From Polaribacter vadi (lineage in GTDB: Bacteria > Bacteroidota > Bacteroidia > Flavobacteriales > Flavobacteriaceae): a stretch of 64,000 nucleotides of DNA. The stretch covers positions 2,780,001 to 2,844,000 of the forward strand of contig NZ_CP017477.1 of assembly GCF_001761365.1 (NCBI RefSeq), in the 5' to 3' direction. This document shows, in pieces, positions 1 through 64,000 of the stretch. The notes beneath the pieces are model-generated. The model had not been told where the DNA came from, made no database searches, and saw only the letters and a program-made list of their open reading frames with translations. The position numbers were made by a program, and so were the translations under genes. Position 1 is the first letter of the stretch, and each line of letters starts with the position of its first letter.

Positions 1-244
1 CTTCATCTTCTTTATGCATTTTAAAGTTTTTGCCAAATAGTAGTTTGCCCTTTGCATCTAGGTATATTAACATTTTTTCAAAATCATAGTGAATCCTATT
101 GCCTTTGAGTTCGCCTAATTTATATTCTAGGATTCCTTCTTGAATGATATGTGGCGTTTTTGTATTCATTTTTTTAATTCCTGCCTGCGCAAGAATGGCA
201 GATTTTTTTTTGCTAATACTTTTTCTTAATTTTATATTGTTCAT
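1..244 (-). CDS. Hypothetical protein, C-terminus beyond window edge
   Basis: An open frame starts at an ATG (complement 242-244) and runs off the left edge without a stop, giving 81 visible residues. The N-terminus is very basic (MNNIKLRKSISKKKSA), followed by a mixed segment with an HYDFEKMLIYLD stretch. I see no signal peptide, membrane segment or motif I recognise. It lies downstream of the replication/regulator-like gene at 737-1423 on the same strand, in what looks like the backbone of a conjugative element. A small mobilisation or accessory protein is therefore possible, but that is inference from position only. Confidence 0.5.
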   Translation of the reverse strand, partial: MNNIKLRKSISKKKSAILAQAGIKKMNTKTPHIIQEGILEYKLGELKGNRIHYDFEKMLIYLDAKGKLLFGKNFKMHKEDE

Positions 245-246
245 TT

Positions 247-556
247 TGTCTTGAAACAAAATGAAACAAAAGATCAAGACTTATTTTTTAGCTACGCTAG
301 TTACCAACCAAAATATATTTTGTTTATGGTAGTTTTGAATTCTACTTTTTCTTTTTTCTCTAATACTTTTTCCATTGATGAAAAAGTATTCAAAAAATCT
401 AGCCTTGGATTTTCGACGGTCAAATTTATTTTTGATTTCTAAAACAAAAGAACTCGCTCTGCTCAGACAGCTTTTGTTTTTACGAAATCTTCAAATATTT
501 GACGCTCGTCTGCAAATCCTATGGCGGTTTAGATTCTGAAGAGAAATAAAATAGGT
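247..556. repeat. Dispersed intergenic repeats (families A and B, fused)
   Basis: No gene is supported in the 490-bp gap 245-736. Bases 247-344 resemble family A, which has an ATCAAGACT core and a GAATTCTAC end, as at 16559-16660. Bases 399-556 are a full family B copy, closely matching 15633-15785 over about 150 bp and sharing TTCGACGGTCAAAT and TATGGCGGTTTAGATT. Both families end at or near AAAATAAAATAGGTCGG. The repeats seem non-coding; a 63-aa frame on the plus strand is only a product of the repeat. Confidence 0.7.
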
Positions 557-702
557 CGGTTGTGATTCTGTTTCATTTATGGTTTTAGGTATTTTAAATT
601 AATTCGTTTTCAAATGCGAAAAATATTTATTTGACCACCGGGTTATGAAACCGACGATTATGATTTTTGGTTTTGGTATAATCATAGTTGTTTTCAATTT
701 GA

Positions 703-736
703 TGAGATTGCTTTGTCGTGCTTCCGCGCAATGACG
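703..736. repeat. REP-like element (TGAGATTG...GCAATGACG)
   Basis: This is one copy of a short repeat built as TGAGATTGC, a variable centre, then CGCAATGACG, so the arms GATTGC and GCAATG(AC) are imperfect inverted repeats. Other copies are at 14008-14035, 15817-15875, 16173-16207 and 16790-16817. All lie between genes in the accessory half. Confidence 0.6.
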
Positions 737-1423
737 CTAGAGTGGTTCGTTGTAATTTTTGTTTTTAGTTGTTTTGAGGTTGTCCCTGTTTTGGCTAACT
801 GATTTTTGGTTTTGATTTTCTTTGATTTCTTCTGCTTTTATCATCCAGTTTTTTGCTGTGGCTTGCCAATTTACAATTTTTGTTTTTCCACCCACTTTCC
901 AACCAATGCCTTGGTAATGATTGTAAAATTTTTGCCCTTCGATTATTGGCCAGTTTTCTTTTTTAAAAAAAGTAATTACTTCTTTTTCATTTTTTGGCTG
1001 GTCAAGTTTAATAACGTTTTTATTGTTTCTATTAGTTTGTATATGTTTATTAATAGATACCAGTGCTTGTCCACTGCTTGTCTCGATATTGGTACTGTTG
1101 TGTACCAGAGCTTGTCCAGTACTTGTCCCGAATTTGTTCATCTTGATTTTGCTGCCTTTGTACGGGTTGTGAGAGGGATAATAAACGAGGTATTTCCAGT
1201 GACTTAATTCTTTTATGCATTTATGATAGGTTGATTTAGATCCTATTTTTGATAGACTCATCATTTCTTCTCTATTGATATAAAATATTTCTAAAAATCG
1301 ATTGTTGTTCCATTTTTGGAATAAGGCAATGTATAGGCTTATATGGGTTGGGTTTAAGCGATTGTCTTTTGAGAATTGCATGAAGACTCCTTTTAGGTGT
1401 TTTATGTAGTTTACATTTTGCAT
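737..1423 (-). CDS. Mobile-element replication/transcription regulator-like protein
   Basis: A 228-aa protein. The N-terminal 95 residues (RLNPTHISLYIALFQKWN, then REEMMSLSKIGSKSTYHKCI) look like a winged-helix DNA-binding domain, with a conserved-looking SHNPYKGSKIKM segment after it. A polar, low-complexity linker rich in Asn, Thr and Gln follows (about residues 100-145). The C-terminal part (NHYQGIGWKVGGKTKIVNWQ) resembles a DnaT/replisome-organiser-like C-terminus. From memory this architecture is common in Bacteroidota conjugative elements, next to an excisionase-like HTH gene as here (91 bp upstream, same strand). The exact role, replication initiation or regulation, is not settled by sequence. 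There is no signal peptide, so it should be cytoplasmic. Confidence 0.7.
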   Translation of the reverse strand: MQNVNYIKHLKGVFMQFSKDNRLNPTHISLYIALFQKWNNNRFLEIFYINREEMMSLSKIGSKSTYHKCIKELSHWKYLVYYPSHNPYKGSKIKMNKFGTSTGQALVHNSTNIETSSGQALVSINKHIQTNRNNKNVIKLDQPKNEKEVITFFKKENWPIIEGQKFYNHYQGIGWKVGGKTKIVNWQATAKNWMIKAEEIKENQNQKSVSQNRDNLKTTKNKNYNEPL

Positions 1424-1443
1424 AGCATGGACTTCTCGATATT

Positions 1444-1486
1444 ATTTTACTGTCCTAATTCGCTAAGCTCATTAGGGCAGTAAAAT
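1444..1486. other. Long hairpin between HTH gene and regulator gene
   Basis: A 16-bp stem (1444-1459 against 1471-1486) with a single G:T mismatch and an 11-nt loop lies in the 90-bp gap between two same-strand genes. It lacks a T-run on the minus strand, so it is a poor intrinsic terminator. It could be an RNA processing or attenuation structure, or a miniature repeat. Confidence 0.6.
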
Positions 1487-1513
1487 CACTCGAAGTGACA
1501 GAGGTTTTTAACT

Positions 1514-1792
1514 TTAGAATTTATTATGAATGCGGTTTTCTTCTAGTACTTTTTGAATTTCTTCGTAATCGTAGTAGATAACTCCTCCAACTTTAGAGTA
1601 GGGGAGTGTACCATTGATTCTTAAGTTTTGTAATGTTCCTGGAGAAATGCTTAATAAATCTCTGACCTCTGGAGATTTTAACCATTTTTTTGGTGCAAAA
1701 CCTGATTGATGATTGATCATTGCTTTGATGTCTTCTAGTAATTCTTCTTTGAAGATATAAAGATCTTCTGTGGTAATGATTGTTGCTGCCAT
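1514..1792 (-). CDS. Excisionase-like helix-turn-helix DNA-binding protein
   Basis: A 92-aa cytoplasmic protein. Residues 35-85 form a MerR/excisionase-type winged helix (HTH_17 family): KKWLKSPEVRDLLSISPG is the first helix pair and turn, followed by TLQNLRINGTLPYSKVGG and the strand IYYDYEEIQKVLEE. The N-terminal 30 residues are helical. Proteins of this family next to RteC and integrase genes act as excisionase-type recombination directionality factors or regulators in Bacteroidota conjugative elements. The role here is inferred. A truncated duplicate of its first 23 codons lies upstream at 1986-2084. Confidence 0.8.
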   Translation of the reverse strand: MAATIITTEDLYIFKEELLEDIKAMINHQSGFAPKKWLKSPEVRDLLSISPGTLQNLRINGTLPYSKVGGVIYYDYEEIQKVLEENRIHNKF

Positions 1793-1833
1793 TTTTGATT
1801 ATTTTTTAAATTACATATTATTCTTTCATTTTT

Positions 1834-1984
1834 TCTTGATAAAAAACGAAACAAAAAATCAAGACTCACTTTTATTTTTATAGAATTCTACTTTTTATTC
1901 CACTAACGAATCCAGACCGCAAGCTCTTTGGATTCTACCGTTTCATAAAAATTGAATTCTTACTAAAAATAAAATAGGTCGATA
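1834..1984. repeat. Dispersed repeat family A, copy 1
   Basis: It starts TTCTTGATAAAAAACGAAAC, contains ATCAAGACTCACTTTTATTTTT, GAATTCTAC and CAGACCGCAAG, and ends AAAATAAAATAGGTCG. The same order of blocks occurs at 15941-16131 and 16559-16749. This copy sits exactly between the intact HTH gene and its truncated duplicate. Confidence 0.65.
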
Positions 1985-1985
1985 G

Positions 1986-2084
1986 TTACTTTAATAGGTT
2001 TTCAGATTTATTTAATTTAATGTCTTCTAATAATTCTTCTTTGAAGATATAAAGATCTTCTGTGGTGATGATTGTTGCTGCCAT
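1986..2084 (-). pseudogene. Truncated duplicate of the HTH gene 5' end
   Basis: From the ATG at complement 2082-2084 the frame encodes the same first 23 residues as the gene at 1514-1792 (MAATIITTEDLYIFKEELL, then EDIK). It then runs into unrelated sequence and stops after 32 codons. At the DNA level only a few bases differ over the shared 70 bp. The DNA-binding domain is absent, so the product, if made, would be non-functional or only a competitor. This looks like a partial duplication linked to insertion of the repeat at 1834-1984. Confidence 0.75.
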
Positions 2085-2303
2085 TGTGAAATGTTTTTAA
2101 ATTTACAAGTTAATATCAAAAGATCCCCGCTTTCGCAGGGACTTCGACAAAAGGTCTCTTTTGTCTCGATTTGACTTTCGTTTGGCAAAAATGGAGTAGT
2201 TTGTTTGAATTTATTCTATATGTATTCCCAAGGAGGGAACGATTTTTAGATTTTTGTTTTTATAGGTATTAGATGTGTTTTACTTTAAATAATAGACTAA
2301 ATT

Positions 2304-2338
2304 ACTTGGGGAATTACTATTAAATAGTTTTCCCAAGT
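2304..2338 (-). terminator. Hairpin just downstream of the RteC gene
   Basis: ACTTGGG (2304-2310) pairs with CCCAAGT (2332-2338), with extra pairing of ACTAT/ATAGT inside. It begins 18 bp past the RteC stop codon on the minus strand, as expected for a transcription terminator, although the following T-run is weak. Confidence 0.45.
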
Positions 2339-2355
2339 TGGGGGTAACTATAGAT

Positions 2356-3201
2356 TTATTCGTCTGATTCTTTAATGCGTAAAATGAGTGATTCTTTTAG
2401 CTTTTCGATGAATTTGGTGGTGATGTTTTTTCTTAACTTTATTTCCATAAACGTATGGTAATAATTCCCTAAATTAATATTGAAGTGTTGCTCAAGGGTC
2501 GATGCAATTTCTTTTACATCAGCTGTTCCATTATTTATTGCACCGCTTTTTTGTAATGCATATATTAATTCTACTAAATCTGTTTTTGAGCCTGTCCAGT
2601 TTAATTGGTTTTCTTTTTGAAGTGGTTTGATGGGGTTCACATTTTGATGTAAATTATTCAATTTATCAATTTCATTTTTAAGATATTCTATTAATTTTAT
2701 GTATGCCATGATGGTTGCTACAGAACTGTCATGACTTGTTGAAAATTCATCTTCAGTAAAGAAATAGTGTTCTTCAATATTTATGCGCAAGGATTTATTT
2801 TCTCTTAAGAAATATTGTTCATCTAAATGCGCTGCATTGCTTTTGAAATAATGATAGAATTCTAAATTATTATTGAAATACGTTTGAAGTTTTGCAATGT
2901 ATTTTTTTAAGTATTTTATTTGTTCTTTTTTACCCTCTATAGAGCGTTTGCTTTCTATTTGTAATTGTTTTACATAAAAGATTAAGTAGCTAAATACTTT
3001 TGGTTTTATGTATTTATAGAATTCAATTTCTTCTTTTTTACTTTTAAATGTATATTCTTTAAAGCTATTTCTTAAGTTTTCTAATGCTGATTTACACAAT
3101 AAAATGCTTTGTTCTGAAAGACAATGCAGATTATTTATTTTACATTTTAAAACTTTAAGATTATGCTCCAGTTCATAGATTAGCTTATAGCAATTTTTCA
3201 A
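2356..3201 (-). CDS. RteC-domain transcriptional regulator of a conjugative element
   Basis: A 281-aa protein, close to the usual length of RteC. The C-terminal third carries the family pattern: LNWTGSKTDLVELIYALQ, SGAINNG, DVKEIASTLEQHFNINLG, NYYHTFMEIKLRKN and a final LKESLILRIKESDE. The N-terminal 200 residues are mostly helical. RteC of CTnDOT binds DNA and activates excision genes. By analogy this one regulates excision or transfer of the element, possibly together with the HTH protein at 1514-1792. The family call is strong; the target is inferred. Confidence 0.9.
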   Translation of the reverse strand: MKNCYKLIYELEHNLKVLKCKINNLHCLSEQSILLCKSALENLRNSFKEYTFKSKKEEIEFYKYIKPKVFSYLIFYVKQLQIESKRSIEGKKEQIKYLKKYIAKLQTYFNNNLEFYHYFKSNAAHLDEQYFLRENKSLRINIEEHYFFTEDEFSTSHDSSVATIMAYIKLIEYLKNEIDKLNNLHQNVNPIKPLQKENQLNWTGSKTDLVELIYALQKSGAINNGTADVKEIASTLEQHFNINLGNYYHTFMEIKLRKNITTKFIEKLKESLILRIKESDE

Positions 3202-3741
3202 AACAGTTTTTGGGAATTTTCTTTTTCTTTTTCATTTTTTAAAACACGGAGTACCCTAATATATCCGTTAACTATTAAAATGGATACTCACGTGTTTTGT
3301 TAAAAGAATTCTTGAATAAGACATAATCTCGGGGGTGATTAAATACTCTCAAATAAATGTTCATCCATAGCACAAAATCGACACTTTTTTGAGTTACTCA
3401 AGAATTCTAAATAAGAATAAAAAAAAGTGAGTTTAAACTAATTCAAACACTATAATGGTGAAACAAAAAAACTCATTATCTTTTCACTTACTTTTAAATA
3501 TTCTTAGCCATTTGAAAAGGAATATTAAGGTAAAGCACTAGCGTGTTTTTCATAGTTTTTGCAATTAATATCCGTTCTTTAAATGGTTTTTGGTACTGCT
3601 TTTTCTTTTTTATATCATATCTAGTTTGTTAATTATCTTGTTTTTTTACTTTTATATGCATGCGCTGTTATTCTCAGGTATTCATGATGTGCTTTACTGT
3701 TCTTGATAAAAAGTAACAAAAAATCAAGCCTTACTTTTATT
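3202..3741. other. 540-bp non-coding region upstream of the RteC gene, with inverted repeats
   Basis: No convincing gene is present. An 11-bp perfect inverted repeat (AGAATTCTTGA at 3305-3315, TCAAGAATTCT at 3398-3408) encloses 82 bp. A second, imperfect pair (AAAACACGGAGTA near 3240 and ATACTCACGTGTTTT near 3285) sits closer to the RteC start. Bases 3680-3741 are a partial family A repeat (TTCATGATGTGCTT, then TTCTTGATAAAAAGTAACA). The inverted repeats could be operators, part of a transfer origin, or miniature-element ends; nothing here decides. Confidence 0.5.
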
Positions 3742-3888
3742 TTAAAGTCTTTCTTTATTTTTAGATATTTCTTTAAAGTCTGGAATACCATACGATAATA
3801 GAATGATATCGAACGGACTTAATGTTAAGTACATTCTATCAAGTAAGATTTCGTCATTTTCTTCTTTTTCTGATTTTGTTGGATTCAT
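3742..3888 (-). CDS. Small acidic protein, unknown
   Basis: A 48-aa frame starts at an ATG 7 bp after the stop of the DsbD-gamma-like gene (3896-4495), so it may be the last gene of that transcript. The product begins MNPTKSEKEENDEILLDRM and contains LSPFDIILLSYGIPDFKEI; it has no signal peptide and no cysteine. Close spacing and a protein-like composition support it. I recognise no family. It overlaps the start of a dispersed repeat, so a chance frame remains possible. Confidence 0.4.
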   Translation of the reverse strand: MNPTKSEKEENDEILLDRMYLTLSPFDIILLSYGIPDFKEISKNKERL

Positions 3889-3895
3889 TTTTTAA

Positions 3896-4495
3896 TTATT
3901 CTAAAACCTCTTCTAATACTTTTATGTTCGCTTTTATAAATGTTTTTGCTCCATTTTCTAAAAATGAAATAAAATTATTTACATCTAAATCAAATCCTTT
4001 AGGAGGTGCTAATAAGGTATCGTTTGCATCTGTTAATACATGAAATGGTTGGATGTTGTTAAAATATTGTGTAATTTGATAATCAGCATTTTGTTGCCCT
4101 ACACTTCTTATTAACTTTCCGTCATATTTAGAATTATACCACTCCTTTTTTGAGAGTTTCTCTTTATTACTTACACATAATACTACTACCACATAATACT
4201 TATTTAGAACTTCAAGTACTCGTATATCTTTACAAATTTTAGCATTCATTTTTTTACAGTTCTTCGATCTTATATTTGTAAATCGTATGAAAATGGGCTT
4301 ATTCTGCATTTTTGCAATTTTTTTTGCATCTTTTATATTGTAATAGCCTTCTAAACCATTTTGCAAAAATATTTTTTGAGGAAAAAGATTTTGACATACA
4401 TTGTTTTCTATTTTCGTATTCTCAGGATTTTGTGGTTTGTTAATATTGTTAAATGAATTTGTTACCATTCCTGCAGATGATACATTAGGATTCAT
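3896..4495 (-). CDS. DsbD C-terminal (thioredoxin-like) domain paralogue with altered active site
   Basis: A 199-aa protein. Residues 46-190 align with the thioredoxin-like C-terminal domain of the DsbD at 14042-15526: GLEGYYNIKDAKKIAKMQNK matches GLQGYFDLDQAKKCAKAQNK, and YDGK, GQQNADYQIT and LDVNNFISFL are also shared. The active site that should read CVNC reads SKNC (Ser77, Cys80), so the N-terminal cysteine needed for disulfide exchange is gone. There is no DsbD membrane domain and no clear signal peptide. It lies at the end of the minus-strand run after a DsbD-alpha-like gene that also lost its cysteines. Either it is a decaying copy or a binding protein without reductase activity. Confidence 0.75.
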   Translation of the reverse strand: MNPNVSSAGMVTNSFNNINKPQNPENTKIENNVCQNLFPQKIFLQNGLEGYYNIKDAKKIAKMQNKPIFIRFTNIRSKNCKKMNAKICKDIRVLEVLNKYYVVVVLCVSNKEKLSKKEWYNSKYDGKLIRSVGQQNADYQITQYFNNIQPFHVLTDANDTLLAPPKGFDLDVNNFISFLENGAKTFIKANIKVLEEVLE

Positions 4496-4656
4496 AATGA
4501 TACTTTGTTCTATTAATTTAATTTTTTAATAAACGATTTTACTTCGTTTGCAATGACATTTATTTTTAAAAAGGGAATGAGATAATAGTCTACAAACTCT
4601 ATTATATTCTGCTATGGCACATAACAGTTTCTCAATTCCCTTTTCTTTTAACTTTT

Positions 4657-4737
4657 TTACTGATTTGGATCTGCATCTGCACAAATTAATAATACGAGTG
4701 CGATGCATATTAAAATTATAATTGTGTAAAACAGCAT
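4657..4737 (-). CDS. Possible 26-aa membrane peptide
   Basis: The frame starts at ATG (complement 4735-4737) with an AAAGGA sequence 7 bp upstream on the minus strand. It encodes a single hydrophobic helix (MLFYTIIILICIALVLLIC) followed by ADADPNQ. The Cys after a leucine-rich stretch is loosely lipobox-like. It lies between the DsbD-alpha-like and DsbD-gamma-like genes. Support is only the ribosome-binding site, spacing and hydrophobic pattern. The longer frame in another phase at 4526-4708 is less likely because it reads through a REP-like repeat. Confidence 0.3.
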   Translation of the reverse strand: MLFYTIIILICIALVLLICADADPNQ

Positions 4738-4747
4738 ATTTATCCTT

Positions 4748-5212
4748 TTATTCTATCTTAATGTTTATTTTTTTCTCTTTTAGCTCATATTCTCCTGTAT
4801 CTAATGAAACAAGCGCATAGTTTATTATTGTATGTATTGTAGGGTGTTTGCCCGTAATTTTAATCCGTTGTTTAAAGCCACCACTTATCCCCGAATATAG
4901 ATTTGCATATTCTTGCGTTGTTTGATTAATTATAGTCACTTCTTCTAATGATTTGGGTTCTCCAATTAATTCACAATTTTTTGGTTTGAAGTTTGCAATC
5001 AATGATGGGAGTACTGTTGATTTTTGATTAATGGCATAGATGAACCAATTGTGAGCAATCTCTACTTTAAAAAACAAGTCTATTTCATCACCAATTTTTA
5101 CGGATGTTTTAGAGGCATAACTATACCAATTGGCTTTTTCTTTATTTTGAGTATAACCTTGGTTTAGAGATATTATTAATGTACAAATTATCATTAATTT
5201 TTGAAAGCGCAT
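4748..5212 (-). CDS. DsbD N-terminal (alpha) domain paralogue lacking its cysteines
   Basis: A 154-aa protein with an N-terminal signal peptide (MRFQKLMIICTLIISLNQG). The fold pattern matches the other two DsbD-alpha proteins here: KANWYSYASKTSVKIGDEID, HNWFIYAI and a final beta strand. At the C-terminus the homologue at 16835-17311 has NYQVC(x6)C, whereas this one has NYALVSLDTGEY, so Val135 and Tyr142 stand where the redox cysteines should be. The only other cysteines are Cys10 in the signal and Cys80. It cannot do the usual thiol exchange with the DsbD transporter. It sits 43 bp after a frameshifted TlpA remnant in what looks like one transcript. Confidence 0.75.
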   Translation of the reverse strand: MRFQKLMIICTLIISLNQGYTQNKEKANWYSYASKTSVKIGDEIDLFFKVEIAHNWFIYAINQKSTVLPSLIANFKPKNCELIGEPKSLEEVTIINQTTQEYANLYSGISGGFKQRIKITGKHPTIHTIINYALVSLDTGEYELKEKKINIKIE

Positions 5213-5255
5213 TGTTTTATGGTTCTTGGTTTTATTTTTTTTATTCTTTTCTTTT

Positions 5256-5502
5256 TTAGTTCACGACTTTTCTATTTTCATCTATTGGTAAGGTTCGCAT
5301 AAAACGAGCTCCCTCTTTTCGGGGAATATTTACCAATATGCTTTGCAGGCTGTCTATTTTTTTTTTTTAAAATAAAATAGAAATTAGCACCAACAAAAAT
5401 TCTTAAAGCAGCTTGACGACATGTATCTTTAGGGTAGCTGTCCCAAAAAGCTTCTGCTAACTTTATTTTATGTTTCTCGTGGGTATCTATTTTAGATTGC
5501 AT
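5256..5502 (-). pseudogene. Frameshifted fragment of a TlpA-type protein
   Basis: The open frame 5278-5502 starts 1 bp after the upstream GldF-GldG stop. Its residues IKLAEAFWDSYPKDTCRQAA align with RLAKAFFENYPEDKRHDQAL (about residues 90-109) of the TlpA-type protein at 19785-21122. At a run of 12 T (5357-5368; A on the coding strand) the homology moves to another frame: IDSLQSILVNIPRKEGARF matches SDSLEQVLAAIPRKDHTKF. That frame ends at 5256. The rest of the homologue, including the CxxC thioredoxin domain, is absent. So this is a truncated gene with a frame change at a homopolymer, which may be a true mutation, slippage or a read error. Confidence 0.75.
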
Positions 5503-5503
5503 A

Positions 5504-7813
5504 TTATTTTCCTTTTCTTCTTCCTAAAAAGACAACTGCAATTACCGTTAAAACCCCTGGGATTAAAACCATATAAATCAGCATCAACCACGAAAGCCCT
5601 GTTCTGTTTAAATTTAAAGTATGATCCTCTGATGATGTTTTATGTCTTGAGCTAATTGGAAATTCATCATTGGCTAGCCATTTAAATATTCTAGGCCCTA
5701 TAGATCTTCCTGAGTTATACTGATTGCCATTGTATAATCTTTCACCGTTACTTATAAATTCTGAATCTCCAACAATCATAATGCGTTGTTGTTTGTTGCC
5801 CACCATTCTATCCAATCCTACCGCTAAAGAAATCGGATTCTCAGATAAATTGGGCATTGATAAACTACCCTTTTCTGTAGCCAGTTTTTCTATACTTACT
5901 TCTTTTCTTGTAACCAGAAGGTTCCATTTTTCAAAACCTCCTTCATTATTATAAGACATCCCTACTGCTCCTGTCATGGGCATTGTAAAGCCAATTCTAC
6001 TATTCACTCTTCTTTCCCATCCTCTTTCTTTAAATCTAGAGACAGATTCTGCTGAAACCAATCCTTTAATATGTGTATCTACTAAGTTTACATTTTTTTG
6101 GGTGGTTATTTTTCCTGGAACAAAATGGATTCCTAACGGATTTACAATAGGGGCTAAATATTTTCTATTCTCTAGTTCTGCTAGTACTAATAAGTTTTTA
6201 CCTTCTGCTATATAATTGGCAATTCGTTTTAGCCCTGTTGCAGTATAGGTACTTTTTGGATCTGCAATTAACAGAATGTCTATGTCTTCTGGGATGTCAT
6301 TTGTATCCACAGCAACATACTCAAATTTAAATCCATTGTTTGATAAAGAACTATCATCTTCTCGTGAAGATAAAACTTGATTATAGCCTTCATCTCCTTT
6401 AGAAAGTGTACACTCATCATGCCCTGTTACAACTCCTACTTTTGGTGCTTTGGTGGTTAATTTTTTAAACGCTGCTGCTATATTTTCTACACTAGGATAG
6501 GTGCCTGGTGGATTGTACAAGCGTAAAAACTCTTTTTTACCATTGTAGCTAACCTGAGTTACATAGCGATTCTCTTCGGCACTTAAATCCACCATTTTTT
6601 TAATTTCTGCTGGATTTAGAATGTTTTCAAAATCAAGACCATAAGCAGCTGCCATTTTTTTAGCTAATGGTTTACCAAAGAGTCCAGGATTATCTCTATA
6701 CACTTGGGATTTTGGTGGGATGGTATCATAAAAATGAACATATTCTAATTCTAATTGTGGTAAAAACCGGGTGAATTGATGGAATACTCTATAATTTTTA
6801 TTATAATGCTTAGGCAGTCCAGAACCTGCGGTATAGATATCTAAAATATTTACATAAAAGGTGATTTTTAAGGGATGTTCTTTCAGTTGGCTTGTAATTG
6901 CTTGGATCTCCTTGTTCAACGTTTTGTGTTTTCCTCTAGTCATATCATAAAACTTGATATTATAAGGGTTCGAGCTAAAAGAAGCTAAGCCTGTAGCTAA
7001 TAGTAAAACCACACTATATTCTAGAAGGTTTCTAAGCTTAGATTTTCCTTTCTTCTTATTGGAAAGTCTTATAATGGTAACCGCTATAAATACTCCAGTG
7101 ATAATTAAAAAGTAGCTAACACTTTGGGTGCTAATAAGACCCGAAACAATTTCTGACGATTTATGGTTTAAGTACAACCAATAAACAATATCATTGATAT
7201 AGGGAACATCTTGCCATAAATTCCCTATAAAATTAATTAACACCATAATAGCAGTTGTAATAACAGCTGCTACCATTTGATAGGAAGTTAAACTGGAAAT
7301 AAATAACCCAATTGCCGAGTAGGTACAGATTAATAAAAATATACCAAGCAAACTAGAGAGCATCAACGTATAATCTAGGGTGTCAATAATAAAATGCCCC
7401 GTCACCATATAGGTAGCTAACGATAGTATGAGTATAAAACAATAGGCTACCATCGCCAAATACTTTCCTAGTATAAGCTGGTGAAAATTGATTGGAGAGG
7501 ACAGTGGTAATTTAATAGACCCACTACTGAGTTCTTTACTGATGAGCCCCATAGTCAATATAGGAATAAAAAGAAATAAATTATCTGCAATGCTATAAAA
7601 GAATTGTTGGTTACTAGCTCTAGAAAATATAGAAGCTGTTAGGTTATTGACAGCGTTATCGCCCCACGATTCTACCCTAAACACCTGATGTTTAAGAATG
7701 TTTGTTAACCTATTTCCTCCTTGAATGGAAAAAACCACCAAGACTAACCAACCAATGGGAAAATAAAAGAGGGTGTTTAGTTCTAAACGGGCTATTCTAA
7801 ATATAGTTTTCAT
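5504..7813 (-). CDS. GldF-GldG fusion (ABC-2 permease plus GldG-type auxiliary domain), copy 2
   Basis: 769 aa. Residues 1-250 form an ABC-2 permease with about six membrane helices and the segment LTMGLISKELSSGSIKL(P/T)LS shared with copy 1. Residues 270-740 are a GldG-type ABC_transp_aux domain (KITFYVNI, GVVTGHDECTLSKGD, DILLIADP, RIMIVGDSEFISNG), followed by one C-terminal helix (SWLMLIYMVLIPGVLTVIAV). In classical gliding bacteria GldF and GldG are separate; fused forms occur across Bacteroidota as an uncharacterised ABC transporter type. It is a full-length paralogue of 7942-10230 and should pair with the ATPase at 10274-11209. Substrate unknown. Confidence 0.85.
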   Translation of the reverse strand: MKTIFRIARLELNTLFYFPIGWLVLVVFSIQGGNRLTNILKHQVFRVESWGDNAVNNLTASIFSRASNQQFFYSIADNLFLFIPILTMGLISKELSSGSIKLPLSSPINFHQLILGKYLAMVAYCFILILSLATYMVTGHFIIDTLDYTLMLSSLLGIFLLICTYSAIGLFISSLTSYQMVAAVITTAIMVLINFIGNLWQDVPYINDIVYWLYLNHKSSEIVSGLISTQSVSYFLIITGVFIAVTIIRLSNKKKGKSKLRNLLEYSVVLLLATGLASFSSNPYNIKFYDMTRGKHKTLNKEIQAITSQLKEHPLKITFYVNILDIYTAGSGLPKHYNKNYRVFHQFTRFLPQLELEYVHFYDTIPPKSQVYRDNPGLFGKPLAKKMAAAYGLDFENILNPAEIKKMVDLSAEENRYVTQVSYNGKKEFLRLYNPPGTYPSVENIAAAFKKLTTKAPKVGVVTGHDECTLSKGDEGYNQVLSSREDDSSLSNNGFKFEYVAVDTNDIPEDIDILLIADPKSTYTATGLKRIANYIAEGKNLLVLAELENRKYLAPIVNPLGIHFVPGKITTQKNVNLVDTHIKGLVSAESVSRFKERGWERRVNSRIGFTMPMTGAVGMSYNNEGGFEKWNLLVTRKEVSIEKLATEKGSLSMPNLSENPISLAVGLDRMVGNKQQRIMIVGDSEFISNGERLYNGNQYNSGRSIGPRIFKWLANDEFPISSRHKTSSEDHTLNLNRTGLSWLMLIYMVLIPGVLTVIAVVFLGRRKGK

Positions 7814-7941
7814 TTTTATATTGTTTATTTTTTTAATTTACTTTTTTATCTAAACGTTCTTGTCTTGCCTAGTTTTAACAGCTTCTCGTGTGATAACACC
7901 TTCACTAAAAGTTTTATTAAAACTTTTTTTAACGCTCGGTC

Positions 7942-10230
7942 CTATTTGCTTTTTCTAATTAGTAGAAGTGTTGCTCCTACTAGTAACAAAAGCCCTGGAA
8001 TAATCCATACTAAAACAATGTTTATCCAAGAAAGTCCTTTTTTACTTACTTTAAATTGATTGTCAATAGCTGCTGGAAATCCAACTTCTGGAGGGAATTC
8101 ATCGTTAGAAAGCCATTTGAAGAGTAGTGGAATAAAGCTATGGTTAAGACTATACCTACTGCTTGATGTATATTGGGCATTGCTCATAAAATCAGCATCT
8201 CCCATGATCATAATACGTTGCTGCTTCGTATTCACATTTCTTTCTAAGCCTACTGCTAAAGGAATTGATTCTTTTAATATTGTTGGAACGGCTAAAGAAT
8301 CTTCGTTGAGGTTTTGCAAAAATGTTTCTTTCTCACTTAATAGTAAAGGCCATTTTTTAAACTTCCCAGATTCTAGATACGAAAAGCCCACAGCACCCGG
8401 AAGATTAATAGGTCGTGTTTTATAGTATTGCCAACTATGAGATAGGAGTTTTTTATCTACCTCTTTTGGAATTTCTCCAACGATAAAGCTAGGTACCATT
8501 CCTTTATTTTTTTGGGTAAGTTCTCCAGGAATAAAATCTACTTCTAATTTATTTACAATTGACTTTATATAATCTCTATTAGTAGGTTCTGCCATGATTA
8601 AGGTATTACCTCCGTTAGTTATATATTTAGCTACTCTTTCTTCCTCTTCTTTGGTGAACGGAGATTTAACATCTGCAATAACTAGAATATCTATTCTTTT
8701 TGGAATGTCATTCTCTTCAACAGAAACATATTCAAATTTAAAACCTTGATTTAATAAGGAGTTCCGGTTGGTGTTCTTTCCAATAGTATGTCGTCCATAG
8801 TCTGTTTTATTTTGATCTAAATTCCGTTCTCCATGTCCTGTTAAAAAACCGACGCTGGGTACTTTTGTAACCAATTGCTTTAGCGACGCCCCTATTTGTA
8901 AATCAAAAGGCACATGAGGAGTATCATCAAAAAAACGCAAGAATGCTTTTTTGCCGTTGTAAGTTATTTGGGTCAGGTATTGGTTTTCTTCATCATTTAG
9001 GTCCACAATTTCTCGTATTTCCTCTGGAGGCAATACCCTGTCAAAATCGATATCATAAGCCCTTGCTTTTCTTTTAGCCAATGCTTCACCATACAACCCT
9101 TCTTTGTTTTCATATTCCATAGATGCTGCAGGAATGGTATCGTAATAATACACATAGTCCGTTTCTAGTTGCGGTAAAAAACGGGTGTATTTACCAAATA
9201 TGTATCTATAGTTATTATTTTTAGATCTTGGTGTACCCGAAGACATCATTGATTGGTCAATAAGATTGGCATAAAAGGTTACTTTTAAAGGATGCTCTTT
9301 TAGTTTGCTAACCACCTCTTGTAATTCTGGACTGATGGTATTGGTCTTCCCTCTAGTCATATCGTAATAGGCAATGTTATACGGATTTGAGGAGAAAGCA
9401 CCAATACCAAATGCTATTACTAGTACCAATGCGTATTCTAAACGAATTTTACCTTTAGATTTGCTTTTCCATTTATTAGAGAGTTTTAATATGGTAAAGG
9501 TAATCAATACCCCAATGATGATTAAAAAGTAAAATACGGTTTTGCTATTGATAAGTCCTATAGAAATTTCACCTACCTGGTAGTTCAATGCCAACCAAAA
9601 CTCAATTTCACTGACTACTGGTATTTCTTGCCAAAGCCACCCGATACTTGAGAGTACCAATATAATTGCCATGGTAACAATTGCTGCAACTATCTGATAG
9701 GATGTAAAACTAGAAACATACAAACCAATAGCGGAATAGGTACATACTAATAAAAAGACTCCTAAAAGTCCTGATATAACCAATTTATAATCTAACGATT
9801 CAATTGCAACTCCACCAGCAATCATTACGAGTACCAATACAAGAATCAACACAAGACTATAAATGACCATTGCCAAATATTTTCCCAATACGAGCTGACG
9901 AAAATTAACAGGAGAGGATAAGGTTAGTTTAATAGACCCAGAACTCAATTCTTTACTAATAAGCCCCATGGTTAACAAAGGAATATAGAAAAACAAATTG
10001 CTAGTAACTGATTTAAATAAATTTTCTGGCCAGTATGAACTTGCAAAAATTTCTTTTGTTAAAGAACGAGAGAAAAACTCCCCTAACTCCATTCGTTCTA
10101 AAAAAGAGACTAAAAGACTTGTAAATACGGTTCCAGCATGAAGGGTAAAAATAATTAGTACAATCCAAGCAATGGGAGAATAGAACATCGTACTTAATTC
10201 GTTACGTGCTATTTTTAATGTCGTTTTCAT
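7942..10230 (-). CDS. GldF-GldG fusion (ABC-2 permease plus GldG-type auxiliary domain), copy 1
   Basis: 762 aa, same layout as its neighbour: an N-terminal ABC-2 permease (ARNELSTMFYSPIAWIVLII, then about five further helices to residue 250), an extracytoplasmic GldG-type domain (PSVGFLTGHGERNLDQNK, IDILVIADVKSPF, QRIMIMGDADFMSN) and a C-terminal helix before IRKSK. It begins 43 bp after the ATPase gene, so the two are probably co-transcribed. The presence of two different fusions with one ATPase suggests a heterodimeric permease. A role in gliding is not implied, since the other gld genes are not here. Confidence 0.85.
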   Translation of the reverse strand: MKTTLKIARNELSTMFYSPIAWIVLIIFTLHAGTVFTSLLVSFLERMELGEFFSRSLTKEIFASSYWPENLFKSVTSNLFFYIPLLTMGLISKELSSGSIKLTLSSPVNFRQLVLGKYLAMVIYSLVLILVLVLVMIAGGVAIESLDYKLVISGLLGVFLLVCTYSAIGLYVSSFTSYQIVAAIVTMAIILVLSSIGWLWQEIPVVSEIEFWLALNYQVGEISIGLINSKTVFYFLIIIGVLITFTILKLSNKWKSKSKGKIRLEYALVLVIAFGIGAFSSNPYNIAYYDMTRGKTNTISPELQEVVSKLKEHPLKVTFYANLIDQSMMSSGTPRSKNNNYRYIFGKYTRFLPQLETDYVYYYDTIPAASMEYENKEGLYGEALAKRKARAYDIDFDRVLPPEEIREIVDLNDEENQYLTQITYNGKKAFLRFFDDTPHVPFDLQIGASLKQLVTKVPSVGFLTGHGERNLDQNKTDYGRHTIGKNTNRNSLLNQGFKFEYVSVEENDIPKRIDILVIADVKSPFTKEEEERVAKYITNGGNTLIMAEPTNRDYIKSIVNKLEVDFIPGELTQKNKGMVPSFIVGEIPKEVDKKLLSHSWQYYKTRPINLPGAVGFSYLESGKFKKWPLLLSEKETFLQNLNEDSLAVPTILKESIPLAVGLERNVNTKQQRIMIMGDADFMSNAQYTSSSRYSLNHSFIPLLFKWLSNDEFPPEVGFPAAIDNQFKVSKKGLSWINIVLVWIIPGLLLLVGATLLLIRKSK

Positions 10231-10273
10231 TTATATATTTTTATAAAAAATTAATCATTGTATCGCACCTTTT

Positions 10274-11209
10274 TTAATTCGCATGTGCATCTTTTTGAGA
10301 TAATTGAGCAAACACATCATCCAACGAACTTTTTTCCAAATGAATTCCCGTTAAACGCCACCCATTCTTCACACTTTCTGAAATTAGGTTTTCGGTAATA
10401 TCTTGATTCGTATCAAATTGTATTTTAACGGTTTTACCATCGATGGCTTCTACCTCCAACACTCCCGAAATAGCTTTTAAAGTTTCCTTATTTGGTGGTA
10501 ATTCCATTGTCATTAGTAGACTGTCTGGTCTTTGGTAGTTTCCAAATTCTGCAACCGTACCTTCAAAGACCATCCGTCCTTTTTCAATCATTTTAATATC
10601 ATCACAAGCAGCCTGTACCTCTGATAAAATGTGGGTAGAAAAAATGACCGCATGTTCTTTTCCAATTTCTTTGATGAGTTTTCGTACCTCTAATATTTGG
10701 ACAGGATCTAGCCCGTTGGTTGGCTCATCAAGTACTACCAATAGTGGTTTATGAATAATTGCTTGTGCAATTCCAACTCGTTGTTGGTACCCTCCAGAAA
10801 GATTTTTCAACAATCGCTTGCTAAAATGAGCAATACCACAACGTTCTTTTACTTCTTCTAAGGCTTGTTTGATTGATTTTTCAGGCATTAACCTTATGTG
10901 CGCACAATGTGTTAAATATTCATCAACCGTTAAATCTAAATATAGCGGTGCTTTTTGTGGTAAAAATCCAATAAGTTTTTTAGCTTCTACCGGATTTTTC
11001 TGCATGTCAATACCATTGATTAATACAGTGCCTTGGGTTTGATTGATCACCCCACATAAAATGTTCATGGTAGTAGATTTACCAGCTCCATTAGAGCCTA
11101 ATAAACCTAAAATCCCTTTAGATTTGATGTTAAAACTCACTTCTTTTACCGCCCAATCTTTTGAATATTGATGCGATAAGTCTTGGATTTCTACAATATT
11201 AGTTGTCAT
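10274..11209 (-). CDS. GldA-like ABC transporter ATP-binding protein
   Basis: 311 aa with a complete nucleotide-binding domain: Walker A GSNGAGKST (residues 38-46), Q-loop LPQK (83-86), signature LSGGYQQR (137-144), Walker B LLVVLDEP (156-163) and switch His193 (STH). The C-terminal 80 residues are the extension typical of the CcmA/GldA type that pairs with ABC-2 permeases. It should energise the two GldF-GldG fusions downstream. It follows the MutS-like pair by 61 bp on the same strand, so all five genes may form one operon. Transport direction is probably export, by family; the substrate cannot be told. Confidence 0.9.
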   Translation of the reverse strand: MTTNIVEIQDLSHQYSKDWAVKEVSFNIKSKGILGLLGSNGAGKSTTMNILCGVINQTQGTVLINGIDMQKNPVEAKKLIGFLPQKAPLYLDLTVDEYLTHCAHIRLMPEKSIKQALEEVKERCGIAHFSKRLLKNLSGGYQQRVGIAQAIIHKPLLVVLDEPTNGLDPVQILEVRKLIKEIGKEHAVIFSTHILSEVQAACDDIKMIEKGRMVFEGTVAEFGNYQRPDSLLMTMELPPNKETLKAISGVLEVEAIDGKTVKIQFDTNQDITENLISESVKNGWRLTGIHLEKSSLDDVFAQLSQKDAHAN

Positions 11210-11270
11210 AATTATTTTTTATTTCTTGTTATCTCTTTATTCTTGTTTCTCTACTCTCTACTCTTGCCTC

Positions 11271-12599
11271 TTAACTCCCCCCATTAATCGTCTCAATAAT
11301 CCGTTCATTTTGAATAATCATCATTCCTTGCCTGTCATCGGTAATTCCATCTTCTAATACATACGGATAGGTGGGGACATTATTTTTAACAATGGTAGGC
11401 AGGTATCTAAAAAATAAACGATCATTGTTTTCTCCAAGAGTGATTCCAGCTTCCATAATGTGAGTTGAAATGATAAAAGCCCCATTTCTTTTAGAAAAGG
11501 CATCTACGATGGCAATAGTTCCGTCAGAAGCATCTTTTACATTGGTACCTTTAAACAGTTCATCAAAAATGATGACCAGTTGTTTGTTGGTAGCCACTTG
11601 CTGTGCTACATGTTTTACACGGACTACTTCTGCATAAAAATGGCTATAGCCTTTGTCTATATTGTCAGGTACATTGATAGAGGTGTAGATGCCTTCATGC
11701 AATGAAAAGGTCATTTGTTTTGCTGCTACAGGAAACCCCATATGTGCCAAATAGACAATCACTCCAAAGGATTTCATAAGGGTAGATTTCCCTGCCATGT
11801 TTGCACCTGTTAAGAAAAACACATGCTTGTCTTTACCAATGTAAATATCATTGGCAATGGCTTCTGGAATACAAGGATGATACCCTTGTTTTATATCGAT
11901 GTATTTTTCTTCTTTTTTTACTGCTTTTGCATACACAAACTTTCGTTTTCTTGACACATCTGACACGCTGATGTACACATCCATCTTGTACAATTCATTC
12001 AACAGGTCTATAAACTCATTATAGAGTACTCCTCTAAAAATAAAATCTAGGTTTAGAAGTTGTTTCAATGATAAAGGATGTACTCCTACGCATTGCCAAG
12101 CCAATTCAAGACTTTTATGGTTGAGCAGGTTAGTCATTTTTTTTGCTTGTGCATGGTAAAAGGTGTTTTTTGATTCTTGTTCAATCCTTTTTAGAACAAC
12201 TTTTAACTTAGAAAACACTTGGATGGTTTTTTCCAATCCATCACGAATGGTAGTGTATTCTTTGTCATAAAAAACGTAGTTCATCAGCTTGATCTTTGTA
12301 AGATTTGTTGTAGCTGTTAGCTTGTTTTTAGATGCTGGATTTCTAAAGTAGTATTCAACAATTTCAATTTCTTTTGAATTAAATGGCAACGCTACTTGTA
12401 GTTTTTCAAAAAATGAAAATTTCTCTTTTCTAGCATTGATGTCGGCAATATTGGTTAAGGGATGTTGAAACATGTTTTCCAAAAGACGTCCACCGCCACT
12501 GGTAATGGTATTGTTAAACACTCTAAAGATGGAGTTGTTTTTATAACGTCCTAGAATGTTTAAATCGTCCATTGTTTGTTTGTCTGTAATGAATCCCAT
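11271..12599 (-). CDS. MutS-family ATPase lacking mismatch-recognition domains, copy 2
   Basis: 442 aa. Residues 1-250 correspond to the helical core and clamp part of MutS, and 250-440 to the MutS ATPase: Walker A GANMAGKST (265-273), Walker B LVIIFDEL (341-348), then FKGTNVKDA and STH (380). The N-terminal mismatch-binding domain with its Phe-x-Glu is absent, so this is not a housekeeping MutS. It is collinear and equal in length with its neighbour (12601-13929), 1 bp apart: a tandem duplication. Such short MutS-like proteins are known in Bacteroidota without an assigned role. Its placement between DsbD and an ABC exporter is unusual for a DNA-repair protein. Confidence 0.85.
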   Translation of the reverse strand: MGFITDKQTMDDLNILGRYKNNSIFRVFNNTITSGGGRLLENMFQHPLTNIADINARKEKFSFFEKLQVALPFNSKEIEIVEYYFRNPASKNKLTATTNLTKIKLMNYVFYDKEYTTIRDGLEKTIQVFSKLKVVLKRIEQESKNTFYHAQAKKMTNLLNHKSLELAWQCVGVHPLSLKQLLNLDFIFRGVLYNEFIDLLNELYKMDVYISVSDVSRKRKFVYAKAVKKEEKYIDIKQGYHPCIPEAIANDIYIGKDKHVFFLTGANMAGKSTLMKSFGVIVYLAHMGFPVAAKQMTFSLHEGIYTSINVPDNIDKGYSHFYAEVVRVKHVAQQVATNKQLVIIFDELFKGTNVKDASDGTIAIVDAFSKRNGAFIISTHIMEAGITLGENNDRLFFRYLPTIVKNNVPTYPYVLEDGITDDRQGMMIIQNERIIETINGGS

Positions 12600-12600
12600 A

Positions 12601-13929
12601 TTAAGTTGCTTTTAAGATGTCTAAAATTCTTTCATTTTCAATAATTAGCATTCCATGACGGTCGCTGGTAATCCCATCTTCAATGGTATAGGTATATTGT
12701 GGCACCTTGCCTTTCATTTTTGTTGGGAGGTATAAAAACTTGATGTTGTCTCGGATTGCTTTTAAATCTTCACCAGCTTCAATGATGTGTGTGGAGATGA
12801 TAAAGGTGCATTTGCGTTTATTGGCAAGTGCATTAACTACTTCAACGGTTGCTTCATAGGCATCCTTTACATTGGTACCCCTAAAGAGTTCATCAAAAAC
12901 AATGATCAATCGTTCGTTTTCATTTACTGCTTCTGCTACTTTTTTAACCCGAGCAACTTCTGCATAAAAATGACTGAAACCCATATTTAAGTTATCAGCA
13001 AGATTGATGGTGGTGAACATCCCGTTTTGGACACTGAAGACCATTTTTTTAGCAGGTACTGGAAAACCTACGTGTGCTAGATAAATTGCAATTCCAAAGG
13101 TTTTCATAAAGGTGGATTTTCCAGCCATATTAGCACCTGTGAGAAAAACCATGTTGTTTTCTTCGGTGATGAGAACGTTGTTAGAAACGGCATTGGGAAC
13201 TAAAGGATGATAGACACCTACGAGCTCTATTTTATTTTCTTCTGAAGGATCTATTTCTGCGAAATTGAATCCCAAATCATTGGAAACTTCTGCAACGGTG
13301 ATATAGACATCAATTTCAAAAGCGTAGTTGAGTAGTTTTAAAATGTCTTTTCTAAGGGTGAATCGAAACAAGCGATCAAGCTCCGCTGTTTTGACATAGG
13401 AAAGTTTGCTTGTTTGTTTTATGGTATTTAAAAATGCCAGTTTTGGGATTTCTAAAATTTTAGCAACTGCTTGTACATCTTCTTGAAGTGTCTTTGTTTC
13501 TTCTTTTTTTTCTATGGTTACAATGAATGCTTTAAGATCTAACAAAAATTGAAGGGTAGCTACTGCTCCTTTGTGAATTTTTTGAAATTCTGTATCAGCT
13601 CCTAACAAATGACATACTTTATGTTGTAGGTCATTTCCATGGGTGGTCAATAGGGTACGTTCATCTGGATCACTTAAATAAAAATCTATAGTATCAAAAG
13701 TTTCATTTTTAAAAGGAAATGAAGCCTTGGTGTCTTTGAAGTATTTTATGGTGTGTAAGCGTTTTGTGATGGCATTTGCTTCTGAGATAGGACACAGAAA
13801 CATCTTTTTTAAAATTTTAGCGCCACCCACTGTTTTTGTGCGATTGAACAGTTCATAAATGTCTGAACTTCTATCGTCACTAACAATCTTAAGATCGGTA
13901 ATTGTTTGTTTGTCTACTTTAAATATCAT
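12601..13929 (-). CDS. MutS-family ATPase lacking mismatch-recognition domains, copy 1
   Basis: 442 aa; Walker A GANMAGKST at 265-273 and Walker B LIIVFDEL at 341-348, the same positions as in the adjacent copy. Shared segments include YHPLVPNAVSNN/YHPCIPEAIAND, GFSHFYAEVARVKKVA and FIISTHIIEAGE. The two have clearly diverged elsewhere, so both seem to be kept by selection. MutS ATPases work as dimers, so a heterodimer is a reasonable inference. The start ATG lies 112 bp after the DsbD stop, a gap holding one REP-like element. Confidence 0.85.
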   Translation of the reverse strand: MIFKVDKQTITDLKIVSDDRSSDIYELFNRTKTVGGAKILKKMFLCPISEANAITKRLHTIKYFKDTKASFPFKNETFDTIDFYLSDPDERTLLTTHGNDLQHKVCHLLGADTEFQKIHKGAVATLQFLLDLKAFIVTIEKKEETKTLQEDVQAVAKILEIPKLAFLNTIKQTSKLSYVKTAELDRLFRFTLRKDILKLLNYAFEIDVYITVAEVSNDLGFNFAEIDPSEENKIELVGVYHPLVPNAVSNNVLITEENNMVFLTGANMAGKSTFMKTFGIAIYLAHVGFPVPAKKMVFSVQNGMFTTINLADNLNMGFSHFYAEVARVKKVAEAVNENERLIIVFDELFRGTNVKDAYEATVEVVNALANKRKCTFIISTHIIEAGEDLKAIRDNIKFLYLPTKMKGKVPQYTYTIEDGITSDRHGMLIIENERILDILKAT

Positions 13930-14007
13930 AGTGTGTGTTTAAATAGGCTCCTTAATTTTATTATATGGTTGCTTGTTGTATTGGTTTTATGATTTTTGTT
14001 TTCATTT

Positions 14008-14035
14008 TGAGATTACTTCGTTCCTCGCAATGACG
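14008..14035. repeat. REP-like element
   Basis: A TGAGATTAC...CTCGCAATGACG copy in the gap between the DsbD and MutS-like genes. The arms GATTac and GCAATGAC are partly complementary. Confidence 0.6.
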
Positions 14036-14041
14036 TTTTTT

Positions 14042-15526
14042 TTATACTTTTTCTTTATATTTTTTAACTCCGGATTTTAAAAAGGCAATGAAATTATTGA
14101 CGTCCAAATCATAGGATTTTGGTGTTGTTAATACTTCTTCATTGTGATCTATTAATACATATAATGGTTGTGAGTTGGTGGTAAACTTTGTAATTTGATA
14201 ATCGGCATTTTGCTTGCCTATCGTTTTTTTGGTTTTACCATCGTATTCTGATTCATACCAATCTTCTTTGGGTAGTTTTGTTTTTTCATCTACATACAAT
14301 GCCACTACGACATATTCTTTTTTTAAGATCTCTAATACTCTAGGGTCACTCCAAACTCTGGCTTCCATTTCTCTGCAGTTGACACAACCGTGCCCTGTGA
14401 AATCTATAAATATGGGTTTGTTCTGTGCTTTTGCACATTTTTTGGCTTGGTCTAAATCGAAATAACCTTGTAGCCCGTGTGGTAAGTGTAATAGGTCTGC
14501 GTATAATGGTTCTGGGCAATCCCCTCTTCCGTCTCCCCGAAGGGGAGAAACCTTTGCGAGTCCATTGTTTGACAGGTTATTCTCTTGGAGAACGAATTCT
14601 TGTGTGGTTAGTGGTGGTAAATAGCCAGATAGTGCTTTTAAAGGTGCGCCTATCATACCAGGGATTAAATACACCACAAAACTAAAGATCAATGTTGCCA
14701 TCAATAATTTTGGTACGGAGGTTGTTTTACTTTCTGCGTGATGTGGTAAGCGTAATTTGCCTAATAAATAAAAACCTAGTAAAGAAAAAATGACAATCCA
14801 TAAGGCCAAATAGATTTCTCTATCTAAAATGCCCCAATGGTATACTTGGTCTGCAATGCTTAAAAATTTCAATGCCAATGCCAACTCGAAAAAACCTAGT
14901 ATCACTTTTACTTCTTGTAACCAGCCCCCTGATTTTGGTAATTTTTCTAACCACTTTGGAAAGGCTGCAAATAGTGTAAAGGGTAGGGCTAGTGCCAGTG
15001 AAAAGGCAAACATACCTACAATTGGTTTAATAACTGCTCCTCCTGCAGAGAGGACCAAAACACTTCCTACTATTGGCCCTGTACAGGAGAATGAAATTAG
15101 GACTAATGTGAATGCCATAAAGAACACTCCTAAGACGCCGCCTTTGTTGCTGAGTCCGTCCATTTTGTTGATCCACTTATTGGGTAATGTGAGCTCGAAC
15201 ATGCCTAAAAAGGACATGGCGAAAATGATGAATATGACAAAAAACAATACGTTAGGCACCCAATGGGTGCTTAACCAATTTGCGAATTCGGGACCATTTA
15301 TTTTTGCTACTATCGTACCTGCTACGACATAGATTGCTATGATAAAAAAGCCATATAAAAATGCTTTTTTGATTCCGGATTTTTTGTTGGTTGTTGTATT
15401 ATCTTGAGTGTTTTTGTCTCCGAAAAAACTGACTGTTAAGGGGATCATTGGGAATACGCAGGGGGTTAAAAGGGCTGCTAGCCCTGAACCGAATGCTAGT
15501 ATTGAGAAAGACCAAAGTTCTTGCAT
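14042..15526 (-). CDS. dsbD: DsbD-type thiol:disulfide interchange protein (membrane plus thioredoxin domain)
   Basis: 494 aa. The N-terminal 300 residues are the DsbD/CcdA membrane domain, with its two redox cysteines in LTPCVFPMIP (Cys23) and SFSCTGP (Cys148) and about eight helices. Residues 350-490 are the periplasmic thioredoxin-like domain with active site GCVNC (Cys381, Cys384). The alpha domain present at the N-terminus of E. coli DsbD is missing; it is encoded separately at 16835-17311. The protein carries electrons from cytoplasmic thioredoxin to periplasmic partners, probably the TlpA-type protein and the free alpha domains of this region. The linker (residues 327-337) contains a REP-like sequence in frame. 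Confidence 0.9.
   Translation of the reverse strand: MQELWSFSILAFGSGLAALLTPCVFPMIPLTVSFFGDKNTQDNTTTNKKSGIKKAFLYGFFIIAIYVVAGTIVAKINGPEFANWLSTHWVPNVLFFVIFIIFAMSFLGMFELTLPNKWINKMDGLSNKGGVLGVFFMAFTLVLISFSCTGPIVGSVLVLSAGGAVIKPIVGMFAFSLALALPFTLFAAFPKWLEKLPKSGGWLQEVKVILGFFELALALKFLSIADQVYHWGILDREIYLALWIVIFSLLGFYLLGKLRLPHHAESKTTSVPKLLMATLIFSFVVYLIPGMIGAPLKALSGYLPPLTTQEFVLQENNLSNNGLAKVSPLRGDGRGDCPEPLYADLLHLPHGLQGYFDLDQAKKCAKAQNKPIFIDFTGHGCVNCREMEARVWSDPRVLEILKKEYVVVALYVDEKTKLPKEDWYESEYDGKTKKTIGKQNADYQITKFTTNSQPLYVLIDHNEEVLTTPKSYDLDVNNFIAFLKSGVKKYKEKV
14520..14556. repeat. REP-like hairpin inserted in frame in the dsbD linker
   Basis: TCTCCCC (14532-14538) and GGGGAGA (14542-14548) form a 7-bp stem within GC-rich sequence unlike its surroundings, preceded by CCCCTCTTCCG. 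Translated it gives SPLRGDGRGD. This CTCCCC/GGGGAG type is otherwise an intergenic repeat in Bacteroidota, by memory. It falls exactly in the loose linker between the two domains, where an insertion would be tolerated. Confidence 0.6.
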
Positions 15527-15632
15527 TGTTTTTTATTTCTTTTTAATTGTTCAACTTTTTGATGTTGATATAAGTAATCTTTTATTCTTTTGTTCCTTTC
15601 TTTTTTGCATTGATCAAAAAAGAAACAAAAAA

Positions 15633-15785
15633 ATCTAGCCCTGAATCTTCGACGGTCAAATTGATTTTTGATTTCTAAAACAAAAGAACTCCACTTCCTT
15701 TTAGTCAGTGTCAGACAGCTTTTGTTTTTACGCAATCTTCAAATATTTGACACTCGTCTGCCAGATTCTATGGCGGTTTAGATTG
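15633..15785. repeat. Dispersed repeat family B, copy 2
   Basis: It closely matches 399-556: TCTAGCC, TTCGACGGTCAAAT, TTTTGATTTCTAAAACAAAAG, CAGACAGCTTTTGTTTTTACG, TCTTCAAATATTTGAC and TATGGCGGTTTAGATT are shared in the same order. It lies downstream of nothing coding, in a 776-bp gap (15527-16302) made almost only of repeats. A 79-aa minus-strand frame across 15496-15735 is an artefact of this repeat. Confidence 0.7.
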
Positions 15786-15816
15786 TGACTTATTTTATTG
15801 TTCTCTTTTTATTTTA

Positions 15817-15875
15817 TGAGATTGCATGATCTTGACTCCGCTCGATACAAGCTCTGTTTCCTCCTCGCAATGACA
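15817..15875. repeat. REP-like element with longer centre
   Basis: TGAGATTGC at the left and CTCGCAATGACA at the right, with about 38 bp between them; the same arms as the other REP-like copies of the accessory half. Confidence 0.5.
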
Positions 15876-15940
15876 TTTGTTTTATTTTCATATTCTTTTC
15901 TTCTAATACTTTTTATTCACTCATTTCATTTTTTAGCGGA

Positions 15941-16131
15941 ATTCATGATGTGCTTCGCAGTTCTTGATAAAAAGTATTCAAAAATCAAGACTTACTTTTA
16001 TTTTTCTTGAATTCTACATAGTATTCCTCAGTCGAACCCAGACCGCAAGCTTCCCCAATCAAGTTGAGGACATGCTTTGGATTCTACCGCTTCATAGAAA
16101 TTGAATTTCTACAAAAAATAAAATAGGTCGG
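15941..16131. repeat. Dispersed repeat family A, copy 2
   Basis: It contains TTCATGATGTGCTTCGCAG (as near 3680), TTCTTGATAAAAAGTATTC, ATCAAGACTTACTTTTATTTTT, GAATTCTAC and CCCAGACCGCAAGCTT, and ends AAAATAAAATAGGTCGG. It is the longest copy of the family. A short piece in the middle (CAATCAAGTTGAGGACATGC) is not present in the other copies. Confidence 0.65.
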
Positions 16132-16172
16132 GTTTAGATTGTTACTTGTTTTATAATTTCTGCTTTGTTTTA

Positions 16173-16207
16173 TGAGATTGCCACGTCGTTACCTCCTCGC
16201 AATGACG
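16173..16207. repeat. REP-like element
   Basis: TGAGATTGCCACGTCG followed by CCTCCTCGCAATGACG. The same arms occur at 703, 14008, 15817 and 16790. Confidence 0.6.
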
Positions 16208-16302
16208 GTTGTTTAATATTTTTCTTTTTCATAGAAAATTTTTCGATAATTCTTCTTTTGCAATAGTGTTTTATGCATGAAGTGATTTACAGTTATATTT
16301 TA

Positions 16303-16449
16303 TTATAACCTAGCACATTCTTTACAAAGTGATTTTCCTCCTGTCCCGATTCTGATATTTTCTCTTTCGGTGTTGTTGCCTGTATTGCAGTCTGTATTAT
16401 TGTGATATACATCTTGTTTAATACTATGCCATGGTGATCTTGTTGTCAT
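16303..16449 (-). CDS. Small conserved-looking cysteine/histidine protein (48 aa)
   Basis: An ATG-started frame between two repeat blocks encodes MTTRSPWHSIKQDVYHNNTD, then CNTGNNTERENIRIGTGG and KSLCKECARL. The pattern W-H, VYHNNT-C-GNN, GTGGK-LC-x2-C resembles a small conserved Bacteroidota protein I recall as uncharacterised. The CxxC and the earlier Cys/His could bind a metal. There is no signal peptide, so it is probably cytoplasmic. Everything around it is repeat sequence, which makes a clean motif-bearing frame more telling. Confidence 0.65.
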   Translation of the reverse strand: MTTRSPWHSIKQDVYHNNTDCNTGNNTERENIRIGTGGKSLCKECARL

Positions 16450-16558
16450 GATATTGGTTTTAAATTAATTATTGTTTCTGATTTATATTAATATGTGATT
16501 CTTCTTTGTTAGGAATGACATTTGTATTCTTTTCTTATTCTTTTCTTCTAATACTTTT

Positions 16559-16749
16559 TCTTGATAAAAAGTATTCAAAAATCAAGACTCACTTTTTCGC
16601 TACGCGAGTTACCTACAACCAAAATATATTTTGGTTTTGGTAGTCTGGAATTCTACGTTTTATTTCATTTTCAAACCCAGACCGCTGCGCTCTTTGGGTT
16701 CTCTGAATTCCATAAAACTTGAATTCTCACTAAAAATAAAGTAGGTCGG
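16559..16749. repeat. Dispersed repeat family A, copy 3
   Basis: TTGATAAAAAGTATTCAAAA, ATCAAGACTCACTTTTTCGC, ACCAAAATATATTTTGGTTTT, GAATTCTAC, CCCAGACCGC and the end AAAATAAAGTAGGTCGG. The ACCAAAATATATTTTG block is shared with the copy at 247-344. Confidence 0.65.
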
Positions 16750-16789
16750 TTTAGATTTTGACTTATATTATAATTTCTGCTTTGTTTTA

Positions 16790-16817
16790 TGAGATTGCTT
16801 CGTTCCTCGCAATGACG
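16790..16817. repeat. REP-like element
   Basis: TGAGATTGCTTCGTT then CCTCGCAATGACG, the cleanest copy in the window. It lies 17 bp from the stop codon of the DsbD-alpha gene. Confidence 0.65.
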
Positions 16818-16834
16818 TTTTTTTGAATGACATT

Positions 16835-17311
16835 TTAGTTTATTTTAAATTCGAAATCATCGTCTCCTAGAATGCACTTGCCATCTACTGTGGTGCATAC
16901 CTGGTAATTGTATGTGCCTTCTATGATGGCTTTACTTTTGAGGATTTTGACTTTTTGCCGAAATTCTGCTGTTTTTTCAAAATAGTTGACATTGACCTCG
17001 AATATGTCGTCGTATTCAGTTTTGGTGCCTATGGCTTTTATATTGCCTACTAACTTGTAGGTATCGTTTGGCTCGAACTCAAATTCTGTTTTCTTTGGCC
17101 CTACTTCATAGTTTTGGACATTGGAATATAAATGCCAAGTATCATCCAATTTTATTTTAAAAATCAGTTCGATGATGTCTCCTTTTTTAATCTTCTCTTT
17201 TGACACGCTAGTTGACCATTTTGCTGGTGTTAAGATTTGTGCATTTATTGCGAACATCGAAAACAGTAGTAATGATATACTACAGCATTGCTTCTTTATA
17301 TTTATTTTCAT
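16835..17311 (-). CDS. DsbD N-terminal (alpha) domain protein, redox cysteines intact
   Basis: 158 aa from the ATG at complement 17309-17311. I chose this start because MKINIKKQCCSISLLLFSMF, then AINAQ, is a good signal peptide, while the longer frame adds 23 residues in front of it. The mature part has the DsbD-alpha pattern (KWSTSVSKEKIKKGDIIELI, DTWHLYS, FRQKVKIL) and ends with YQVC(x6)C (Cys139, Cys146), the thiol pair that takes electrons from DsbD. It supplies the domain missing from the DsbD at 14042-15526 downstream. Its own targets are unknown. Confidence 0.85.
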   Translation of the reverse strand: MKINIKKQCCSISLLLFSMFAINAQILTPAKWSTSVSKEKIKKGDIIELIFKIKLDDTWHLYSNVQNYEVGPKKTEFEFEPNDTYKLVGNIKAIGTKTEYDDIFEVNVNYFEKTAEFRQKVKILKSKAIIEGTYNYQVCTTVDGKCILGDDDFEFKIN

Positions 17312-17412
17312 ACTATTAATTGATTGAACATTAGTTATTTTAAGTAGCGTAATTACCACTGTCATATTTTTACTATGCAAACTTGTTTGTAAAACAAGGG
17401 AGCTACTACTTA

Positions 17413-17735
17413 CTAACCTTTTTTATTGATTGTCTTATTAACAATGAATCTAGCATCTTGTGATTTCACAGGAATGACAATTTCAATAAAATCCCCGACA
17501 CAGAGCGTTGGGAATTTTTTTGGATAAAATACTAGTTCCTCATCTTGCCGTAAAATCAACACTTGGTTGTTATTACTACAACAAAAAATAAAAGAAGGGT
17601 GGGTCTTGTTTGTATTATAGGGTGGGTCTTGTTTGCATTAAAAAAACAAAACCTTGATTTTCAATTTTATAACTATTGATATCAACTACTTCGGTTGTTT
17701 CTCAATCACAATGGTATTAGTAGGTTTGTATTTTA
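17413..17735 (-). pseudogene. Probable decayed coding sequence
   Basis: On the minus strand protein-like stretches follow each other in different frames: TNTIVIEKQPK, then EVVDINSYKIENQGFVFLMQ, then NNNQVLILRQDEELVFYPKK, FPTLCVGDFIEIVIPVKSQD and ARFIVNKTINKKG, stopping at 17413. A 23-bp tandem duplication (GGGTGGGTCTTGTTTG at 17597-17612 and 17620-17635) lies between two of them; 23 is not a multiple of 3, so it shifts the frame. I do not recognise the family. Confidence 0.45.
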
Positions 17736-18377
17736 TTATTTGCTTTTTCTTTGCGCAACAAAAAAAAAGTAACAAAAGAAAAGACTATACTTCGTAGGAA
17801 TTTCTTTTTGCACTTCGCTTGAAAAGAACCAAGACCAAAAAGCTATAAAAAAGAGTAGCTATTAATTTTTAAATATTTATTTTAAGAAAACTATTTTACC
17901 AACTTTTGCTTTCATATTAGATATCAAGGCTTAACTTGCTTGAAAGACTACCCAAACAAATAGCTCATCTATTATTATTAATGATATGGTATCAAAATAA
18001 CGGTAATGATAATCGTTGTGTATTAGTAAAAATGAATGCTATATTTTCAGGCAGTACATTTTGTAGAATTATACTGGCCCATTTGTGTATTAATTATATT
18101 ATAAATATGGCTCAAAAAAGGTATGTAGCCCATGTAATATTATCTTATATAAGCCATAATCTTATAATTAAAAATTAGAAAAAGGTGCCCACTTTAGGCT
18201 CATTTTTAATAAAAAGCTTCCACCCTAAAATACAAACTTATAAACTAGCTTTCTAGCTTCGTTTTAAAGGTAAACTTTCAAATTTCTTCCAACCTATAGC
18301 TAATATTTAAAATAATACATACCAGAATTTAGACTAATATTAATTATTTCAAGCTTTAATAGCTTATAATGAATTCA
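17736..18377. other. Non-coding stretch, nothing recognised
   Basis: About 640 very AT-rich bases without a supported gene. A plus-strand frame at 17936-18178 (80 aa) has no ribosome-binding site, no motif and a composition typical of chance translation. Bases around 17760-17830 (AAAAGTAACAAAAGAAAAGAC) faintly resemble the family A repeat. Confidence 0.5.
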
Positions 18378-18632
18378 TTAACTTGCTTTTATTGCCACAA
18401 TAAGATTTGATGTTGACTCTTTTGGGTCTATATTAACTTTTATAGCTTTATTAGCTGCTTTTTCTCTCGAGTTTATATTATACTTCTTGCTTTGGTATCT
18501 AAAAAGGGAGCATAGTAGCTCTTATCTTTTGGAAGCGCTATATTTATCCATTTAGTGCCTCATCTAAAGCATACTTATTGGTAATGTTTTCATTACTAAA
18601 AACTCCACAGCCCCAATTGTTTAGACGAGGAT
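18378..18632 (-). pseudogene. Decayed coding sequence, 3' part
   Basis: Three protein-like pieces appear in order but in different frames on the minus strand: NWGCGVFSNENITNKYALDE-ALNG, then INIALPKDKSYYAPFLDTKA-RSII, then NSREKAANKAIKVNIDPKES-TSNLIVAIKAS ending in TAA at 18378. The lack of a single frame with continuous sense argues for frameshifts in a former gene. I cannot name the family. The 420 bp between it and the next gene (18633-19055) show nothing I recognise. Confidence 0.45.
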
Positions 18633-19055
18633 AACTTTTTAGTAAATATTTGTAACATAGGTAATATATATTTTGGTATAGTTTTCTCAATCTTTAAAAC
18701 TCTTCAAGAGTAACTCATTGTATGTCATACTGTAAGTTCTTTTGACATTTGTAGTATTTAAATAGGTGGTAATACGTTTAATCTATATAAATATAGAACT
18801 TTTTTTTGGCACTTGTAAGACTTTTTTGTATAAAGTATAAGAATAATAGCTGTCAGTATTGGAAAAAAAAGTGTCCTAAACGTAGAAATGGTGAGAAGAA
18901 ATTCTCACCACTTTTTTTATGTTTCTTTTTAAAAATCATTTTTTTGCCCCTCATCAATTTGCTCTTTCATTAAAAATTACCACTTTATGATTTGTTAGCT
19001 TGTCCACTAAAAGGGAAAGGTAAGTACTTCCTCTTATAATTACGAACGAAACCAA

Positions 19056-19763
19056 TTAATAATTATTAAATCGTGTAAATCTATATCTCAATCCACCAAA
19101 CAACTCCCTTTCTGTAATAACCAACGTGAGATTCTTTTTTACTGACACGTCATTCTTATCCAATGGGTTAATAGTAAAATTTGTGATAGACACATTGCCT
19201 AAATTATCCATAAATTCAAAAGTGTAACTACCGTCAACTTTCTTTGCAGGAAACTCTATATAATCTGAAATAGTTCTATAGATCAATCCTGAAATAACAT
19301 TTGAATTTTGTCTATCAATACTAATGTCTATTGGACCTGACGATTTAGACAAGTTAATAAAACGAACACCAACGACACTATCTGTAAATTGTTTAAAATT
19401 ATCCCCTACCAATAAAACTTCTTCATCTCCAAAAGTACCTGAAAGGTATAACGAGTGAATACCTTTTAAGTTCAATGACTCCGAATAAATAGGGTTTAAA
19501 GTATCATTTTCGGTTACAACTTCTACTTGGTTACTGATGCTTTCTTCAATGAAAAAATTCCGAAATTCATCAAAACCTACCTTTGCTTCTGTTGTAGCAT
19601 AATTAATGGGATAAGAGCCATTCTTTACTATAACATTATCAACTCCATTAATTAAATTGACTACCTTAATAGTGGCTGTTTTATGAAAATTACTATCGTC
19701 ACTACAGTATAAGAATGTTAACATAAACAGACTTATAATAAATAGTTTAAAAACTGATTTCAT
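19056..19763 (-). CDS. Lipoprotein, DUF4397-like region
   Basis: 235 aa. A lipoprotein signal (MKSVFKLFIISLFMLTFLYC, with Cys20 in LYCSDD) places it in an outer or inner membrane leaflet facing the periplasm or surface. The SDD after the Cys is common in Bacteroidota lipoproteins. Two beta-rich repeats begin ATIKVVNLINGVDNV and VGVRFINLSKSSGPIDIS, which recalls the DUF4397 pattern of chromosomal RFVN-like strands; that assignment is tentative. It follows the TlpA-type gene by 21 bp and is probably the last gene of the SusC-SusD transcript. It may hold a ligand for, or anchor, the thiol proteins beside it. Confidence 0.65.
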   Translation of the reverse strand: MKSVFKLFIISLFMLTFLYCSDDSNFHKTATIKVVNLINGVDNVIVKNGSYPINYATTEAKVGFDEFRNFFIEESISNQVEVVTENDTLNPIYSESLNLKGIHSLYLSGTFGDEEVLLVGDNFKQFTDSVVGVRFINLSKSSGPIDISIDRQNSNVISGLIYRTISDYIEFPAKKVDGSYTFEFMDNLGNVSITNFTINPLDKNDVSVKKNLTLVITERELFGGLRYRFTRFNNY

Positions 19764-19784
19764 AGCTTTACTTTTTGTTTAATA

Positions 19785-21122
19785 TTAATTTTTTAATCCT
19801 AAGTATTTACGAATGAGTGGTTCCAATCTTTCACCTCTTGCATTTCTATCTACAATTACCCCTTCTTTATTTAAAAGCCAAACTGTGGGCAATGCCTTGA
19901 TTTCGTATAAGGTATGGAAGCTTACAGAGACATCTGATCCCTTATCCAAACGTTGTGGCCAATTGGCACCAGTTTTTTTAAGAATATCAGATATTCTACT
20001 TTTGGCTACATCATTATCTGCAGCGATACCTATCACTTCAAAACCCAAATCTTTGTACTTATCATACATTGCTCTTACATGTGGCATTTCTTTAATACAG
20101 GGGCTGCAGTATGTTGCCCAAAAATCGATGAGCACTACTTTACCTTTCATCTTTTCAAGATTAATTCTATTTCCATCCATAGCTGTAAATGACAGCTCTA
20201 AAGGTTTAGAATAGTCTACTTCTTTTAAGGCATCTATAGCTGCAACATTTTCTGCGGCCAATTCATGTATAGCCTTAATACCTAGTTGGTCTGATTGCGG
20301 ATGATTGCTTCCAGTAGTTTCAAAAAAATACTTCCAATAGGCATTAGAGGCCGCAGAAGAAAAGTGCTTAAGCAAACTCAAAATATTTTGGATGCGTTCA
20401 CGCATCACTTCTAAACTTGCATATTTATTAAAATGATTCTCTAAAAGAAGTCTAATATATCCCCAATAATGTATCTCAAAACGATTCCAAAAGTCTGATT
20501 CTGATTTTTCTTTTGTCAAGGCATTATCGAACTTTATCGCTTTACGAAACTCGCGGGCTATCAACTGAAATTCGGCTACTTCCTTACGCTCTAAACTTGA
20601 ATTTGAATTTATGACACTAGCTACCATATCATCTCCCGTTTTTAGCCATTGTTTCCATGCTTCATAATCTACTGGTAACAGTCGTTTAAATTTTGTATGA
20701 TCTTTACGAGGAATAGCCGCTAAAACCTGCTCTAAACTATCAGAGATTACTTTTGGTATAAAATGAGGTTCGGCTCCAACATCAAAAAAGAAGTTTAATG
20801 CTTGATCATGACGTTTATCTTCTGGGTAGTTCTCAAAAAATGCCTTTGCCAATCGTGATCTTTTACTAAAATACTTATCATAATATTGTTGTAATTTTAA
20901 TGCGCTCTCTTTTAAAGCTGCTTGCTCTTCTGCAACAGTACCATAAGCTGCCATAGCAAAATATAATTCATTCCAGTCCTTATCTGATTGCGTTTCTATA
21001 TTTTGAGTACCATCACTTGTTTTTTGTGCCTGTATGCTAGTGGTAAAAAAAATAAGGAGCAGCAATACTAAAATTTTTAATTTTTGTATAGTTTCTTCTT
21101 TTATATTTGCAATAATATTCAT
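19785..21122 (-). CDS. TlpA-family periplasmic thioredoxin with long N-terminal domain
   Basis: 445 aa. A signal segment (LKILVLLLLIFFTTSIQAQ) is preceded by about 14 polar residues. Residues 40-300 are a helix-rich domain I cannot assign. Residues 305-440 are an AhpC-TSA/TlpA thioredoxin fold with WATYCSPC (Cys339, Cys342), FEVIGIAADND and the cis-Pro loop IKALPTVWLL. The enzyme should act as a periplasmic disulfide reductase fed by DsbD. Its N-terminal domain (about residues 80-155) reappears in the frameshifted fragment at 5256-5502, so the region once held two such genes. It lies between a DsbD-alpha gene and a lipoprotein gene, consistent with one redox operon. Confidence 0.85.
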   Translation of the reverse strand: MNIIANIKEETIQKLKILVLLLLIFFTTSIQAQKTSDGTQNIETQSDKDWNELYFAMAAYGTVAEEQAALKESALKLQQYYDKYFSKRSRLAKAFFENYPEDKRHDQALNFFFDVGAEPHFIPKVISDSLEQVLAAIPRKDHTKFKRLLPVDYEAWKQWLKTGDDMVASVINSNSSLERKEVAEFQLIAREFRKAIKFDNALTKEKSESDFWNRFEIHYWGYIRLLLENHFNKYASLEVMRERIQNILSLLKHFSSAASNAYWKYFFETTGSNHPQSDQLGIKAIHELAAENVAAIDALKEVDYSKPLELSFTAMDGNRINLEKMKGKVVLIDFWATYCSPCIKEMPHVRAMYDKYKDLGFEVIGIAADNDVAKSRISDILKKTGANWPQRLDKGSDVSVSFHTLYEIKALPTVWLLNKEGVIVDRNARGERLEPLIRKYLGLKN

Positions 21123-21277
21123 GTTAACTTTATTTATTTGTTTTTCGTTTAACTGTTTTCAATACAATCTCAATTTTATAGGAATCGAAATATCATTCTT
21201 TTTTATATTAAATATTCATAGGTTTGTGCCTACACCCAATCAAGTTGGACACAGGCTCCGGAATAACAATTAATTTA

Positions 21278-21754
21278 TTATTCTACAGTAATAATAATAT
21301 CTATTGTTTTCCTTACTGGAGGGTAACAGATTTCATCATTACATGTTTGGTATATTATATTGGCTTTAATGGTTTGTTTGCCAGAGCTTATATTCTTTTC
21401 CACTTGAAACTCCTGGGACATTCTTACATCGTCCCCGCTATAAGTATCATAAAATCTATTTTGATCAGGCAACTCTAATTCGCCTATTATTTTTAATCCA
21501 TTTGGTATTTTAAAAGTTACTTTTGTAGGAATTCTTCCTTGATCTGTATTTATAGCAATGGGGGCATATAAATACCAACTAGGTTCAATACTAAACGCAA
21601 CAGTAATAACAAACCGTTCACCAAGTCGTACTTTTTCTGGTGCTTCAATAGTATAACTTACAGGGGTATTGAATCTTGTTTGATCCTCTACATGAGAAAC
21701 CGTTGTAATTAATAGCAACCAAACTGTAACTATTATTTGTGCTTTATAAAACAT
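21278..21754 (-). CDS. DsbD N-terminal (alpha) domain protein with CxxxxC
   Basis: 158 aa with a signal segment (MFYKAQIIVTVWLLLITTVS). The DsbD-alpha pattern is clear: EAPEKVRLGERFVITVAF, EPSWYLYAP, FYDTYSGDDVRMSQEFQV. The redox pair is in YQTCNDEICYPP (Cys138, Cys143), the classical motif of the family. It probably relays electrons from the DsbD membrane protein to the TlpA-type protein encoded 155 bp downstream. Three alpha-like proteins occur in this window, and this is the one closest to textbook form. Confidence 0.85.
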   Translation of the reverse strand: MFYKAQIIVTVWLLLITTVSHVEDQTRFNTPVSYTIEAPEKVRLGERFVITVAFSIEPSWYLYAPIAINTDQGRIPTKVTFKIPNGLKIIGELELPDQNRFYDTYSGDDVRMSQEFQVEKNISSGKQTIKANIIYQTCNDEICYPPVRKTIDIIITVE

Positions 21755-21925
21755 TCTTACCTTTTTTAATTGTCAATTTTATGTGCTGTTTTTTAACTTT
21801 TTCCCTATGCAGAATAGCCCATTCCCTAAATAATCCACCTGTTAAGTTTTATAAATCTACCTTTAAGCAACCTTATCTGTTCGATAAAAACTGCTAATGG
21901 ACATTTTCTTCACACTCCTATCTCC

Positions 21926-23434
21926 CTATTTTTCTCCCAACATAATATAGACATAGCCCTTATGCGCTAATGCTTTATTTTTATATCCTGCATTTCCATA
22001 ATAATGTTTTAAATACCATCTTTTTGTAGGAAACCTTCTCTTCTCCATTTCATCTTCTGAAATCCCTAATTTTTTTTGAAATTCTTCTGCATTCTTTATA
22101 TGTTTAGCTATTTTTTTTTTTTCTTTATCTGAATAATATGCAGGGTTTATTTTGTAAATCCCAGTATCTGCTTCCCATTGCCATGCTAATTCATGGTTAA
22201 AAATTCCATTTAAGGTTGGCACATTAGTTCCTATCAATAAGTCATTCACGCCATCATTGTTCCAATCGGCCACACATACATTAATCCAAGTTCCTGGAAA
22301 TTCTTTCTCTTTATTTTTTGCCCAAAACAAAGGAATACCGGGTTCAAATCGCAGTTCTTTTTTCTCATTCGTCATACGTTTAGGGAAATTTAGACCACGA
22401 AAGAAGGTTATTGCTACTGCACCTTCATTCATAAAAGGAGAGGTTACCAAAATATCCAACACACCATCACCGTCCCAGTCTACTACATATGGCACAGTAC
22501 TTTTACTACCAGATGGAGGAGGAAGCATATAACCAAATTGGTCTTTATAAACTGGGTTATATGCTTTTGTTAGTTCTTCCTTTGAGATCTCTTTAATTTT
22601 TAATGGGTCTCCGTTAACATCCAATAATATTTCACGTTTTCCAAATAATGGTTTAAACTTTGTTCCTATATTTTCACTAAACCGTATCGCACTACCTCCA
22701 ACAATCATGTCCTGATCGCCATCATCATCGAAGTCACCAAAGGCTGCTGAAGAATACATCCAATAATTCATACTTTCAGGATTGTCACTTGGTAATGAAA
22801 ATACAGATGGCAAAGTCCTATTTACCGAATTAGAATTATAAATCTCTTCAAGCTTTAAGCCTGGTAAAAACCCATATTCGCTTCCACGAAACCAGGTAAT
22901 ATATCCAGGTGTGTATTGTCCAGAAAGTAAATCTTCGTAACCATCACCATTTAAATCGGCAAATCGCGGGGTAAATGCTAAACAACAAAAAGTATGAATA
23001 GAAAGTAGAGCACCACTGGTATAGTCGTTTATATCTTCTGAATAAGCTCCTTTAGCATAGTGAAAATCATTATATTGAGGTGTCTCATTGGTTCCTACAT
23101 TTAGATAAATACGAATACCATGTCCAAAATGCCTTTTGATTTCGACACCACTTCCAAATTCTCCAATCAATAAATCTTTTTTTCCATCACCATTCCAATC
23201 GTAGACTGCTGGAGCGGCCCATCCATGACCCTCGCTCATTACTGGTAATGAATCACTCATAATTAATTGGGGTTTCCCCAATTTGGGAGCTCCAGGTATA
23301 TTGGCATTGATTAGTTCGGGAAAATCATTGGGCCCTAAAGTAATTTTATTCTTGTTCTTTATAATTGACTGGGCATGGGTTTGTTGGCTTATTATGAATA
23401 ATAATAGATTTACTGTTAAGATTGCTTTTTTCAT
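21926..23434 (-). CDS. Secreted FG-GAP/VCBS repeat protein
   Basis: 502 aa with a signal peptide (MKKAILTVNLLLFIISQQ, then THAQ). At least five calcium-binding-like FG-GAP units are visible: YDWNGDGKKDLLIGEFGSG, DLNGDGYEDLLSGQ, DFDDDGDQDMIVGG, DWDGDGVLDILVTS and DWNNDGVNDLLIG. These form a beta-propeller of the integrin-alpha or VCBS type, usually surface-exposed. It follows SusD and precedes the DsbD-alpha gene, so it is likely a surface binding or processing partner of the SusC-SusD pair. No catalytic motif is visible. Confidence 0.8.
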   Translation of the reverse strand: MKKAILTVNLLLFIISQQTHAQSIIKNKNKITLGPNDFPELINANIPGAPKLGKPQLIMSDSLPVMSEGHGWAAPAVYDWNGDGKKDLLIGEFGSGVEIKRHFGHGIRIYLNVGTNETPQYNDFHYAKGAYSEDINDYTSGALLSIHTFCCLAFTPRFADLNGDGYEDLLSGQYTPGYITWFRGSEYGFLPGLKLEEIYNSNSVNRTLPSVFSLPSDNPESMNYWMYSSAAFGDFDDDGDQDMIVGGSAIRFSENIGTKFKPLFGKREILLDVNGDPLKIKEISKEELTKAYNPVYKDQFGYMLPPPSGSKSTVPYVVDWDGDGVLDILVTSPFMNEGAVAITFFRGLNFPKRMTNEKKELRFEPGIPLFWAKNKEKEFPGTWINVCVADWNNDGVNDLLIGTNVPTLNGIFNHELAWQWEADTGIYKINPAYYSDKEKKKIAKHIKNAEEFQKKLGISEDEMEKRRFPTKRWYLKHYYGNAGYKNKALAHKGYVYIMLGEK

Positions 23435-23567
23435 CAGTTTATATTTATTATTTTCAACTCTCTCCTTAAGGAGGGCGCTAGTTTAAAAAGTATGTTTGTA
23501 ATTTGTTTAAGTTTAGTTTTTAGATTCTTTTCATGAGTTTCCTACTTACGAGAGAATGACAAATCAC

Positions 23568-25007
23568 TTATTGATATCCATCATTTTGAGGTAATAAATT
23601 AGGGTTCAACAAAATTTCGGATTCCGGAACTGGAAATAAAACATTTGTATCTTTCCAATTAGGTTTTAAAGGTGTCAGTACTTCAGCAGCGTTTTCTGGA
23701 CGCTCTAGTGTAAACCAACGTTTTAAATCAAACCAACGATGCCCGTATTCCGTAAACAGTTCTACTCGCCGTTCACGAAGAATAGCATCCAACAATTCCT
23801 GGGTTGTTGAGGACATGGTATTTCGTAGGCCAGCTCGGTTTCTAACCACATTTAGATCGGACTGGGCACCAGCTATCTTGTTAAGCTCTGCCCTAGCCTC
23901 GGCTCGGATCAAATATTGTTCTGCTAATCGAAATACAACAGGGTATTCAAATGATATCAGATCCTCATTACTTCCACTTGAAATAGAAGTTATTCCTTTC
24001 TCTTTATATTTAAATGCATAATAATAAGTATTTCCATCGTCAGTTATGCTGCCAACCCAGCTAGCTAACCGCTGGTCGCCAAATTCAAATTCATCTATAA
24101 ATGACTCATATAAGGCAACATTAGTTGGTTTTGCAAATAAAATAAACGTTTCGGCATTACTGGTATTTTCTCCCACTGAAGGAGGTATAAATTGCCATAT
24201 AGTCCCAGAAGCTTCTTTAAGAAACACCTCATCCATATTAGACTCCAATGCAAAAACACCTGAATCAATAACATTAGATGCCATATCTTCTGCATCTTGC
24301 CAGTTTTCTGCATAGAGATTAACCCTTGCAAGCAATGCTTCTACGACTGCCTTATATGGACGGATGCGTTCACCAGAAATATCATTATCTAATAATTCTA
24401 AAGCTTCCTCAAGATCTTTAATTATATTATCATAAACCTCATTAACATCATTACGTGACACTATCGTGTTGGCTATATAATTGGTATTTGTGATATAAGG
24501 TACCGGACCAAAAAGCTCAACTAATAGAGAATAAACATATCCTCTGATAAAAAGAGCTTCTCCTCTAAATTGATCTTGATTCTCCTGTGTTATAAATGTA
24601 GAATTTTCCACACTTTCTAAAACAGCATTAGCAACATATATTAGATTATAAGCACCCCCCCACCAACTAAATACAGTCCCATCTGATGCTATTATAGTAT
24701 GATCGAATAAAGTGTTTTGGGTATTGAAGTAATCCAACTCATCGGTATATAATCCTAATTGGACACTTAAGTCGTCAGATAAGGATCCATCTCGCAAGTC
24801 AGCATATATGCCTCTCAAAACTGCATTAATAGTAGCTACATCCTCAAATACCAATTCGGATGTCAGTAGATTATTTGGCTGATCCACCTCAACAAAATCA
24901 TCACAAGCCATAAAAGAACCTATTAACAAAGTTACATAAAATGACTTCCAAATTCTAAACCTTGTTATGGAAATACCCCAAAGCTGTTTTTCATTTATAA
25001 TTTTCAT
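23568..25007 (-). CDS. SusD/RagB-family outer-membrane lipoprotein
   Basis: 479 aa from the ATG at complement 25005-25007 (MKIINEKQ); an upstream ATG at 25034 would add nine residues. A lipoprotein signal ends at GSFMAC-DDF. The helical TPR-like SusD core is recognisable: AVLRGIYADLRDGSLSDD, EALFIRGYVYSLLVELFGPV, KAVVEALLARVNLY, RLAEQYLIRAEARAELN and RRVELFTEYGHRWFDLKRW. SusD lids the SusC channel and binds substrate at the cell surface. It lies 140 bp after SusC. No glycan-degrading enzyme is nearby, so the ligand may be a peptide or protein rather than a polysaccharide; that is inference. Confidence 0.92.
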   Translation of the reverse strand: MKIINEKQLWGISITRFRIWKSFYVTLLIGSFMACDDFVEVDQPNNLLTSELVFEDVATINAVLRGIYADLRDGSLSDDLSVQLGLYTDELDYFNTQNTLFDHTIIASDGTVFSWWGGAYNLIYVANAVLESVENSTFITQENQDQFRGEALFIRGYVYSLLVELFGPVPYITNTNYIANTIVSRNDVNEVYDNIIKDLEEALELLDNDISGERIRPYKAVVEALLARVNLYAENWQDAEDMASNVIDSGVFALESNMDEVFLKEASGTIWQFIPPSVGENTSNAETFILFAKPTNVALYESFIDEFEFGDQRLASWVGSITDDGNTYYYAFKYKEKGITSISSGSNEDLISFEYPVVFRLAEQYLIRAEARAELNKIAGAQSDLNVVRNRAGLRNTMSSTTQELLDAILRERRVELFTEYGHRWFDLKRWFTLERPENAAEVLTPLKPNWKDTNVLFPVPESEILLNPNLLPQNDGYQ

Positions 25008-25147
25008 AAGTTTATATTTATTTTTTGACCACATATAATATTCAACTAAACATTTATTTATTAATCTAAAATTTAGTCATGTATATTTCATCTGTACTGT
25101 TTTATCATTTTTCTATCTATTCTCTTTCCATTAGTCGGCTCTTTTCA

Positions 25148-28100
25148 CTAAAATGATAGATTTAATCCCATAGTAAATTGCCGTAATGAAGACAAATTTC
25201 TGGGGGATGGGGTCTCTGGATCTCCACCATCATATTTGGTAATTACAAACAAGTTTTGTCCTTGTAGATAGACGTTTAAATCCAATCCCTTTATTAGTTC
25301 TTTGGGAAGGGTATAACTCAATGATACATTTCGTAATCGGATAAATGAGCCGTCAATAATACCAGCATTGCTAAATAAATAATTTTCCTGTGCATCCTTT
25401 TCTTCAGAGGTCCCCAAAAAATGATAACGTTGGATTGGATTCTGATCGCCTGCTTGCTGCCAACGATCTAAAGCTGTTATCAATATGTTTGAACTAGAAC
25501 CAGGTTTCAGGCTTCTAGCAAAATACGATCTGATTTTCTGCTTTGTAAATTGGAAGAAGATCTCAAATTGTAAGTTTTTGTATGTTAGAGTATTTCCCAA
25601 GCCTCCAAAATATTTAGGCCCTAAATTCTCAAGCCATTGTTTGTCATCCCTGCCAATAACGCCATCATTATTATAATCTTCATATTGATAAACACCTGTC
25701 TCTAAATCCACTCCTATTAAATGAAATAATTTATTAATAGTTACAGGCTCTCCCAACACAAGTGTTCTAGCAAAGGAAGTGTTTTCCAAATTATCAAATT
25801 TTATAAGTTTGTTTTTATTAAAGGAGATATTAAAGTTGGTGCGCCAAGTAAATTGGTCACTCTTTATACTTACAGTATGTAAATCGATCTCTAACCCCGT
25901 ATTTTGGACTAAAGCATCGAAGTTGCCATTTATATCAGCAAAGCCTGTAGTAATTGGTAAAGGGATATCAATTAGTTGGTTGGAAGAACGGTTGTGATAC
26001 CAAGCCGTAGACAAAGAAACACGATTATTAAAAAATTCCATATCTAAAGCAGCTTCTAACTTCTTGGTCTCTCCCCAGGCAAAATTTGGATTAAAAAGAC
26101 CTGTAGGATCTAACCCTGGACCATTATAATTACCAGCTCGATCACCTGAATAGGTATCCAAAAATTGGTAATTTCCTATATTATCACTACCCGTTATACC
26201 ATAACTGGCACGCAATTTTCCAAAACTTAAAAGCTTACTATTTTCCAAAATCTTTTCCTCTGAAAATATCCAGGCCGCTCCAACGGCTCCAAAATAACCA
26301 AATTGTTTGCCAGGACCAAAGCGAGAGGACCCGTCACGACGCCCAGTAAGATTTACAATATATTTATCATCATAGTCAAGATTAACCCTAGCAAAGAACG
26401 ATTGATATCTATATTTGGAACCTGTATCCGATAAAACAGTAATTCGATCAGCAGCTTTAAGATTGAGAATTTGGCTGTTACTAGCAAACCCAGATGCAAT
26501 TAAATCAGATCGTTGGTCCTTATTACCCTGAAAGGTAGCTCCTACTAATACTTTTAGTTCGGTCTTCCCCAAATGGTGTTTCCAATTAATTTGTGGCTCT
26601 ACGATCCAGGATTGTCGAGATCCATTATTTTTAATTATATTAGAGTTACTACTGTCATACCCAATAACTGGACCGAAACGGGTATGTGGTAACGCCCAAT
26701 ACGAGCTCAAATGATAGTCTGTATACCCCAGACTTGTTTTAAACTCAAGTGTAGGAATTGGGTGATATGATAATACAGCATTAGTAATTAGATTACGAGT
26801 GACAACATTATAGTCTTCTTCAAAATAAGACAAAGGGTTTCTCCATGTAAAATTTTCCCAATTTAAATTACCACTATTATCGAATAAATTAGGAGCATTA
26901 GGTGCTAAGGTCCTGGCCTGCTCTGTTAAATCATTTCCTGGTAGATTATTGGTGTCTGAACCATAATTTCCAGAAAAATTCAATTTAAATTTTTCATCTT
27001 CAGATTGGTGATTAATATTAACAAGCAGCGTTGTTTTGTCATATTTTGAGTCTCCTGGAAATACAGTACTCTCTGTCGAATAGCCTCCACTTAACATAAA
27101 CTGAGTAAATTTATTACCTCCTGAAAATGACAGTTGTACATTTCGTCTGTAAGCTATGCCACCAATAAGAACCTCTTGCCAATCTGTATAGTGATTTTGA
27201 TCCCATAAATATAAGTCCGGAGCTCTGCGCTTATATTGGTCTGGCAGTGATTCCAGAGTGTAACCATCATTATTAATAGCCTCCCTCCGTACTTCTAAAT
27301 ATTGCTGCGTATTTAATAAATCTACAAAACTAGCCACTTCACTTAAGGTAGTACTCATATTAAATTTGACCTGTGTTTTTCCAACTTTGCCTTTTTTTGT
27401 AGTGATTAGAATCACGCCATTGGCTCCTCGAGATCCGTAAATAGCCGTAGCATCTGCATCCTTAAGCACTTCGATACTTTTAATGTCTGCTGGATTTACA
27501 GTATTTAATGGACTTACGCCACCAGGGCTATTAAATCCTTCTGTAGTACTATTAGACTCCAATGACCCAGAATCATATGGTATCCCATCGATCACATATA
27601 AAGGATTATTTTCAGTACTATATGTTCCTGCTAGTCCATTTAAAAAGTTTAACCCTCGGATTTGTATACGAAAATTCCCCCCAGGAAGCCCTCCATTTTG
27701 GGCAATATTTACACCCGAGACATGACCTTGTAAAGCTATAATAGGATTATTAACGGGTTGTTTTTCTATGGTTTTAGCTTCTACTTTACTAATGTTTCCC
27801 GTTCTTTTTCTTTCGGAAGTATTGTAATAACCAGCATTGATCGTTATTTCATCCAACTGGCTAATGTCCTCTTTAAGTATAACATTTATCACCGTTTGAT
27901 TTCCTACTGTAATCTCTTGTTTTTGAAAACCTAAATACGAAAACACTAGTACATTCGCAGGATCTGATACCGTAATGACATATTGTCCATCTAAATTAGT
28001 AGCTACACCATTATTTGTACCCTTTATTAAAACAGTAACACCAGGTATGGTGAGACCTAATTGATCTGTGACTCTACCAGAGATTTGATACTGCTGTGTA

Positions 28101-28480
28101 TTCCTCTTCTTTATGAGAATATTATTATTAGCCGTAAAAATAATATCAATGTCGTTTACAGAAAGACTGTGGCTTAATAACTTTTTTAGCCTTATAACTC
28201 CTTTTTTGAGCTTTACTTTAGAAAGCCCATTGAACAAATTCTCATGATATATAAAAGAATAATCCGTTTGCTCCTTAATAATCTTAAATACCTCATCAAC
28301 AGAAATCATTTTATCAGCATCTATCATAATCTTATCTTTTTGAGAGAAGACATGTTTTGGTGTTAAACAGAACAGTGTTGTACAAAACAAGAATATAAAG
28401 GTTCGCATCATGAGTTTTATAAAACCTTTCCCCGTTAAAAAAAGGTTATTCGTTATTATTTCATTAAATTTACGAAACAT
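25148..28480 (-). CDS. SusC/RagA TonB-linked receptor with STN signalling domain
   Basis: 1110 aa. A cytoplasmic lead and signal (MMRTFIFLFCTTLFCLTP) are followed by an STN domain (about residues 50-126, IDADKMISVDEVFKIIKEQT), a carboxypeptidase-like beta-sandwich (132-203, SGRVTDQLGLTIPGVTVLIK), a plug (NPIIALQGHVSGVNIAQNGG, ADATAIYGSRGANGVILITT) and a long beta-barrel ending in LNLSF. It imports a ligand through the outer membrane with TonB energy. The STN domain is known to contact a FecR-type anti-sigma factor, and one is encoded at 32180-33325, so ligand binding probably controls this operon. An alternative start is the Met at residue 24 (28411). Confidence 0.93.
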   Translation of the reverse strand: MFRKFNEIITNNLFLTGKGFIKLMMRTFIFLFCTTLFCLTPKHVFSQKDKIMIDADKMISVDEVFKIIKEQTDYSFIYHENLFNGLSKVKLKKGVIRLKKLLSHSLSVNDIDIIFTANNNILIKKRNTQQYQISGRVTDQLGLTIPGVTVLIKGTNNGVATNLDGQYVITVSDPANVLVFSYLGFQKQEITVGNQTVINVILKEDISQLDEITINAGYYNTSERKRTGNISKVEAKTIEKQPVNNPIIALQGHVSGVNIAQNGGLPGGNFRIQIRGLNFLNGLAGTYSTENNPLYVIDGIPYDSGSLESNSTTEGFNSPGGVSPLNTVNPADIKSIEVLKDADATAIYGSRGANGVILITTKKGKVGKTQVKFNMSTTLSEVASFVDLLNTQQYLEVRREAINNDGYTLESLPDQYKRRAPDLYLWDQNHYTDWQEVLIGGIAYRRNVQLSFSGGNKFTQFMLSGGYSTESTVFPGDSKYDKTTLLVNINHQSEDEKFKLNFSGNYGSDTNNLPGNDLTEQARTLAPNAPNLFDNSGNLNWENFTWRNPLSYFEEDYNVVTRNLITNAVLSYHPIPTLEFKTSLGYTDYHLSSYWALPHTRFGPVIGYDSSNSNIIKNNGSRQSWIVEPQINWKHHLGKTELKVLVGATFQGNKDQRSDLIASGFASNSQILNLKAADRITVLSDTGSKYRYQSFFARVNLDYDDKYIVNLTGRRDGSSRFGPGKQFGYFGAVGAAWIFSEEKILENSKLLSFGKLRASYGITGSDNIGNYQFLDTYSGDRAGNYNGPGLDPTGLFNPNFAWGETKKLEAALDMEFFNNRVSLSTAWYHNRSSNQLIDIPLPITTGFADINGNFDALVQNTGLEIDLHTVSIKSDQFTWRTNFNISFNKNKLIKFDNLENTSFARTLVLGEPVTINKLFHLIGVDLETGVYQYEDYNNDGVIGRDDKQWLENLGPKYFGGLGNTLTYKNLQFEIFFQFTKQKIRSYFARSLKPGSSSNILITALDRWQQAGDQNPIQRYHFLGTSEEKDAQENYLFSNAGIIDGSFIRLRNVSLSYTLPKELIKGLDLNVYLQGQNLFVITKYDGGDPETPSPRNLSSLRQFTMGLNLSF

Positions 28481-28855
28481 TTTATTAGTTAATTTTTAAT
28501 TGATTCATTAATGTGTGTGAGGAGTAACAGTTTCTTACTTTCCAAGGTGACACTGTTTTCCTATTCTTTGAGACTCTAATTTTAAAACAACGCGTATATA
28601 TTTTAAATTAGCCTATCAAACTAATCCCGTCTTGTATAAATCTAATTTATTATGCCAACGGCGGGATTTTTATCTTTTTTTTGTCTTGACTACCCATTTT
28701 TATAGGCATTTGTAATTGTTGTTTTTAGATACCATTTAACCCTACTTAAAATCTTGGAATTATTTTTTTATAATAGATCCCGCTTTTAGCGGGATAAGTT
28801 CGACTAACCACCTTGAGTGCACACTAAAGGCTTCTCAAGGTGGAGTCTCACTTAC
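28481..28855. other. 375-bp gap with two hairpins between repeat protein and SusC
   Basis: No gene. ATCCCGC (28777-28783) pairs with GCGGGAT (28789-28795), a short REP-like hairpin also hinted at near 2120. CCACCTTGAG (28808-28817) pairs with CTCAAGGTGG (28834-28843), starting 13 bp past the stop of the repeat protein, which suggests its terminator. The SusC promoter should lie in 28481-28600, but I see no clear box. Confidence 0.5.
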
Positions 28856-31339
28856 TTACTTCTTAATAATTCTTTTTGTTTCCGTACCTGCAGCAGTATG
28901 TATTTGTAAAATATACATACCCTTTGTTAAATTGCTCACATCAATATGTTCTTGTTTACTTTGTAATACCATTTGCCCTAAACTATTATACACATTAATA
29001 TACTTTAGATCTGACACATTTTTTATATTCAAGATATTTTGCACTGGATTAGGATATACCCTTGTTTTTTGAGAAATATAATTAACTGGAATAGACAAAG
29101 TTGCATCACTCACTGATAAATCATCAAATGCCATAAGTCCTCCAGAAGATGTTACCGTAAATGACGTTACACCTGTCCAATTTAAGTCTACCGCACTTCC
29201 TAATACTCCATCTACCAATGACACCACTACTGGTGAATTACTGCCGCCTGTGGGGGTAAACGTATAATTTAGAGTTCTTCCAAAAAGTTCTACAGCAATA
29301 ATGGAATTGACATCCACCGCCTCACTAAATGTAAACGTTGCTGAAGAACCACTAGCTAAAACAGCAAACCCAGAAGCTCCTCCATAACCGTCAGCCGAAC
29401 CAGTATAAACAGTATCGTCAGGATCTGTACTGGTATCATTGTTGAACGTTACCGTAATTCCATCAATGGCCTCCGTTATATTATTACCATTATCAACTGC
29501 ATTGGTGTCAAAATCAAAAACAATTCCTGATGGAGAACTAGCGATTGCACTTACTGATAAATCATCAAATGCCATAAACCCTCCAGAGGATGTTACAGTA
29601 AAGGACGTTACTCCTGTCCAATTTAAGTTGACTGTTGGAGCAACCCCTCCTACCAATGACACCACTACTGGTGAATTACTGCCGCCTGTGGGGGTAAACG
29701 TATAATCCAGAGAGGCCGTAGCTGCCTCTATTGCTATGATGGAATTGACATCCACCGCCTCACTAAATGTAAATGTTGCTGATGAGGCGCTACTAGCTAA
29801 AACAATATCTCCTGAGCTGCCACCAAATGAACTAGCTGCTACTGCCGAAGTATCGTCAGGATCTGTACTGGTATCATTGTTGAACGTTACCATAATTCCA
29901 TCAATGGCCTCCGTTACATTATTACCATTATCAACTGCATTGGTGTCAAAATCAAAAACAATTCCTGATGGAGAACTAGCGATTGCACTTACTGATAAAT
30001 CATCAAATGCCATAAACCCTCCAGAGGATGTTACAGTAAAGGACGTTACTCCTGTCCAATTTAAGTTGACTGTTGGAGCAACCCCTCCTACCAATGACAC
30101 CACTACTGGTGAATTACTGCCGCCTGTGGGGGTAAACGTATAATCCAGAGAGGCCGTAGCTGCCTCTATTGCTATGATGGAATTGACATCCACCGCCTCA
30201 CTAAATGTAAATGTTGCTGATGAGGCGCTACTAGCTAAAACAATATCTCCTGAGCTGCCACCAAATGAACTAGCTGCTACTGCCGAAGTATCGTCAGGAT
30301 CTGTACTGGTATCATTGTTGAACGTTACCGTAATTCCATCAATGGCCTCCGTTATATTATTACCATTATCAACTGCATTGGTGTCAAAATCAAAAACAAT
30401 TCCTGATGGAGAACTAGCGATTGCACTTACTGATAAATCATCAAATGCCATAAACCCTCCAGAGGATGTTACAGTAAAGGACGTTACTCCTGTCCAATTT
30501 AAGTTGACTGTTGGAGCAACCCCTCCTACCAATGACACCACTACTGGTGAATTACTGCCGCCTGTGGGGGTAAACGTATAATCCAGAGAGGCCGTAGCTG
30601 CCTCTATTGCTATGATGGAATTGACATCCACCGCCTCACTAAATGTAAATGTTGCTGATGAGGCGCTACTAGCTAAAACAATATCTCCTGAGCTGCCACC
30701 AAATGAACTAGCTGCTACTGCCGAAGTATCGTCAGGATCTGTACTGGTATCATTGTTGAACGTTACCATAATTCCATCAATGGCCTCCGTTACATTATTA
30801 CCATTATCAACTGCATTGGTGTCAAAATCAAAAACAATTCCTGATGGAGAACTAGCGATTGCACTTACTGATAAATCATCAAATGCCATAAACCCTCCAG
30901 AGGATGTTACAGTAAAGGACGTTACTCCTGTCCAATTTAAGTTGACTGTTGGAGCAACCCCTCCTACCAATGACACCACTACTGGTGAATTACTGCCGCC
31001 TGTGGGGGTAAACGTATAATCCAGAGAGGCCGTAGCTGCCTCTATTGCTATGATGGAATTGACATCCACCGCCTCACTAAATGTAAATGTTGCTGATGAG
31101 GCGCTACTAGCTAAAACAATATCTCCTGAGCTGCCACCAAATGAACTAGCTGCTACTGCCGAAGTATCGTCAGGATCTGTACTGGTATCATTGTTGAACG
31201 TTACCGTAATTCCATCAATGGCCTCCGTTACATTATTACCATTATCAACTGCATTGGTGTCAAAATCAAAAACGGTTTGTGCACTAGCTGTATTGAAAGC
31301 TAATGCAAATAGCACTAATAAAAATGTAATTTTTTTCAT
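28856..31339 (-). CDS. T9SS-secreted repeat protein (adhesin-like)
   Basis: 827 aa. A signal peptide (MKKITFLLVLFALAFNTASA) is followed by four almost identical 146-residue units (residues 23-168, 169-314, 315-460, 461-606), a fifth divergent unit (607 to about 750), and a C-terminal type IX sorting domain (RVYPNPVQNILNIKNVSDLK, GMYILQI, TKRIIKK). The units are rich in Ser, Thr, Val and Asp, contain FDFDTNAVDNG, DDLSVS and FTPTGGSNSP, and have no Cys; they look like beta-sandwiches. Type IX substrates are exported and usually fixed at the cell surface. It sits between FecR and SusC, so it is probably part of the same regulon. Binding function is inferred; no enzyme motif is visible. Confidence 0.85.
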   Translation of the reverse strand: MKKITFLLVLFALAFNTASAQTVFDFDTNAVDNGNNVTEAIDGITVTFNNDTSTDPDDTSAVAASSFGGSSGDIVLASSASSATFTFSEAVDVNSIIAIEAATASLDYTFTPTGGSNSPVVVSLVGGVAPTVNLNWTGVTSFTVTSSGGFMAFDDLSVSAIASSPSGIVFDFDTNAVDNGNNVTEAIDGIMVTFNNDTSTDPDDTSAVAASSFGGSSGDIVLASSASSATFTFSEAVDVNSIIAIEAATASLDYTFTPTGGSNSPVVVSLVGGVAPTVNLNWTGVTSFTVTSSGGFMAFDDLSVSAIASSPSGIVFDFDTNAVDNGNNITEAIDGITVTFNNDTSTDPDDTSAVAASSFGGSSGDIVLASSASSATFTFSEAVDVNSIIAIEAATASLDYTFTPTGGSNSPVVVSLVGGVAPTVNLNWTGVTSFTVTSSGGFMAFDDLSVSAIASSPSGIVFDFDTNAVDNGNNVTEAIDGIMVTFNNDTSTDPDDTSAVAASSFGGSSGDIVLASSASSATFTFSEAVDVNSIIAIEAATASLDYTFTPTGGSNSPVVVSLVGGVAPTVNLNWTGVTSFTVTSSGGFMAFDDLSVSAIASSPSGIVFDFDTNAVDNGNNITEAIDGITVTFNNDTSTDPDDTVYTGSADGYGGASGFAVLASGSSATFTFSEAVDVNSIIAVELFGRTLNYTFTPTGGSNSPVVVSLVDGVLGSAVDLNWTGVTSFTVTSSGGLMAFDDLSVSDATLSIPVNYISQKTRVYPNPVQNILNIKNVSDLKYINVYNSLGQMVLQSKQEHIDVSNLTKGMYILQIHTAAGTETKRIIKK
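29522..31273. repeat. Four tandem 438-bp repeats in the T9SS protein gene
   Basis: Units span 30836-31273, 30398-30835, 29960-30397 and 29522-29959, all 438 bp and nearly identical. Two variable sites alternate: CCGTAATTCC versus CCATAATTCC, and GTTATATTATT versus GTTACATTATT. Units 2 and 4 carry one form and units 3 and 5 share the other near their start. That pattern suggests amplification of an 876-bp dimer. The fifth unit (29084-29521) has diverged over its middle. Antisense open frames of 88-135 codons recur in each unit and are shadows. Confidence 0.9.
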
Positions 31340-32179
31340 GATTTGTATTTTTTAATTATTATTTAGTATTTGTTGTTTTCTGTTAAGTGCCTTCTTGCGA
31401 ATTAGTTTATTTGCTAAACAGTTTCGCTTATTGTTTTTATCATTTATATCATAATATGGTGATACCATATATAATAACAAGGTAAAATTTGTGTGAGCAC
31501 ATCATTTATACTTCTGTAATAAGCGCATAATATGGGCTCTATACTTGCATAACAATAAAAAGCAATAGTAGGGTGGTATCTTTGTTAAAAAATATTTAAT
31601 TATTTGTAACTAATTTATGAAAATAAATTTGTTTCACTGTTTAAAGGGTGTGTAAACTATTTGAAAACAACATATAGTACTAGGAGATTGAGTTCGTTTA
31701 CACCAGCAAGCCCTTCTACTATTTTTGTTAAAAATTAAATGCTTTGCTAAAAGAATGTTACTTATAAGCTGTTGTGCATTTTTAAGTTAGCCTATAAGAG
31801 AATGCCGGTTTAAGTGATTTTGACGCAGGAAAAATTGTATTGAACACTCATTATAAAAGCCAAAATTTTTATTCTCGATACAAATTTTACTCCTTTTAAT
31901 CGTAAAATTTATTCGAATTGACAGCATGTTATCAAAATGCACAATAGGTTTACTTTAATCTAATTGTACCTTCTTTACCAAGATAGTAAACCTTTTGTTT
32001 TTTTTATGTTTAAGCAATAGACGATGGTTTACTTTTTTATTTATAACAAGTTTTTTTATTGCCAAAAATTAAATCCACCTTTTTTTGTGAAGCAGATATC
32101 TGCCATAAAGAGACACGATGCCAGCGACAGAGAGGAAAGTATTATTTATTAGCCCAATGAAAGCGTTTGTATGGGTTCT
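31340..32179. other. 840-bp non-coding region between FecR and the repeat protein
   Basis: No supported gene on either strand. A perfect palindrome GCAGATATCTGC lies at 32092-32103. The rest is AT-rich with no T-run hairpin I can defend. The length is notable: it is likely to hold the promoter of the repeat protein, perhaps used by the adjacent ECF sigma factor, but no motif can be fixed from a single sequence. Confidence 0.5.
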
Positions 32180-33325
32180 TTACTTAATTGTTACTGTTTT
32201 ATCGTTTATTTCATAGTTATTGATGAAATTGGTGCTCTTAATGGCTATAAGAATATCTTCGATGCTGTTACTTTTATTGAATGTCCCAATAAATTGTTCT
32301 TCTGTTTGCACCCCATTTTCAATAACCACGTCTATATCGTACCAACGAGACAGTACTTTAAAAATATCTTTTAGCGATTTCTTTTCAAAACTAAAAACAC
32401 CCTCTTTCCAGGCGGTTTCGTTGTACACATCCACCATAGCCAAACTTATGTTATTCGTATCCAAGTTAAGATTTGCCTGTTGGTTGGGAACTAATATTTG
32501 ATTTTTATCTGCAGTACTTACCGCTACCTTACCTTCTACCAACGTGGTATACACGTTTGTCTCCCCCTTATACGCTTTTATATTGAACTCGGTCCCTAGG
32601 ACTTCGACTTCTTGAGCTTGATTAAACACCTTGAACTTTGCCCCCTTGTGCTCTGTACTTGGTGACACATCGAAATAGGCTTCTCCGTAAACGAGTTCTA
32701 CCTGGCGCGTTTCCCCATCTTTAAAAGATACAGGGTATTTAATTTGAGTTTCGGAATTTAACCATACCATGGTGCCGTCTGCTAAGGTAGTTTTGAATTG
32801 CCCACCTCTTGGAATGGTTAGGGTGTTAAAGGATGTTTTGTTGTTGGTTGCTTTATTGTACACAATTTCCTCACCATTACTGGTTACCTGAGCTGTTTGG
32901 TAGGTGGTGCCTTTTGCAAGCGTTATTTCTTCTCCATTTTCTAACGTTAGGGTGGCTTTGTCGCTACCCTTTTTGATATTGTTGTTTACGATAATGGGTT
33001 CTGTAATTGGTGTATCGTTCGTTTTATTTACATTAAAAAATACGGTGAGGGCTACTATAATAAGTACGGATGCGGCAGCGGCATATTTGTAATAGCGTTT
33101 TCTTACCGGTGTTTTTAATTGACTACTAACGGTTTCCCAATCTTTTTCTGTGTTAATTTCTTTTAAAAGATCTACGTGTTTACCGTCTTTAATATCTGAG
33201 AGTATCTGTTCTTTTTTTTCATCACCAATAGCATTAAGTTCCTTTAAATCCTTTGGATTTTCATTCTTAATTAAAGCGGCTGCTATTTTTTTTGAAATTG
33301 GTTTTATTTTATTGGAATTACCCAT
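32180..33325 (-). CDS. FecR-family anti-sigma factor
   Basis: 381 aa. Residues 1-80 form the cytoplasmic sigma-binding part, 83-100 one membrane helix (AAAASVLIIVALTVFFNV), and 110-290 the periplasmic FecR domain (IKKGSDKATLTLENGEEITL, IPRGGQFKTTLADGTMVWLN, YFDVSP, VEVLGTEFNIKAY, VEGKVAV). The C-terminal DUF4974/STN-like part has VFSFEKKSLKDIFKVLSRWY. It should hold the ECF sigma factor encoded 165 bp upstream (33491-34099) and release it when the SusC transducer (25148-28480) signals through its STN domain. Complete and normal in length. Confidence 0.92.
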   Translation of the reverse strand: MGNSNKIKPISKKIAAALIKNENPKDLKELNAIGDEKKEQILSDIKDGKHVDLLKEINTEKDWETVSSQLKTPVRKRYYKYAAAASVLIIVALTVFFNVNKTNDTPITEPIIVNNNIKKGSDKATLTLENGEEITLAKGTTYQTAQVTSNGEEIVYNKATNNKTSFNTLTIPRGGQFKTTLADGTMVWLNSETQIKYPVSFKDGETRQVELVYGEAYFDVSPSTEHKGAKFKVFNQAQEVEVLGTEFNIKAYKGETNVYTTLVEGKVAVSTADKNQILVPNQQANLNLDTNNISLAMVDVYNETAWKEGVFSFEKKSLKDIFKVLSRWYDIDVVIENGVQTEEQFIGTFNKSNSIEDILIAIKSTNFINNYEINDKTVTIK

Positions 33326-33490
33326 TTAGATTTTTTTTAAGTTAAAAACTTATTTTACAATTTTTTTAAAATTCAAAACGATGCTACATGCCCATTGTTT
33401 TTCTCTGGTTTTTCGTTTTCAATCCATTGCTATAGCAATGACTACGAATACGGTAAAAGATGAAATTTAACTGAGTGATCATAACTTATT

Positions 33491-34099
33491 TTAATAACAA
33501 AAATGTAGCATGAGTTCTATGTTTATAATTAATACAACAGAATGATAAAAAGGAGTGGTATCTAAATGTTGAAGAAATTTCCTTAATTTTCGATAGGACA
33601 TTTTTTTATGATCCTTAACGGTATTAATAGATATGGATAATTGTTCTGCTATCTCTTTATTTGTATAGCCTTTCATACTTAATCTTATGACTTTAGTCGC
33701 TTTTTCTGGTAGTTTTTTGAGGGCATTTTCTACAGCGACGGTGGTTTCTATAACGATAGCTTCAGACATAAATAATTCCTCGCTTTCAAAGTCTTCTGCT
33801 TTTGCAGTTTCATAACGCTCTGTAACCCTATACTGTTTGCTTTTTAAATAATTGAGACATTTATTTCTTACGGCTTTGTAAAAAAAACCTGTTGCATGGT
33901 TGTCATTCTCGAAAGCTATTTTATCTTCCCAGACTTTAATAAAAACTTCTTGAGCCATGTCTTTTGCGATTCCCATATCTTGGAGGTATTTATAGGCAAA
34001 CACACAAAGTTGTGGATATAAGCTATTAAAAAGTTTATTATACTCTTTTAGCGTAAATTGGTTCTCATTTCTTCTCACTAACCATAGTATTTGTATCAA
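33491..34099 (-). CDS. ECF RNA polymerase sigma factor (FecI-like, Bacteroidota type)
   Basis: 202 aa. Region 2 (YNKLFNSLYPQLCVFAYKYL, AKDMAQEVFIKVWED, NKCLNYLKSK) and region 4 (KKLPEKATKVIRLSMKGYTN, KEIAEQLSISINTVKDHKKM) are complete. The last 25 residues (TTPFYHSVVLIINIELMLHF) are hydrophobic and longer than usual; this may be a recent extension of the frame. With FecR downstream it forms the regulatory pair for the SusC-SusD locus. It is the promoter-distal-most gene of the cargo on this strand, next to the integrase. Confidence 0.9.
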   Translation of the reverse strand: MIQILWLVRRNENQFTLKEYNKLFNSLYPQLCVFAYKYLQDMGIAKDMAQEVFIKVWEDKIAFENDNHATGFFYKAVRNKCLNYLKSKQYRVTERYETAKAEDFESEELFMSEAIVIETTVAVENALKKLPEKATKVIRLSMKGYTNKEIAEQLSISINTVKDHKKMSYRKLRKFLQHLDTTPFYHSVVLIINIELMLHFCY

Positions 34100-34453
34100 A
34101 CAAAACTAAATAATAAAATTCTAATTTTCACAGCTATCCGATAGTTTTTACAAAAGAGTGGTTTGAGTCCCCTTATTTTTGATTTGTACAAATCATCGTT
34201 TTACCGGTTTTAGTGTCTTTTTGCTTTCTAATTTGCTTCATTTATTTCTATACAATAGACTTTGTTTTAATTGAAGTTTTTAGAGAATTATGCACCCTTC
34301 CATTTTCTTATTGGACAAATAGTATGTTTAGTCTTTGTAACAAAACATTTAATTAAATAAAAAAATCCTGACAATAATTAGTCTTCTATTATTTATGCTT
34401 AACTGGTTGATTCTGTGATAGGGTAGGAGGACTAAAAGGTTTTTAAAGACTGG
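34100..34453. other. 354-bp gap between integrase and sigma factor genes
   Basis: No gene. A perfect 14-bp palindrome, GATTTGTACAAATC, lies at 34181-34194, a plausible binding site upstream of the sigma factor gene (start at 34099). The sequence from 34400 to 34453 lies just past the integrase stop and shows no strong terminator. Confidence 0.45.
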
Positions 34454-35704
34454 CTAATTTGCTTTTACTTTTATTACGGTGTCTTTGTTTTCCTTTTTTA
34501 ATTTTTCTTTTAAAAGGAACATATCATCACTTACTTTTCTGTCTAAAATTTTAGCATAATGTTGGGTTGTTTTTAAGGATTTATGTCCAAGCATTTTACT
34601 TACTGATTCTATTGGAACACCATTGCTTAATGTAACTGTAGTTGCGAATGTATGGCGGGCTAAATGAAAGGTTAAGTTTTTTTGTATGCCACAAACATCT
34701 GCTATTTCTTTTATGTAAGCATTCATTTTTTGATTGCTTAAAACCGGAAGTAATTTGTTGTTTTCTTGAAGTGTATGAGCTTCTTTATACTTTTCTAAAA
34801 TTTGTAAAGGAATTGGGAGTAGTGGGATGTTACTTCTGGTGTCTGTTTTGGTTCTGTTAAATTTGACCCACATTTCGCCATCAATACCTCTTACTAAATT
34901 ATTATCTGTTAGTTTTTGGACATCTGAATATGCTAAACCTGTATAGCAACAAAAAATAAATATATCTCTTACTTGTGCTAATCTTACTATTTTTAATTCT
35001 TTGTTGATCATTGTCTGAAGCTCTTCTTTTGATAAATACTCGCGTTCAGTTTCTTTTGATTGTGTTTTGTAGTTGATAAAAGGATCTTTGTCTATCCAAT
35101 TATTTGCTAAAGCAATGCCTATTATTTTTTTTAGACTTTTTAGATACCGCATTGTAGAATTGTGATTGCAGTTTTTTTCGCTTTTTAAATAGAACTCGAA
35201 GTCTGTTAAAAATTGGTGGTTTATTCTTTTTATAGCAATTTCATTTATTTTTAAGTTGTTCGTTAAAAAGTACTGAATATGTTTTAGTGTTGTTTTATAT
35301 CTCTTTAAAGTATTTAACGCGTATTCTTTGCCAACCAATTTTTCCATTTGATTGTTGTGTGTTGTGAAAATTTCAATCAGCATTTTTTCTTTTTCACCAA
35401 TTCCTAAATATGAGTTTTTTAATGCTTTTGAAGTAATCGGTATATTTTTTTCTATGAGCTCTTGATGGATTGTGTAAATTTTATTTTTTAGAACATCCAT
35501 TAATCGGTTAAGACTTCTTACTTCTGGAGTGGTTCCTCTAACTTTACCCGCTTTTAAATTCCAGCTTGATATGTCAATTTTTCGTTGAATACTTAACTCA
35601 CTTCTTCTTCCATTGACTGTAATTCTCATATAAATGGGAGTTTTACCGTCTTTATTTGTGTGGTTCTTTTTTGGGTAAAAAAGTATAGAGAAAGTATTTT
35701 GCAT
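34454..35704 (-). CDS. Tyrosine recombinase (integrase) of an integrative element
   Basis: 416 aa. An arm-type DNA-binding N-terminus (SILFYPKKNHTNKDGKTPIY) is followed by a SAM-like core-binding domain (about 105-215) and the catalytic domain: Lys286 (RTKTDTR), H347-L-A-R350, His374 (MLGHKSLKTT) and the nucleophile Tyr383 (QHYAKI). The first catalytic Arg position reads Ala258 (CYTGLAYSDV), as happens in the IntDOT group, where that Arg is known to be replaced. Its start lies 238 bp from the 3' end of tRNA-Leu, the classical arrangement for an element integrated there. It should catalyse integration and, with an excisionase, excision. Confidence 0.92.
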   Translation of the reverse strand: MQNTFSILFYPKKNHTNKDGKTPIYMRITVNGRRSELSIQRKIDISSWNLKAGKVRGTTPEVRSLNRLMDVLKNKIYTIHQELIEKNIPITSKALKNSYLGIGEKEKMLIEIFTTHNNQMEKLVGKEYALNTLKRYKTTLKHIQYFLTNNLKINEIAIKRINHQFLTDFEFYLKSEKNCNHNSTMRYLKSLKKIIGIALANNWIDKDPFINYKTQSKETEREYLSKEELQTMINKELKIVRLAQVRDIFIFCCYTGLAYSDVQKLTDNNLVRGIDGEMWVKFNRTKTDTRSNIPLLPIPLQILEKYKEAHTLQENNKLLPVLSNQKMNAYIKEIADVCGIQKNLTFHLARHTFATTVTLSNGVPIESVSKMLGHKSLKTTQHYAKILDRKVSDDMFLLKEKLKKENKDTVIKVKAN

Positions 35705-35886
35705 TTGGTCACCTCTTTTTAGTGGTATAAATATACAAAAATAATAATAATTAATAAAATATAAGTTATTGTTTATTAGGTGTTTGCGATTAATTCGGTG
35801 ACTATTTTTTAAATTTTATTTAGGCACCGAATTAGCCTCTTTTTATTTAAGAAAATTAGCTTTTAATAGTCGTTAAAGAAAATTAA

Positions 35887-35919
35887 AAATCCTTATAAAC
35901 ATAGGGTTTATAAGGATTT
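35887..35919 (-). terminator. Intrinsic terminator downstream of tRNA-Leu
   Basis: A perfect 14-bp stem (AAATCCTTATAAAC at 35887-35900 with its complement at 35906-35919) and a 5-nt loop, followed on the minus strand by a T-rich tract. It ends transcription of the tRNA 24 bp after its 3' end. Confidence 0.75.
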
Positions 35920-35942
35920 GTTGTGTTTTGGTAGGTTATTTG

Positions 35943-36024
35943 TACTCAAGGTGGGAATCGAACCCACACTCCCGAAAGAACTGGATTTTGAATCCAGCGC
36001 GTCTACCAATTCCGCCACTTGAGC
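35943..36024 (-). tRNA. tRNA-Leu (anticodon CAA)
   Basis: The 82-nt complement folds as a class II tRNA. The acceptor GCTCAAG pairs with CTTGAGT (one G:T). The D loop contains GAATTGGTAGACG, the anticodon stem-loop CTGGA-TTCAAAA-TCCAG has anticodon CAA, then a short variable arm and a T-arm GTGGGTTCGATTCCCAC. The discriminator is A, and CCA is not fully encoded. Its 3' end faces the integrase and is the likely attachment site. I do not see a second copy of the 3' end inside the window. Confidence 0.95.
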
Positions 36025-36164
36025 AATAATAAACTTAGAAAGAAATATTAATTTTCAATAAATGTGAAAATCAATGTAAACTCTAAACTTTTGAGATTGC
36101 AAACTTACTAAATATTTTTAATTTTAAAGTCAAAAAATAAATTTCACACGCAATAAATAATTTC

Positions 36165-36172
36165 TACTTTTG
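36165..36172 (+). promoter_or_regulatory. Bacteroidota -7 box for prs
   Basis: TACTTTTG fits TAnnTTTG and lies 34 bp before the prs ATG, followed by a purine-poor CAACAACACAAC leader. A TTTC at 36142-36145 may be the -33 part, at roughly the right spacing. Confidence 0.45.
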
Positions 36173-36206
36173 TGATTCAACAACAACACAACAAAAAAAC
36201 AAACAA

Positions 36207-37148
36207 ATGTCTGAAAATCAACTTGCACCAAAGTTATTTGCGTGTAGACAAAGTACAGTTTTAGCAGAAAAAATTGCCAAAGAATACAACACAACATTAG
36301 GTAAAGTAGATACAACCTATTTTAGCGATGGCGAATTTCAGCCAGCTTTTGAAGAATCTGTAAGAGGAAGACGTGTTTTTATTATTGGATCTACATTCCC
36401 AAATGCAGATAATTTAATGGAAATGTTATTAATGTTAGATGCTGCAAAAAGAGCATCAGCTAGACATATTACTGCAGTAATGCCTTATTTTGGTTGGGCA
36501 AGACAAGACAGAAAAGATAAGCCTAGAGTTGCTATTGGTGCAAAACTAGTTGCAAAACTTTTAGAAGCTGCTGGAGCAACTAGAATTATGACCATGGATT
36601 TACATGCAGACCAAATTCAAGGGTTTTTTGAAAAACCAGTAGATCACTTATTCGCTTCAACTATATTTTTACCATACATTAAAAGCTTAAATTTAGAGAA
36701 TTTAACGATTGCATCTCCAGATATGGGAGGTTCTAAAAGAGCGTATGCATATTCAAAACATTTAATGTCTGATGTTGTAATTTGTTACAAACAAAGAATA
36801 AAAGCCAATATAATTTCTACCATGGAATTAATTGGTGATGTTGAAGGTAAAAATGTTGTTTTAGTAGATGACATGATCGATACTGGAGGAACATTAGCAC
36901 ATGCTGCCAATTTAATGATGGAAAGAGGAGCTTTAAGTGTACGTGCAATTTGTACACATCCAATACTTTCTGGAGATGCTTATGAGAAGATTGAAAACTC
37001 AGCATTAACAGAATTAATTGTTTCAGATACAATTCCTTTAAAGAAAGAGACTTCTAAAATAAAAGTTGTATCTTGCGCGCCCTTATTCGCTGATGTTATG
37101 CACAAAGTTCAGGATAACACCTCAATAAGTGGTCAATTTTTAATGTAA
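36207..37148 (+). CDS. prs: Ribose-phosphate pyrophosphokinase
   Basis: 313 aa, the normal length. It makes PRPP from ribose 5-phosphate and ATP for nucleotide, His and Trp synthesis. Family motifs are clear: YFSDGEFQPAFEESVRGRRV near the N-terminus, the flexible-loop region GWARQDRKDKPR, the metal-binding TMDLHADQIQGFF and the PRPP loop VLVDDMIDTGGTLAHAA. Cytoplasmic. It is followed after 68 bp by the L25 gene, an order common in Flavobacteriaceae. This gene marks the start of ordinary chromosome to the right of tRNA-Leu. Confidence 0.97.
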   Translation: MSENQLAPKLFACRQSTVLAEKIAKEYNTTLGKVDTTYFSDGEFQPAFEESVRGRRVFIIGSTFPNADNLMEMLLMLDAAKRASARHITAVMPYFGWARQDRKDKPRVAIGAKLVAKLLEAAGATRIMTMDLHADQIQGFFEKPVDHLFASTIFLPYIKSLNLENLTIASPDMGGSKRAYAYSKHLMSDVVICYKQRIKANIISTMELIGDVEGKNVVLVDDMIDTGGTLAHAANLMMERGALSVRAICTHPILSGDAYEKIENSALTELIVSDTIPLKKETSKIKVVSCAPLFADVMHKVQDNTSISGQFLM

Positions 37149-37216
37149 ACTTCATCTCTATCTTTATAAAATAAATAAGAAGAATGGAAAAATTAATTTA
37201 AATTAAGTATAAAGTA

Positions 37217-37831
37217 ATGAAATCAATTTCAATTAAAGGATCAAAAAGAGAAAGCGTGGGCAAGGTAGCTACCAAAGCCTTACGTAATGCTGGTATGGTT
37301 CCTTGCGTTATTTACGGAGGAGAAACACCAATACACTTTTCAGCAGAAGAAAAAGCGTTTAAAAACTTGGTATATACTCCTAACGTATATACTGCAAGTC
37401 TTAATGTTGATGGACAAAAAATAAGCGCAGTTTTACAAGATATTCAGTTTCACCCTGTAAAAGATACTATTTTACATGTAGATTTTTATCAATTATTTGA
37501 TGATAAAGAAATTACAATGAATATTCCTGTAAAATTAACAGGTACTTCTCCTGGAGTTTTAAATGGTGGTTCTTTACGTTTTACAAACCGTAAATTAAAA
37601 GTAAAAGCATTACCAGCTAATTTACCAGATTTTGTAAGCGCAGATATTTCTAAATTAAAAATCGGACATAAATTAGTAGTTAAATCTTTAATTAATGAAG
37701 ATTATACTTTTATGCACCCAGATAATACAGTAGTTGTACAAGTGAGAACTTCACGTAACGCAACTGCAGTAGAAGATGATGAAGATGAGGAAGTAGAAGC
37801 AACTGAAGAAGGAGCAACTGCTACTGAATAA
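37217..37831 (+). CDS. rplY: 50S ribosomal protein L25/general stress protein Ctc
   Basis: 204 aa, the long two-domain form. The N-terminal L25 domain ([29 protein letters not shown]) binds 5S rRNA, and the C-terminal TL5/Ctc beta domain ([20 protein letters not shown]) follows. It ends in an acidic tail ([19 protein letters not shown]), usual in this phylum. It is followed by a strong terminator, so prs and rplY probably form one transcript. Confidence 0.95.
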
Positions 37832-37854
37832 TTAGTCTTATAAATAGATATATT

Positions 37855-37888
37855 AAAAGCGTTACATTTTTGTAACGCTTTTTTTTTA
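37855..37888 (+). terminator. Intrinsic terminator after rplY
   Basis: AAAGCGTTACA (37856-37866) pairs with TGTAACGCTTT (37871-37881), a 4-nt loop, followed by a run of T. It lies 24 bp after the rplY stop. Confidence 0.85.
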
Positions 37889-38059
37889 ACCCTGAAGTTT
37901 TCAATTTATACACATAAAAGATCTTTATATTTTAAGAAAAATAAAACTCATCACTTAAAAAAAATAGAAATCGAATTCTAGATAGATTTCAAAAAAAATG
38001 AAAATGTAAAAACGTACTTTCAATAAGGAACATTATTTATTTCTTCTTATTTTTGAACG

Positions 38060-38689
38060 ATGAATTTGAAAAACTTTTTCTCTAATATATTCGATATAAA
38101 AGTTGAAACAAAAGAAGATGAAATGAAGAAATTTTTAATAGTTGGTTTGGGAAATATTGGCGAAAAATATACCAATACTCGTCATAATATTGGTTTTAAA
38201 ATTATTGATGAAGTTGCAGAGGAACATAACGTTAGTTTTACTACAGAAACATTAGGAGATATAGCTACTTTTCGTTTTAAAGGAAGAACTTTTATTCTTT
38301 TAAAACCTAATACATATATGAATTTAAGTGGCAAAGCTGTTAAGTTTTGGTTGAATAAAGAAAATATTGCTATTGAAAATTTACTGGTTGTTACAGACGA
38401 TTTAAATATCGATTTTGGAACGATTAGAATTAAAGCAAAAGGTAGTGATGGTGGCCATAATGGATTAAAAGATATTCAAGATAAATTAGCCACAAATAAA
38501 TACCCAAGATTTCGTTTTGGAGTAGGTGCAAATTACTCAAAAGGACGTCAAGTAGATTATGTTTTAGGCGAATGGAACAAAGAAGAAACCAGTTTGTTAA
38601 TTGAGCGTTTACCAACATCAGCAAAAATAATTACTTCTTTTGGTACTGCTGGTTTAAACAATACTATGAACGAATTTAATGGGAAATAG
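38060..38689 (+). CDS. pth: Peptidyl-tRNA hydrolase
   Basis: 209 aa as drawn; it recycles peptidyl-tRNA by cleaving the ester bond. Motifs: FLIVGLGNIGEKYTNTRHNI (with the catalytic His), LLKPNTYMNLSGKAV, VTDDLNIDFGTIRIKAKGSD-GGHNGL and RFRFGVGANYSKG. The first 21 residues before MKKFLIVGLGN are not part of the enzyme fold. A TATTTTTG box at 38048-38055 would put the transcript start near 38060, leaving no leader for the first ATG, so the internal ATG at 38123 may be the true start. Flavobacterial homologues with such a lead do occur, by memory. Confidence 0.93.
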   Translation: MNLKNFFSNIFDIKVETKEDEMKKFLIVGLGNIGEKYTNTRHNIGFKIIDEVAEEHNVSFTTETLGDIATFRFKGRTFILLKPNTYMNLSGKAVKFWLNKENIAIENLLVVTDDLNIDFGTIRIKAKGSDGGHNGLKDIQDKLATNKYPRFRFGVGANYSKGRQVDYVLGEWNKEETSLLIERLPTSAKIITSFGTAGLNNTMNEFNGK

Positions 38690-38787
38690 ATTTTAAAAAC
38701 TATATTCACTGAGTTTTAACGCAACCTTTTTTGTTTTTAATCATCTATAAAATAGATAAGTAAACCAAATTAACCACTTAAAATTCT

Positions 38788-39285
38788 TTGTCTATGAAAA
38801 AAATTGCATTTATTATTCTATGTTTTTGTCTCACAAGCTGCTTTACCAATTGGGGTGAAGAGCGTTCTGTTGATCCTATATTCTCAAGATATGAACCTGT
38901 TACTTTAGAACGCAATGTTTTTGAAAACGCAATAGAAATTCAAGATAAAACAGCAGTTACAGAATCATCTAAAATATATATTATTAGCGATTATATTTTT
39001 GTAAATGATAAACGAACTGGGTTTCATATTTTTGATAATACAAACCCTGAAAGCCCAATTAAAAAGAAATTCTTAAAAATTCCAGGAGCTACAGATATTG
39101 CTATTAGAAACAATATTCTTTACATTAATCAAGCTACAGATTTAGTGGTTTTAACATTAAATTTTACTGATTTTTCAATGATTATCAATAAAAGAATAAA
39201 AAATGTATTTCCTGAATTGCGTTCTCCTGATGGCGAATTTTTTTCTGAAGATAATAAAGTAGTTGTTAATTGGCTTAAAAAGTAA
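38788..39285 (+). CDS. Lipoprotein with beta-propeller-like (LVIVP) segment
   Basis: 165 aa. A lipoprotein signal (KKIAFIILCFCLTSC) is followed by segments typical of LVIVP/propeller blades: KIYIISDYIFVNDKRTGFHI, FDNTNPESPIKKKFLKIPGA-TDIAIRNNILYINQ. It resembles the first half of the protein encoded 4 bp downstream, with which it is surely co-transcribed. Function unknown; probably on the outer membrane. Confidence 0.7.
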   Translation: MSMKKIAFIILCFCLTSCFTNWGEERSVDPIFSRYEPVTLERNVFENAIEIQDKTAVTESSKIYIISDYIFVNDKRTGFHIFDNTNPESPIKKKFLKIPGATDIAIRNNILYINQATDLVVLTLNFTDFSMIINKRIKNVFPELRSPDGEFFSEDNKVVVNWLKK

Positions 39286-39289
39286 AAAG

Positions 39290-40039
39290 ATGAAAAAGAA
39301 AATATTTACATTAATAAGCGTAGTTTTTTTAGTTTTTGCTTGTAATCAAGATTCTAATGATACAACAAGTTCAGATAGTTTTGGAGATGGTCAAGGAGGT
39401 TCTTTAGCAACATTCACTTTAAAAGATAATTATTTATATACTGTAGACTTTTTTAATTTATCAGTATTTAATGTTAGCGATTTGCTGAATCCTGTAAAAG
39501 TAAATACGATTAATGTTGGTTTTAATATAGAAACGCTATTCAGTTTTAAAGACTATTTATTTATTGGCTCACAAAATGCCATGTATATTTACGATGTTAC
39601 AAATGCTGAATTACCAAAACTGTTATCGCAATCGAATCATTTTAGAGCTTGCGATCCTGTTGTTGCTAATGATACGAATGCGTATGTAACTTTACATAGT
39701 AATGCTACGTGTGGAGGTGCTATAAACGAATTAAAAACATATAATATAGAAGATATTGAGAATCCTATCCTTTTAAATACAAGAGGCTTAACACAACCAA
39801 AAGGATTAAGTTTATATAAAGATAATTACCTTTTAGTTTGTGATGATACTGTAAAAATATTTGATATTTCAGATCCTAATGATTCTAAATATATAGATGA
39901 AATCGTTACAACAGGAGCAATCGATATTATCATTAGAGATAATCATGCTTTTATCATATCAGAGTTTACAATAGATCAATATCAACTAAATAGTACAGAT
40001 ATTGCAAATGCCACTAAGATTAGCACGTTTACATTTTAG
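39290..40039 (+). CDS. LVIVP-repeat lipoprotein
   Basis: 249 aa from the ATG at 39290, chosen because MKKKIFTLISVVFLVFAC is a clean lipoprotein signal; the longer frame from 39263 overlaps the preceding gene. At least four blade-like repeats are visible: LKDNYLYTVDFFNLSVFNVS, FKDYLFIGSQNAMYIYDVTN, YKDNYLLVCDDTVKIFDISD and IRDNHAFIISEF. Each pairs a displayed value with a component name, as in the LVIVP family. Surface or periplasmic; role unknown. Convergent with the next gene across a shared terminator. Confidence 0.75.
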   Translation: MKKKIFTLISVVFLVFACNQDSNDTTSSDSFGDGQGGSLATFTLKDNYLYTVDFFNLSVFNVSDLLNPVKVNTINVGFNIETLFSFKDYLFIGSQNAMYIYDVTNAELPKLLSQSNHFRACDPVVANDTNAYVTLHSNATCGGAINELKTYNIEDIENPILLNTRGLTQPKGLSLYKDNYLLVCDDTVKIFDISDPNDSKYIDEIVTTGAIDIIIRDNHAFIISEFTIDQYQLNSTDIANATKISTFTF

Positions 40040-40065
40040 AAGTAAAAAAAAATATAAACAATAAT

Positions 40066-40092
40066 AAAAGCTGTCTAATTTAGACAGCTTTT
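40066..40092. terminator. Bidirectional terminator between convergent genes
   Basis: AAAAGCTGTCTA (40066-40077) and TAGACAGCTTTT (40081-40092) form a 12-bp perfect stem with a 3-nt loop and A/T tracts on both sides. It serves both the LVIVP gene and the minus-strand lipoprotein gene. Confidence 0.85.
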
Positions 40093-40112
40093 ATATTTTA
40101 AGTTAGAAATAG

Positions 40113-40652
40113 TTATTTAATAAAACTATAACTGGTTTTAGTAGACATGTTTATAGATCCATTAGAGTTTTCAACTTCTTGTACTAAACTTAACGTAGTT
40201 GAATTTAAAAGTATAACACTATAAGTGCCTAAAAGAAATTGATCTTCTAAAGATGTGGATGGTGTAAAGGTAATTGTGTTATCTAAAGAACTAATTGTAA
40301 AATTTCCCAAATCTTCAACATCAACAATACTTGAACCACTAACTTGAGCACTTCCATTAGGTTTTGTAATAAAATCTAACGTATACTGGCCAGATGCTGT
40401 ATAGGTTCCATTTTCATTCATAACAATATCTAAACTATAAATATCGCCAACATTTGTAGTTGTAGATAAATTAACATTAGCGCCTGTAGATGATGTAGCA
40501 GTTTCATTAATTATTTGACTAAAATCGCCTATTTGGTAAGTGCCTTGTACATTAGCGTTCGTTAATAATAAACGTTCATCACTATTATCATCTCCACAAC
40601 TTACTAAAATTGCAGAAATACATAAACATATAATAAAATTAATTTTTTTCAT
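40113..40652 (-). CDS. Lipoprotein, lipocalin-like, unknown role
   Basis: 179 aa with a lipoprotein signal (MKKINFIICLCISAILVSC) and then GDDNSDE. Beta-rich: VQGTYQIGDFSQIIN, IVMNENGTYTASGQYTLDFI, DLGNFTISSLDNTITFTPST, GTYSVILLNSTTLSLVQE. The pattern of a short GTY-type opening and DNTITF resembles the lipocalin-like domains of many Bacteroidota lipoproteins. Similar in layout to the next gene on the same strand, so the two may be distant paralogues. Confidence 0.7.
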   Translation of the reverse strand: MKKINFIICLCISAILVSCGDDNSDERLLLTNANVQGTYQIGDFSQIINETATSSTGANVNLSTTTNVGDIYSLDIVMNENGTYTASGQYTLDFITKPNGSAQVSGSSIVDVEDLGNFTISSLDNTITFTPSTSLEDQFLLGTYSVILLNSTTLSLVQEVENSNGSINMSTKTSYSFIK

Positions 40653-40737
40653 AAGTATAAATTTTCAGCAAATGTAGTTTTTAAATAAGTTTTTTATTTT
40701 AACTATATTACCATTACTATTTTATTTTTTAGTAATA

Positions 40738-41385
40738 TTAGTTCTCTTTTATTACATCTAAGGAAATGGTCTGTTCAGCTGACCATCTATGACCAAAATC
40801 GAAATTCCAATTAGAAAGTTTCATATAGTTACCTTGCAAAATCTCTACATACCACTCTGTTCTTTCTGTTTCAAAAAATGGATCTAATAAGATATCATCA
40901 TGAGTATTAAAGCTAAAACCTGGAGATAAAACTAATTTACCTTTTTTAGGAATACTATTTAAAGTGGCGTCTTTATATACTTCATAAGTACCAGAAGAAT
41001 TTATTATATTATTTTGTTCATATTCTTTACGCTCTGATTCTGAGTCGTCAACATAGTTTTTGAAACTATAATCTGATTTTAAAACAAAAGAACCAAATAT
41101 ACTATATGTTTTATCTGGGTTAAAAACAATGTTTAAATCTACATCTTTTCCTTCAGATTTAATATCAGTTTCAATTGCAGTATACCAATTATTAAAAATT
41201 GGGTTGGACAAAGTAGTTCTATCGTTGAATTGAATTGAAATACCAGGAATAGCATAAGTTCCAGCTAATCCTTCATTAGATAGACTAATGGGACTAATGG
41301 GTGTGACCTCTTCGTTACTAGGGCTAGTGCAGCTATTGATAACAAAAAAAAGAGAAATCAAAAATAAAATTCTTAGAGTTTTCAT
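40738..41385 (-). CDS. Lipoprotein, lipocalin-like, unknown role
   Basis: 215 aa; lipoprotein signal MKTLRILFLISLFFVINSC followed by TSPSNEE. LAGTYAIPGISIQFNDRTT, IVFNPDKTYSIFGSFVLKSD and SGTYEVYKDATLN match the layout of the neighbour at 40113-40652. No enzyme motif. It is 35 bp from queD on the same strand, but a functional link is not implied. Confidence 0.7.
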   Translation of the reverse strand: MKTLRILFLISLFFVINSCTSPSNEEVTPISPISLSNEGLAGTYAIPGISIQFNDRTTLSNPIFNNWYTAIETDIKSEGKDVDLNIVFNPDKTYSIFGSFVLKSDYSFKNYVDDSESERKEYEQNNIINSSGTYEVYKDATLNSIPKKGKLVLSPGFSFNTHDDILLDPFFETERTEWYVEILQGNYMKLSNWNFDFGHRWSAEQTISLDVIKEN

Positions 41386-41420
41386 ACGAAATAGTTTTTT
41401 TTAAAATAAATATAAAAAAA

Positions 41421-41870
41421 CTAATTATCTTTTGCAAACCATTCTGCAAAACTAGAATCTGTTTCTTGTAATTTTATAGAATGTAGTTTTATGTTATTTG
41501 GCAATCTCTTTTTTATTTTTTTGGCAAAGTCAATAACCATCATTTCGCTTGTTGGTTGGTAATCTACCAATAAAACATCATGTCCTCTATCCATTAACTC
41601 TTTTGCCAATTCTACATGAGGTGTGTTTTTATTAAAAACGGTTGCATGATCAAAAATATCAACAATTTCTTCATTCACAATTTTCTTTAAATCACTAAAA
41701 TCGATAACCATTCCAAACTTAACATTTGTATTGTCGCTAATCGGTTTTCCAGAAACAGTAACAGAAAGTTTGTAAGAATGGCCATGCACATTTTTACATT
41801 TTCCATCATAACCATATAGGGCATGTCCAGTTTCAAAATTAAATTGTTTTGTAATTCTAATTGTACTCAT
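41421..41870 (-). CDS. queD: 6-pyruvoyl-tetrahydropterin synthase/QueD family protein
   Basis: 149 aa. The zinc-binding histidines are visible in FNFETGHALYGYDGKC and KNVHGHSYKL, and the catalytic triad region in DHATVFN and the C-terminal KLQETDSSFAEW. QueD makes 6-carboxy-tetrahydropterin for queuosine; the closely related PTPS enzymes make pterin cofactors. A single sequence cannot fully separate these, but bacterial members are mostly QueD. Cytoplasmic. No other que gene is nearby. Confidence 0.88.
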   Translation of the reverse strand: MSTIRITKQFNFETGHALYGYDGKCKNVHGHSYKLSVTVSGKPISDNTNVKFGMVIDFSDLKKIVNEEIVDIFDHATVFNKNTPHVELAKELMDRGHDVLLVDYQPTSEMMVIDFAKKIKKRLPNNIKLHSIKLQETDSSFAEWFAKDN

Positions 41871-41953
41871 ATTTTTTTTGTTGATGATATAATTTTAAGA
41901 ATGTTTCAATTTAAAGAAAATCAAAAATCACTCGAAACGTTTTTATGCTGATG

Positions 41954-42043
41954 CTATTTACGTCTGTTACCTCTAGATTTATTATAAAAATATACAATCA
42001 CTAAGCCTATAGCTAAAACTGCAAATAAATAATCTCCTCCCAT
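41954..42043 (-). CDS. Possible 29-aa membrane peptide
   Basis: The frame starts at ATG (complement 42041-42043), 11 bp after the stop of the GH3 gene, and encodes MGGDYLFAVLAIGLVIVYFY followed by NKSRGNRRK. One hydrophobic helix with a basic tail is a typical small membrane protein. There is no Shine-Dalgarno sequence, but these are weak throughout the window. It might be co-transcribed with the GH3 gene. No family recognised. Confidence 0.4.
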   Translation of the reverse strand: MGGDYLFAVLAIGLVIVYFYNKSRGNRRK

Positions 42044-42054
42044 TTTTATGTTGT

Positions 42055-43551
42055 TTAATTTTCTAAAAAGTTTTCTAAAACATCCGCAATTTTTCTGTTA
42101 TCAGATAATTGTGGAATTTTATTTTGTCCACCAAATTTACCAATCGATTTCATATATTCATGAAAACCACCTTTTTTTACTTTTCTAACAACTAAAGGAC
42201 GTAAAACTTTCCCTGTAATTAAATCGAAATAATAAATATTTTGTGTTTGCATAGAAGCATCAATTTTGGTTGCAAATTCCTCTAAATTTTCTGGTTCGTT
42301 AGTAAATTCTATAAACCACTCATGATAAGGTAAGCCATTTTCTGGATTTACCTGTGGAGCCACTGTAAATTCACTTATATTTATATCTGTACCAGAAATT
42401 GAATCGTTTAATGCTTTCTCTACTTCTTTGCCAATAACATGTTCGCCAAAGGCAGATATAAAATGTTTTATACGTCCTGTAACTTTAATTCTATAGGGTT
42501 TTGTTGATGTAAACTCTACAGTATCACCAATATTATAACCCCATAAACCAGCAGTTGTGTTTAAAATGATGACATAATTTATGCCAATTTTTACATCTTT
42601 TAAAGAAATTCTTGTTGGGTTTTCATCAAAAAAATCTGTTGAAGGAATAAACTCATAGAAAATTCCAGAATCTAATTGCAATAACATTCCTTTTTCAGTT
42701 TGCGAATCTTGATAGGCAATAAAACCCTCTGAAGCAGGATATAATTCTATATAATCAATTTTTTTACCAATTAAACTTTCGAACTTGTTTTTATAAGGTT
42801 CAAAATTTACACCACCATAAATAAAGAAATTAAAATTCGGGAACGTTTCCGAAATCGGCTTTCCTGTTTTTTCAATTAGTTTTTCAAAATACATTTGTAC
42901 CCAAGAAGGAATTCCGCTAATTACAGATAAATCTTCATTTACGGTTTCTTCAACAATCGCATTTACTTTGGTGTCCCAATCTTCAATACAGTTTGTTTCC
43001 CAACTTGGCAACCTGTTTTTTAATAAATATTGAGGAACATAGTGTGCAACTATTCCACTTAATCTGCCCAATTTAACACCATTTTTATCTTGCAAAACAG
43101 GACTTCCTTGTAAAAAAATCATTTTACCATCAACAAAACTTGCATCATTTTTTTCTTTGATATAAAACAACAAAGCATTTCTTGCTGCTTTAATATGCGT
43201 TGGCATCGATTCTTTGGTAATTGGTATATATTTTGCGCCAGATGTTGTACCAGAAGTTTTTGCAAAATAAAGCGGCTTTCCCTCCCAAAGAATGTCTTCT
43301 TCACCAGCAACCATTCTGTCCACATAAGGACGTAAACCTTCGTAATCAGTAACTTTTACACGTTGTTTAAAATCATCATAAGTAACAATGTTTTTAAAAT
43401 CATGATCTTTACCAAACGCAGTATTTTTTGCTTTCGATATTAAATTTTTAAAAACTTTATCTTGTGTTTTATGAGGTTTTTTTGCCCATTTATAAACACT
43501 TCTTGTGGCGAATTTAGCAAACGGAATTGCAAAAAAGGATTTTATACTCAT
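42055..43551 (-). CDS. GH3 auxin-responsive family protein (acyl-adenylate type)
   Basis: 498 aa. The whole length matches the GH3 fold: YDDFKQRVKVTDYEGLRPYV, the ATP-binding YFAKTSGTTSGAKYIPITKE, FIYGGVNFEPY, YPASEGFIAYQ, GLWGYNIGDTVEFTS and VTGRIKHFISAFGEHV. Plant GH3 enzymes adenylate a carboxylic acid and join it to an amino acid. Bacterial members are widespread in this phylum and mostly uncharacterised, so the substrate is unknown. Its ATG overlaps by 1 bp the stop of the M23 peptidase gene upstream, implying translational coupling. Confidence 0.88.
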   Translation of the reverse strand: MSIKSFFAIPFAKFATRSVYKWAKKPHKTQDKVFKNLISKAKNTAFGKDHDFKNIVTYDDFKQRVKVTDYEGLRPYVDRMVAGEEDILWEGKPLYFAKTSGTTSGAKYIPITKESMPTHIKAARNALLFYIKEKNDASFVDGKMIFLQGSPVLQDKNGVKLGRLSGIVAHYVPQYLLKNRLPSWETNCIEDWDTKVNAIVEETVNEDLSVISGIPSWVQMYFEKLIEKTGKPISETFPNFNFFIYGGVNFEPYKNKFESLIGKKIDYIELYPASEGFIAYQDSQTEKGMLLQLDSGIFYEFIPSTDFFDENPTRISLKDVKIGINYVIILNTTAGLWGYNIGDTVEFTSTKPYRIKVTGRIKHFISAFGEHVIGKEVEKALNDSISGTDINISEFTVAPQVNPENGLPYHEWFIEFTNEPENLEEFATKIDASMQTQNIYYFDLITGKVLRPLVVRKVKKGGFHEYMKSIGKFGGQNKIPQLSDNRKIADVLENFLEN

Positions 43552-44417
43552 TATTTAAAATCGATCAAATTTGTAGGATTAACAGCATAACCATCACTCC
43601 AAAGTTCAAAATGTAAATGTGGCCCAGTAGAAAGCTCTCCTGTAGAACCTACGCTTGCAATTACTTCACCAGATTTTACAAAATCTCCTTGTTGTTTTAG
43701 TAAATTTCCATTGTGTTTATACACAGAAATGTAGTTGTAAGGATGTTTTAAAATAATTACATAACCAGTTTCTGTGGTCCAGCCAGAAAAAATTACGCTA
43801 CCATCTGCAGTTGCTTTTACTGGCGAATTTTTTTTAGCAACAATATCTACAGCTAAATGTTTTGTTTTTGAATCGTAATCTTGAGAAATTGTACCATTTA
43901 AAGGCGCAAAAAACACAATTTTCACATTGTTTTTTGCATTATTCTGAATAGGAAAACGATCTTGACTTTCTATTTTTTCTCTAAAGATAGAATCTTCTCT
44001 ACTTGCATTTAGCAAACTATCTTTTATTACTATTTTTTCTGCTTCAATTTCTACGGAATCTAAAATACTAGGCTTTATTTCTCCAGTTAAAATAGGTCTT
44101 AAAGCAATTGTATAATCGTGTAAAAGGTCTAATTTTCTTTTTAAAGAATCTGTCTGAAAAGCTAATTTAGTAGCTTTTATTTTTAAATCGGTAGATGAAT
44201 ATCCAGGAATATATTCTTTAACAGGTGTAAAAGTGATGATAAATGTGGTTACTAAAATCAATAAAAAAGACAAAACACCACCCAATACAAATACATTTAA
44301 AAGAGATAGTTTTAAAGAGAAGCGCTCTTCGAAAGTATCTTCATTTAAAACCACTAATCTGTATTTGTCAGTTAGCTTTTGTTTAAGTTTTCCTTTTTTT
44401 TTCTCTTGTTTTTTCAA
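43551..44417 (-). CDS. M23-family metallopeptidase, membrane-anchored
   Basis: 288 aa. A basic cytoplasmic tail (KKQEKKKGKLKQKL) and one membrane helix (residues 38-65) are followed by a coiled-coil-like stretch and the LytM domain: HLAVDIVAKKNSPVKATADG, KHNGNLLKQQGDFVKSGEVI and GPHLHFELW. The zinc ligands (H-x3-D and H-x-H) are intact. It should cut or bind peptidoglycan cross-links from the inner-membrane side. This layout is standard in Bacteroidota, where it precedes the GH3 gene. Confidence 0.88.
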   Translation of the reverse strand: MKKQEKKKGKLKQKLTDKYRLVVLNEDTFEERFSLKLSLLNVFVLGGVLSFLLILVTTFIITFTPVKEYIPGYSSTDLKIKATKLAFQTDSLKRKLDLLHDYTIALRPILTGEIKPSILDSVEIEAEKIVIKDSLLNASREDSIFREKIESQDRFPIQNNAKNNVKIVFFAPLNGTISQDYDSKTKHLAVDIVAKKNSPVKATADGSVIFSGWTTETGYVIILKHPYNYISVYKHNGNLLKQQGDFVKSGEVIASVGSTGELSTGPHLHFELWSDGYAVNPTNLIDFK

Positions 44418-44468
44418 AAAAAATATGTTTGAAATTGTTATTTCTATAATAACGTAAAAATAGCGAAA

Positions 44469-45053
44469 CTATTTTTTATAAAAATTCATTTCGTCTATAT
44501 ATTCCCAAACTTCTTTGGGTAACATCGGTTTTATGTTCTTTTTTTGCTGGATTCCTTTTCGAATCATGGTTGATGAAATTTCCATAATTGGTGCATCAAC
44601 CTTATGAATTTTTGGGTGATTTTTAAATTGATGCTCAACTTCACCATCAGCAATTCTAGGATACACATATATATGATGATGTTCTAAAATAACCTCATAA
44701 TTTTTCCATTTATGAAAACTTTTCAAGTTGTCTTCGCCCATAATTAAACAAAAATCTTTATCAGGATATTTGTCTGCAATATGTGCTAATGTAAAAACGG
44801 TATAATTAGGTTGAGGCAATTTAAACTCAATATCTGAAGGTTTAATTTTCATATACTCTTCAGTAGCTCTATAAACCAATTCAAGTCTATGATGATTATC
44901 CAGCAAAGATTTTTTCTTTTTTAAAGGATTGTGAGGCGTTACTACCATCCAAATTTCATCCAAATCAGAATATTCAGCCATATAATTGGCAATAATTAAA
45001 TGCCCAATATGAATTGGATTAAAAGTGCCAAAGTATAAACCTATTTTGCTCAT
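44469..45053 (-). CDS. nadD: Nicotinate-nucleotide adenylyltransferase
   Basis: 194 aa. GTFNPIHIGHLIIANYMAEY carries the nucleotidyltransferase GxFxPxHxGH motif; DEIWMVVTPHNPLKKKK, LIMGEDNLKSFHKWKNYEVI and the C-terminal ISSTMIRKG are the other NadD signatures. It converts nicotinate mononucleotide and ATP to deamido-NAD. It lies between gmk and the M23 gene on one strand. The gap to gmk holds an inverted repeat. Confidence 0.94.
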   Translation of the reverse strand: MSKIGLYFGTFNPIHIGHLIIANYMAEYSDLDEIWMVVTPHNPLKKKKSLLDNHHRLELVYRATEEYMKIKPSDIEFKLPQPNYTVFTLAHIADKYPDKDFCLIMGEDNLKSFHKWKNYEVILEHHHIYVYPRIADGEVEHQFKNHPKIHKVDAPIMEISSTMIRKGIQQKKNIKPMLPKEVWEYIDEMNFYKK

Positions 45054-45060
45054 AAATTAT

Positions 45061-45130
45061 AGTTTGAAGTTTGAAGAAAGGAGTTTGAAGGAGCAAGTTT
45101 TTAAACTTCCAACATCATACTTCCAGCTTC
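45061..45130. repeat. Imperfect palindromic intergenic repeat
   Basis: AGTTTGAAG and GGAGTTTGAAG on the left face AACTTCCAAC and ACTTCCAGCTTCTAACTT on the right as imperfect complements around 45095. It fills nearly the whole gap between nadD and gmk. Its type, made of TTTGAAG units, is a common flavobacterial repeat by memory. Confidence 0.5.
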
Positions 45131-45134
45131 TAAC

Positions 45135-45719
45135 TTATTTTTCTAATCCTAAAAACTCACTCATCAAATCTTCTGCTTCTTTTAAAGCAACTGGTAAATC
45201 GTAATTTTTTATAATTTTATCAAATTGAGGAGCAGTTGCCAATTCTACAGAAGCTTTTGCAATTCGCATATTAATTTTTTCTTCGCTTTCTGTTTTACGT
45301 TTTTTAAGTCGAATTTTCAACTCATCTACACTTGGTGGTTTTACAAAAACAGATAAAGTTTCCTTCGGATATTTCTTTTTAATTCTTAAGCCACCAACAA
45401 CATCAATATCAAAAATAACATGTTTTTTTTGTGCCCAAATTCGTTCTACTTCGCTTTTTAAAGTTCCATAAAAGTTATCTCTGTACACTTCTTCCCATTC
45501 CAAAAAATCATCAGCTTTAATATGGTTTTTAAAATCTTTTAGAGAGATAAAATAATAATCTACACCATTTTTTTCGAAACCTCTTGGCTCTCTAGAAGTT
45601 GCTGATATTGAGAATTCTAAATTAAATTTTTCTTGTTGTAATAAATGGCGAACAATTGTGGTTTTACCAGAACCAGAAGGTGCTGAAAACACAAATAATT
45701 TTCCTTTAAAGTCTGACAT
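45135..45719 (-). CDS. gmk: Guanylate kinase
   Basis: 194 aa, the usual length. P-loop VFSAPSGSGKTTIVRHLL, GMP-binding SISATSREPRGFEKNGVDYY, EWEEVYRDNFYGTLKSEV and IFDIDVVGGLRIKKKYP are the standard motifs. It phosphorylates GMP to GDP. In an apparent operon yicC-gmk-nadD, an order conserved in Bacteroidota. Confidence 0.95.
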   Translation of the reverse strand: MSDFKGKLFVFSAPSGSGKTTIVRHLLQQEKFNLEFSISATSREPRGFEKNGVDYYFISLKDFKNHIKADDFLEWEEVYRDNFYGTLKSEVERIWAQKKHVIFDIDVVGGLRIKKKYPKETLSVFVKPPSVDELKIRLKKRKTESEEKINMRIAKASVELATAPQFDKIIKNYDLPVALKEAEDLMSEFLGLEK

Positions 45720-45732
45720 ATAATTTTATTTA

Positions 45733-45797
45733 TAGTTGCTAGTTTTTGGCTGATGATTTTTAGGATTAACTAAAAACCATCAACCAAAAACCAACTA
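45733..45797. repeat. Palindromic repeat between yicC and gmk
   Basis: TAGTTG...AGTTTTTGGCTGATG on the left is matched by CATCAACCAAAAACCAACTA on the right, giving a long imperfect stem with a centre of TTTTTAGGATTAACTAAAAA. It includes the yicC stop codon. It could act as a weak terminator or mRNA-stability element as well as being a dispersed repeat. Confidence 0.5.
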
Positions 45798-46661
45798 AAG
45801 TACATTCAGTATTTGTTCTTTAATTTGCTCTAACTCGTTTTTCATTTGAATTACGGCTTTTTGCATTGGCGCAAAATTAGCTTTAGAACCAGTTGTGTTA
45901 ATTTCTCTTCCCATTTCTTGCACAATAAAGCCTAATTTTTTTCCATTAGAATCTTCTGTTGCTATAGTTTCTAAGAAGTAGTTTAAGTGATTTTCTAAAC
46001 GCACTTTTTCTTCATTAATATCTAATTTCTCTAGATAATAAATAAGTTCTTGCTCAAATCTGTTTTGGTCTGTATCAACTTTTAAATCGTCAATTGCTTT
46101 TTGCAAACGTGTTTTTACGTTTTCAACTCTATCAGCATCAAAACTTTTAACTTCTTCTAAATATTTTCTGATGTTGGTAATTCGTTCTCTAAAATCTATT
46201 TCTAAAGAAGCAGCTTCATCAACTCTATATTGTATAATGTTTTTGATAGCTACATCTACATGTTGGTCTATGATGTTCCACTCATTTTCATCTAATTCTT
46301 CACGTGTTGTTTTTAGAGCATCAGGCATAGAAATTGCCATTTTTAACAACTCAATATCATTTTCAGAACCTACAAACAGCGTATTTCTTAATTGCTGAAT
46401 GTATTCTTTAACAACACCTTTATTTACAGTTGTAGAGGTTTCATCAGCAGTCATTTCAACAAAAATAGAAAAGTCTACTTTTCCTCTCACTAAAGATTTA
46501 GCTAATTTTTTACGGACATCCAATTCCTTTTCTTTGTAGTAAGAAGGAATTCTAACGTTTAAATCTAAATTTTTACTGTTTAAAGATTTTATTTCTATGG
46601 TTACCTTTTTGGTTGGCAATTGCAACACAGATTTTCCATAACCAGTCATAGATTGAATCAT
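45795..46661 (-). CDS. YicC-family endoribonuclease
   Basis: 288 aa from the ATG at complement 46659-46661, chosen because YicC proteins start MIQSMTGYGK; the longer frame adds nine residues. N-terminal YicC domain (VTIEIKSLNSKNLDLNVRIP) and C-terminal DUF1732 (EQELIYYLEKLDINEEKVRL, FIVQEMGREINTTGSKA) are complete. E. coli YicC is an RNase linked to small-RNA turnover. A TATATTTG box on the minus strand (46686-46693) lies 25 bp upstream. Confidence 0.9.
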   Translation of the reverse strand: MIQSMTGYGKSVLQLPTKKVTIEIKSLNSKNLDLNVRIPSYYKEKELDVRKKLAKSLVRGKVDFSIFVEMTADETSTTVNKGVVKEYIQQLRNTLFVGSENDIELLKMAISMPDALKTTREELDENEWNIIDQHVDVAIKNIIQYRVDEAASLEIDFRERITNIRKYLEEVKSFDADRVENVKTRLQKAIDDLKVDTDQNRFEQELIYYLEKLDINEEKVRLENHLNYFLETIATEDSNGKKLGFIVQEMGREINTTGSKANFAPMQKAVIQMKNELEQIKEQILNVL

Positions 46662-46761
46662 ACAAACTTTGTTTTTATTAAGTGGCAAATATACCTTTTT
46701 ATTTTCTTGATTTTAGCGTGGTTAGCAATTGAAATCTCTCAAATTTTAAATACGTTTAAAT

Positions 46762-47661
46762 TTAAGATTTTTTTACTTTTTCTACCTGCTTTGTAACTAA
46801 ATAAACGCCAAAAAATATAAATATAGTAGCAATAATTTTTATGATATTCAAAGAATCGCTTCCAACAATTAAGGCATAAATTGTAGCGATTACAGGTTGT
46901 AAGTATATAAAAACACTTACTGTTGTTGGTTTTAATTTCGATAAACCGTATAAATTAAAAAGATATGTTATACAGGTTGTAAAAATAACAACAAAGCCAA
47001 TATTCCAATAAATATTTGTAGGCATTTTTTGCCAAGAGATTTCAGTAAACTCATGAATTCCAAAAGGGATTACCAAAATTAATCCAAACAGATAAAACCA
47101 TTTAATAAATGTAATTGGATGGTATTTTTTAACTAAATCTTTTGCTAAAACTAAATACAAACCATAAGAAGCTGCATTTACAAAAACCAAAAAGTTGCCT
47201 AAATTATTATTTGTGGCTGTAGAACTGCTAGAGCTCCCATAAGTAATTAACAAAATTGTGCCTGCTAAACCAATAAAAACGCCTAAAATTCGTTGTTTTC
47301 CAATTGCTTGTTTTATCAATATACTCGAAAAAATAAGCACCATAATTGGCGACATTACCATCATAACAGAAGCACTTATGGGTGTTGTTAAATTTAAACC
47401 TTTAAAGAAAGCCAACATATTTAAAGCAACACCAAAAATTGAGGCAATAAAAATTTTCTTATAATCGTCTTTTTCTATTTTTTCTGATGTTATAAAAAGA
47501 CTTGTAAGCCAAAAAATGATGGTTGCTCCTAAAACACGTATTAAAATAAAACCAAAAGGTTTTACGTATGTTGGCATCACTTCTTTTGCAATGGTGAAAT
47601 TTAATCCGTAAATAAGTGTGGCTATAGAAACAGCAATTAAGGCAAGTACTCTTTTGTTCAT
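46762..47661 (-). CDS. EamA/DMT-family transporter
   Basis: 299 aa with ten predicted membrane helices in two EamA halves: IYGLNFTIAKEVMP, LGATIIFWLTSLF, SASVMMVMSPIMVLIF in the first, and NFLVFVNAASYGLYLVLAKD, KPTTVSVFIYLQPVIATIYA in the second. Drug/metabolite family inner-membrane permease; the substrate cannot be told. Confidence 0.88.
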   Translation of the reverse strand: MNKRVLALIAVSIATLIYGLNFTIAKEVMPTYVKPFGFILIRVLGATIIFWLTSLFITSEKIEKDDYKKIFIASIFGVALNMLAFFKGLNLTTPISASVMMVMSPIMVLIFSSILIKQAIGKQRILGVFIGLAGTILLITYGSSSSSTATNNNLGNFLVFVNAASYGLYLVLAKDLVKKYHPITFIKWFYLFGLILVIPFGIHEFTEISWQKMPTNIYWNIGFVVIFTTCITYLFNLYGLSKLKPTTVSVFIYLQPVIATIYALIVGSDSLNIIKIIATIFIFFGVYLVTKQVEKVKKS

Positions 47662-47913
47662 TATAAACTACTAAAAAAATTAAACAGCAAAGTTGATGAT
47701 AAATTTTAAATCTGCTGCATAAAAAAGGGTTTCAAAACTAATTTTAGGGTTTTTAATAAATCATTTTCCTAAATGAATCTTCAGTAAAGTTAATCTGTTT
47801 TTAAGTTTTTTTTGATAAGAGAAGTATAAACTATTTAAGAAATATGAACATAATCTAGAAAATAGTGAAAACTAATTTGTCTTTTTTTGTAAGTTTGATA
47901 AAATTCTTACATA

Positions 47914-48567
47914 ATGACAATTCATCATATAGCTGAAAATAATTCGGTTTTAAATACTTTTTTATCAGAAATAAGAGATCAAACTATTCAAAAAGACTCT
48001 TTACGTTTTAGAAGAAATATCGAAAGAATAGGAGAAATTTTAAGCTACGAATTAAGTAAAACACTTTCTTACAAAAACGAAAATATAACAACTCCTTTAG
48101 GAACTAAAGAAGTACAGTTGTCTACTAATGATTTGGTTTTATGTTCTATTTTAAGAGCAGGTTTGCCTTTGCATCAAGGACTTTTAAATTATTTTGATAA
48201 AGCAGAAAACGCTTTTATTTCTGCATACAGACATCACCCAAATAACGATCAAGATTTTGAAATTGTAGTAGAGTATTTTGCATCACCAGAAATCGAAAAT
48301 AAAACTTTATTATTGGCAGATCCTATGTTAGCAACAGGACAAAGTTTAGTGGCTGTTTACGAAGCGATTAAGAAACACGGAGTTCCAAAAGAAATACATA
48401 TTCTAGCTGTAATTGGTGCAAAAGAAGGTGTAGATTTTGTGGCTGATCATTTCCCAGAAAACACCCATTTATGGATTGCTACTATAGATGATTCTTTAAA
48501 TGAAAAAGGATATATTATTCCTGGTTTGGGTGATGCTGGAGATTTAGCTTTTGGCCAAAAATTATAA
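47914..48567 (+). CDS. upp: Uracil phosphoribosyltransferase
   Basis: 217 aa. RFRRNIERIGEILSYELSKT, LCSILRAGLPLHQGLLNYFD and the PRPP loop LLADPMLATGQSLVAVYEAI, with the C-terminal GLGDAGDLAFGQKL, fit UPRT. It salvages uracil to UMP. A TAAGTTTG box at 47890-47897 may be its -7 element. Its stop overlaps by 6 bp the stop of the convergent gene at 48562. Confidence 0.94.
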   Translation: MTIHHIAENNSVLNTFLSEIRDQTIQKDSLRFRRNIERIGEILSYELSKTLSYKNENITTPLGTKEVQLSTNDLVLCSILRAGLPLHQGLLNYFDKAENAFISAYRHHPNNDQDFEIVVEYFASPEIENKTLLLADPMLATGQSLVAVYEAIKKHGVPKEIHILAVIGAKEGVDFVADHFPENTHLWIATIDDSLNEKGYIIPGLGDAGDLAFGQKL

Positions 48568-49491
48568 TACGAAACAACTAACAATTCCACCTATTAAAAA
48601 TAAATACAAGACTATATTTTTAATTATTTTTTTCTTGATAAGTTCTACGCCATTCGCCAAAATAATAGAAGTTGGAAAAAGGTTATAAATTAGTTCTGAA
48701 CCATTTTTTTCAGGTGTTAGAAAAATAAATAAGAGCATTAAAAAGAAATTAATAATCAGAATAATCCAATTTCTTCTAAACCTATTGTTTATGGATAATG
48801 TTGTTGCAGATTTAAAAATAATAGCAAAAACTGTTAAAAAGAAAGTGGTATAAACTAGCCATAAATATTTTGTACTGCTGTAAAATTCAAGATCAGGTTT
48901 CATATCAAAATAAAAAAGGCTATTGAATTCTTCTGTTTTTTCAAACCAAAAGTTGTATGCAAAATAAATTATTAAAGGCGATATAAAACCAATAATAGGG
49001 GTAAGTAGTGTGCGTATGGTGATTTTGTTGTGTAGGAAAATTGCACTATAAACTAAAATAAATAAAAGTATAGAAAGGGGCTCAATAATAAAAAAAATAC
49101 CCAACCAAAAACCACTGTCAAAAAGCTTTTCTGTTACATTTCTATTGGATCGTAAACTGTAGATTTTTCTTAAAAAAAGTAAATAAATAATTGTTTTAAT
49201 TAAGATACTGTAATTTAATAACTCAGCTAACACTGCAATAAGTAAAATGCTAAATAAAAAATAAGCGTAAGAATTATCGAATGTTAATCTGTTTTTTGAG
49301 TTTACGAAATTAAAAAAGAAGAAAATAACTAAAAAAAACAAGGTTAAAGCCCCAAATTTTAATAGCATATTTGAGTAAGAACTTTCAGCTAATATAGTAG
49401 TATAGAAAGCATAAGATAAACTAACAAAAAATAAAATAAGCAAACCAATAAAATTGATTGGTTTAGATTTGTTTAAAAAATTGGCTAGCAT
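48562..49491 (-). CDS. Multi-pass membrane protein, DUF6427-like
   Basis: 309 aa with about nine hydrophobic segments (LNKSKPINFIGLLILFFVSL, LLLIAVLAELLNYSILIKTI, SGFWLGIFFIIEPLSILLFI and others). No catalytic motif is visible. From memory this gene next to upp and a DUF6341 gene is a conserved flavobacterial neighbourhood. It starts 42 bp from the divergent gene at 49534, so the two share a promoter region. Confidence 0.75.
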   Translation of the reverse strand: MLANFLNKSKPINFIGLLILFFVSLSYAFYTTILAESSYSNMLLKFGALTLFFLVIFFFFNFVNSKNRLTFDNSYAYFLFSILLIAVLAELLNYSILIKTIIYLLFLRKIYSLRSNRNVTEKLFDSGFWLGIFFIIEPLSILLFILVYSAIFLHNKITIRTLLTPIIGFISPLIIYFAYNFWFEKTEEFNSLFYFDMKPDLEFYSSTKYLWLVYTTFFLTVFAIIFKSATTLSINNRFRRNWIILIINFFLMLLFIFLTPEKNGSELIYNLFPTSIILANGVELIKKKIIKNIVLYLFLIGGIVSCFVL

Positions 49492-49511
49492 CGTTTCTTT
49501 TGTTATTTTTG
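49481..49511 (+). promoter_or_regulatory. Bacteroidota-type promoter for the DUF6341-like gene
   Basis: TTG at 49481-49483 and TATTTTTG (TAnnTTTG) at 49504-49511 are 20 bp apart, the expected -33/-7 spacing. The start codon is at 49534. Confidence 0.5.
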
Positions 49512-49533
49512 CAGCTGTAAAGATAATTAAGTT

Positions 49534-49755
49534 ATGATAGCAAGCAATATTTTTAGATGGATTGGTAGTTTGTTCACCGATATTTTATTTCTACCTTTTG
49601 AGTGGTTGCGCTTACAAATCGCTACTGCAGATGCAGGTTGGTGGATTTCTAACATTCCGAATTTTGGGTTCTTACTAGTTCTTTTAGTTTTATTCGCTTA
49701 TTGGATGAAAGAATCTAAAAGATTTGTAGACGAAGGAACAGAAGATAGAGTCTAA
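49534..49755 (+). CDS. Small membrane protein, DUF6341-like
   Basis: 73 aa with an amphipathic start (IFRWIGSLFTDILFLPFEWL), the segment DAGWWISNIPNFGF and one membrane helix (LLVLLVLFAYWMKE), ending in an acidic tail. Conserved in length and context among flavobacteria by memory. Located 9 bp before trmB and probably co-transcribed. Confidence 0.75.
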   Translation: MIASNIFRWIGSLFTDILFLPFEWLRLQIATADAGWWISNIPNFGFLLVLLVLFAYWMKESKRFVDEGTEDRV

Positions 49756-49764
49756 TTTTACGAT

Positions 49765-50448
49765 TTGGGAAGTAAAAATAAATTAAAACGTTTCGAGGAA
49801 AATGAAACGTTCAAAAATGTCATTCAACCTACTAGAGAAGAAGTTGTTAGTAACTTTTCTTTAAAAGGGAAGTGGCATTCTTTTTTTAAAAACGAAAATC
49901 CTATTATAGTTGAATTGGGTTGTGGAAAAGGTGAATATACAATTGCTTTAGCCAGAAAAAATCCAAACAAAAACTATATTGGGATTGATATTAAAGGTGC
50001 TCGTTTTTGGAGAGGTGCAAAAACAGCTATCGAAGAAAATTTACCAAATGTTGCGTTTGTAAGAACGCAAATTGAGCTGGTCGATTTTATTTTTGCAAAA
50101 AATGAGGTTTCAGAAATTTGGATAACTTTTCCAGATCCTCAAATAAAATTTCAGCGAACAAAACATAGAATGACGAATTCGACTTTTATGAAAAAATACC
50201 ATACTATTTTAAAAGAAGATGGTATTATGAACTTAAAAACCGATTCTGAATTTATGCATGGCTACACTTTAGGTTTGCTGCATGGAGAAGGACATGAAAT
50301 TTTATATGCAAACCATAATGTGTATAGAAATGAAGGTGCTCCAAAAGAAGTTACAGAAACACAAACTTTCTACGAAAACCAATATTTAGAGGTTAATAAA
50401 CCAATTACGTACATTCAATTTAGATTGAAATATAATAGCCCATCTTAA
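49765..50448 (+). CDS. trmB: tRNA (guanine-N7)-methyltransferase
   Basis: 227 aa. The start codon is TTG at 49765, giving MGSKNKLKRFEENETFKNVI, the N-terminus expected for flavobacterial TrmB. SAM-binding EEL-like VELGCGKGEYTIALARKNPN, the NYIGIDIKGARFWRGAKTA segment, WITFPDPQIKFQRTKHRM and the C-terminal ETQTFYENQYLEVNKPITYI complete the family. It methylates G46 of tRNAs. The last four codons (NSPS) come from an intergenic repeat that overlaps the stop. Confidence 0.94.
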   Translation: MGSKNKLKRFEENETFKNVIQPTREEVVSNFSLKGKWHSFFKNENPIIVELGCGKGEYTIALARKNPNKNYIGIDIKGARFWRGAKTAIEENLPNVAFVRTQIELVDFIFAKNEVSEIWITFPDPQIKFQRTKHRMTNSTFMKKYHTILKEDGIMNLKTDSEFMHGYTLGLLHGEGHEILYANHNVYRNEGAPKEVTETQTFYENQYLEVNKPITYIQFRLKYNSPS

Positions 50449-50466
50449 TCTTCCCAAAGGGAAGAA
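50434..50466. repeat. Repeat overlapping the trmB stop codon
   Basis: AATAGCCCATCTTAATCTTC followed by CCAAAGGGAAGAA; 26 bp (50434-50459) are identical to 56947-56972 at the end of hmgA. It contains a TCTTCCC/GGGAAGA stem. Bacteroidota have many dispersed AGCCCATC...CTTCCC repeats. Confidence 0.75.
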
Positions 50467-50665
50467 ATACTCTTGTGTTATATTCTTTACGGAACTTTGT
50501 TTATGAATTTCTTATAATCAACTGTAAAAAATAAGTAAATATTTGAAAAAAAACTCAGTGGATCTCTGCGTTTTCTTTGTGAATATTCATGTAATAATTT
50601 TACGCACAAATATTTGTGAAATCTGTGCCTTTAAAATTCTATGAAATAATAATTATCTTCCCAAA

Positions 50666-50995
50666 ATGAAAGAATCCGATAATTTTTTCGAGAAAGTTTA
50701 CAAGGTTGCACGCAAAATTCCATTTGGCAGGGTTACAAGTTATGGAGCAATTGGCGCATATTTAGGAGCTGCAAAATCTGCAAGAATGGTGGGTTGGGCA
50801 ATGAATAAAGCACACAATTTAGATGATGTTCCTGCACACAGAGTTGTTAATAAAAAAGGGTTATTAACAGGAAAACATCATTTTGATGGCACAAATTTAA
50901 TGCAACAATTGTTAGAAAACGAAGGTATTGTTGTGATTGAAAATCAAATTCAAGATTTAGAAAAAGTTTTTTGGAATCCTTCAGAAGAACTTTAA
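50666..50995 (+). CDS. Alkyltransferase-like (ATL) protein, MGMT family
   Basis: 109 aa, only the DNA-binding half of MGMT. FEKVYKVARKIPFGRVTSYG, AKSARMVGWAMNK and DVPAHRVVNKKG match, but the active-site PCHR reads PAHR, so the acceptor cysteine is Ala. ATL proteins of this type bind O6-alkylguanine and flag it for nucleotide excision repair rather than removing the alkyl group. Cytoplasmic. It stands alone between trmB and the Mrp gene. Confidence 0.9.
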   Translation: MKESDNFFEKVYKVARKIPFGRVTSYGAIGAYLGAAKSARMVGWAMNKAHNLDDVPAHRVVNKKGLLTGKHHFDGTNLMQQLLENEGIVVIENQIQDLEKVFWNPSEEL

Positions 50996-51183
50996 TAATA
51001 ACTTTTTTAGTAGATACTTAATTATTTAAATAACAGGACATAATCATAAAAAATGGTTTTATAAATTTTGTAAAAACTTTTTCTAATAGATATTTTCATT
51101 TCTAAAATTACTACCCATAATTTCCACTTATCAAACCATAAATATTCGCAATTTATTAGCTTTATTTTCTTGTTGTTAAAACG

Positions 51184-51191
51184 TATCTTTG
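51184..51191 (+). promoter_or_regulatory. -7 box of the Mrp gene
   Basis: TATCTTTG fits TAnnTTTG and lies 66 bp before the ATG at 51258. No clear -33 TTG at the right spacing. Confidence 0.4.
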
Positions 51192-51257
51192 TAGTCGAGA
51201 TTAAATAAAAATAAAGACGAAGCTAATAGCTTAAAGCTACTGGTTAAAAGCAATATA

Positions 51258-52397
51258 ATGAGTTTTAATAAACAAGATATATACAAAGCATTAGAAACTA
51301 TTACAGCTCCTGGAGAAGGAAAAAGTTTAATAGAAGGTAATAATGTTAAAAATGTAGTAATTTTTGGAGATGAGGTAAATGTAGATGTTACTATTAGCAA
51401 CCCAACTTTACAAGCAAAAAAGAAAATTGAAGCTGAAATTACAAAGGCAGTACAAACCCATGTAAATTCAAAAATTGAGGTAAAAATCAATTTAAAAGTA
51501 GAAAAACCAGCAGCAAAAGAAGATCCAAATTTAATTCGCGGTAAAGAAATTCCGAATATTAAAAATATCATTGCAATTGCATCTGGTAAAGGAGGTGTTG
51601 GTAAATCTACGATTACATCAAACGTGGCTATTACTTTAGCAAAAATGGGTTTTAGTGTTGGTGTTTTAGATGCAGATGTGTATGGACCATCACAACATAT
51701 TATGTTTGATGTTGAAAAATCAAGACCACTTTCTGTAAATGTAGATGGTCGTTCAAAAATGAAACCTGTAGAAAATTACGGAGTTAAATTATTGTCTTTA
51801 GGTTTTTTTACAGATCCAGATCAAGCAGTAATTTGGCGTGGACCCATGGCATCAAAAGCATTAAAACAATTAATTTTTGACGCAGATTGGGGAGAGTTAG
51901 ACTTTCTTTTAATCGATTTACCTCCAGGAACAGGAGATGTGCATTTATCAATAGTGCAAGCCTTACCAATAAATGGCGCAGTTGTAGTTTCTACACCACA
52001 AAATATTGCGTTGGCAGATGCTAAAAAAGGGGTTGCCATGTTTCAACAAGAAAGCATAAAAGTTCCAGTTTTAGGAATTATCGAAAATATGGCATATTTT
52101 ACACCAGAAGAATTGCCAGATAATAAATATTATATTTTCGGAAAAGATGGCGCAAAAAATTTAGCAGAAGATATTAAAACGAAGTTTTTAGGAGAAATTC
52201 CTTTAGTACAAAGTATTAGAGAAGCAGGAGATGTTGGGCATCCAGTAGCGTTGCAAGAAGGCACAGTTTTAGAGCAATCTTTTAATGATATTACCAAAGA
52301 AATGGTTTCTGAACTATTAAAAAGAAACGCTAACTTGCCACCAACCGAAGTTGTAAGAATTACAACAATGAGCGGTTGTAGCGCAGTAAAAAAATAA
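51258..52397 (+). CDS. apbC: Mrp/NBP35-family iron-sulfur cluster carrier ATPase
   Basis: 379 aa. An N-terminal MIP18/DUF59 domain (DIYKALETITAPGEGKSLIE, VNVDVTISNPTLQAKKKIEA) is followed by the P-loop ATPase: IAIASGKGGVGKSTITSNVA (deviant Walker A), GVLDADVYGPSQHIM, FLLIDLPPGTGDVHLSIVQA and GIIENMAYF. The final SGCSAVKK keeps one cysteine. Such proteins carry Fe-S clusters to target enzymes. It is followed after 3 bp by a NifU-type scaffold gene, matching a cluster-transfer operon. Confidence 0.93.
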   Translation: MSFNKQDIYKALETITAPGEGKSLIEGNNVKNVVIFGDEVNVDVTISNPTLQAKKKIEAEITKAVQTHVNSKIEVKINLKVEKPAAKEDPNLIRGKEIPNIKNIIAIASGKGGVGKSTITSNVAITLAKMGFSVGVLDADVYGPSQHIMFDVEKSRPLSVNVDGRSKMKPVENYGVKLLSLGFFTDPDQAVIWRGPMASKALKQLIFDADWGELDFLLIDLPPGTGDVHLSIVQALPINGAVVVSTPQNIALADAKKGVAMFQQESIKVPVLGIIENMAYFTPEELPDNKYYIFGKDGAKNLAEDIKTKFLGEIPLVQSIREAGDVGHPVALQEGTVLEQSFNDITKEMVSELLKRNANLPPTEVVRITTMSGCSAVKK

Positions 52398-52400
52398 ATT

Positions 52401-52637
52401 ATGACAGCACAAGAAACACAAGATAATGTAGAAAAGGCGTTAGAAGAAATTCGCCCTTTTTTAGTGAGTGATGGAGGTAATATTAAGTTACTTTCTATAG
52501 AAGATACTATTGTTAAAGTGCAGTTACAAGGTGCTTGTTTGGGATGTTCTGTAAATCAAATGACCCTAAAAAATGGAGTTGAAGCAACCATAAAAAAATA
52601 CGCTCCACAAATTCAAGAAGTTATAAATGTGATTTAA
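52401..52637 (+). CDS. NifU C-terminal domain (Nfu) scaffold protein
   Basis: 78 aa. ALEEIRPFLVSDGGNIKLLS and GACLGCSVNQMTLKNGVEAT, with its CxxC, identify the Nfu domain, which binds a [4Fe-4S] cluster at a dimer interface. Co-transcribed with the Mrp ATPase. Complete despite its small size; it is a stand-alone Nfu. Confidence 0.93.
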   Translation: MTAQETQDNVEKALEEIRPFLVSDGGNIKLLSIEDTIVKVQLQGACLGCSVNQMTLKNGVEATIKKYAPQIQEVINVI

Positions 52638-52680
52638 ACTGATGAAAATCAGTTTTTAAACTATTATAAAATTATATTTT

Positions 52681-52766
52681 TGGGCGTTTCCTAAAAAGGT
52701 CGGGCTTTTCGTTATATCTTTTTTGAGAAAAACAAAAAAGGATGTCACTACAATCCCTAACGCACT
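52681..52766. repeat. Flavobacterial dispersed repeat (GGGCG...AGGTCGGGCTTTTCG...AATCCCTAACGC)
   Basis: GGGCGTTTCCTAAAAAGGTC, GGGCTTTTCG, an A/T-rich TTTTTTGAGAAAAACAAAAA hairpin, then GGATGTCACTACAATCCCTA and ACGC. I recognise this block order as a repeat seen in many flavobacterial genomes. It lies just before the reductase gene and accounts for the apparent N-terminal extension of that frame. A shorter relative follows: CCTTACAAGC/CTTGTGAGG at 52783-52812. Confidence 0.7.
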
Positions 52767-52827
52767 TAAGAGAATTAAAAAAAACCTTACAAGCTTAAAA
52801 ACTTGTGAGGTTTTAAAAAATAAAAAA

Positions 52828-53883
52828 ATGATTACAACAGATATTTTAATTATTGGTGCAGGACCCACAGGATTATTCACCGTTTTTGAAGCAGGATTAT
52901 TAAAGCTGCGTTGTCATTTAATAGATGCTTTACCACAAGCAGGAGGTCAATGTTCAGAAATTTATCCGAAGAAACCTATTTATGATATTCCTGCATATCC
53001 AGAAATTTTAGCAGGCGATTTAACGGATAAATTAATGGAACAAATTAAACAATTTGAACCAGGTTTTACTTTAGGAGAACGTGCAGAAACTATCGAAAAG
53101 CAAGAAGATGAAACCTTTATAGTAACTACTAATAAAGGCACAAAACATCACGCAAAAGTTGTTGCAATTGCAGGAGGTTTAGGTTCTTTTGAGCCAAGAA
53201 AACCACCAATTCCTAACATTGCCAATTTTGAAGATAAAGGTGTTGAATATATTATACGTGATCCAGAATTTTACAGAGATAAAAAAGTAGTGATTTCTGG
53301 AGGTGGCGATTCAGCTTTAGATTGGGCAATATTTTTAACAGACGTTGCATCCTCAATAACGTTAATTCACAGAAGAAACGAATTTAGAGGTGCTTTAGAT
53401 TCTGTAGATAAAGTTCAGGAATTAAAAGACGCAGGTAAAATCACTATGATAACTCCTGCAGAAGTAAAAGGAATTGTTGGAACTGATAAAGTAACAGGAG
53501 TTTCAGTGGTACAAAAAGGAGGAGAAGCATTTACAATTGAAACCGATCATTTTATTCCGCTTTTTGGTTTATCACCTAAATTAGGACCGATTGCAAATTG
53601 GGGATTAGAAATAGAAAAAAATGCGATTAAAGTAAATAACGCTTTAGATTATCAAACAAATATTCCAGGAATTTACGCAATTGGAGATGTAAATACCTAT
53701 CCAGGGAAATTAAAATTAATTCTTTGTGGTTTCCATGAAGCAACTTTAATGTGTCAAAGTGCGTATCAACGTATTTTTCTAGATAAAAAATACGTAATGA
53801 AATATACAACAGTTGGTGGCGTAGATGGTTTTGATGGAACAAGAAAAGAAGCGCCCAAAGCTGTGATTAAAAAGATTGAGTAA
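52828..53883 (+). CDS. Ferredoxin/flavodoxin-NADP reductase-like flavoprotein
   Basis: 351 aa from the ATG at 52828 (MITTDILIIGAGPTGLFTVF), chosen because the 35 residues before it are encoded by a repeat. FAD site GAGPTG at residues 10-15, QAGGQCSEIYPKKPIYDIPA, NADPH site VISGGGDSALDWA and the FAD C-terminal GIYAIGDVNTYPG fit the TrxR-like ferredoxin-NADP reductase (YumC/Fnr2) family. No CxxC, so not a thioredoxin reductase. It probably feeds electrons between NADPH and ferredoxin. Confidence 0.92.
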   Translation: MITTDILIIGAGPTGLFTVFEAGLLKLRCHLIDALPQAGGQCSEIYPKKPIYDIPAYPEILAGDLTDKLMEQIKQFEPGFTLGERAETIEKQEDETFIVTTNKGTKHHAKVVAIAGGLGSFEPRKPPIPNIANFEDKGVEYIIRDPEFYRDKKVVISGGGDSALDWAIFLTDVASSITLIHRRNEFRGALDSVDKVQELKDAGKITMITPAEVKGIVGTDKVTGVSVVQKGGEAFTIETDHFIPLFGLSPKLGPIANWGLEIEKNAIKVNNALDYQTNIPGIYAIGDVNTYPGKLKLILCGFHEATLMCQSAYQRIFLDKKYVMKYTTVGGVDGFDGTRKEAPKAVIKKIE

Positions 53884-53898
53884 ATTTAAGTTATACTA

Positions 53899-53990
53899 AC
53901 CCTCAAAGGATTTCAAACCCTTTGAGTGATCATTATAAGAAGTTTAAAATTTTTATTCAGACCTGTTAGGTTTTTAAAACCTGACAGGTC
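53899..53990. repeat. Two short palindromes after the reductase gene
   Basis: CTCAAAGG (53902-53909) with CCTTTGAG (53919-53926), and GACCTGTTAGG...CCTGACAGGTC (53960-53990). The second belongs to the same GACCT...AGGTC family as 57171-57201 and 58433-58463. They may serve as terminators. Confidence 0.65.
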
Positions 53991-54015
53991 TTTTGATTTA
54001 ATTTTCTTATTTTAG

Positions 54016-54564
54016 ATGAAAATTAAAGATATGAATTGTTTTGGAGATTATTATTTTTGGGATAGAGGTTTAAATGGAGGTGAGTTATTATTATTTGCAA
54101 TCATATCATTATTTATTGTTTCAATTCTTCTTTGGTATTATAACAAAATTCCTAAAAACAAATTTAAAGAAGGTGATTTCCAACAAGAAAGAAAAACATC
54201 TCGTTTACCAAAATTGTTAGCTTATCTTTTATTGATAATTCCTGGTATAATTTTGTTAGTAGAGTTTTTAAATTATGGAAATACCTTTTCAACTTTTGAT
54301 ATAATTATGTTGAGTTCTATTACTACTTTAATATTATATACAAACCTAACTTCAAAAATTAAAAAAGTTACTAAAAGATCAAACTTAAATAATCCTATTT
54401 ATCAATCAAAAGATATTATATTACAATCAAATTCTTTAAATGCTAGTTTTATTATTGCAGAAAAAACAACATCAGTTTGGATCAAAGTAATTACCTTTAT
54501 AATGATTATTGTTATTTCATTTACACCTCTCTATCAATTGTTAGGAACTGGATATTTCTGGTAA
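54016..54564 (+). CDS. Membrane protein of unknown function
   Basis: 182 aa with four likely helices (LLLFAIISLFIVSILLWYY, LLAYLLLIIPGIILLVEFLN, IIMLSSITTLILYTN, KVITFIMIIVISFTPLYQLL). The start MKIKDMNCFGDYYFWDRG is at an ATG with no ribosome-binding site. No motif recognised. Its AT content and lack of relatives I can name suggest a lineage-specific gene. Confidence 0.65.
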   Translation: MKIKDMNCFGDYYFWDRGLNGGELLLFAIISLFIVSILLWYYNKIPKNKFKEGDFQQERKTSRLPKLLAYLLLIIPGIILLVEFLNYGNTFSTFDIIMLSSITTLILYTNLTSKIKKVTKRSNLNNPIYQSKDIILQSNSLNASFIIAEKTTSVWIKVITFIMIIVISFTPLYQLLGTGYFW

Positions 54565-54632
54565 AATAAAAAAGTCAAAACATTTCTTAATTATTGTTTT
54601 TATTTATTCTAAATAATAATTAGATTTGCGCC

Positions 54633-54920
54633 ATGGAAATATTAAGTGACGTAACTTTCAATATTCAACTTAAAAAACATACTTTTTGCAACTATCAATT
54701 AAAGATAGATGAAAAAGTAATGACACTTACTTTTCCACAAGTACTTCAACTAAGAAATAAGGTTAATCTTTTAACATCAACAGAAAATTTAGAGAACATC
54801 ATCGAAAATGAAAATTTTGTGTTGCTATTTATTGCTGATAGAAAACATTTGGTTTTTTTAGAAATTCCGAAACTTTTAGATTTAAAAGAAGAATTAGGGT
54901 ACTGTTTTTCTGATTTTTAG
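54633..54920 (+). CDS. Small soluble protein of unknown function
   Basis: 95 aa: HTFCNYQLKIDEKVMTLTFP, QVLQLRNKVNLLTSTENL, NFVLLFIADRKHLVFLEIPK. It has a mixed alpha/beta look and no signal peptide. A TAGATTTG box (54621-54628) is only 4 bp before the ATG, which would make the transcript nearly leaderless. Family not recognised with certainty; similar small proteins occur beside ferritin in flavobacteria by memory. Confidence 0.65.
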   Translation: MEILSDVTFNIQLKKHTFCNYQLKIDEKVMTLTFPQVLQLRNKVNLLTSTENLENIIENENFVLLFIADRKHLVFLEIPKLLDLKEELGYCFSDF

Positions 54921-54989
54921 TCCACGAATATCTTTATTTAGACTGTCTTTAAATCATTTTTCAACATCAAAATCACTCTTTATTTCCTG

Positions 54990-54997
54990 TATCTTTG
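54990..54997 (+). promoter_or_regulatory. -7 box of the ferritin gene
   Basis: TATCTTTG (TAnnTTTG), 20 bp before the ferritin ATG. No matching -33 element is clear. Confidence 0.45.
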
Positions 54998-55017
54998 TAT
55001 TTTAAATTTTAGAAAAT

Positions 55018-55524
55018 ATGAAAACAGCCATAAGAAGACAAATGACCATTAACACAGAAGTTATGGATTTGTTAAACGAACAAATAGCATTAGAAATGCA
55101 TGCATCTGCATCTTATTTAGCAATGGCTTCTTGGTGTGACCAAAGAGAATTGGTGAATAGCAAAGCATTTTTCTATAAGCAAGCAGAAGAAGAAAGAGTG
55201 CATGGAATGAAAATTTTCAATTTTGTAAATGATGCAGGTGGAGCAGCACTTTCACCAGCAATTCCAGAAGTTAATAACGAATTTGAAGGTTTAAGAGAAA
55301 TCTATGAAAAATCTTTAGATCAAGAAATACAAGTAACACAAGCTATTTACAAATGTTTTAAAGCAGCAAGAAATGCAGATGATTTTGCATCTGAAGTTTT
55401 CTTACAATGGTTTGTAAACGAGCAAGTAGAGGAAGAAGATACAGTTAGAGGAATTATCGATATTTTCGATTTAATGGAAGGCATGCCTCTAAAAATGATA
55501 GACGAAAGATTACCAACTGAGTAA
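55018..55524 (+). CDS. ftnA: Non-haem ferritin
   Basis: 168 aa. The ferroxidase ligands are recognisable in LNEQIALEMHASASYLAMAS (Glu), EEERVHGMKIFNFVND (Glu, His) and FLQWFVNEQVEEEDTVRGI (Glu). It oxidises and stores iron in a 24-mer shell. An own promoter and a strong terminator mark it as a single-gene transcript. Confidence 0.95.
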   Translation: MKTAIRRQMTINTEVMDLLNEQIALEMHASASYLAMASWCDQRELVNSKAFFYKQAEEERVHGMKIFNFVNDAGGAALSPAIPEVNNEFEGLREIYEKSLDQEIQVTQAIYKCFKAARNADDFASEVFLQWFVNEQVEEEDTVRGIIDIFDLMEGMPLKMIDERLPTE

Positions 55525-55540
55525 TAAAAAAAGAAATAAA

Positions 55541-55574
55541 AAAAACCGAAACATAATTGTTTCGGTTTTTTTTT
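55541..55574 (+). terminator. Intrinsic terminator after ferritin
   Basis: AAAAACCGAAAC (55541-55552) and GTTTCGGTTTTT (55559-55570) form a 12-bp stem with a 6-nt loop, followed by TTTT. Confidence 0.88.
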
Positions 55575-55715
55575 GTGAAGTAATTTCTTAACGATTCTTT
55601 GTGAATCGCTTTTTGTATCTTTGTTTTCATCACGAAATCGATTGAAATGTTTCAAGACTTATTAATACATCTAAAGTTTTTAATAAAACGAAATCCAGAA
55701 TAACAACTTTTTGTC

Positions 55716-55736
55716 ACCCTGAATTTATTTCAGGGT
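55716..55736. repeat. Short palindromic repeat (ACCCTGAA...CAGGGT)
   Basis: ACCCTG (55716-55721) and CAGGGT (55731-55736) around AATTTATTT, preceded by GTC. A frequent intergenic element in flavobacterial genomes by memory; only one copy here. Confidence 0.5.
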
Positions 55737-55794
55737 CTTTGGAATTTCATTAACAATTAAAAGATTTTAACAGTTCAACAATTAAACACATTTT

Positions 55795-56961
55795 ATGCCT
55801 TTTTATCATAAATTAGGGAAAATCCCACCAAAAAGACACACACAGTTTCGTAAAAAAGACGGTAGTTTATATTACGAACAATTGTTTGGTACTATTGGTT
55901 TCGATGGAATGTCTACCAATTCGTATCACGAATACAGACCAACCATGGTCAAAAAAATTGGGAAACAATATTCTGTAAAACCAAAAATTGCAAAAGCAAA
56001 TAATATTCAATCTTACAAGTTTATTGGATTTCAAGTAAAGCCTGAAAACGATTATCTAGAAAGTAGAAAAATCGTTTTAACCAACTCTGATTGTAATATT
56101 ATTTTAGCGGCTCCAAAACAATCTACCACAGATTATTTTTATAAAAATACAGATGCAGACGAAGTAATTTTTATCCATAAAGGAACAGGAAAATTAAGAA
56201 CACATCTTGGAAATATCGATTTTAAATATGGAGATTATTTAGTAATTCCACGTGGAATTATTTATAAATTAGATTTTGATGATGAGAATAACCGACTTTT
56301 TATAGTAGAATCTTACAGTCCTGTTTATACACCAAAACGTTACAGAAATTATTTTGGTCAATTATTAGAACATTCACCTTTTTGTGAGCGAGATTTAAGA
56401 AGACCTTACGAATTAGAAACGTATAATGAGTTAGGAGATTTTTTCATCAAAGTAAAAAAACAGGGCGAAATTATAGAAATGACGTACGCTTCTCATCCTT
56501 TTGATGTAGTTGGTTATGATGGTTATAATTTTCCGTATGCATTTTCAATTCACGATTTTGAGCCAATTACAGGTAGAATTCATCAACCACCTCCAGTGCA
56601 TCAAACTTTTGAAACAAATGCCTTTGTAATTTGCAGTTTTGTGCCTAGAATGTATGATTATCATCCAGATTCAATTCCTGCACCTTACAGTCACAGTAAT
56701 ATCGATTCAGACGAAGTTTTATATTATGTAGATGGTGATTTTATGAGCAGAAACGATATCGATCAAGGTCATATTTCTTTGCATCCAGCAGGTATTCCTC
56801 ATGGCCCACACCCAGGAACTGCAGAAAAAAGTATTGGAAAAACTAAAACTGGAGAATTAGCAGTTATGGTTGATACTTTTAAACCTTTGCAAGTTACAGA
56901 AGAAGCTATGAAAATTGCAGATGAAGACTATTATAAAAGTTGGTTGAATAGCCCATCTTAA
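55795..56961 (+). CDS. hmgA: Homogentisate 1,2-dioxygenase
   Basis: 388 aa. N-terminal MPFYHKLGKIPPKRHTQFRK, cupin part EVIFIHKGTGKLRTHLGNID and YGDYLVIPRG, iron ligands in HQPPPVHQTFETNAFVICSF and SHSNIDSDEVLYYVDGDFMS, and ISLHPAGIPHGPHPGTAEKS. It opens the homogentisate ring in tyrosine and phenylalanine breakdown. With hpd 264 bp downstream it gives two successive steps. The final NSPS codons are supplied by a repeat. Confidence 0.94.
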   Translation: MPFYHKLGKIPPKRHTQFRKKDGSLYYEQLFGTIGFDGMSTNSYHEYRPTMVKKIGKQYSVKPKIAKANNIQSYKFIGFQVKPENDYLESRKIVLTNSDCNIILAAPKQSTTDYFYKNTDADEVIFIHKGTGKLRTHLGNIDFKYGDYLVIPRGIIYKLDFDDENNRLFIVESYSPVYTPKRYRNYFGQLLEHSPFCERDLRRPYELETYNELGDFFIKVKKQGEIIEMTYASHPFDVVGYDGYNFPYAFSIHDFEPITGRIHQPPPVHQTFETNAFVICSFVPRMYDYHPDSIPAPYSHSNIDSDEVLYYVDGDFMSRNDIDQGHISLHPAGIPHGPHPGTAEKSIGKTKTGELAVMVDTFKPLQVTEEAMKIADEDYYKSWLNSPS

Positions 56962-56979
56962 TCTTCCCAAAGAGAAAAA
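56947..56979. repeat. Repeat overlapping the hmgA stop codon
   Basis: The first 26 bp equal 50434-50459 at the end of trmB, including the stop TAA. After that the two copies diverge (GAGAAAAAACACTC versus GGAAGAAATACTC). Confidence 0.75.
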
Positions 56980-57033
56980 ACACTCTGGTGTAAAGTTTGT
57001 GGTAAAAAACGTTCATTAAAATAATTATTTGAA

Positions 57034-57115
57034 GCTATTTCCAGCTTTCACTACTCGCTTTTTTTACAGAAAAAGCAAAAAAGAGCTCAAACAAACCGTT
57101 CAATCTGGGCTAAAC
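57034..57115. repeat. Probable dispersed repeat between hmgA and hpd
   Basis: AGCTATTTCCAGCTTTCACT, ACTCGCTTTTTTTACAGAAA, AAGCAAAAAAGAGCTC and TTCAATCTGGGCTA. The layout of a GCTATTTCC start, a central T/A hairpin and a CAATC...GGGCTA end recalls the repeat at 52681-52766. Assignment rests on pattern only. Confidence 0.4.
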
Positions 57116-57170
57116 TTGTTTGCAAACGAATTGCTTTCAATAAAGAAATAGCAAATTTATAAACAACAAA

Positions 57171-57201
57171 GACCTCACAGGTTTCTAAAACCTTTGAGGT
57201 C
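57171..57201. repeat. Palindromic repeat (GACCTCACAGG...CCTTTGAGGTC)
   Basis: Imperfect inverted repeat around GTTTCTAAAAC, 24 bp before the hpd start. Same family as 53960-53990 and 58433-58463. Confidence 0.7.
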
Positions 57202-57225
57202 TAAAAAAGATAAAATCATCAAAAG

Positions 57226-58386
57226 ATGGCAAAAGAAATAAAATCAGTAAACTACGGATTAGAAAAAATATTTGAAGGAGCACAAGATTTCCTTCCATTG
57301 TTAGGAACAGATTATGTAGAATTTTATGTGGGTAACGCAAAACAATCTGCACATTTTTACAAAACAGCCTTTGGATTTCAATCTTATGCATACAGAGGTT
57401 TAGAAACTGGGGCAAAAGATTCTGTGAGTTATGTTTTAACGCAAGATAAAATTAAAATTATTTTAACAACTCCTTTAAATAGCAAATCACCAATAAACGA
57501 CCATATCGTAAAACATGGAGATGGAGTAAAAGTGGTTGCACTTTGGGTAGAAGATGCTAGAAAATCGTATGAAGAAACGATAAAACGTGGCGCAAAATCT
57601 TATATGGAACCAACTGTCGAAAAAGACGGATTTGGTGAAGTTGTAAGAGCAGGAATCTATACGTATGGAGAAACTGTACACATGTTTGTAGAGCGTAAAA
57701 ATTATCATGGCGCATTTTTACCAGGTTTCCAAAAATGGGAATCAGACTATAATCCACCAACATCAGGATTAAAATATATAGATCATATGGTTGGTAATGT
57801 TGGTTGGAACCAAATGAATACTTGGGTAAAGTTCTATGAAGATGTTATGGGGTTTGTAAACTTTTTATCTTTCGATGACAAGCAAATTCATACAGAATAT
57901 TCAGCATTAATGAGTAAAGTAATGTCCAATGGAAATGGACGAATTAAATTCCCAATAAACGAACCAGCAGAAGGGAAAAAACGTTCTCAAATTGAAGAAT
58001 ATTTAGATTTTTACGAAGGAGCAGGAGTACAACATATTGCAATGGCTACTGACGATATTATAAAAACAGTATCCCAATTAAAAGCAAATGGAATTGAATT
58101 TTTATCAACTCCACCAGAAGAATACTACAAATCTGTACCTTTAAGATTGCAGGAATTTAAACATGAATTAGCTGAAGACATCGAAAAACTAAGAGGTTTA
58201 GGAATTATGATAGATGCTGATGAAGAAGGTTATTTATTACAAATTTTTACAAAACCAGTTGAAGACAGGCCAACTTTGTTTTTTGAAATTATTCAAAGAA
58301 TGGGTGCAAAAGGATTTGGAGCAGGAAATTTTAAAGCACTTTTTGAATCTATAGAAAGAGAACAAGCAAAAAGAGGAACGCTTTAA
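57226..58386 (+). CDS. hpd: 4-hydroxyphenylpyruvate dioxygenase
   Basis: 386 aa. Two vicinal-oxygen-chelate halves: TDYVEFYVGNAKQSAHFYKT in the first, and in the second the three iron ligands in KYIDHMVGNV (His), GAGVQHIAMATDDI (His) and LFFEIIQRMGAKGFGAGNF (Glu). It converts 4-hydroxyphenylpyruvate to homogentisate, the substrate of the enzyme encoded just upstream. Complete. Flanked on both sides by the same palindromic repeat. Confidence 0.95.
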   Translation: MAKEIKSVNYGLEKIFEGAQDFLPLLGTDYVEFYVGNAKQSAHFYKTAFGFQSYAYRGLETGAKDSVSYVLTQDKIKIILTTPLNSKSPINDHIVKHGDGVKVVALWVEDARKSYEETIKRGAKSYMEPTVEKDGFGEVVRAGIYTYGETVHMFVERKNYHGAFLPGFQKWESDYNPPTSGLKYIDHMVGNVGWNQMNTWVKFYEDVMGFVNFLSFDDKQIHTEYSALMSKVMSNGNGRIKFPINEPAEGKKRSQIEEYLDFYEGAGVQHIAMATDDIIKTVSQLKANGIEFLSTPPEEYYKSVPLRLQEFKHELAEDIEKLRGLGIMIDADEEGYLLQIFTKPVEDRPTLFFEIIQRMGAKGFGAGNFKALFESIEREQAKRGTL

Positions 58387-58432
58387 TTAGTAGCCAGTTT
58401 TTTAGTAATTGTTTAGATTATAAATATTTCTA

Positions 58433-58463
58433 GACCTCACAGGTTTTCAAAATCTGTGAGGTC
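58433..58463. repeat. Palindromic repeat (GACCTCACAGG...CTGTGAGGTC)
   Basis: Near-perfect inverted repeat around TTTTCAAAA after hpd; may act as its terminator, since TTATTTTT follows. Confidence 0.7.
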
Positions 58464-58482
58464 TTATTTTTAAAAACAATCA

Positions 58483-58490
58483 TATCTTTG
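58483..58490 (+). promoter_or_regulatory. -7 box of the kynA gene
   Basis: TATCTTTG (TAnnTTTG), 17 bp before the ATG. No good -33 match. Confidence 0.45.
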
Positions 58491-58507
58491 TTATTCAATC
58501 ATCAATA

Positions 58508-59425
58508 ATGAAAAGAGAAGAAATACTAAAAGCAATTGAAGAAAAATACGATAAATTGGGGGTTCCTGTAGAGGCAATGCTAGAAGGTTTATTGTGGAGT
58601 AAACCAATTACTTATTGGGATTATATTCAAACAGATTCACTTTTAGGTTTGCAAACACAAAGAACAGATCAACCAGATGAAATGGTATTTATTATGTACC
58701 ATCAAGTTAACGAGTTGTTATTTAAAATGATTTTGTGGGAAATAGAGCAAGTTGCAAAAGCTACAGAAGTTTCTGCGGATAAATTTTCGATGCATTTAAA
58801 TAGAATTAGTAGATATTTTGATATGCTTTGTAGTTCTTTTAATGTAATGGCAGATGGCATGGAAAAAGAACAATATTTAAAATTCAGAAATACATTAACA
58901 CCTGCAAGTGGTTTTCAGTCAGCACAATATCGAAAAATTGAGTTTGCATCAACAGAATTAATTAATTTAATAGATGCACGTTTTAGAGATAAAATAGATA
59001 GAAATTCATCATTTAAAAATGCATACAATCATTTGTATTGGCAAGCAGCAGGTAAAAATTATACAACTGGGCAAAAATCAACTTTGTTAAACCTTTTCGA
59101 AGAAAAATATTTAGGAGAGTTTATCGATTTTATGGAAGATTATAATGATATTAATTTATCACTTAAATTTAAACAATTACCACAAGAAACTCAAGAAAAC
59201 GAAGATTTAATAAAGGCAATGCGTCATTATGATTATACTGTAAATGTAAAATGGGTAATGGCTCATTACAATGCAGCAGCAAAATATATTGGTGGTAGCG
59301 ATTCCGACTTAAAAGCAACAGGAGGTAGTAATTGGCGAAAATATATGCATCCAAAATACCAACGAAGAATTTTTTATCCGTATTTATGGAGCGAAGAAGA
59401 ATTAAAAAACTGGGGAACTTTTTAA
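58508..59425 (+). CDS. kynA: Tryptophan 2,3-dioxygenase
   Basis: 305 aa. TYWDYIQTDSLLGLQTQRTD, MVFIMYHQVNELLFKMILWE (distal haem pocket), FDMLCSSFNVMADGMEKEQY and the C-terminal GGSNWRKYMHPKYQRRIFYP identify TDO. The haem enzyme opens the tryptophan ring to N-formylkynurenine. It sits beside hpd and hmgA, so three aromatic amino-acid dioxygenases are clustered. No other kyn gene is in the window. Confidence 0.92.
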   Translation: MKREEILKAIEEKYDKLGVPVEAMLEGLLWSKPITYWDYIQTDSLLGLQTQRTDQPDEMVFIMYHQVNELLFKMILWEIEQVAKATEVSADKFSMHLNRISRYFDMLCSSFNVMADGMEKEQYLKFRNTLTPASGFQSAQYRKIEFASTELINLIDARFRDKIDRNSSFKNAYNHLYWQAAGKNYTTGQKSTLLNLFEEKYLGEFIDFMEDYNDINLSLKFKQLPQETQENEDLIKAMRHYDYTVNVKWVMAHYNAAAKYIGGSDSDLKATGGSNWRKYMHPKYQRRIFYPYLWSEEELKNWGTF

Positions 59426-59613
59426 AGTTAAAATATTCTTATAATTTCATTTTAATTGAAAGATAAACCTTCATTTTTGTAAAATTAATTATTATTTTTA
59501 TACTTAGTATAAACATTAAAAAAATGTTAAATTGCTCATTATAAATTTATGAGAAACGTATTTTCTAATTTTGGAATGGTAATTGTCAATAGTTTTTTAT
59601 AAGTTTGATAACT

Positions 59614-60384
59614 ATGAAAAAAAATATCCTGATTGTTTTACTTTTTGTAATTACATTTTCTATCTCTGGACAAGAAAAAAAAGTACCTTTTAAGAGTGGA
59701 GAATGGCTTCGTTATAAAATGAGTTATAGTGGTTTTTTAAGAGCTGGAACTGCAATTTTAGAAGTTAACGAAACAGAATATCAAGGCAAAAAAGTATTGT
59801 ATGCTAAAGGTACAGGTTGGACTTCTGGAATGATAAAATGGTTTTTTGAAGTAGATGATGTTTATGAATCTTATTTTGATAAGGACAATATAAAACCATA
59901 TTTATTTAAAAGAAAAATTGACGAAGGTGGTTATAAAAAACATAGAATAACCTCTTTTAATTACGAATCTCATAAAGCTTACATTCAAGATTTTACGAAT
60001 CAAAAAGATACATCTGTAGCATTTAAAAATGTGCAAGATATGATGTCTTCTTTTTATTATTTAAGAAATATAGAAACTAAGAGCTTAAAAAAAGGAGATG
60101 AAGTAGCTTTAGATATGTTTTTGGATGCTCAAGTATACCCTTTTAAACTTCGTTTTTTAGGTAGAGAAGTTTTGAGAACAAAATTCGGAAAAGTTAATTC
60201 TTTAGTATTTAGACCATTGGTTCAGTCAGGGAGAATTTTTAAAGAAGAAGAAAGTGTAACGATTTGGATTACTGATGATGCTAATAAAATTCCAATAAAA
60301 ATGCAAGCTTCTTTATCTGTTGGTTCTTTAAGAGCAGAATTAGAAGATTATAAAGGACTGGCAAATCCTTTTGAAAAAATTTAG
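59614..60384 (+). CDS. DUF3108-domain exported protein
   Basis: 256 aa from the ATG at 59614, which gives MKKNILIVLLFVITFSISGQ, a clean signal peptide; a TTG three codons earlier is possible. GEWLRYKMSYSGFLRAGTAI, LYAKGTGWTSGMIKWFFEVD, VYESYFD and NSLVFRPLVQSGRIFKEEES match DUF3108. Periplasmic or outer-membrane, function unknown. It lies 101 bp before an M23 lipoprotein gene in the same direction, an association conserved in flavobacteria by memory. Confidence 0.85.
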   Translation: MKKNILIVLLFVITFSISGQEKKVPFKSGEWLRYKMSYSGFLRAGTAILEVNETEYQGKKVLYAKGTGWTSGMIKWFFEVDDVYESYFDKDNIKPYLFKRKIDEGGYKKHRITSFNYESHKAYIQDFTNQKDTSVAFKNVQDMMSSFYYLRNIETKSLKKGDEVALDMFLDAQVYPFKLRFLGREVLRTKFGKVNSLVFRPLVQSGRIFKEEESVTIWITDDANKIPIKMQASLSVGSLRAELEDYKGLANPFEKI

Positions 60385-60485
60385 AAAATTTTAACGAAAC
60401 TGTTTTAGCAAGTTCTATTATTAGATTCTTTATAAATCAATTTTATTTGTACTTTTGAATCCGATCTTAAAATAGTACAATTTTC

Positions 60486-61757
60486 TTGAAAAAAGCACTG
60501 ATTCTTCTAGCATTTATTATATCATTTTCTTCTTGTAAAAAAGATGAAATTAAGCCTATTGTTGTTCCTGAAAAGATAGAACCAATTCCAGAAATTAGGT
60601 ATGGCTATAATCTTGATGACTTTAATGTTATTCAAGATACCATAAAAAGTGGCGATAGTTTTGGAGCTATTTTAGATAAGCATCATGTAATGTATCCTAA
60701 AATTAACGAAATTGCAACATCTGTAAAAGAAATTTTTGATGTGAGACGAGTTAGAGCAGGGAAACCTTATACTATTTTAGCAAGCAAAGATTCTACTCAG
60801 CAAGCACAAATTTTCATCTATAAACATGATAAAATAAATTCAACAATTTTAGATTTTAAAGATTCTACAATTACTGCAACTTTATATAAGAAACCAATAA
60901 TAGTTGTTGAAAAAGAAATAGAAGGCGTAATTAATTCTAGCCTTTCTGCAACCATGGATAGTTTGGGTTTAAGTACCAATTTAACCTGGACAATTGCAGA
61001 TATTTATGCTTGGACTTTAGATTTCTATAAACTTCAAAAAGGAGATTCTTTTAAATTTGTGTACGAAGAAAAATATATTGAAGATTCTACTTTTGCAGGA
61101 TATGGAAAAGTAAAATCGGCAGTTTTTAAACATAAAGGAAAAGATTTATACGCTTTTCGTTTTTTAGCAGATTCCACTTTAAATATTCATGAATATTATG
61201 ATGATAAAGGAAAAATGTTACGTAGTCAGTTTTTAAAAGCACCTATAAAATTTCAATATAGAGTTTCATCAAGATACAATCTAAAAAGAAGAATTGCTTA
61301 TTATGGAAACAGAATAAAACCTCATAGAGGAACCGATTTTGCTGCAAGATTAGGTACTCCAATTATCTCTACAGCAAACGGAACTGTTGTAGAATCTACT
61401 AGAAGAGGTGGTAATGGAAAATTTGTAAAAATTAAACATAATAATATTTATTCTACCCAATATTTACACATGCAAAATCAAAATGTAAAGAAAGGTGACT
61501 ATGTAAAGCAAGGAGATATTATTGGTTGGGTTGGAATGACTGGAAATACTGGAGGACCACATGTTTGTTATCGTTTTTGGAAAAATGGTAGAGAAGTAGA
61601 TCCTTTTAAAGAAAAATTACCAGCAGCTAAACCATTGGCAAAGGATGTAGAACCAATTTTTTATGAATTTATAAGACCTTTAAAATATCAGCTAGATTAT
61701 AAAAGAATACCAGTTAAAAAACCAGAAAAAGTTACAGAAATTGTAGCGCAAAACTAA
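60486..61757 (+). CDS. M23-family lipoprotein with OapA/LysM-like N-terminus
   Basis: 423 aa with a TTG start (MKKALILLAFIISFSSC is the lipoprotein signal). Residues 45-130 look like an OapA/LysM-type module (VIQDTIKSGDSFGAILDKHH). The LytM domain has HRGTDFAARLGTPIISTANG and LHMQNQNVKKGDYVKQGDII, but the last motif, HxH in active enzymes, reads GGPHVCYRFWKNG. So one zinc-side His is Cys. Homologues with HVCYRF are common in Bacteroidota by memory, so this is a subfamily trait, possibly not catalytic. It precedes pgi by 3 bp. Confidence 0.85.
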   Translation: MKKALILLAFIISFSSCKKDEIKPIVVPEKIEPIPEIRYGYNLDDFNVIQDTIKSGDSFGAILDKHHVMYPKINEIATSVKEIFDVRRVRAGKPYTILASKDSTQQAQIFIYKHDKINSTILDFKDSTITATLYKKPIIVVEKEIEGVINSSLSATMDSLGLSTNLTWTIADIYAWTLDFYKLQKGDSFKFVYEEKYIEDSTFAGYGKVKSAVFKHKGKDLYAFRFLADSTLNIHEYYDDKGKMLRSQFLKAPIKFQYRVSSRYNLKRRIAYYGNRIKPHRGTDFAARLGTPIISTANGTVVESTRRGGNGKFVKIKHNNIYSTQYLHMQNQNVKKGDYVKQGDIIGWVGMTGNTGGPHVCYRFWKNGREVDPFKEKLPAAKPLAKDVEPIFYEFIRPLKYQLDYKRIPVKKPEKVTEIVAQN

Positions 61758-61760
61758 ATT

Positions 61761-63326
61761 ATGGCTTTAAAAAACATCAATCCAACTAAAACAAATGCTT
61801 GGAAAGCATTAACAAATCATTTTGAGGAGAATAAAAACATCAATATAAAAGATTTATATAAAGATGATAACAGAAAACAAGAGTTTTCTTTAGAGTTCGA
61901 TGATTTATTGGTTGATTTTTCTAAAAATAGAATCACAAATGAAACCATAGATTTATTGGTTGATTTAGCAAATGAGGTTGATTTAAAAGATGCTATTGAA
62001 AAACAATTTTCTGGAGAAATTATAAATGTAACTGAAGGTAGAGAGGTTTTGCATACAGCTTTAAGAAGTACTTCTGAAGATCCAATTTTAGTAAACGGAA
62101 AAAATATAAAACCTCAAATACAAGCAGCTTTAAGAAAAATTAAAAGTTTTTCTAACAAAGTTATTTCTGGTAAATGGAAAGGATATACAGGAAAGTCTAT
62201 TACAGATATTGTAAATATTGGTATTGGTGGTTCTGATCTTGGTCCAGATATGATTGTAGAATCTTTAAAATTTTACAAAAATCAGTTAAACACCCATTTT
62301 GTTTCTAATATTGATGGTGATCATGTTTCTGAAATTATAAAAACCTTAAATCCAGAAACGACACTTTTTGTAATTGTATCTAAAACTTTTACAACACAAG
62401 AAACAATTACCAATGCAGAAACTATAAAGAATTGGTTTTTAAAATCGGCTACTATTTTTGATATCCCAAAACACTTTGTAGCAGTTTCCACTAATTTAGA
62501 AGCTGTAGATAACTTTGGTATTGATAAAAATAATGTGTTCCCAATGTGGAATTGGGTTGGTGGACGTTTCTCTCTATGGTCAGCAGTAGGTTTGTCTATA
62601 AGTTTATCTGTAGGTTTTAATAATTATAGAGCTTTGTTAGATGGTGCAGAAGAGATGGATTTGCATTATAGAAACACAGATTTTAAAGAAAACATTCCAG
62701 TAATCTTAGCTTTATTAAGTATTTGGTATAATAATTTTTATGGTGCAGAAACTGAAGCTGTTTTGCCATATTCTCAATACTTATCGAAACTTCCTAGTTA
62801 TTTGCAACAAGCAATTATGGAAAGCAATGGAAAAGGTGTAGATAGAAATGGAGATAAAGTAGATTACCAAACAGGAACCATTGTTTGGGGAAGTACAGGT
62901 ACTAATATGCAACACGCATTTATGCAATTAGTACATCAAGGAACAAAATTAATTCTAGCAGATTTTATTGGTTATAAGGAATCTTTATATGGTTTAACGG
63001 ATCATCATAAAAAATTAATGGCAAATTATTATGGTCAAATGGAAGCTTTAGCTTTTGGTAAAACAAAAGAAGATGTACATTTAGAATTACAATTTTCTGG
63101 TGATAAAGAAAAAATAAATCAACTTTTACCTTTTAAAGTTTTTGAAGGTAATAGACCAAGTAACGCTATTCTTTTCGATAAGCTAACACCAAAATCTTTA
63201 GGTAAATTAGTGGCTTTGTACGAACATAAAATATACACTCAAGGTATTTTATGGAACATTTATAGTTATGATCAATTTGGAGTTGAATTAGGGAAAGAGC
63301 TTGCAAATAAGTTGCTAAAAGCTTAG
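61761..63326 (+). CDS. pgi: Glucose-6-phosphate isomerase
   Basis: 521 aa. [100 protein letters not shown] and the C-terminal Lys region ([26 protein letters not shown]) are the standard signatures. It interconverts glucose 6-phosphate and fructose 6-phosphate in glycolysis. Tightly spaced after the M23 gene, so it may be co-transcribed. Confidence 0.95.
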
Positions 63327-63545
63327 ACTTTTTATAGAGATTTTTCAAAAAACCTATTTGTTAATAAAAACCTAAAATTTTGTTAACAATATTGTTAATA
63401 TTTAAATGTTTGATATTTAGCGTGAATAGGTATATTTTTATAAATTTACCTATCTTAATTTCCTGTTAAAACTTAACATTAAGTTAACATACCAAACCTG
63501 CAAAAAAGGGACTTTTGTGGAAAATTAATAACATAAAATTTAATA

Positions 63546-64000
63546 ATGAAAAATTTTAAAAACTTATTATTTGTAGCCATGTTTTTTATAACAGCTACTG
63601 TTTTAGGACAAACTAAAATTACAGGTACTATTGTTGATGAAACAAATCAATCCTTACCTGGAGCAAGTGTTTTAGAAAAAGGAACTACAAATGGGGTTTC
63701 TGCAGATTTTGATGGTAAATTTAGCTTAACAGCAAAATCAAGTTCTGGAACATTAGTAATTTCTTTTATTGGTTATAAGTCTAGAGAAGTTTCTTTTTCT
63801 GCTGCAAACTCAAAATTGGGTTCAATTAAGTTAGAAGAAGATAATAGTTTAGATGAAATAATTGTAACAGCTACTTCATTTGCAATTGATAGAAAAACGC
63901 CAGTGGCTGTTTCTACTATTAGAGCTGCAGATATTGAGGCTAAATTAAGTAATCAAGAATTTCCAGAAATTTTAAAATCTACACCAGGTGTGTATGCTAC
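63546..64000 (+). CDS. TonB-dependent receptor, N-terminus (cut by window edge)
   Basis: 151 residues are visible. Signal peptide MKNFKNLLFVAMFFITATVL, then GQ; a carboxypeptidase-like domain (ITGTIVDETNQSLPGASVLE, VSADFDGKFSLTAKSSSGTL); then the plug start LDEIIVTATSFAIDRKTPVA and EFPEILKSTPGVYA. No STN domain. A Bacteroidota TonB-linked outer-membrane receptor; the ligand cannot be told. Confidence 0.9.
   Translation, partial: MKNFKNLLFVAMFFITATVLGQTKITGTIVDETNQSLPGASVLEKGTTNGVSADFDGKFSLTAKSSSGTLVISFIGYKSREVSFSAANSKLGSIKLEEDNSLDEIIVTATSFAIDRKTPVAVSTIRAADIEAKLSNQEFPEILKSTPGVYA

What the first reader, a model, noticed from the sequence alone, without database searches (positions are those of the whole stretch)
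3742..34099. A candidate undescribed unit: regulated SusC-SusD uptake, periplasmic thiol chain, MutS-like ATPase pair and GldAFG-type ABC exporter
All on one strand, in order: ECF sigma, FecR, T9SS repeat protein, SusC with STN domain, SusD, FG-GAP protein, DsbD-alpha, TlpA, lipoprotein, DsbD-alpha, a 48-aa Cys protein, DsbD, two MutS-like ATPases, a GldA-like ATPase, two GldF-GldG fusions, then redox-altered copies. There is no glycan enzyme, so this is not a normal polysaccharide locus. The repeated use of DsbD/TlpA parts points to a thiol-containing ligand or peptide. Each family call is solid; joining them into one system is inference, and the decayed zone at 17.3-19.0 kb may separate two units.
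Basis: partly seen in the sequence, partly recalled or inferred. Interest (0 to 1): 0.75.

Follow-up and report, generated by a model that had tools for sequence, protein, structure and literature searches.

The report
SusCD uptake locus with MutS-like ATPases
A stretch of bacterial DNA carries a regulated outer-membrane import system next to an inner-membrane ABC transporter and a pair of MutS-like ATPases, a combination that recurs in many related bacteria and for which we found no published description.

Summary
Joining the parts into one unit is supported by homologous loci. Of 80 loci found through MutS1, 63 have enough upstream sequence; 45 of these also carry SusC, SusD, GldA-like and GldF-GldG-fusion genes, commonly as FecR-SusC-SusD-GldA-GldFG-MutS1-MutS2. 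The two MutS genes are adjacent (71) or fused (7) in 78 of 79 countable loci. Starting from GldFG instead, all four further loci (three genomes) lie beside SusC-SusD; two of them lack MutS. FG-GAP, DsbD_N, TlpA and DUF4397 each recur in such loci, and FG-GAP is often fused to DsbD_N. The inner block (GldA/GldFG/MutS) is conserved, while its SusC/SusD partners differ widely. The 48-aa Cys protein is a separate widespread family; the DsbD membrane gene was found only here. Two transcripts are likely. The locus lies beside an integrase at a tRNA-Leu, and MutS1 was found in no other of 166 genomes of the genus. Most likely it takes up and processes oligopeptide-like ligands; the role of the MutS pair is unknown. 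Ten paper searches found no description.

The parts
33491..34099 (-). ECF sigma factor
   Evidence: Sigma70_r2, Sigma70_r4_2; sigma genes beside FecR in several homologous loci
32180..33325 (-). FecR-type anti-sigma factor
   Evidence: FecR and FecR_C over cut-off; FecR-labelled genes in 41 of 80 loci
28856..31339 (-). Secreted protein with near-identical repeats and T9SS C-terminal signal; probably not a core part
   Evidence: Por_Secre_tail; no tblastn match in the loci held
25148..28480 (-). SusC-type TonB-dependent transporter
   Evidence: TIGR04056 739 bits, over cut-off; Plug
23568..25034 (-). SusD-type surface lipoprotein lid
   Evidence: SusD_RagB and SusD-like_3
21926..23434 (-). FG-GAP repeat protein with invariant vicinal Cys-Cys
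   Evidence: FG-GAP_3; 309 family members at E<=1e-20, 16 of the 120 listed fused to DsbD_N; C150 C151 invariant in 22 rows
21278..21754 (-). Stand-alone DsbD N-terminal (alpha) domain, both Cys present
   Evidence: DsbD_N 42.5 bits; same order SusC-SusD-FGGAP-DsbD_N in L150; Cys pair
19785..21122 (-). TlpA/ResA-like thiol-disulfide oxidoreductase with long N-terminal part
   Evidence: Redoxin, AhpC-TSA; CxxC at residue 339
19056..19763 (-). DUF4397 putative lipoprotein
   Evidence: DUF4397 36.1 bits; a relative lies between SusD and GldA in L116 and L125, both from genome G198
16835..17311 (-). Second DsbD_N protein (ATG start 17311; longer TTG frame to 17380)
   Evidence: DsbD_N 30.3 bits
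14042..15526 (-). DsbD transmembrane domain plus thioredoxin domain (beta-gamma)
   Evidence: DsbD_TM, Thioredoxin_7; tblastn found only the window's own copies in the loci held
12601..13929 (-). MutS-like ATPase 1 (core domain III plus ATPase domain V only)
11271..12599 (-). MutS-like ATPase 2, 1 bp from the first
   Evidence: MutS_V, MutS_III; 41% identical to MutS1; MutS genes adjacent in 71 of 79 loci and fused in 7 more
10274..11209 (-). GldA-like ABC ATPase
   Evidence: ABC_tran; TIGR03522 289.1 bits, cut-off 402.6
7942..10230 (-). GldF-GldG fusion permease 1
   Evidence: ABC2_membrane_2 plus ABC_transp_aux; TIGR03518 80.5 bits, below cut-off
5504..7813 (-). GldF-GldG fusion permease 2
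   Evidence: ABC2_membrane_2 plus ABC_transp_aux; 49% identical to the first
4748..5212 (-). DsbD_N-like copy without the two active-site Cys
   Evidence: alignment; only BatD at E=0.02 in Pfam
3896..4495 (-). Thioredoxin-domain copy of the DsbD C-terminus, first Cys of CxxC lost
   Evidence: Thioredoxin_7 23.8 bits, below cut-off; alignment

Best explanation
The locus is a probably horizontally acquired member of a widespread, apparently undescribed Bacteroidota unit: an ECF-sigma/FecR-controlled SusC-SusD importer joined to a dedicated ABC-2 transporter (GldA-like ATPase with GldF-GldG fusion permeases) and usually a pair of short MutS-like ATPases. Shown: the parts, their recurrence and order, conserved ATPase motifs, lack of the DNA mismatch and connector domains, fusion of the two MutS proteins in some loci, and two co-varying blocks (SusC/SusD, and GldA/GldFG/MutS). 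Inferred: SusCD brings a large ligand, most likely an oligopeptide or peptide natural product, into the periplasm; TlpA and the DsbD/FG-GAP proteins keep thiols reduced or open disulfides; companion peptidases, where present, cut the ligand; the ABC transporter moves the ligand or its product at the inner membrane; the two MutS-like proteins form a heterodimeric cytosolic ATPase that works on that transporter or its cargo rather than on DNA; ligand presence is signalled through FecR to the sigma factor. In this window the unit is probably made as two transcripts.
For: Of 80 loci found with MutS1, blastp labels SusC in 61, SusD in 56, GldA in 62, FecR in 41. Of 63 with at least 8.5 kb upstream, GldFG 57, GldA 56, SusC 54, SusD 50, all four 45. 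MutS genes adjacent in 71 of 79 countable loci and fused in one chain with two Walker A and two Walker B motifs in 7 more. In 30 of 49 loci GldA directly follows SusD. Independent start from the GldFG fusion: 4 of 148 genomes hold it, the window's own included; the four other loci, from three genomes, all carry FecR-SusC-SusD (L114, L115, L116, L125). G680 of the same family has FecR-SusC-SusD-GldA-GldFG-MutS1-MutS2 with a divergent sigma gene. L150 repeats the order sigma-FecR-SusC-SusD-FGGAP-DsbD_N; L153 has SusC-SusD-DUF4843-PKD2-TlpA-FGGAP/DsbD_N-TlpA-M16; L061 has FG-GAP/DsbD_N directly after the MutS pair. Block structure: rank correlations SusC-SusD 0.82, GldA-GldFG 0.84, MutS-GldFG 0.65, MutS-GldA 0.57, between blocks 0.16-0.37; median identities 25% for SusC and SusD, 42-61% for the others (36 of 80 loci). 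Peptide hint: M16 or metzincin on the same strand in 17 of 80 loci; S9 in L090 and, outside the 80, S8 in L152. Walker A and B in 85 of 85 MutS1-type and 58 of 58 MutS2-type proteins of 420-500 aa.
Against: No ligand, transcript or phenotype data. 63 of 80 loci show no same-strand M16 or metzincin gene in the stretch read, and two have a glycosidase gene downstream (L064 GH2, L035 GH9). The window itself has no peptidase. 9 of the 63 loci with upstream sequence have no SusC label (L025, L026, L028, L029, L031, L033, L039, L052, L070), and 7 of these nine do have GldA-GldFG, so the inner block also stands without a SusC nearby. MutS is not obligatory: L114 and L115 lack it. The short MutS-like fold also occurs alone: in the family sample G033 (40% identical to MutS1) and G018 carry it without labelled SusCD, GldA or GldFG (L122, L123); in the phylum sample 7 of 9 genomes with a match at E<=1e-60 hold a more distant lineage, and the 7 loci read from 6 of them show no such array (L121 has one SusC-like gene about 7 kb away, L117 and L126 a generic ABC ATPase; G116 not read). 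G011 has separate GldA- and GldFG-like genes without labelled SusCD (L124). In the window the MutS pair precedes GldA, whereas the common order is the reverse. The MutS-SusD correlation is reached by 18 of 200 permutations. DsbD_TM was found only in the window.
Confidence: 0.5

Rival explanations
1. Two neighbouring but separate systems: a SusCD/FG-GAP/DsbD_N/TlpA/DUF4397 uptake locus and a DsbD/MutS/GldA/GldFG locus that happen to lie together on one island.
For: 1744-bp gap without a long ORF between them; SusCD-FGGAP-DsbD_N occurs without GldA/GldFG/MutS in the stretches read of L150, L152 and L153; 7 loci have GldA-GldFG-MutS with no SusC label.
Against: In 30 of 49 loci SusD is directly followed by GldA; DUF4397 lies between SusD and GldA in L116 and L125; FG-GAP/DsbD_N follows the MutS pair in L061. 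TlpA, M16 and DUF4843/PKD_2 companions occur with both kinds of locus.
Confidence: 0.2
2. Defence against peptide antibiotics: SusCD and thiol proteins capture and inactivate a peptide while a LanFEG/DrrAB-like ABC transporter expels it from the inner membrane.
For: After GldA the best NCBIfam hits of the ATPase are DrrA (202.4 bits) and the lantibiotic-protection ATPase (177.2 bits), both below cut-off; peptidases in 17 of 80 loci.
Against: General ABC similarity; in PADLOC only the ABC ATPase has hits, best a partial mad3 match of 88 bits; active import of a toxin by SusCD would be an odd defence.
Confidence: 0.12
3. Acquisition of a metal bound to a peptide carrier: SusCD imports it, thiol proteins and the vicinal Cys-Cys FG-GAP protein release or hold the metal, and the ABC transporter recycles the carrier.
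For: Invariant vicinal Cys in the FG-GAP family, fusion to DsbD_N; a preprint reports SusC/SusD genes near MNIO peptide clusters (PMC12636315, passages only).
Against: No metal enzyme or metal regulator family appeared among the window genes scanned; TlpA-labelled genes in only 13 of 80 loci.
Confidence: 0.08
4. An export or assembly system: the GldA/GldFG transporter builds a surface structure, with SusCD only as a neighbour.
For: Relation to gliding GldA, GldF and GldG.
Against: All three are below the family cut-offs, a true GldA lies elsewhere in the genome (466.4 bits), and the usual neighbour is an importer.
Confidence: 0.05

Closest known systems
Polysaccharide utilization locus (Sus-type, ECF sigma/FecR controlled)
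   Same: SusC-SusD pair, sigma/FecR control
   Different: No glycan-active enzyme found in the window; carries a dedicated ABC-2 transporter and MutS-like ATPases
Peptide-importing SusCD systems (RagAB, BT2261-64; peptide ligands per passages of PMC7782687)
   Same: SusC-SusD architecture; peptidase companions in some homologous loci
   Different: SusC sequence is not especially close to RagA (195 bits) or BT2264 (122.7 bits) compared with 8aa4 (327.7 bits)
Gliding-motility ABC transporter GldA-GldF-GldG
   Same: ATPase and permease families, ABC_transp_aux domain
   Different: GldF and GldG fused in one chain, scores below all three cut-offs, separate true GldA in the genome
MutS / MutS2 ATPases
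   Same: Core domain III and ATPase domain V; conserved Walker motifs
   Different: No mismatch-binding or connector domains; occurs as an adjacent or fused pair beside a transporter
KamC (lysine 5,6-aminomutase reactivase ATPase)
   Same: MutS-type ATPase named for a non-DNA role
   Different: 110.1 and 112 bits against a cut-off of 300; no aminomutase among the window genes scanned

Membership tests
Polysaccharide utilization locus | Adjacent SusC and SusD genes | tested here: met
Polysaccharide utilization locus | Glycan-active enzymes in the locus | tested here: not met
   No glycosidase, lyase or esterase family among the genes scanned between 3896 and 34099 (Pfam only)
ECF sigma/FecR trans-envelope signalling | Sigma factor and FecR anti-sigma beside the transporter | tested here: met
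ECF sigma/FecR trans-envelope signalling | STN domain in the transporter | tested here: inconclusive
   Not found by Pfam at E<=0.01; an N-terminal extension of suitable length is there
Gliding-motility GldAFG | Scores above TIGR03522, TIGR03518 and TIGR03521 cut-offs | tested here: not met
   289.1/402.6, 80.5/288.5, 22.5/389.85; a true GldA lies elsewhere
MutS mismatch repair | ATPase domain V with Walker motifs | tested here: met
MutS mismatch repair | Mismatch-binding domain I and connector II | tested here: not met
   No MutS_I or MutS_II match in Pfam at E<=0.1; the 442-aa model of MutS1 aligns to E. coli MutS from residue 264/265 on; TIGR01070 116.5 and 114 bits, cut-off 641.7
KamC reactivase | Score above NF052383 cut-off | tested here: not met
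   110.1 and 112 versus 300
DsbD thiol reductase | DsbD_N, DsbD_TM and thioredoxin domains | tested here: met
   All present but split over two genes, 16835-17311 and 14042-15526
Peptide-importing SusCD | Peptide ligand bound or imported | not testable with these tools
   Only companion peptidases in 17 of 80 homologous loci
Integrative element | Tyrosine integrase beside a tRNA, flank homology ending at the tRNA 3' end | tested here: met
   (flank homology ends at 35936-35941 in 4 of 7 relatives read; in the other 3 it ends at 36089-36155, before the tRNA)
Integrative element | Defined second end and transfer genes | tested here: inconclusive
   18-bp repeat at window -36337, but genes such as pyruvate carboxylase lie between; transfer genes not sought systematically

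The most novel reading that the evidence does not exclude
Bacteroidota use a common inner-membrane machine, in which a heterodimer of MutS-fold ATPases without DNA-recognition domains drives or gates a GldA/GldFG-type ABC transporter, as an exchangeable back end for many different SusCD importers. It would be a new kind of envelope transport system in which MutS-type ATPases act on protein or peptide cargo.
Probability: 0.3. Interest if true: 0.88.

Novelty: new variant of a known kind. Interest (0 to 1): 0.66.

Why it matters
SusCD importers are central to Bacteroidota nutrition (general knowledge), yet how large ligands are handled after the outer membrane is unclear where no glycan enzymes are present. 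A conserved transporter-ATPase block attached to many different SusCD pairs offers a testable answer and could extend MutS-fold ATPases to a new task. Several relatives of this block carry the name DNA mismatch repair protein (names), which misleads annotation.

Tried and rejected
Considered and rejected: mismatch repair (no domains I/II); gliding motility (below cut-offs and separate true GldA); anti-phage defence (PADLOC: only ABC ATPase hits, best 88 bits and partial); the 48-aa Cys protein as a part (79 proteins at E<=0.001 including the query, two named Acidobacteriota and Methylomirabilota by a source; no tblastn hit in the loci held, a set that held no positive control for it). DUF4843 and PKD_2 companions gave no solved-structure match at E<=0.01, so no peptide-binding claim rests on them. 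Terminator evidence is weak: the 9-bp hairpin at 18889-18910 was listed for the + strand only, and the whole scan found 13 sites against 8.6 (sd 2.9) in shuffles. A left end for the island was not found: the 18-bp repeat of the tRNA 3' end at window -36337 leaves pyruvate carboxylase inside, and beyond the tRNA the relatives matched the 164 kb compared only in L141 (three matches at window 70-77 kb) and L144 (193 bp near -55.9 kb). The FG-GAP search in 296 phylum genomes found only the window's own genome at E<=1e-40, so its context comes from 3 of 301 genomes of G198's family and from L061. Two papers that shared search words proved unrelated (PMC4010731: an 894-aa MutS on a fosmid; PMC10266427: M16 is a cell label; passages read).

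Full report
The observation. The window is 64 kb of a 3.81-Mb single-contig genome. The gaps between genes are 1 to 375 bp except FecR to the repeat protein (840), DUF4397 to the second DsbD_N (1744), the second DsbD_N to the 48-aa ORF (385) and that ORF to DsbD_TM (776). The last two gaps hold degenerate repeats. A 9-bp hairpin lies at 18889-18910 after DUF4397, but the scan lists it as terminator-like for the + strand only, and its 13 sites are not clearly more than the 8.6 (sd 2.9) of shuffles. From the 1.7-kb gap I infer two transcripts, 34.1 to 19.06 kb and 17.3 to 3.9 kb.

The recurrent unit. A profile of 26 relatives of MutS1 was used to scan GTDB species genomes; the 80 best of at least 505 confirmed stretches were kept with up to 10 kb on each side. 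79 of the 80 titles name Bacteroidota groups as I know them; one reads only 'bacterium A37T11'. Genes were called mechanically and labelled by best blastp match to the window's proteins at E<=1e-3. Labels: SusC in 61 of 80 loci, SusD 56, GldA 62, FecR 41, sigma 21, TlpA 13, FG-GAP 3. The GldFG cluster covers 68 loci. MutS is present by construction. In one locus (L034) a long frame on the other strand was picked over MutS, so 79 are countable. In 71 of the 79 two MutS genes are adjacent. In 7 more (L025, L026, L027, L030, L032, L038, L089) they form one chain of 894-929 aa with two Walker A and two Walker B motifs. Of the 63 loci with at least 8.5 kb upstream, 57 have GldFG, 56 GldA, 54 SusC, 50 SusD and 45 all four. 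The 9 without a SusC label are L025, L026, L028, L029, L031, L033, L039, L052 and L070; 7 of them do have GldA and GldFG. Among 49 loci with SusD upstream of GldA on the same strand, 30 have nothing labelled or over 100 aa between them, 8 have one ~300-aa protein (weak Peptidase_Mx1 similarity, below cut-off), and 7 have DUF4843 plus PKD_2. For scale, this genome has 50 Plug-domain matches in 3.81 Mb, so a random 20-kb stretch would hold about a quarter of one; that is my arithmetic for one genome only. Eleven source genomes contribute two to four of the 80 loci (record names, tallied by hand).

A check that does not start from MutS. The GldFG profile was searched in 148 genomes of the phylum: 4 have it, the window's own included. 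I read the surroundings of all. The four further loci (L114, L115, L116, L125; three genomes) all carry FecR-SusC-SusD next to it. MutS genes are present in L116 and L125 (in L125 the contig end cuts MutS1) and absent from the 20 kb read of L114, which has M16 instead, and L115, which has two GldFG genes. The MutS profile at E<=1e-60 found 9 of 148 genomes. Besides the window's genome and G198, the other 7 carry a more distant lineage; 7 loci read from 6 of them (G116 not read) show no such array, though L121 has one SusC-like gene about 7 kb away and L117 and L126 a generic ABC ATPase. In the family sample, G033 (40% identical to MutS1 over its length) and G018 carry a MutS-like gene without labelled SusCD, GldA or GldFG in 20 kb, and G011 has separate GldA- and GldFG-like genes without labelled SusCD. 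So the fused-GldFG transporter is tied to SusCD more tightly than the MutS fold as such.

Two co-varying blocks. In the 36 of 80 loci that hold all five genes in strict arrangement, median pairwise identity is 25% for SusC and for SusD, but 61% for GldA, 53% for MutS and 42% for GldFG. Rank correlation of pairwise identities is 0.82 for SusC-SusD and 0.57-0.84 inside GldA/GldFG/MutS, but 0.16-0.37 between the blocks (of 200 label permutations none reached the value, except 18 for MutS-SusD and 1 for GldA-SusD). I read this as one conserved inner machine attached to SusCD pairs of many specificities.

The redox parts. The FG-GAP family has 309 members at E<=1e-20 among the 8000 candidates scored; 16 of the 120 listed carry a DsbD_N domain in the same chain, and two adjacent cysteines are invariant in 22 aligned members. 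L061 (Chitinophaga tropicalis) has such a fusion right after its MutS pair. L150 has sigma-FecR-SusC-SusD-FGGAP-DsbD_N as in the window (there without a repeat protein between FecR and SusC); L152 and L153 have SusC, SusD, TlpA, FG-GAP/DsbD_N and an M16 peptidase. These three are the only matches at E<=1e-60 in 301 genomes of that family, and the stretches read lack GldA, GldFG and MutS. DUF4397 sits between SusD and GldA in L116 and L125, two loci of one genome. Thus both halves of the window are tied to loci of the same kind. By contrast DsbD_TM matched only the window's own copies in the loci held, and no gene of the 80 loci was labelled by the two Cys-poor terminal copies. Those copies have lost active-site cysteines: decaying duplicates, or non-redox binders. 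The 48-aa protein is a small conserved family of its own and I leave it out.

Ligand. Same-strand M16 or metzincin genes occur in 17 of 80 loci, S9 and S8 peptidases in single loci (L090; L152 outside the 80), and M16 in L114, L152 and L153. Two loci have a glycosidase gene downstream (L064, L035). A peptide ligand is the better guess but is not shown. The window itself has no peptidase.

Mobility. A tyrosine integrase (34454-35704) lies beside a tRNA-Leu (35942-36024). Homology to relatives of the same genus runs from 37.9 kb and ends at 35936-35941, the tRNA 3' end, in 4 of 7 relatives read; in the other three it ends at 36089-36155, before reaching the tRNA. RteC lies at 2356-3201. MutS1 at E<=1e-80 occurs in 1 of 166 genomes of the genus, the window's own, and at E<=1e-100 in 2 of 397 of the family, the window's own included. 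Horizontal gain is likely; the left end is unresolved.

Literature. Ten searches of the held open-access library (one search was rejected for its wording) showed no paper that describes this unit. Three gave no paper; four gave more hits than were listed usefully (12 of 101: 15 of 263: 8 of 998: 8 of 256), one search listed 10 of 20, all 17 and its one. I saw listings with the starts of abstracts, and passages in PMC12636315, PMC7782687, PMC4010731 and PMC10266427. Most subscription papers are not in the library.

Verdict. A real, widespread and apparently undescribed combination. Function is inferred only.

Noticed in passing
34454-36024 and 737-3201: Tyrosine integrase next to tRNA-Leu(caa), and RteC with two small ORFs that look like mobile-element DNA-binding genes (recalled, not tested) at the other side: an integrative element. 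An exact 18-bp copy of the tRNA 3' end lies at window coordinate -36337 (L132:3663-3680), but genes such as pyruvate carboxylase lie between.
   Followed up: partly
16303-16449: 48-aa protein with three Cys belongs to a conserved small family (79 proteins incl. the query at E<=0.001), two of them named Acidobacteriota and Methylomirabilota by a source; no Pfam match, function unknown.
   Followed up: partly
21926-23434: FG-GAP family with invariant vicinal Cys-Cys, fused to DsbD_N in 16 of 120 listed members.
   Followed up: partly
L025, L026, L027, L030, L032, L038, L089: MutS1 and MutS2 fused in one chain of 894-929 aa with two Walker A and two Walker B motifs.
   Followed up: partly
28856-31339: T9SS-signal protein of near-identical repeats with a repeated 135-aa open frame on the opposite strand; sits between FecR and SusC.
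   Followed up: no
14000-17000: Degenerate interspersed repeats (TCCTCGCAATGACG type) in the gaps around the second DsbD_N, the 48-aa ORF and DsbD_TM.
   Followed up: partly
L074, L077, L079, L085: MutS pair directly followed by sigma-FecR-SusC-SusD without GldA/GldFG labels in the stretch read.
   Followed up: no
L041:13663-17031: 1122-aa protein with ABC2_membrane_2 and a Golvesin C-terminal domain after a MutS pair: possible variant permease.
   Followed up: no
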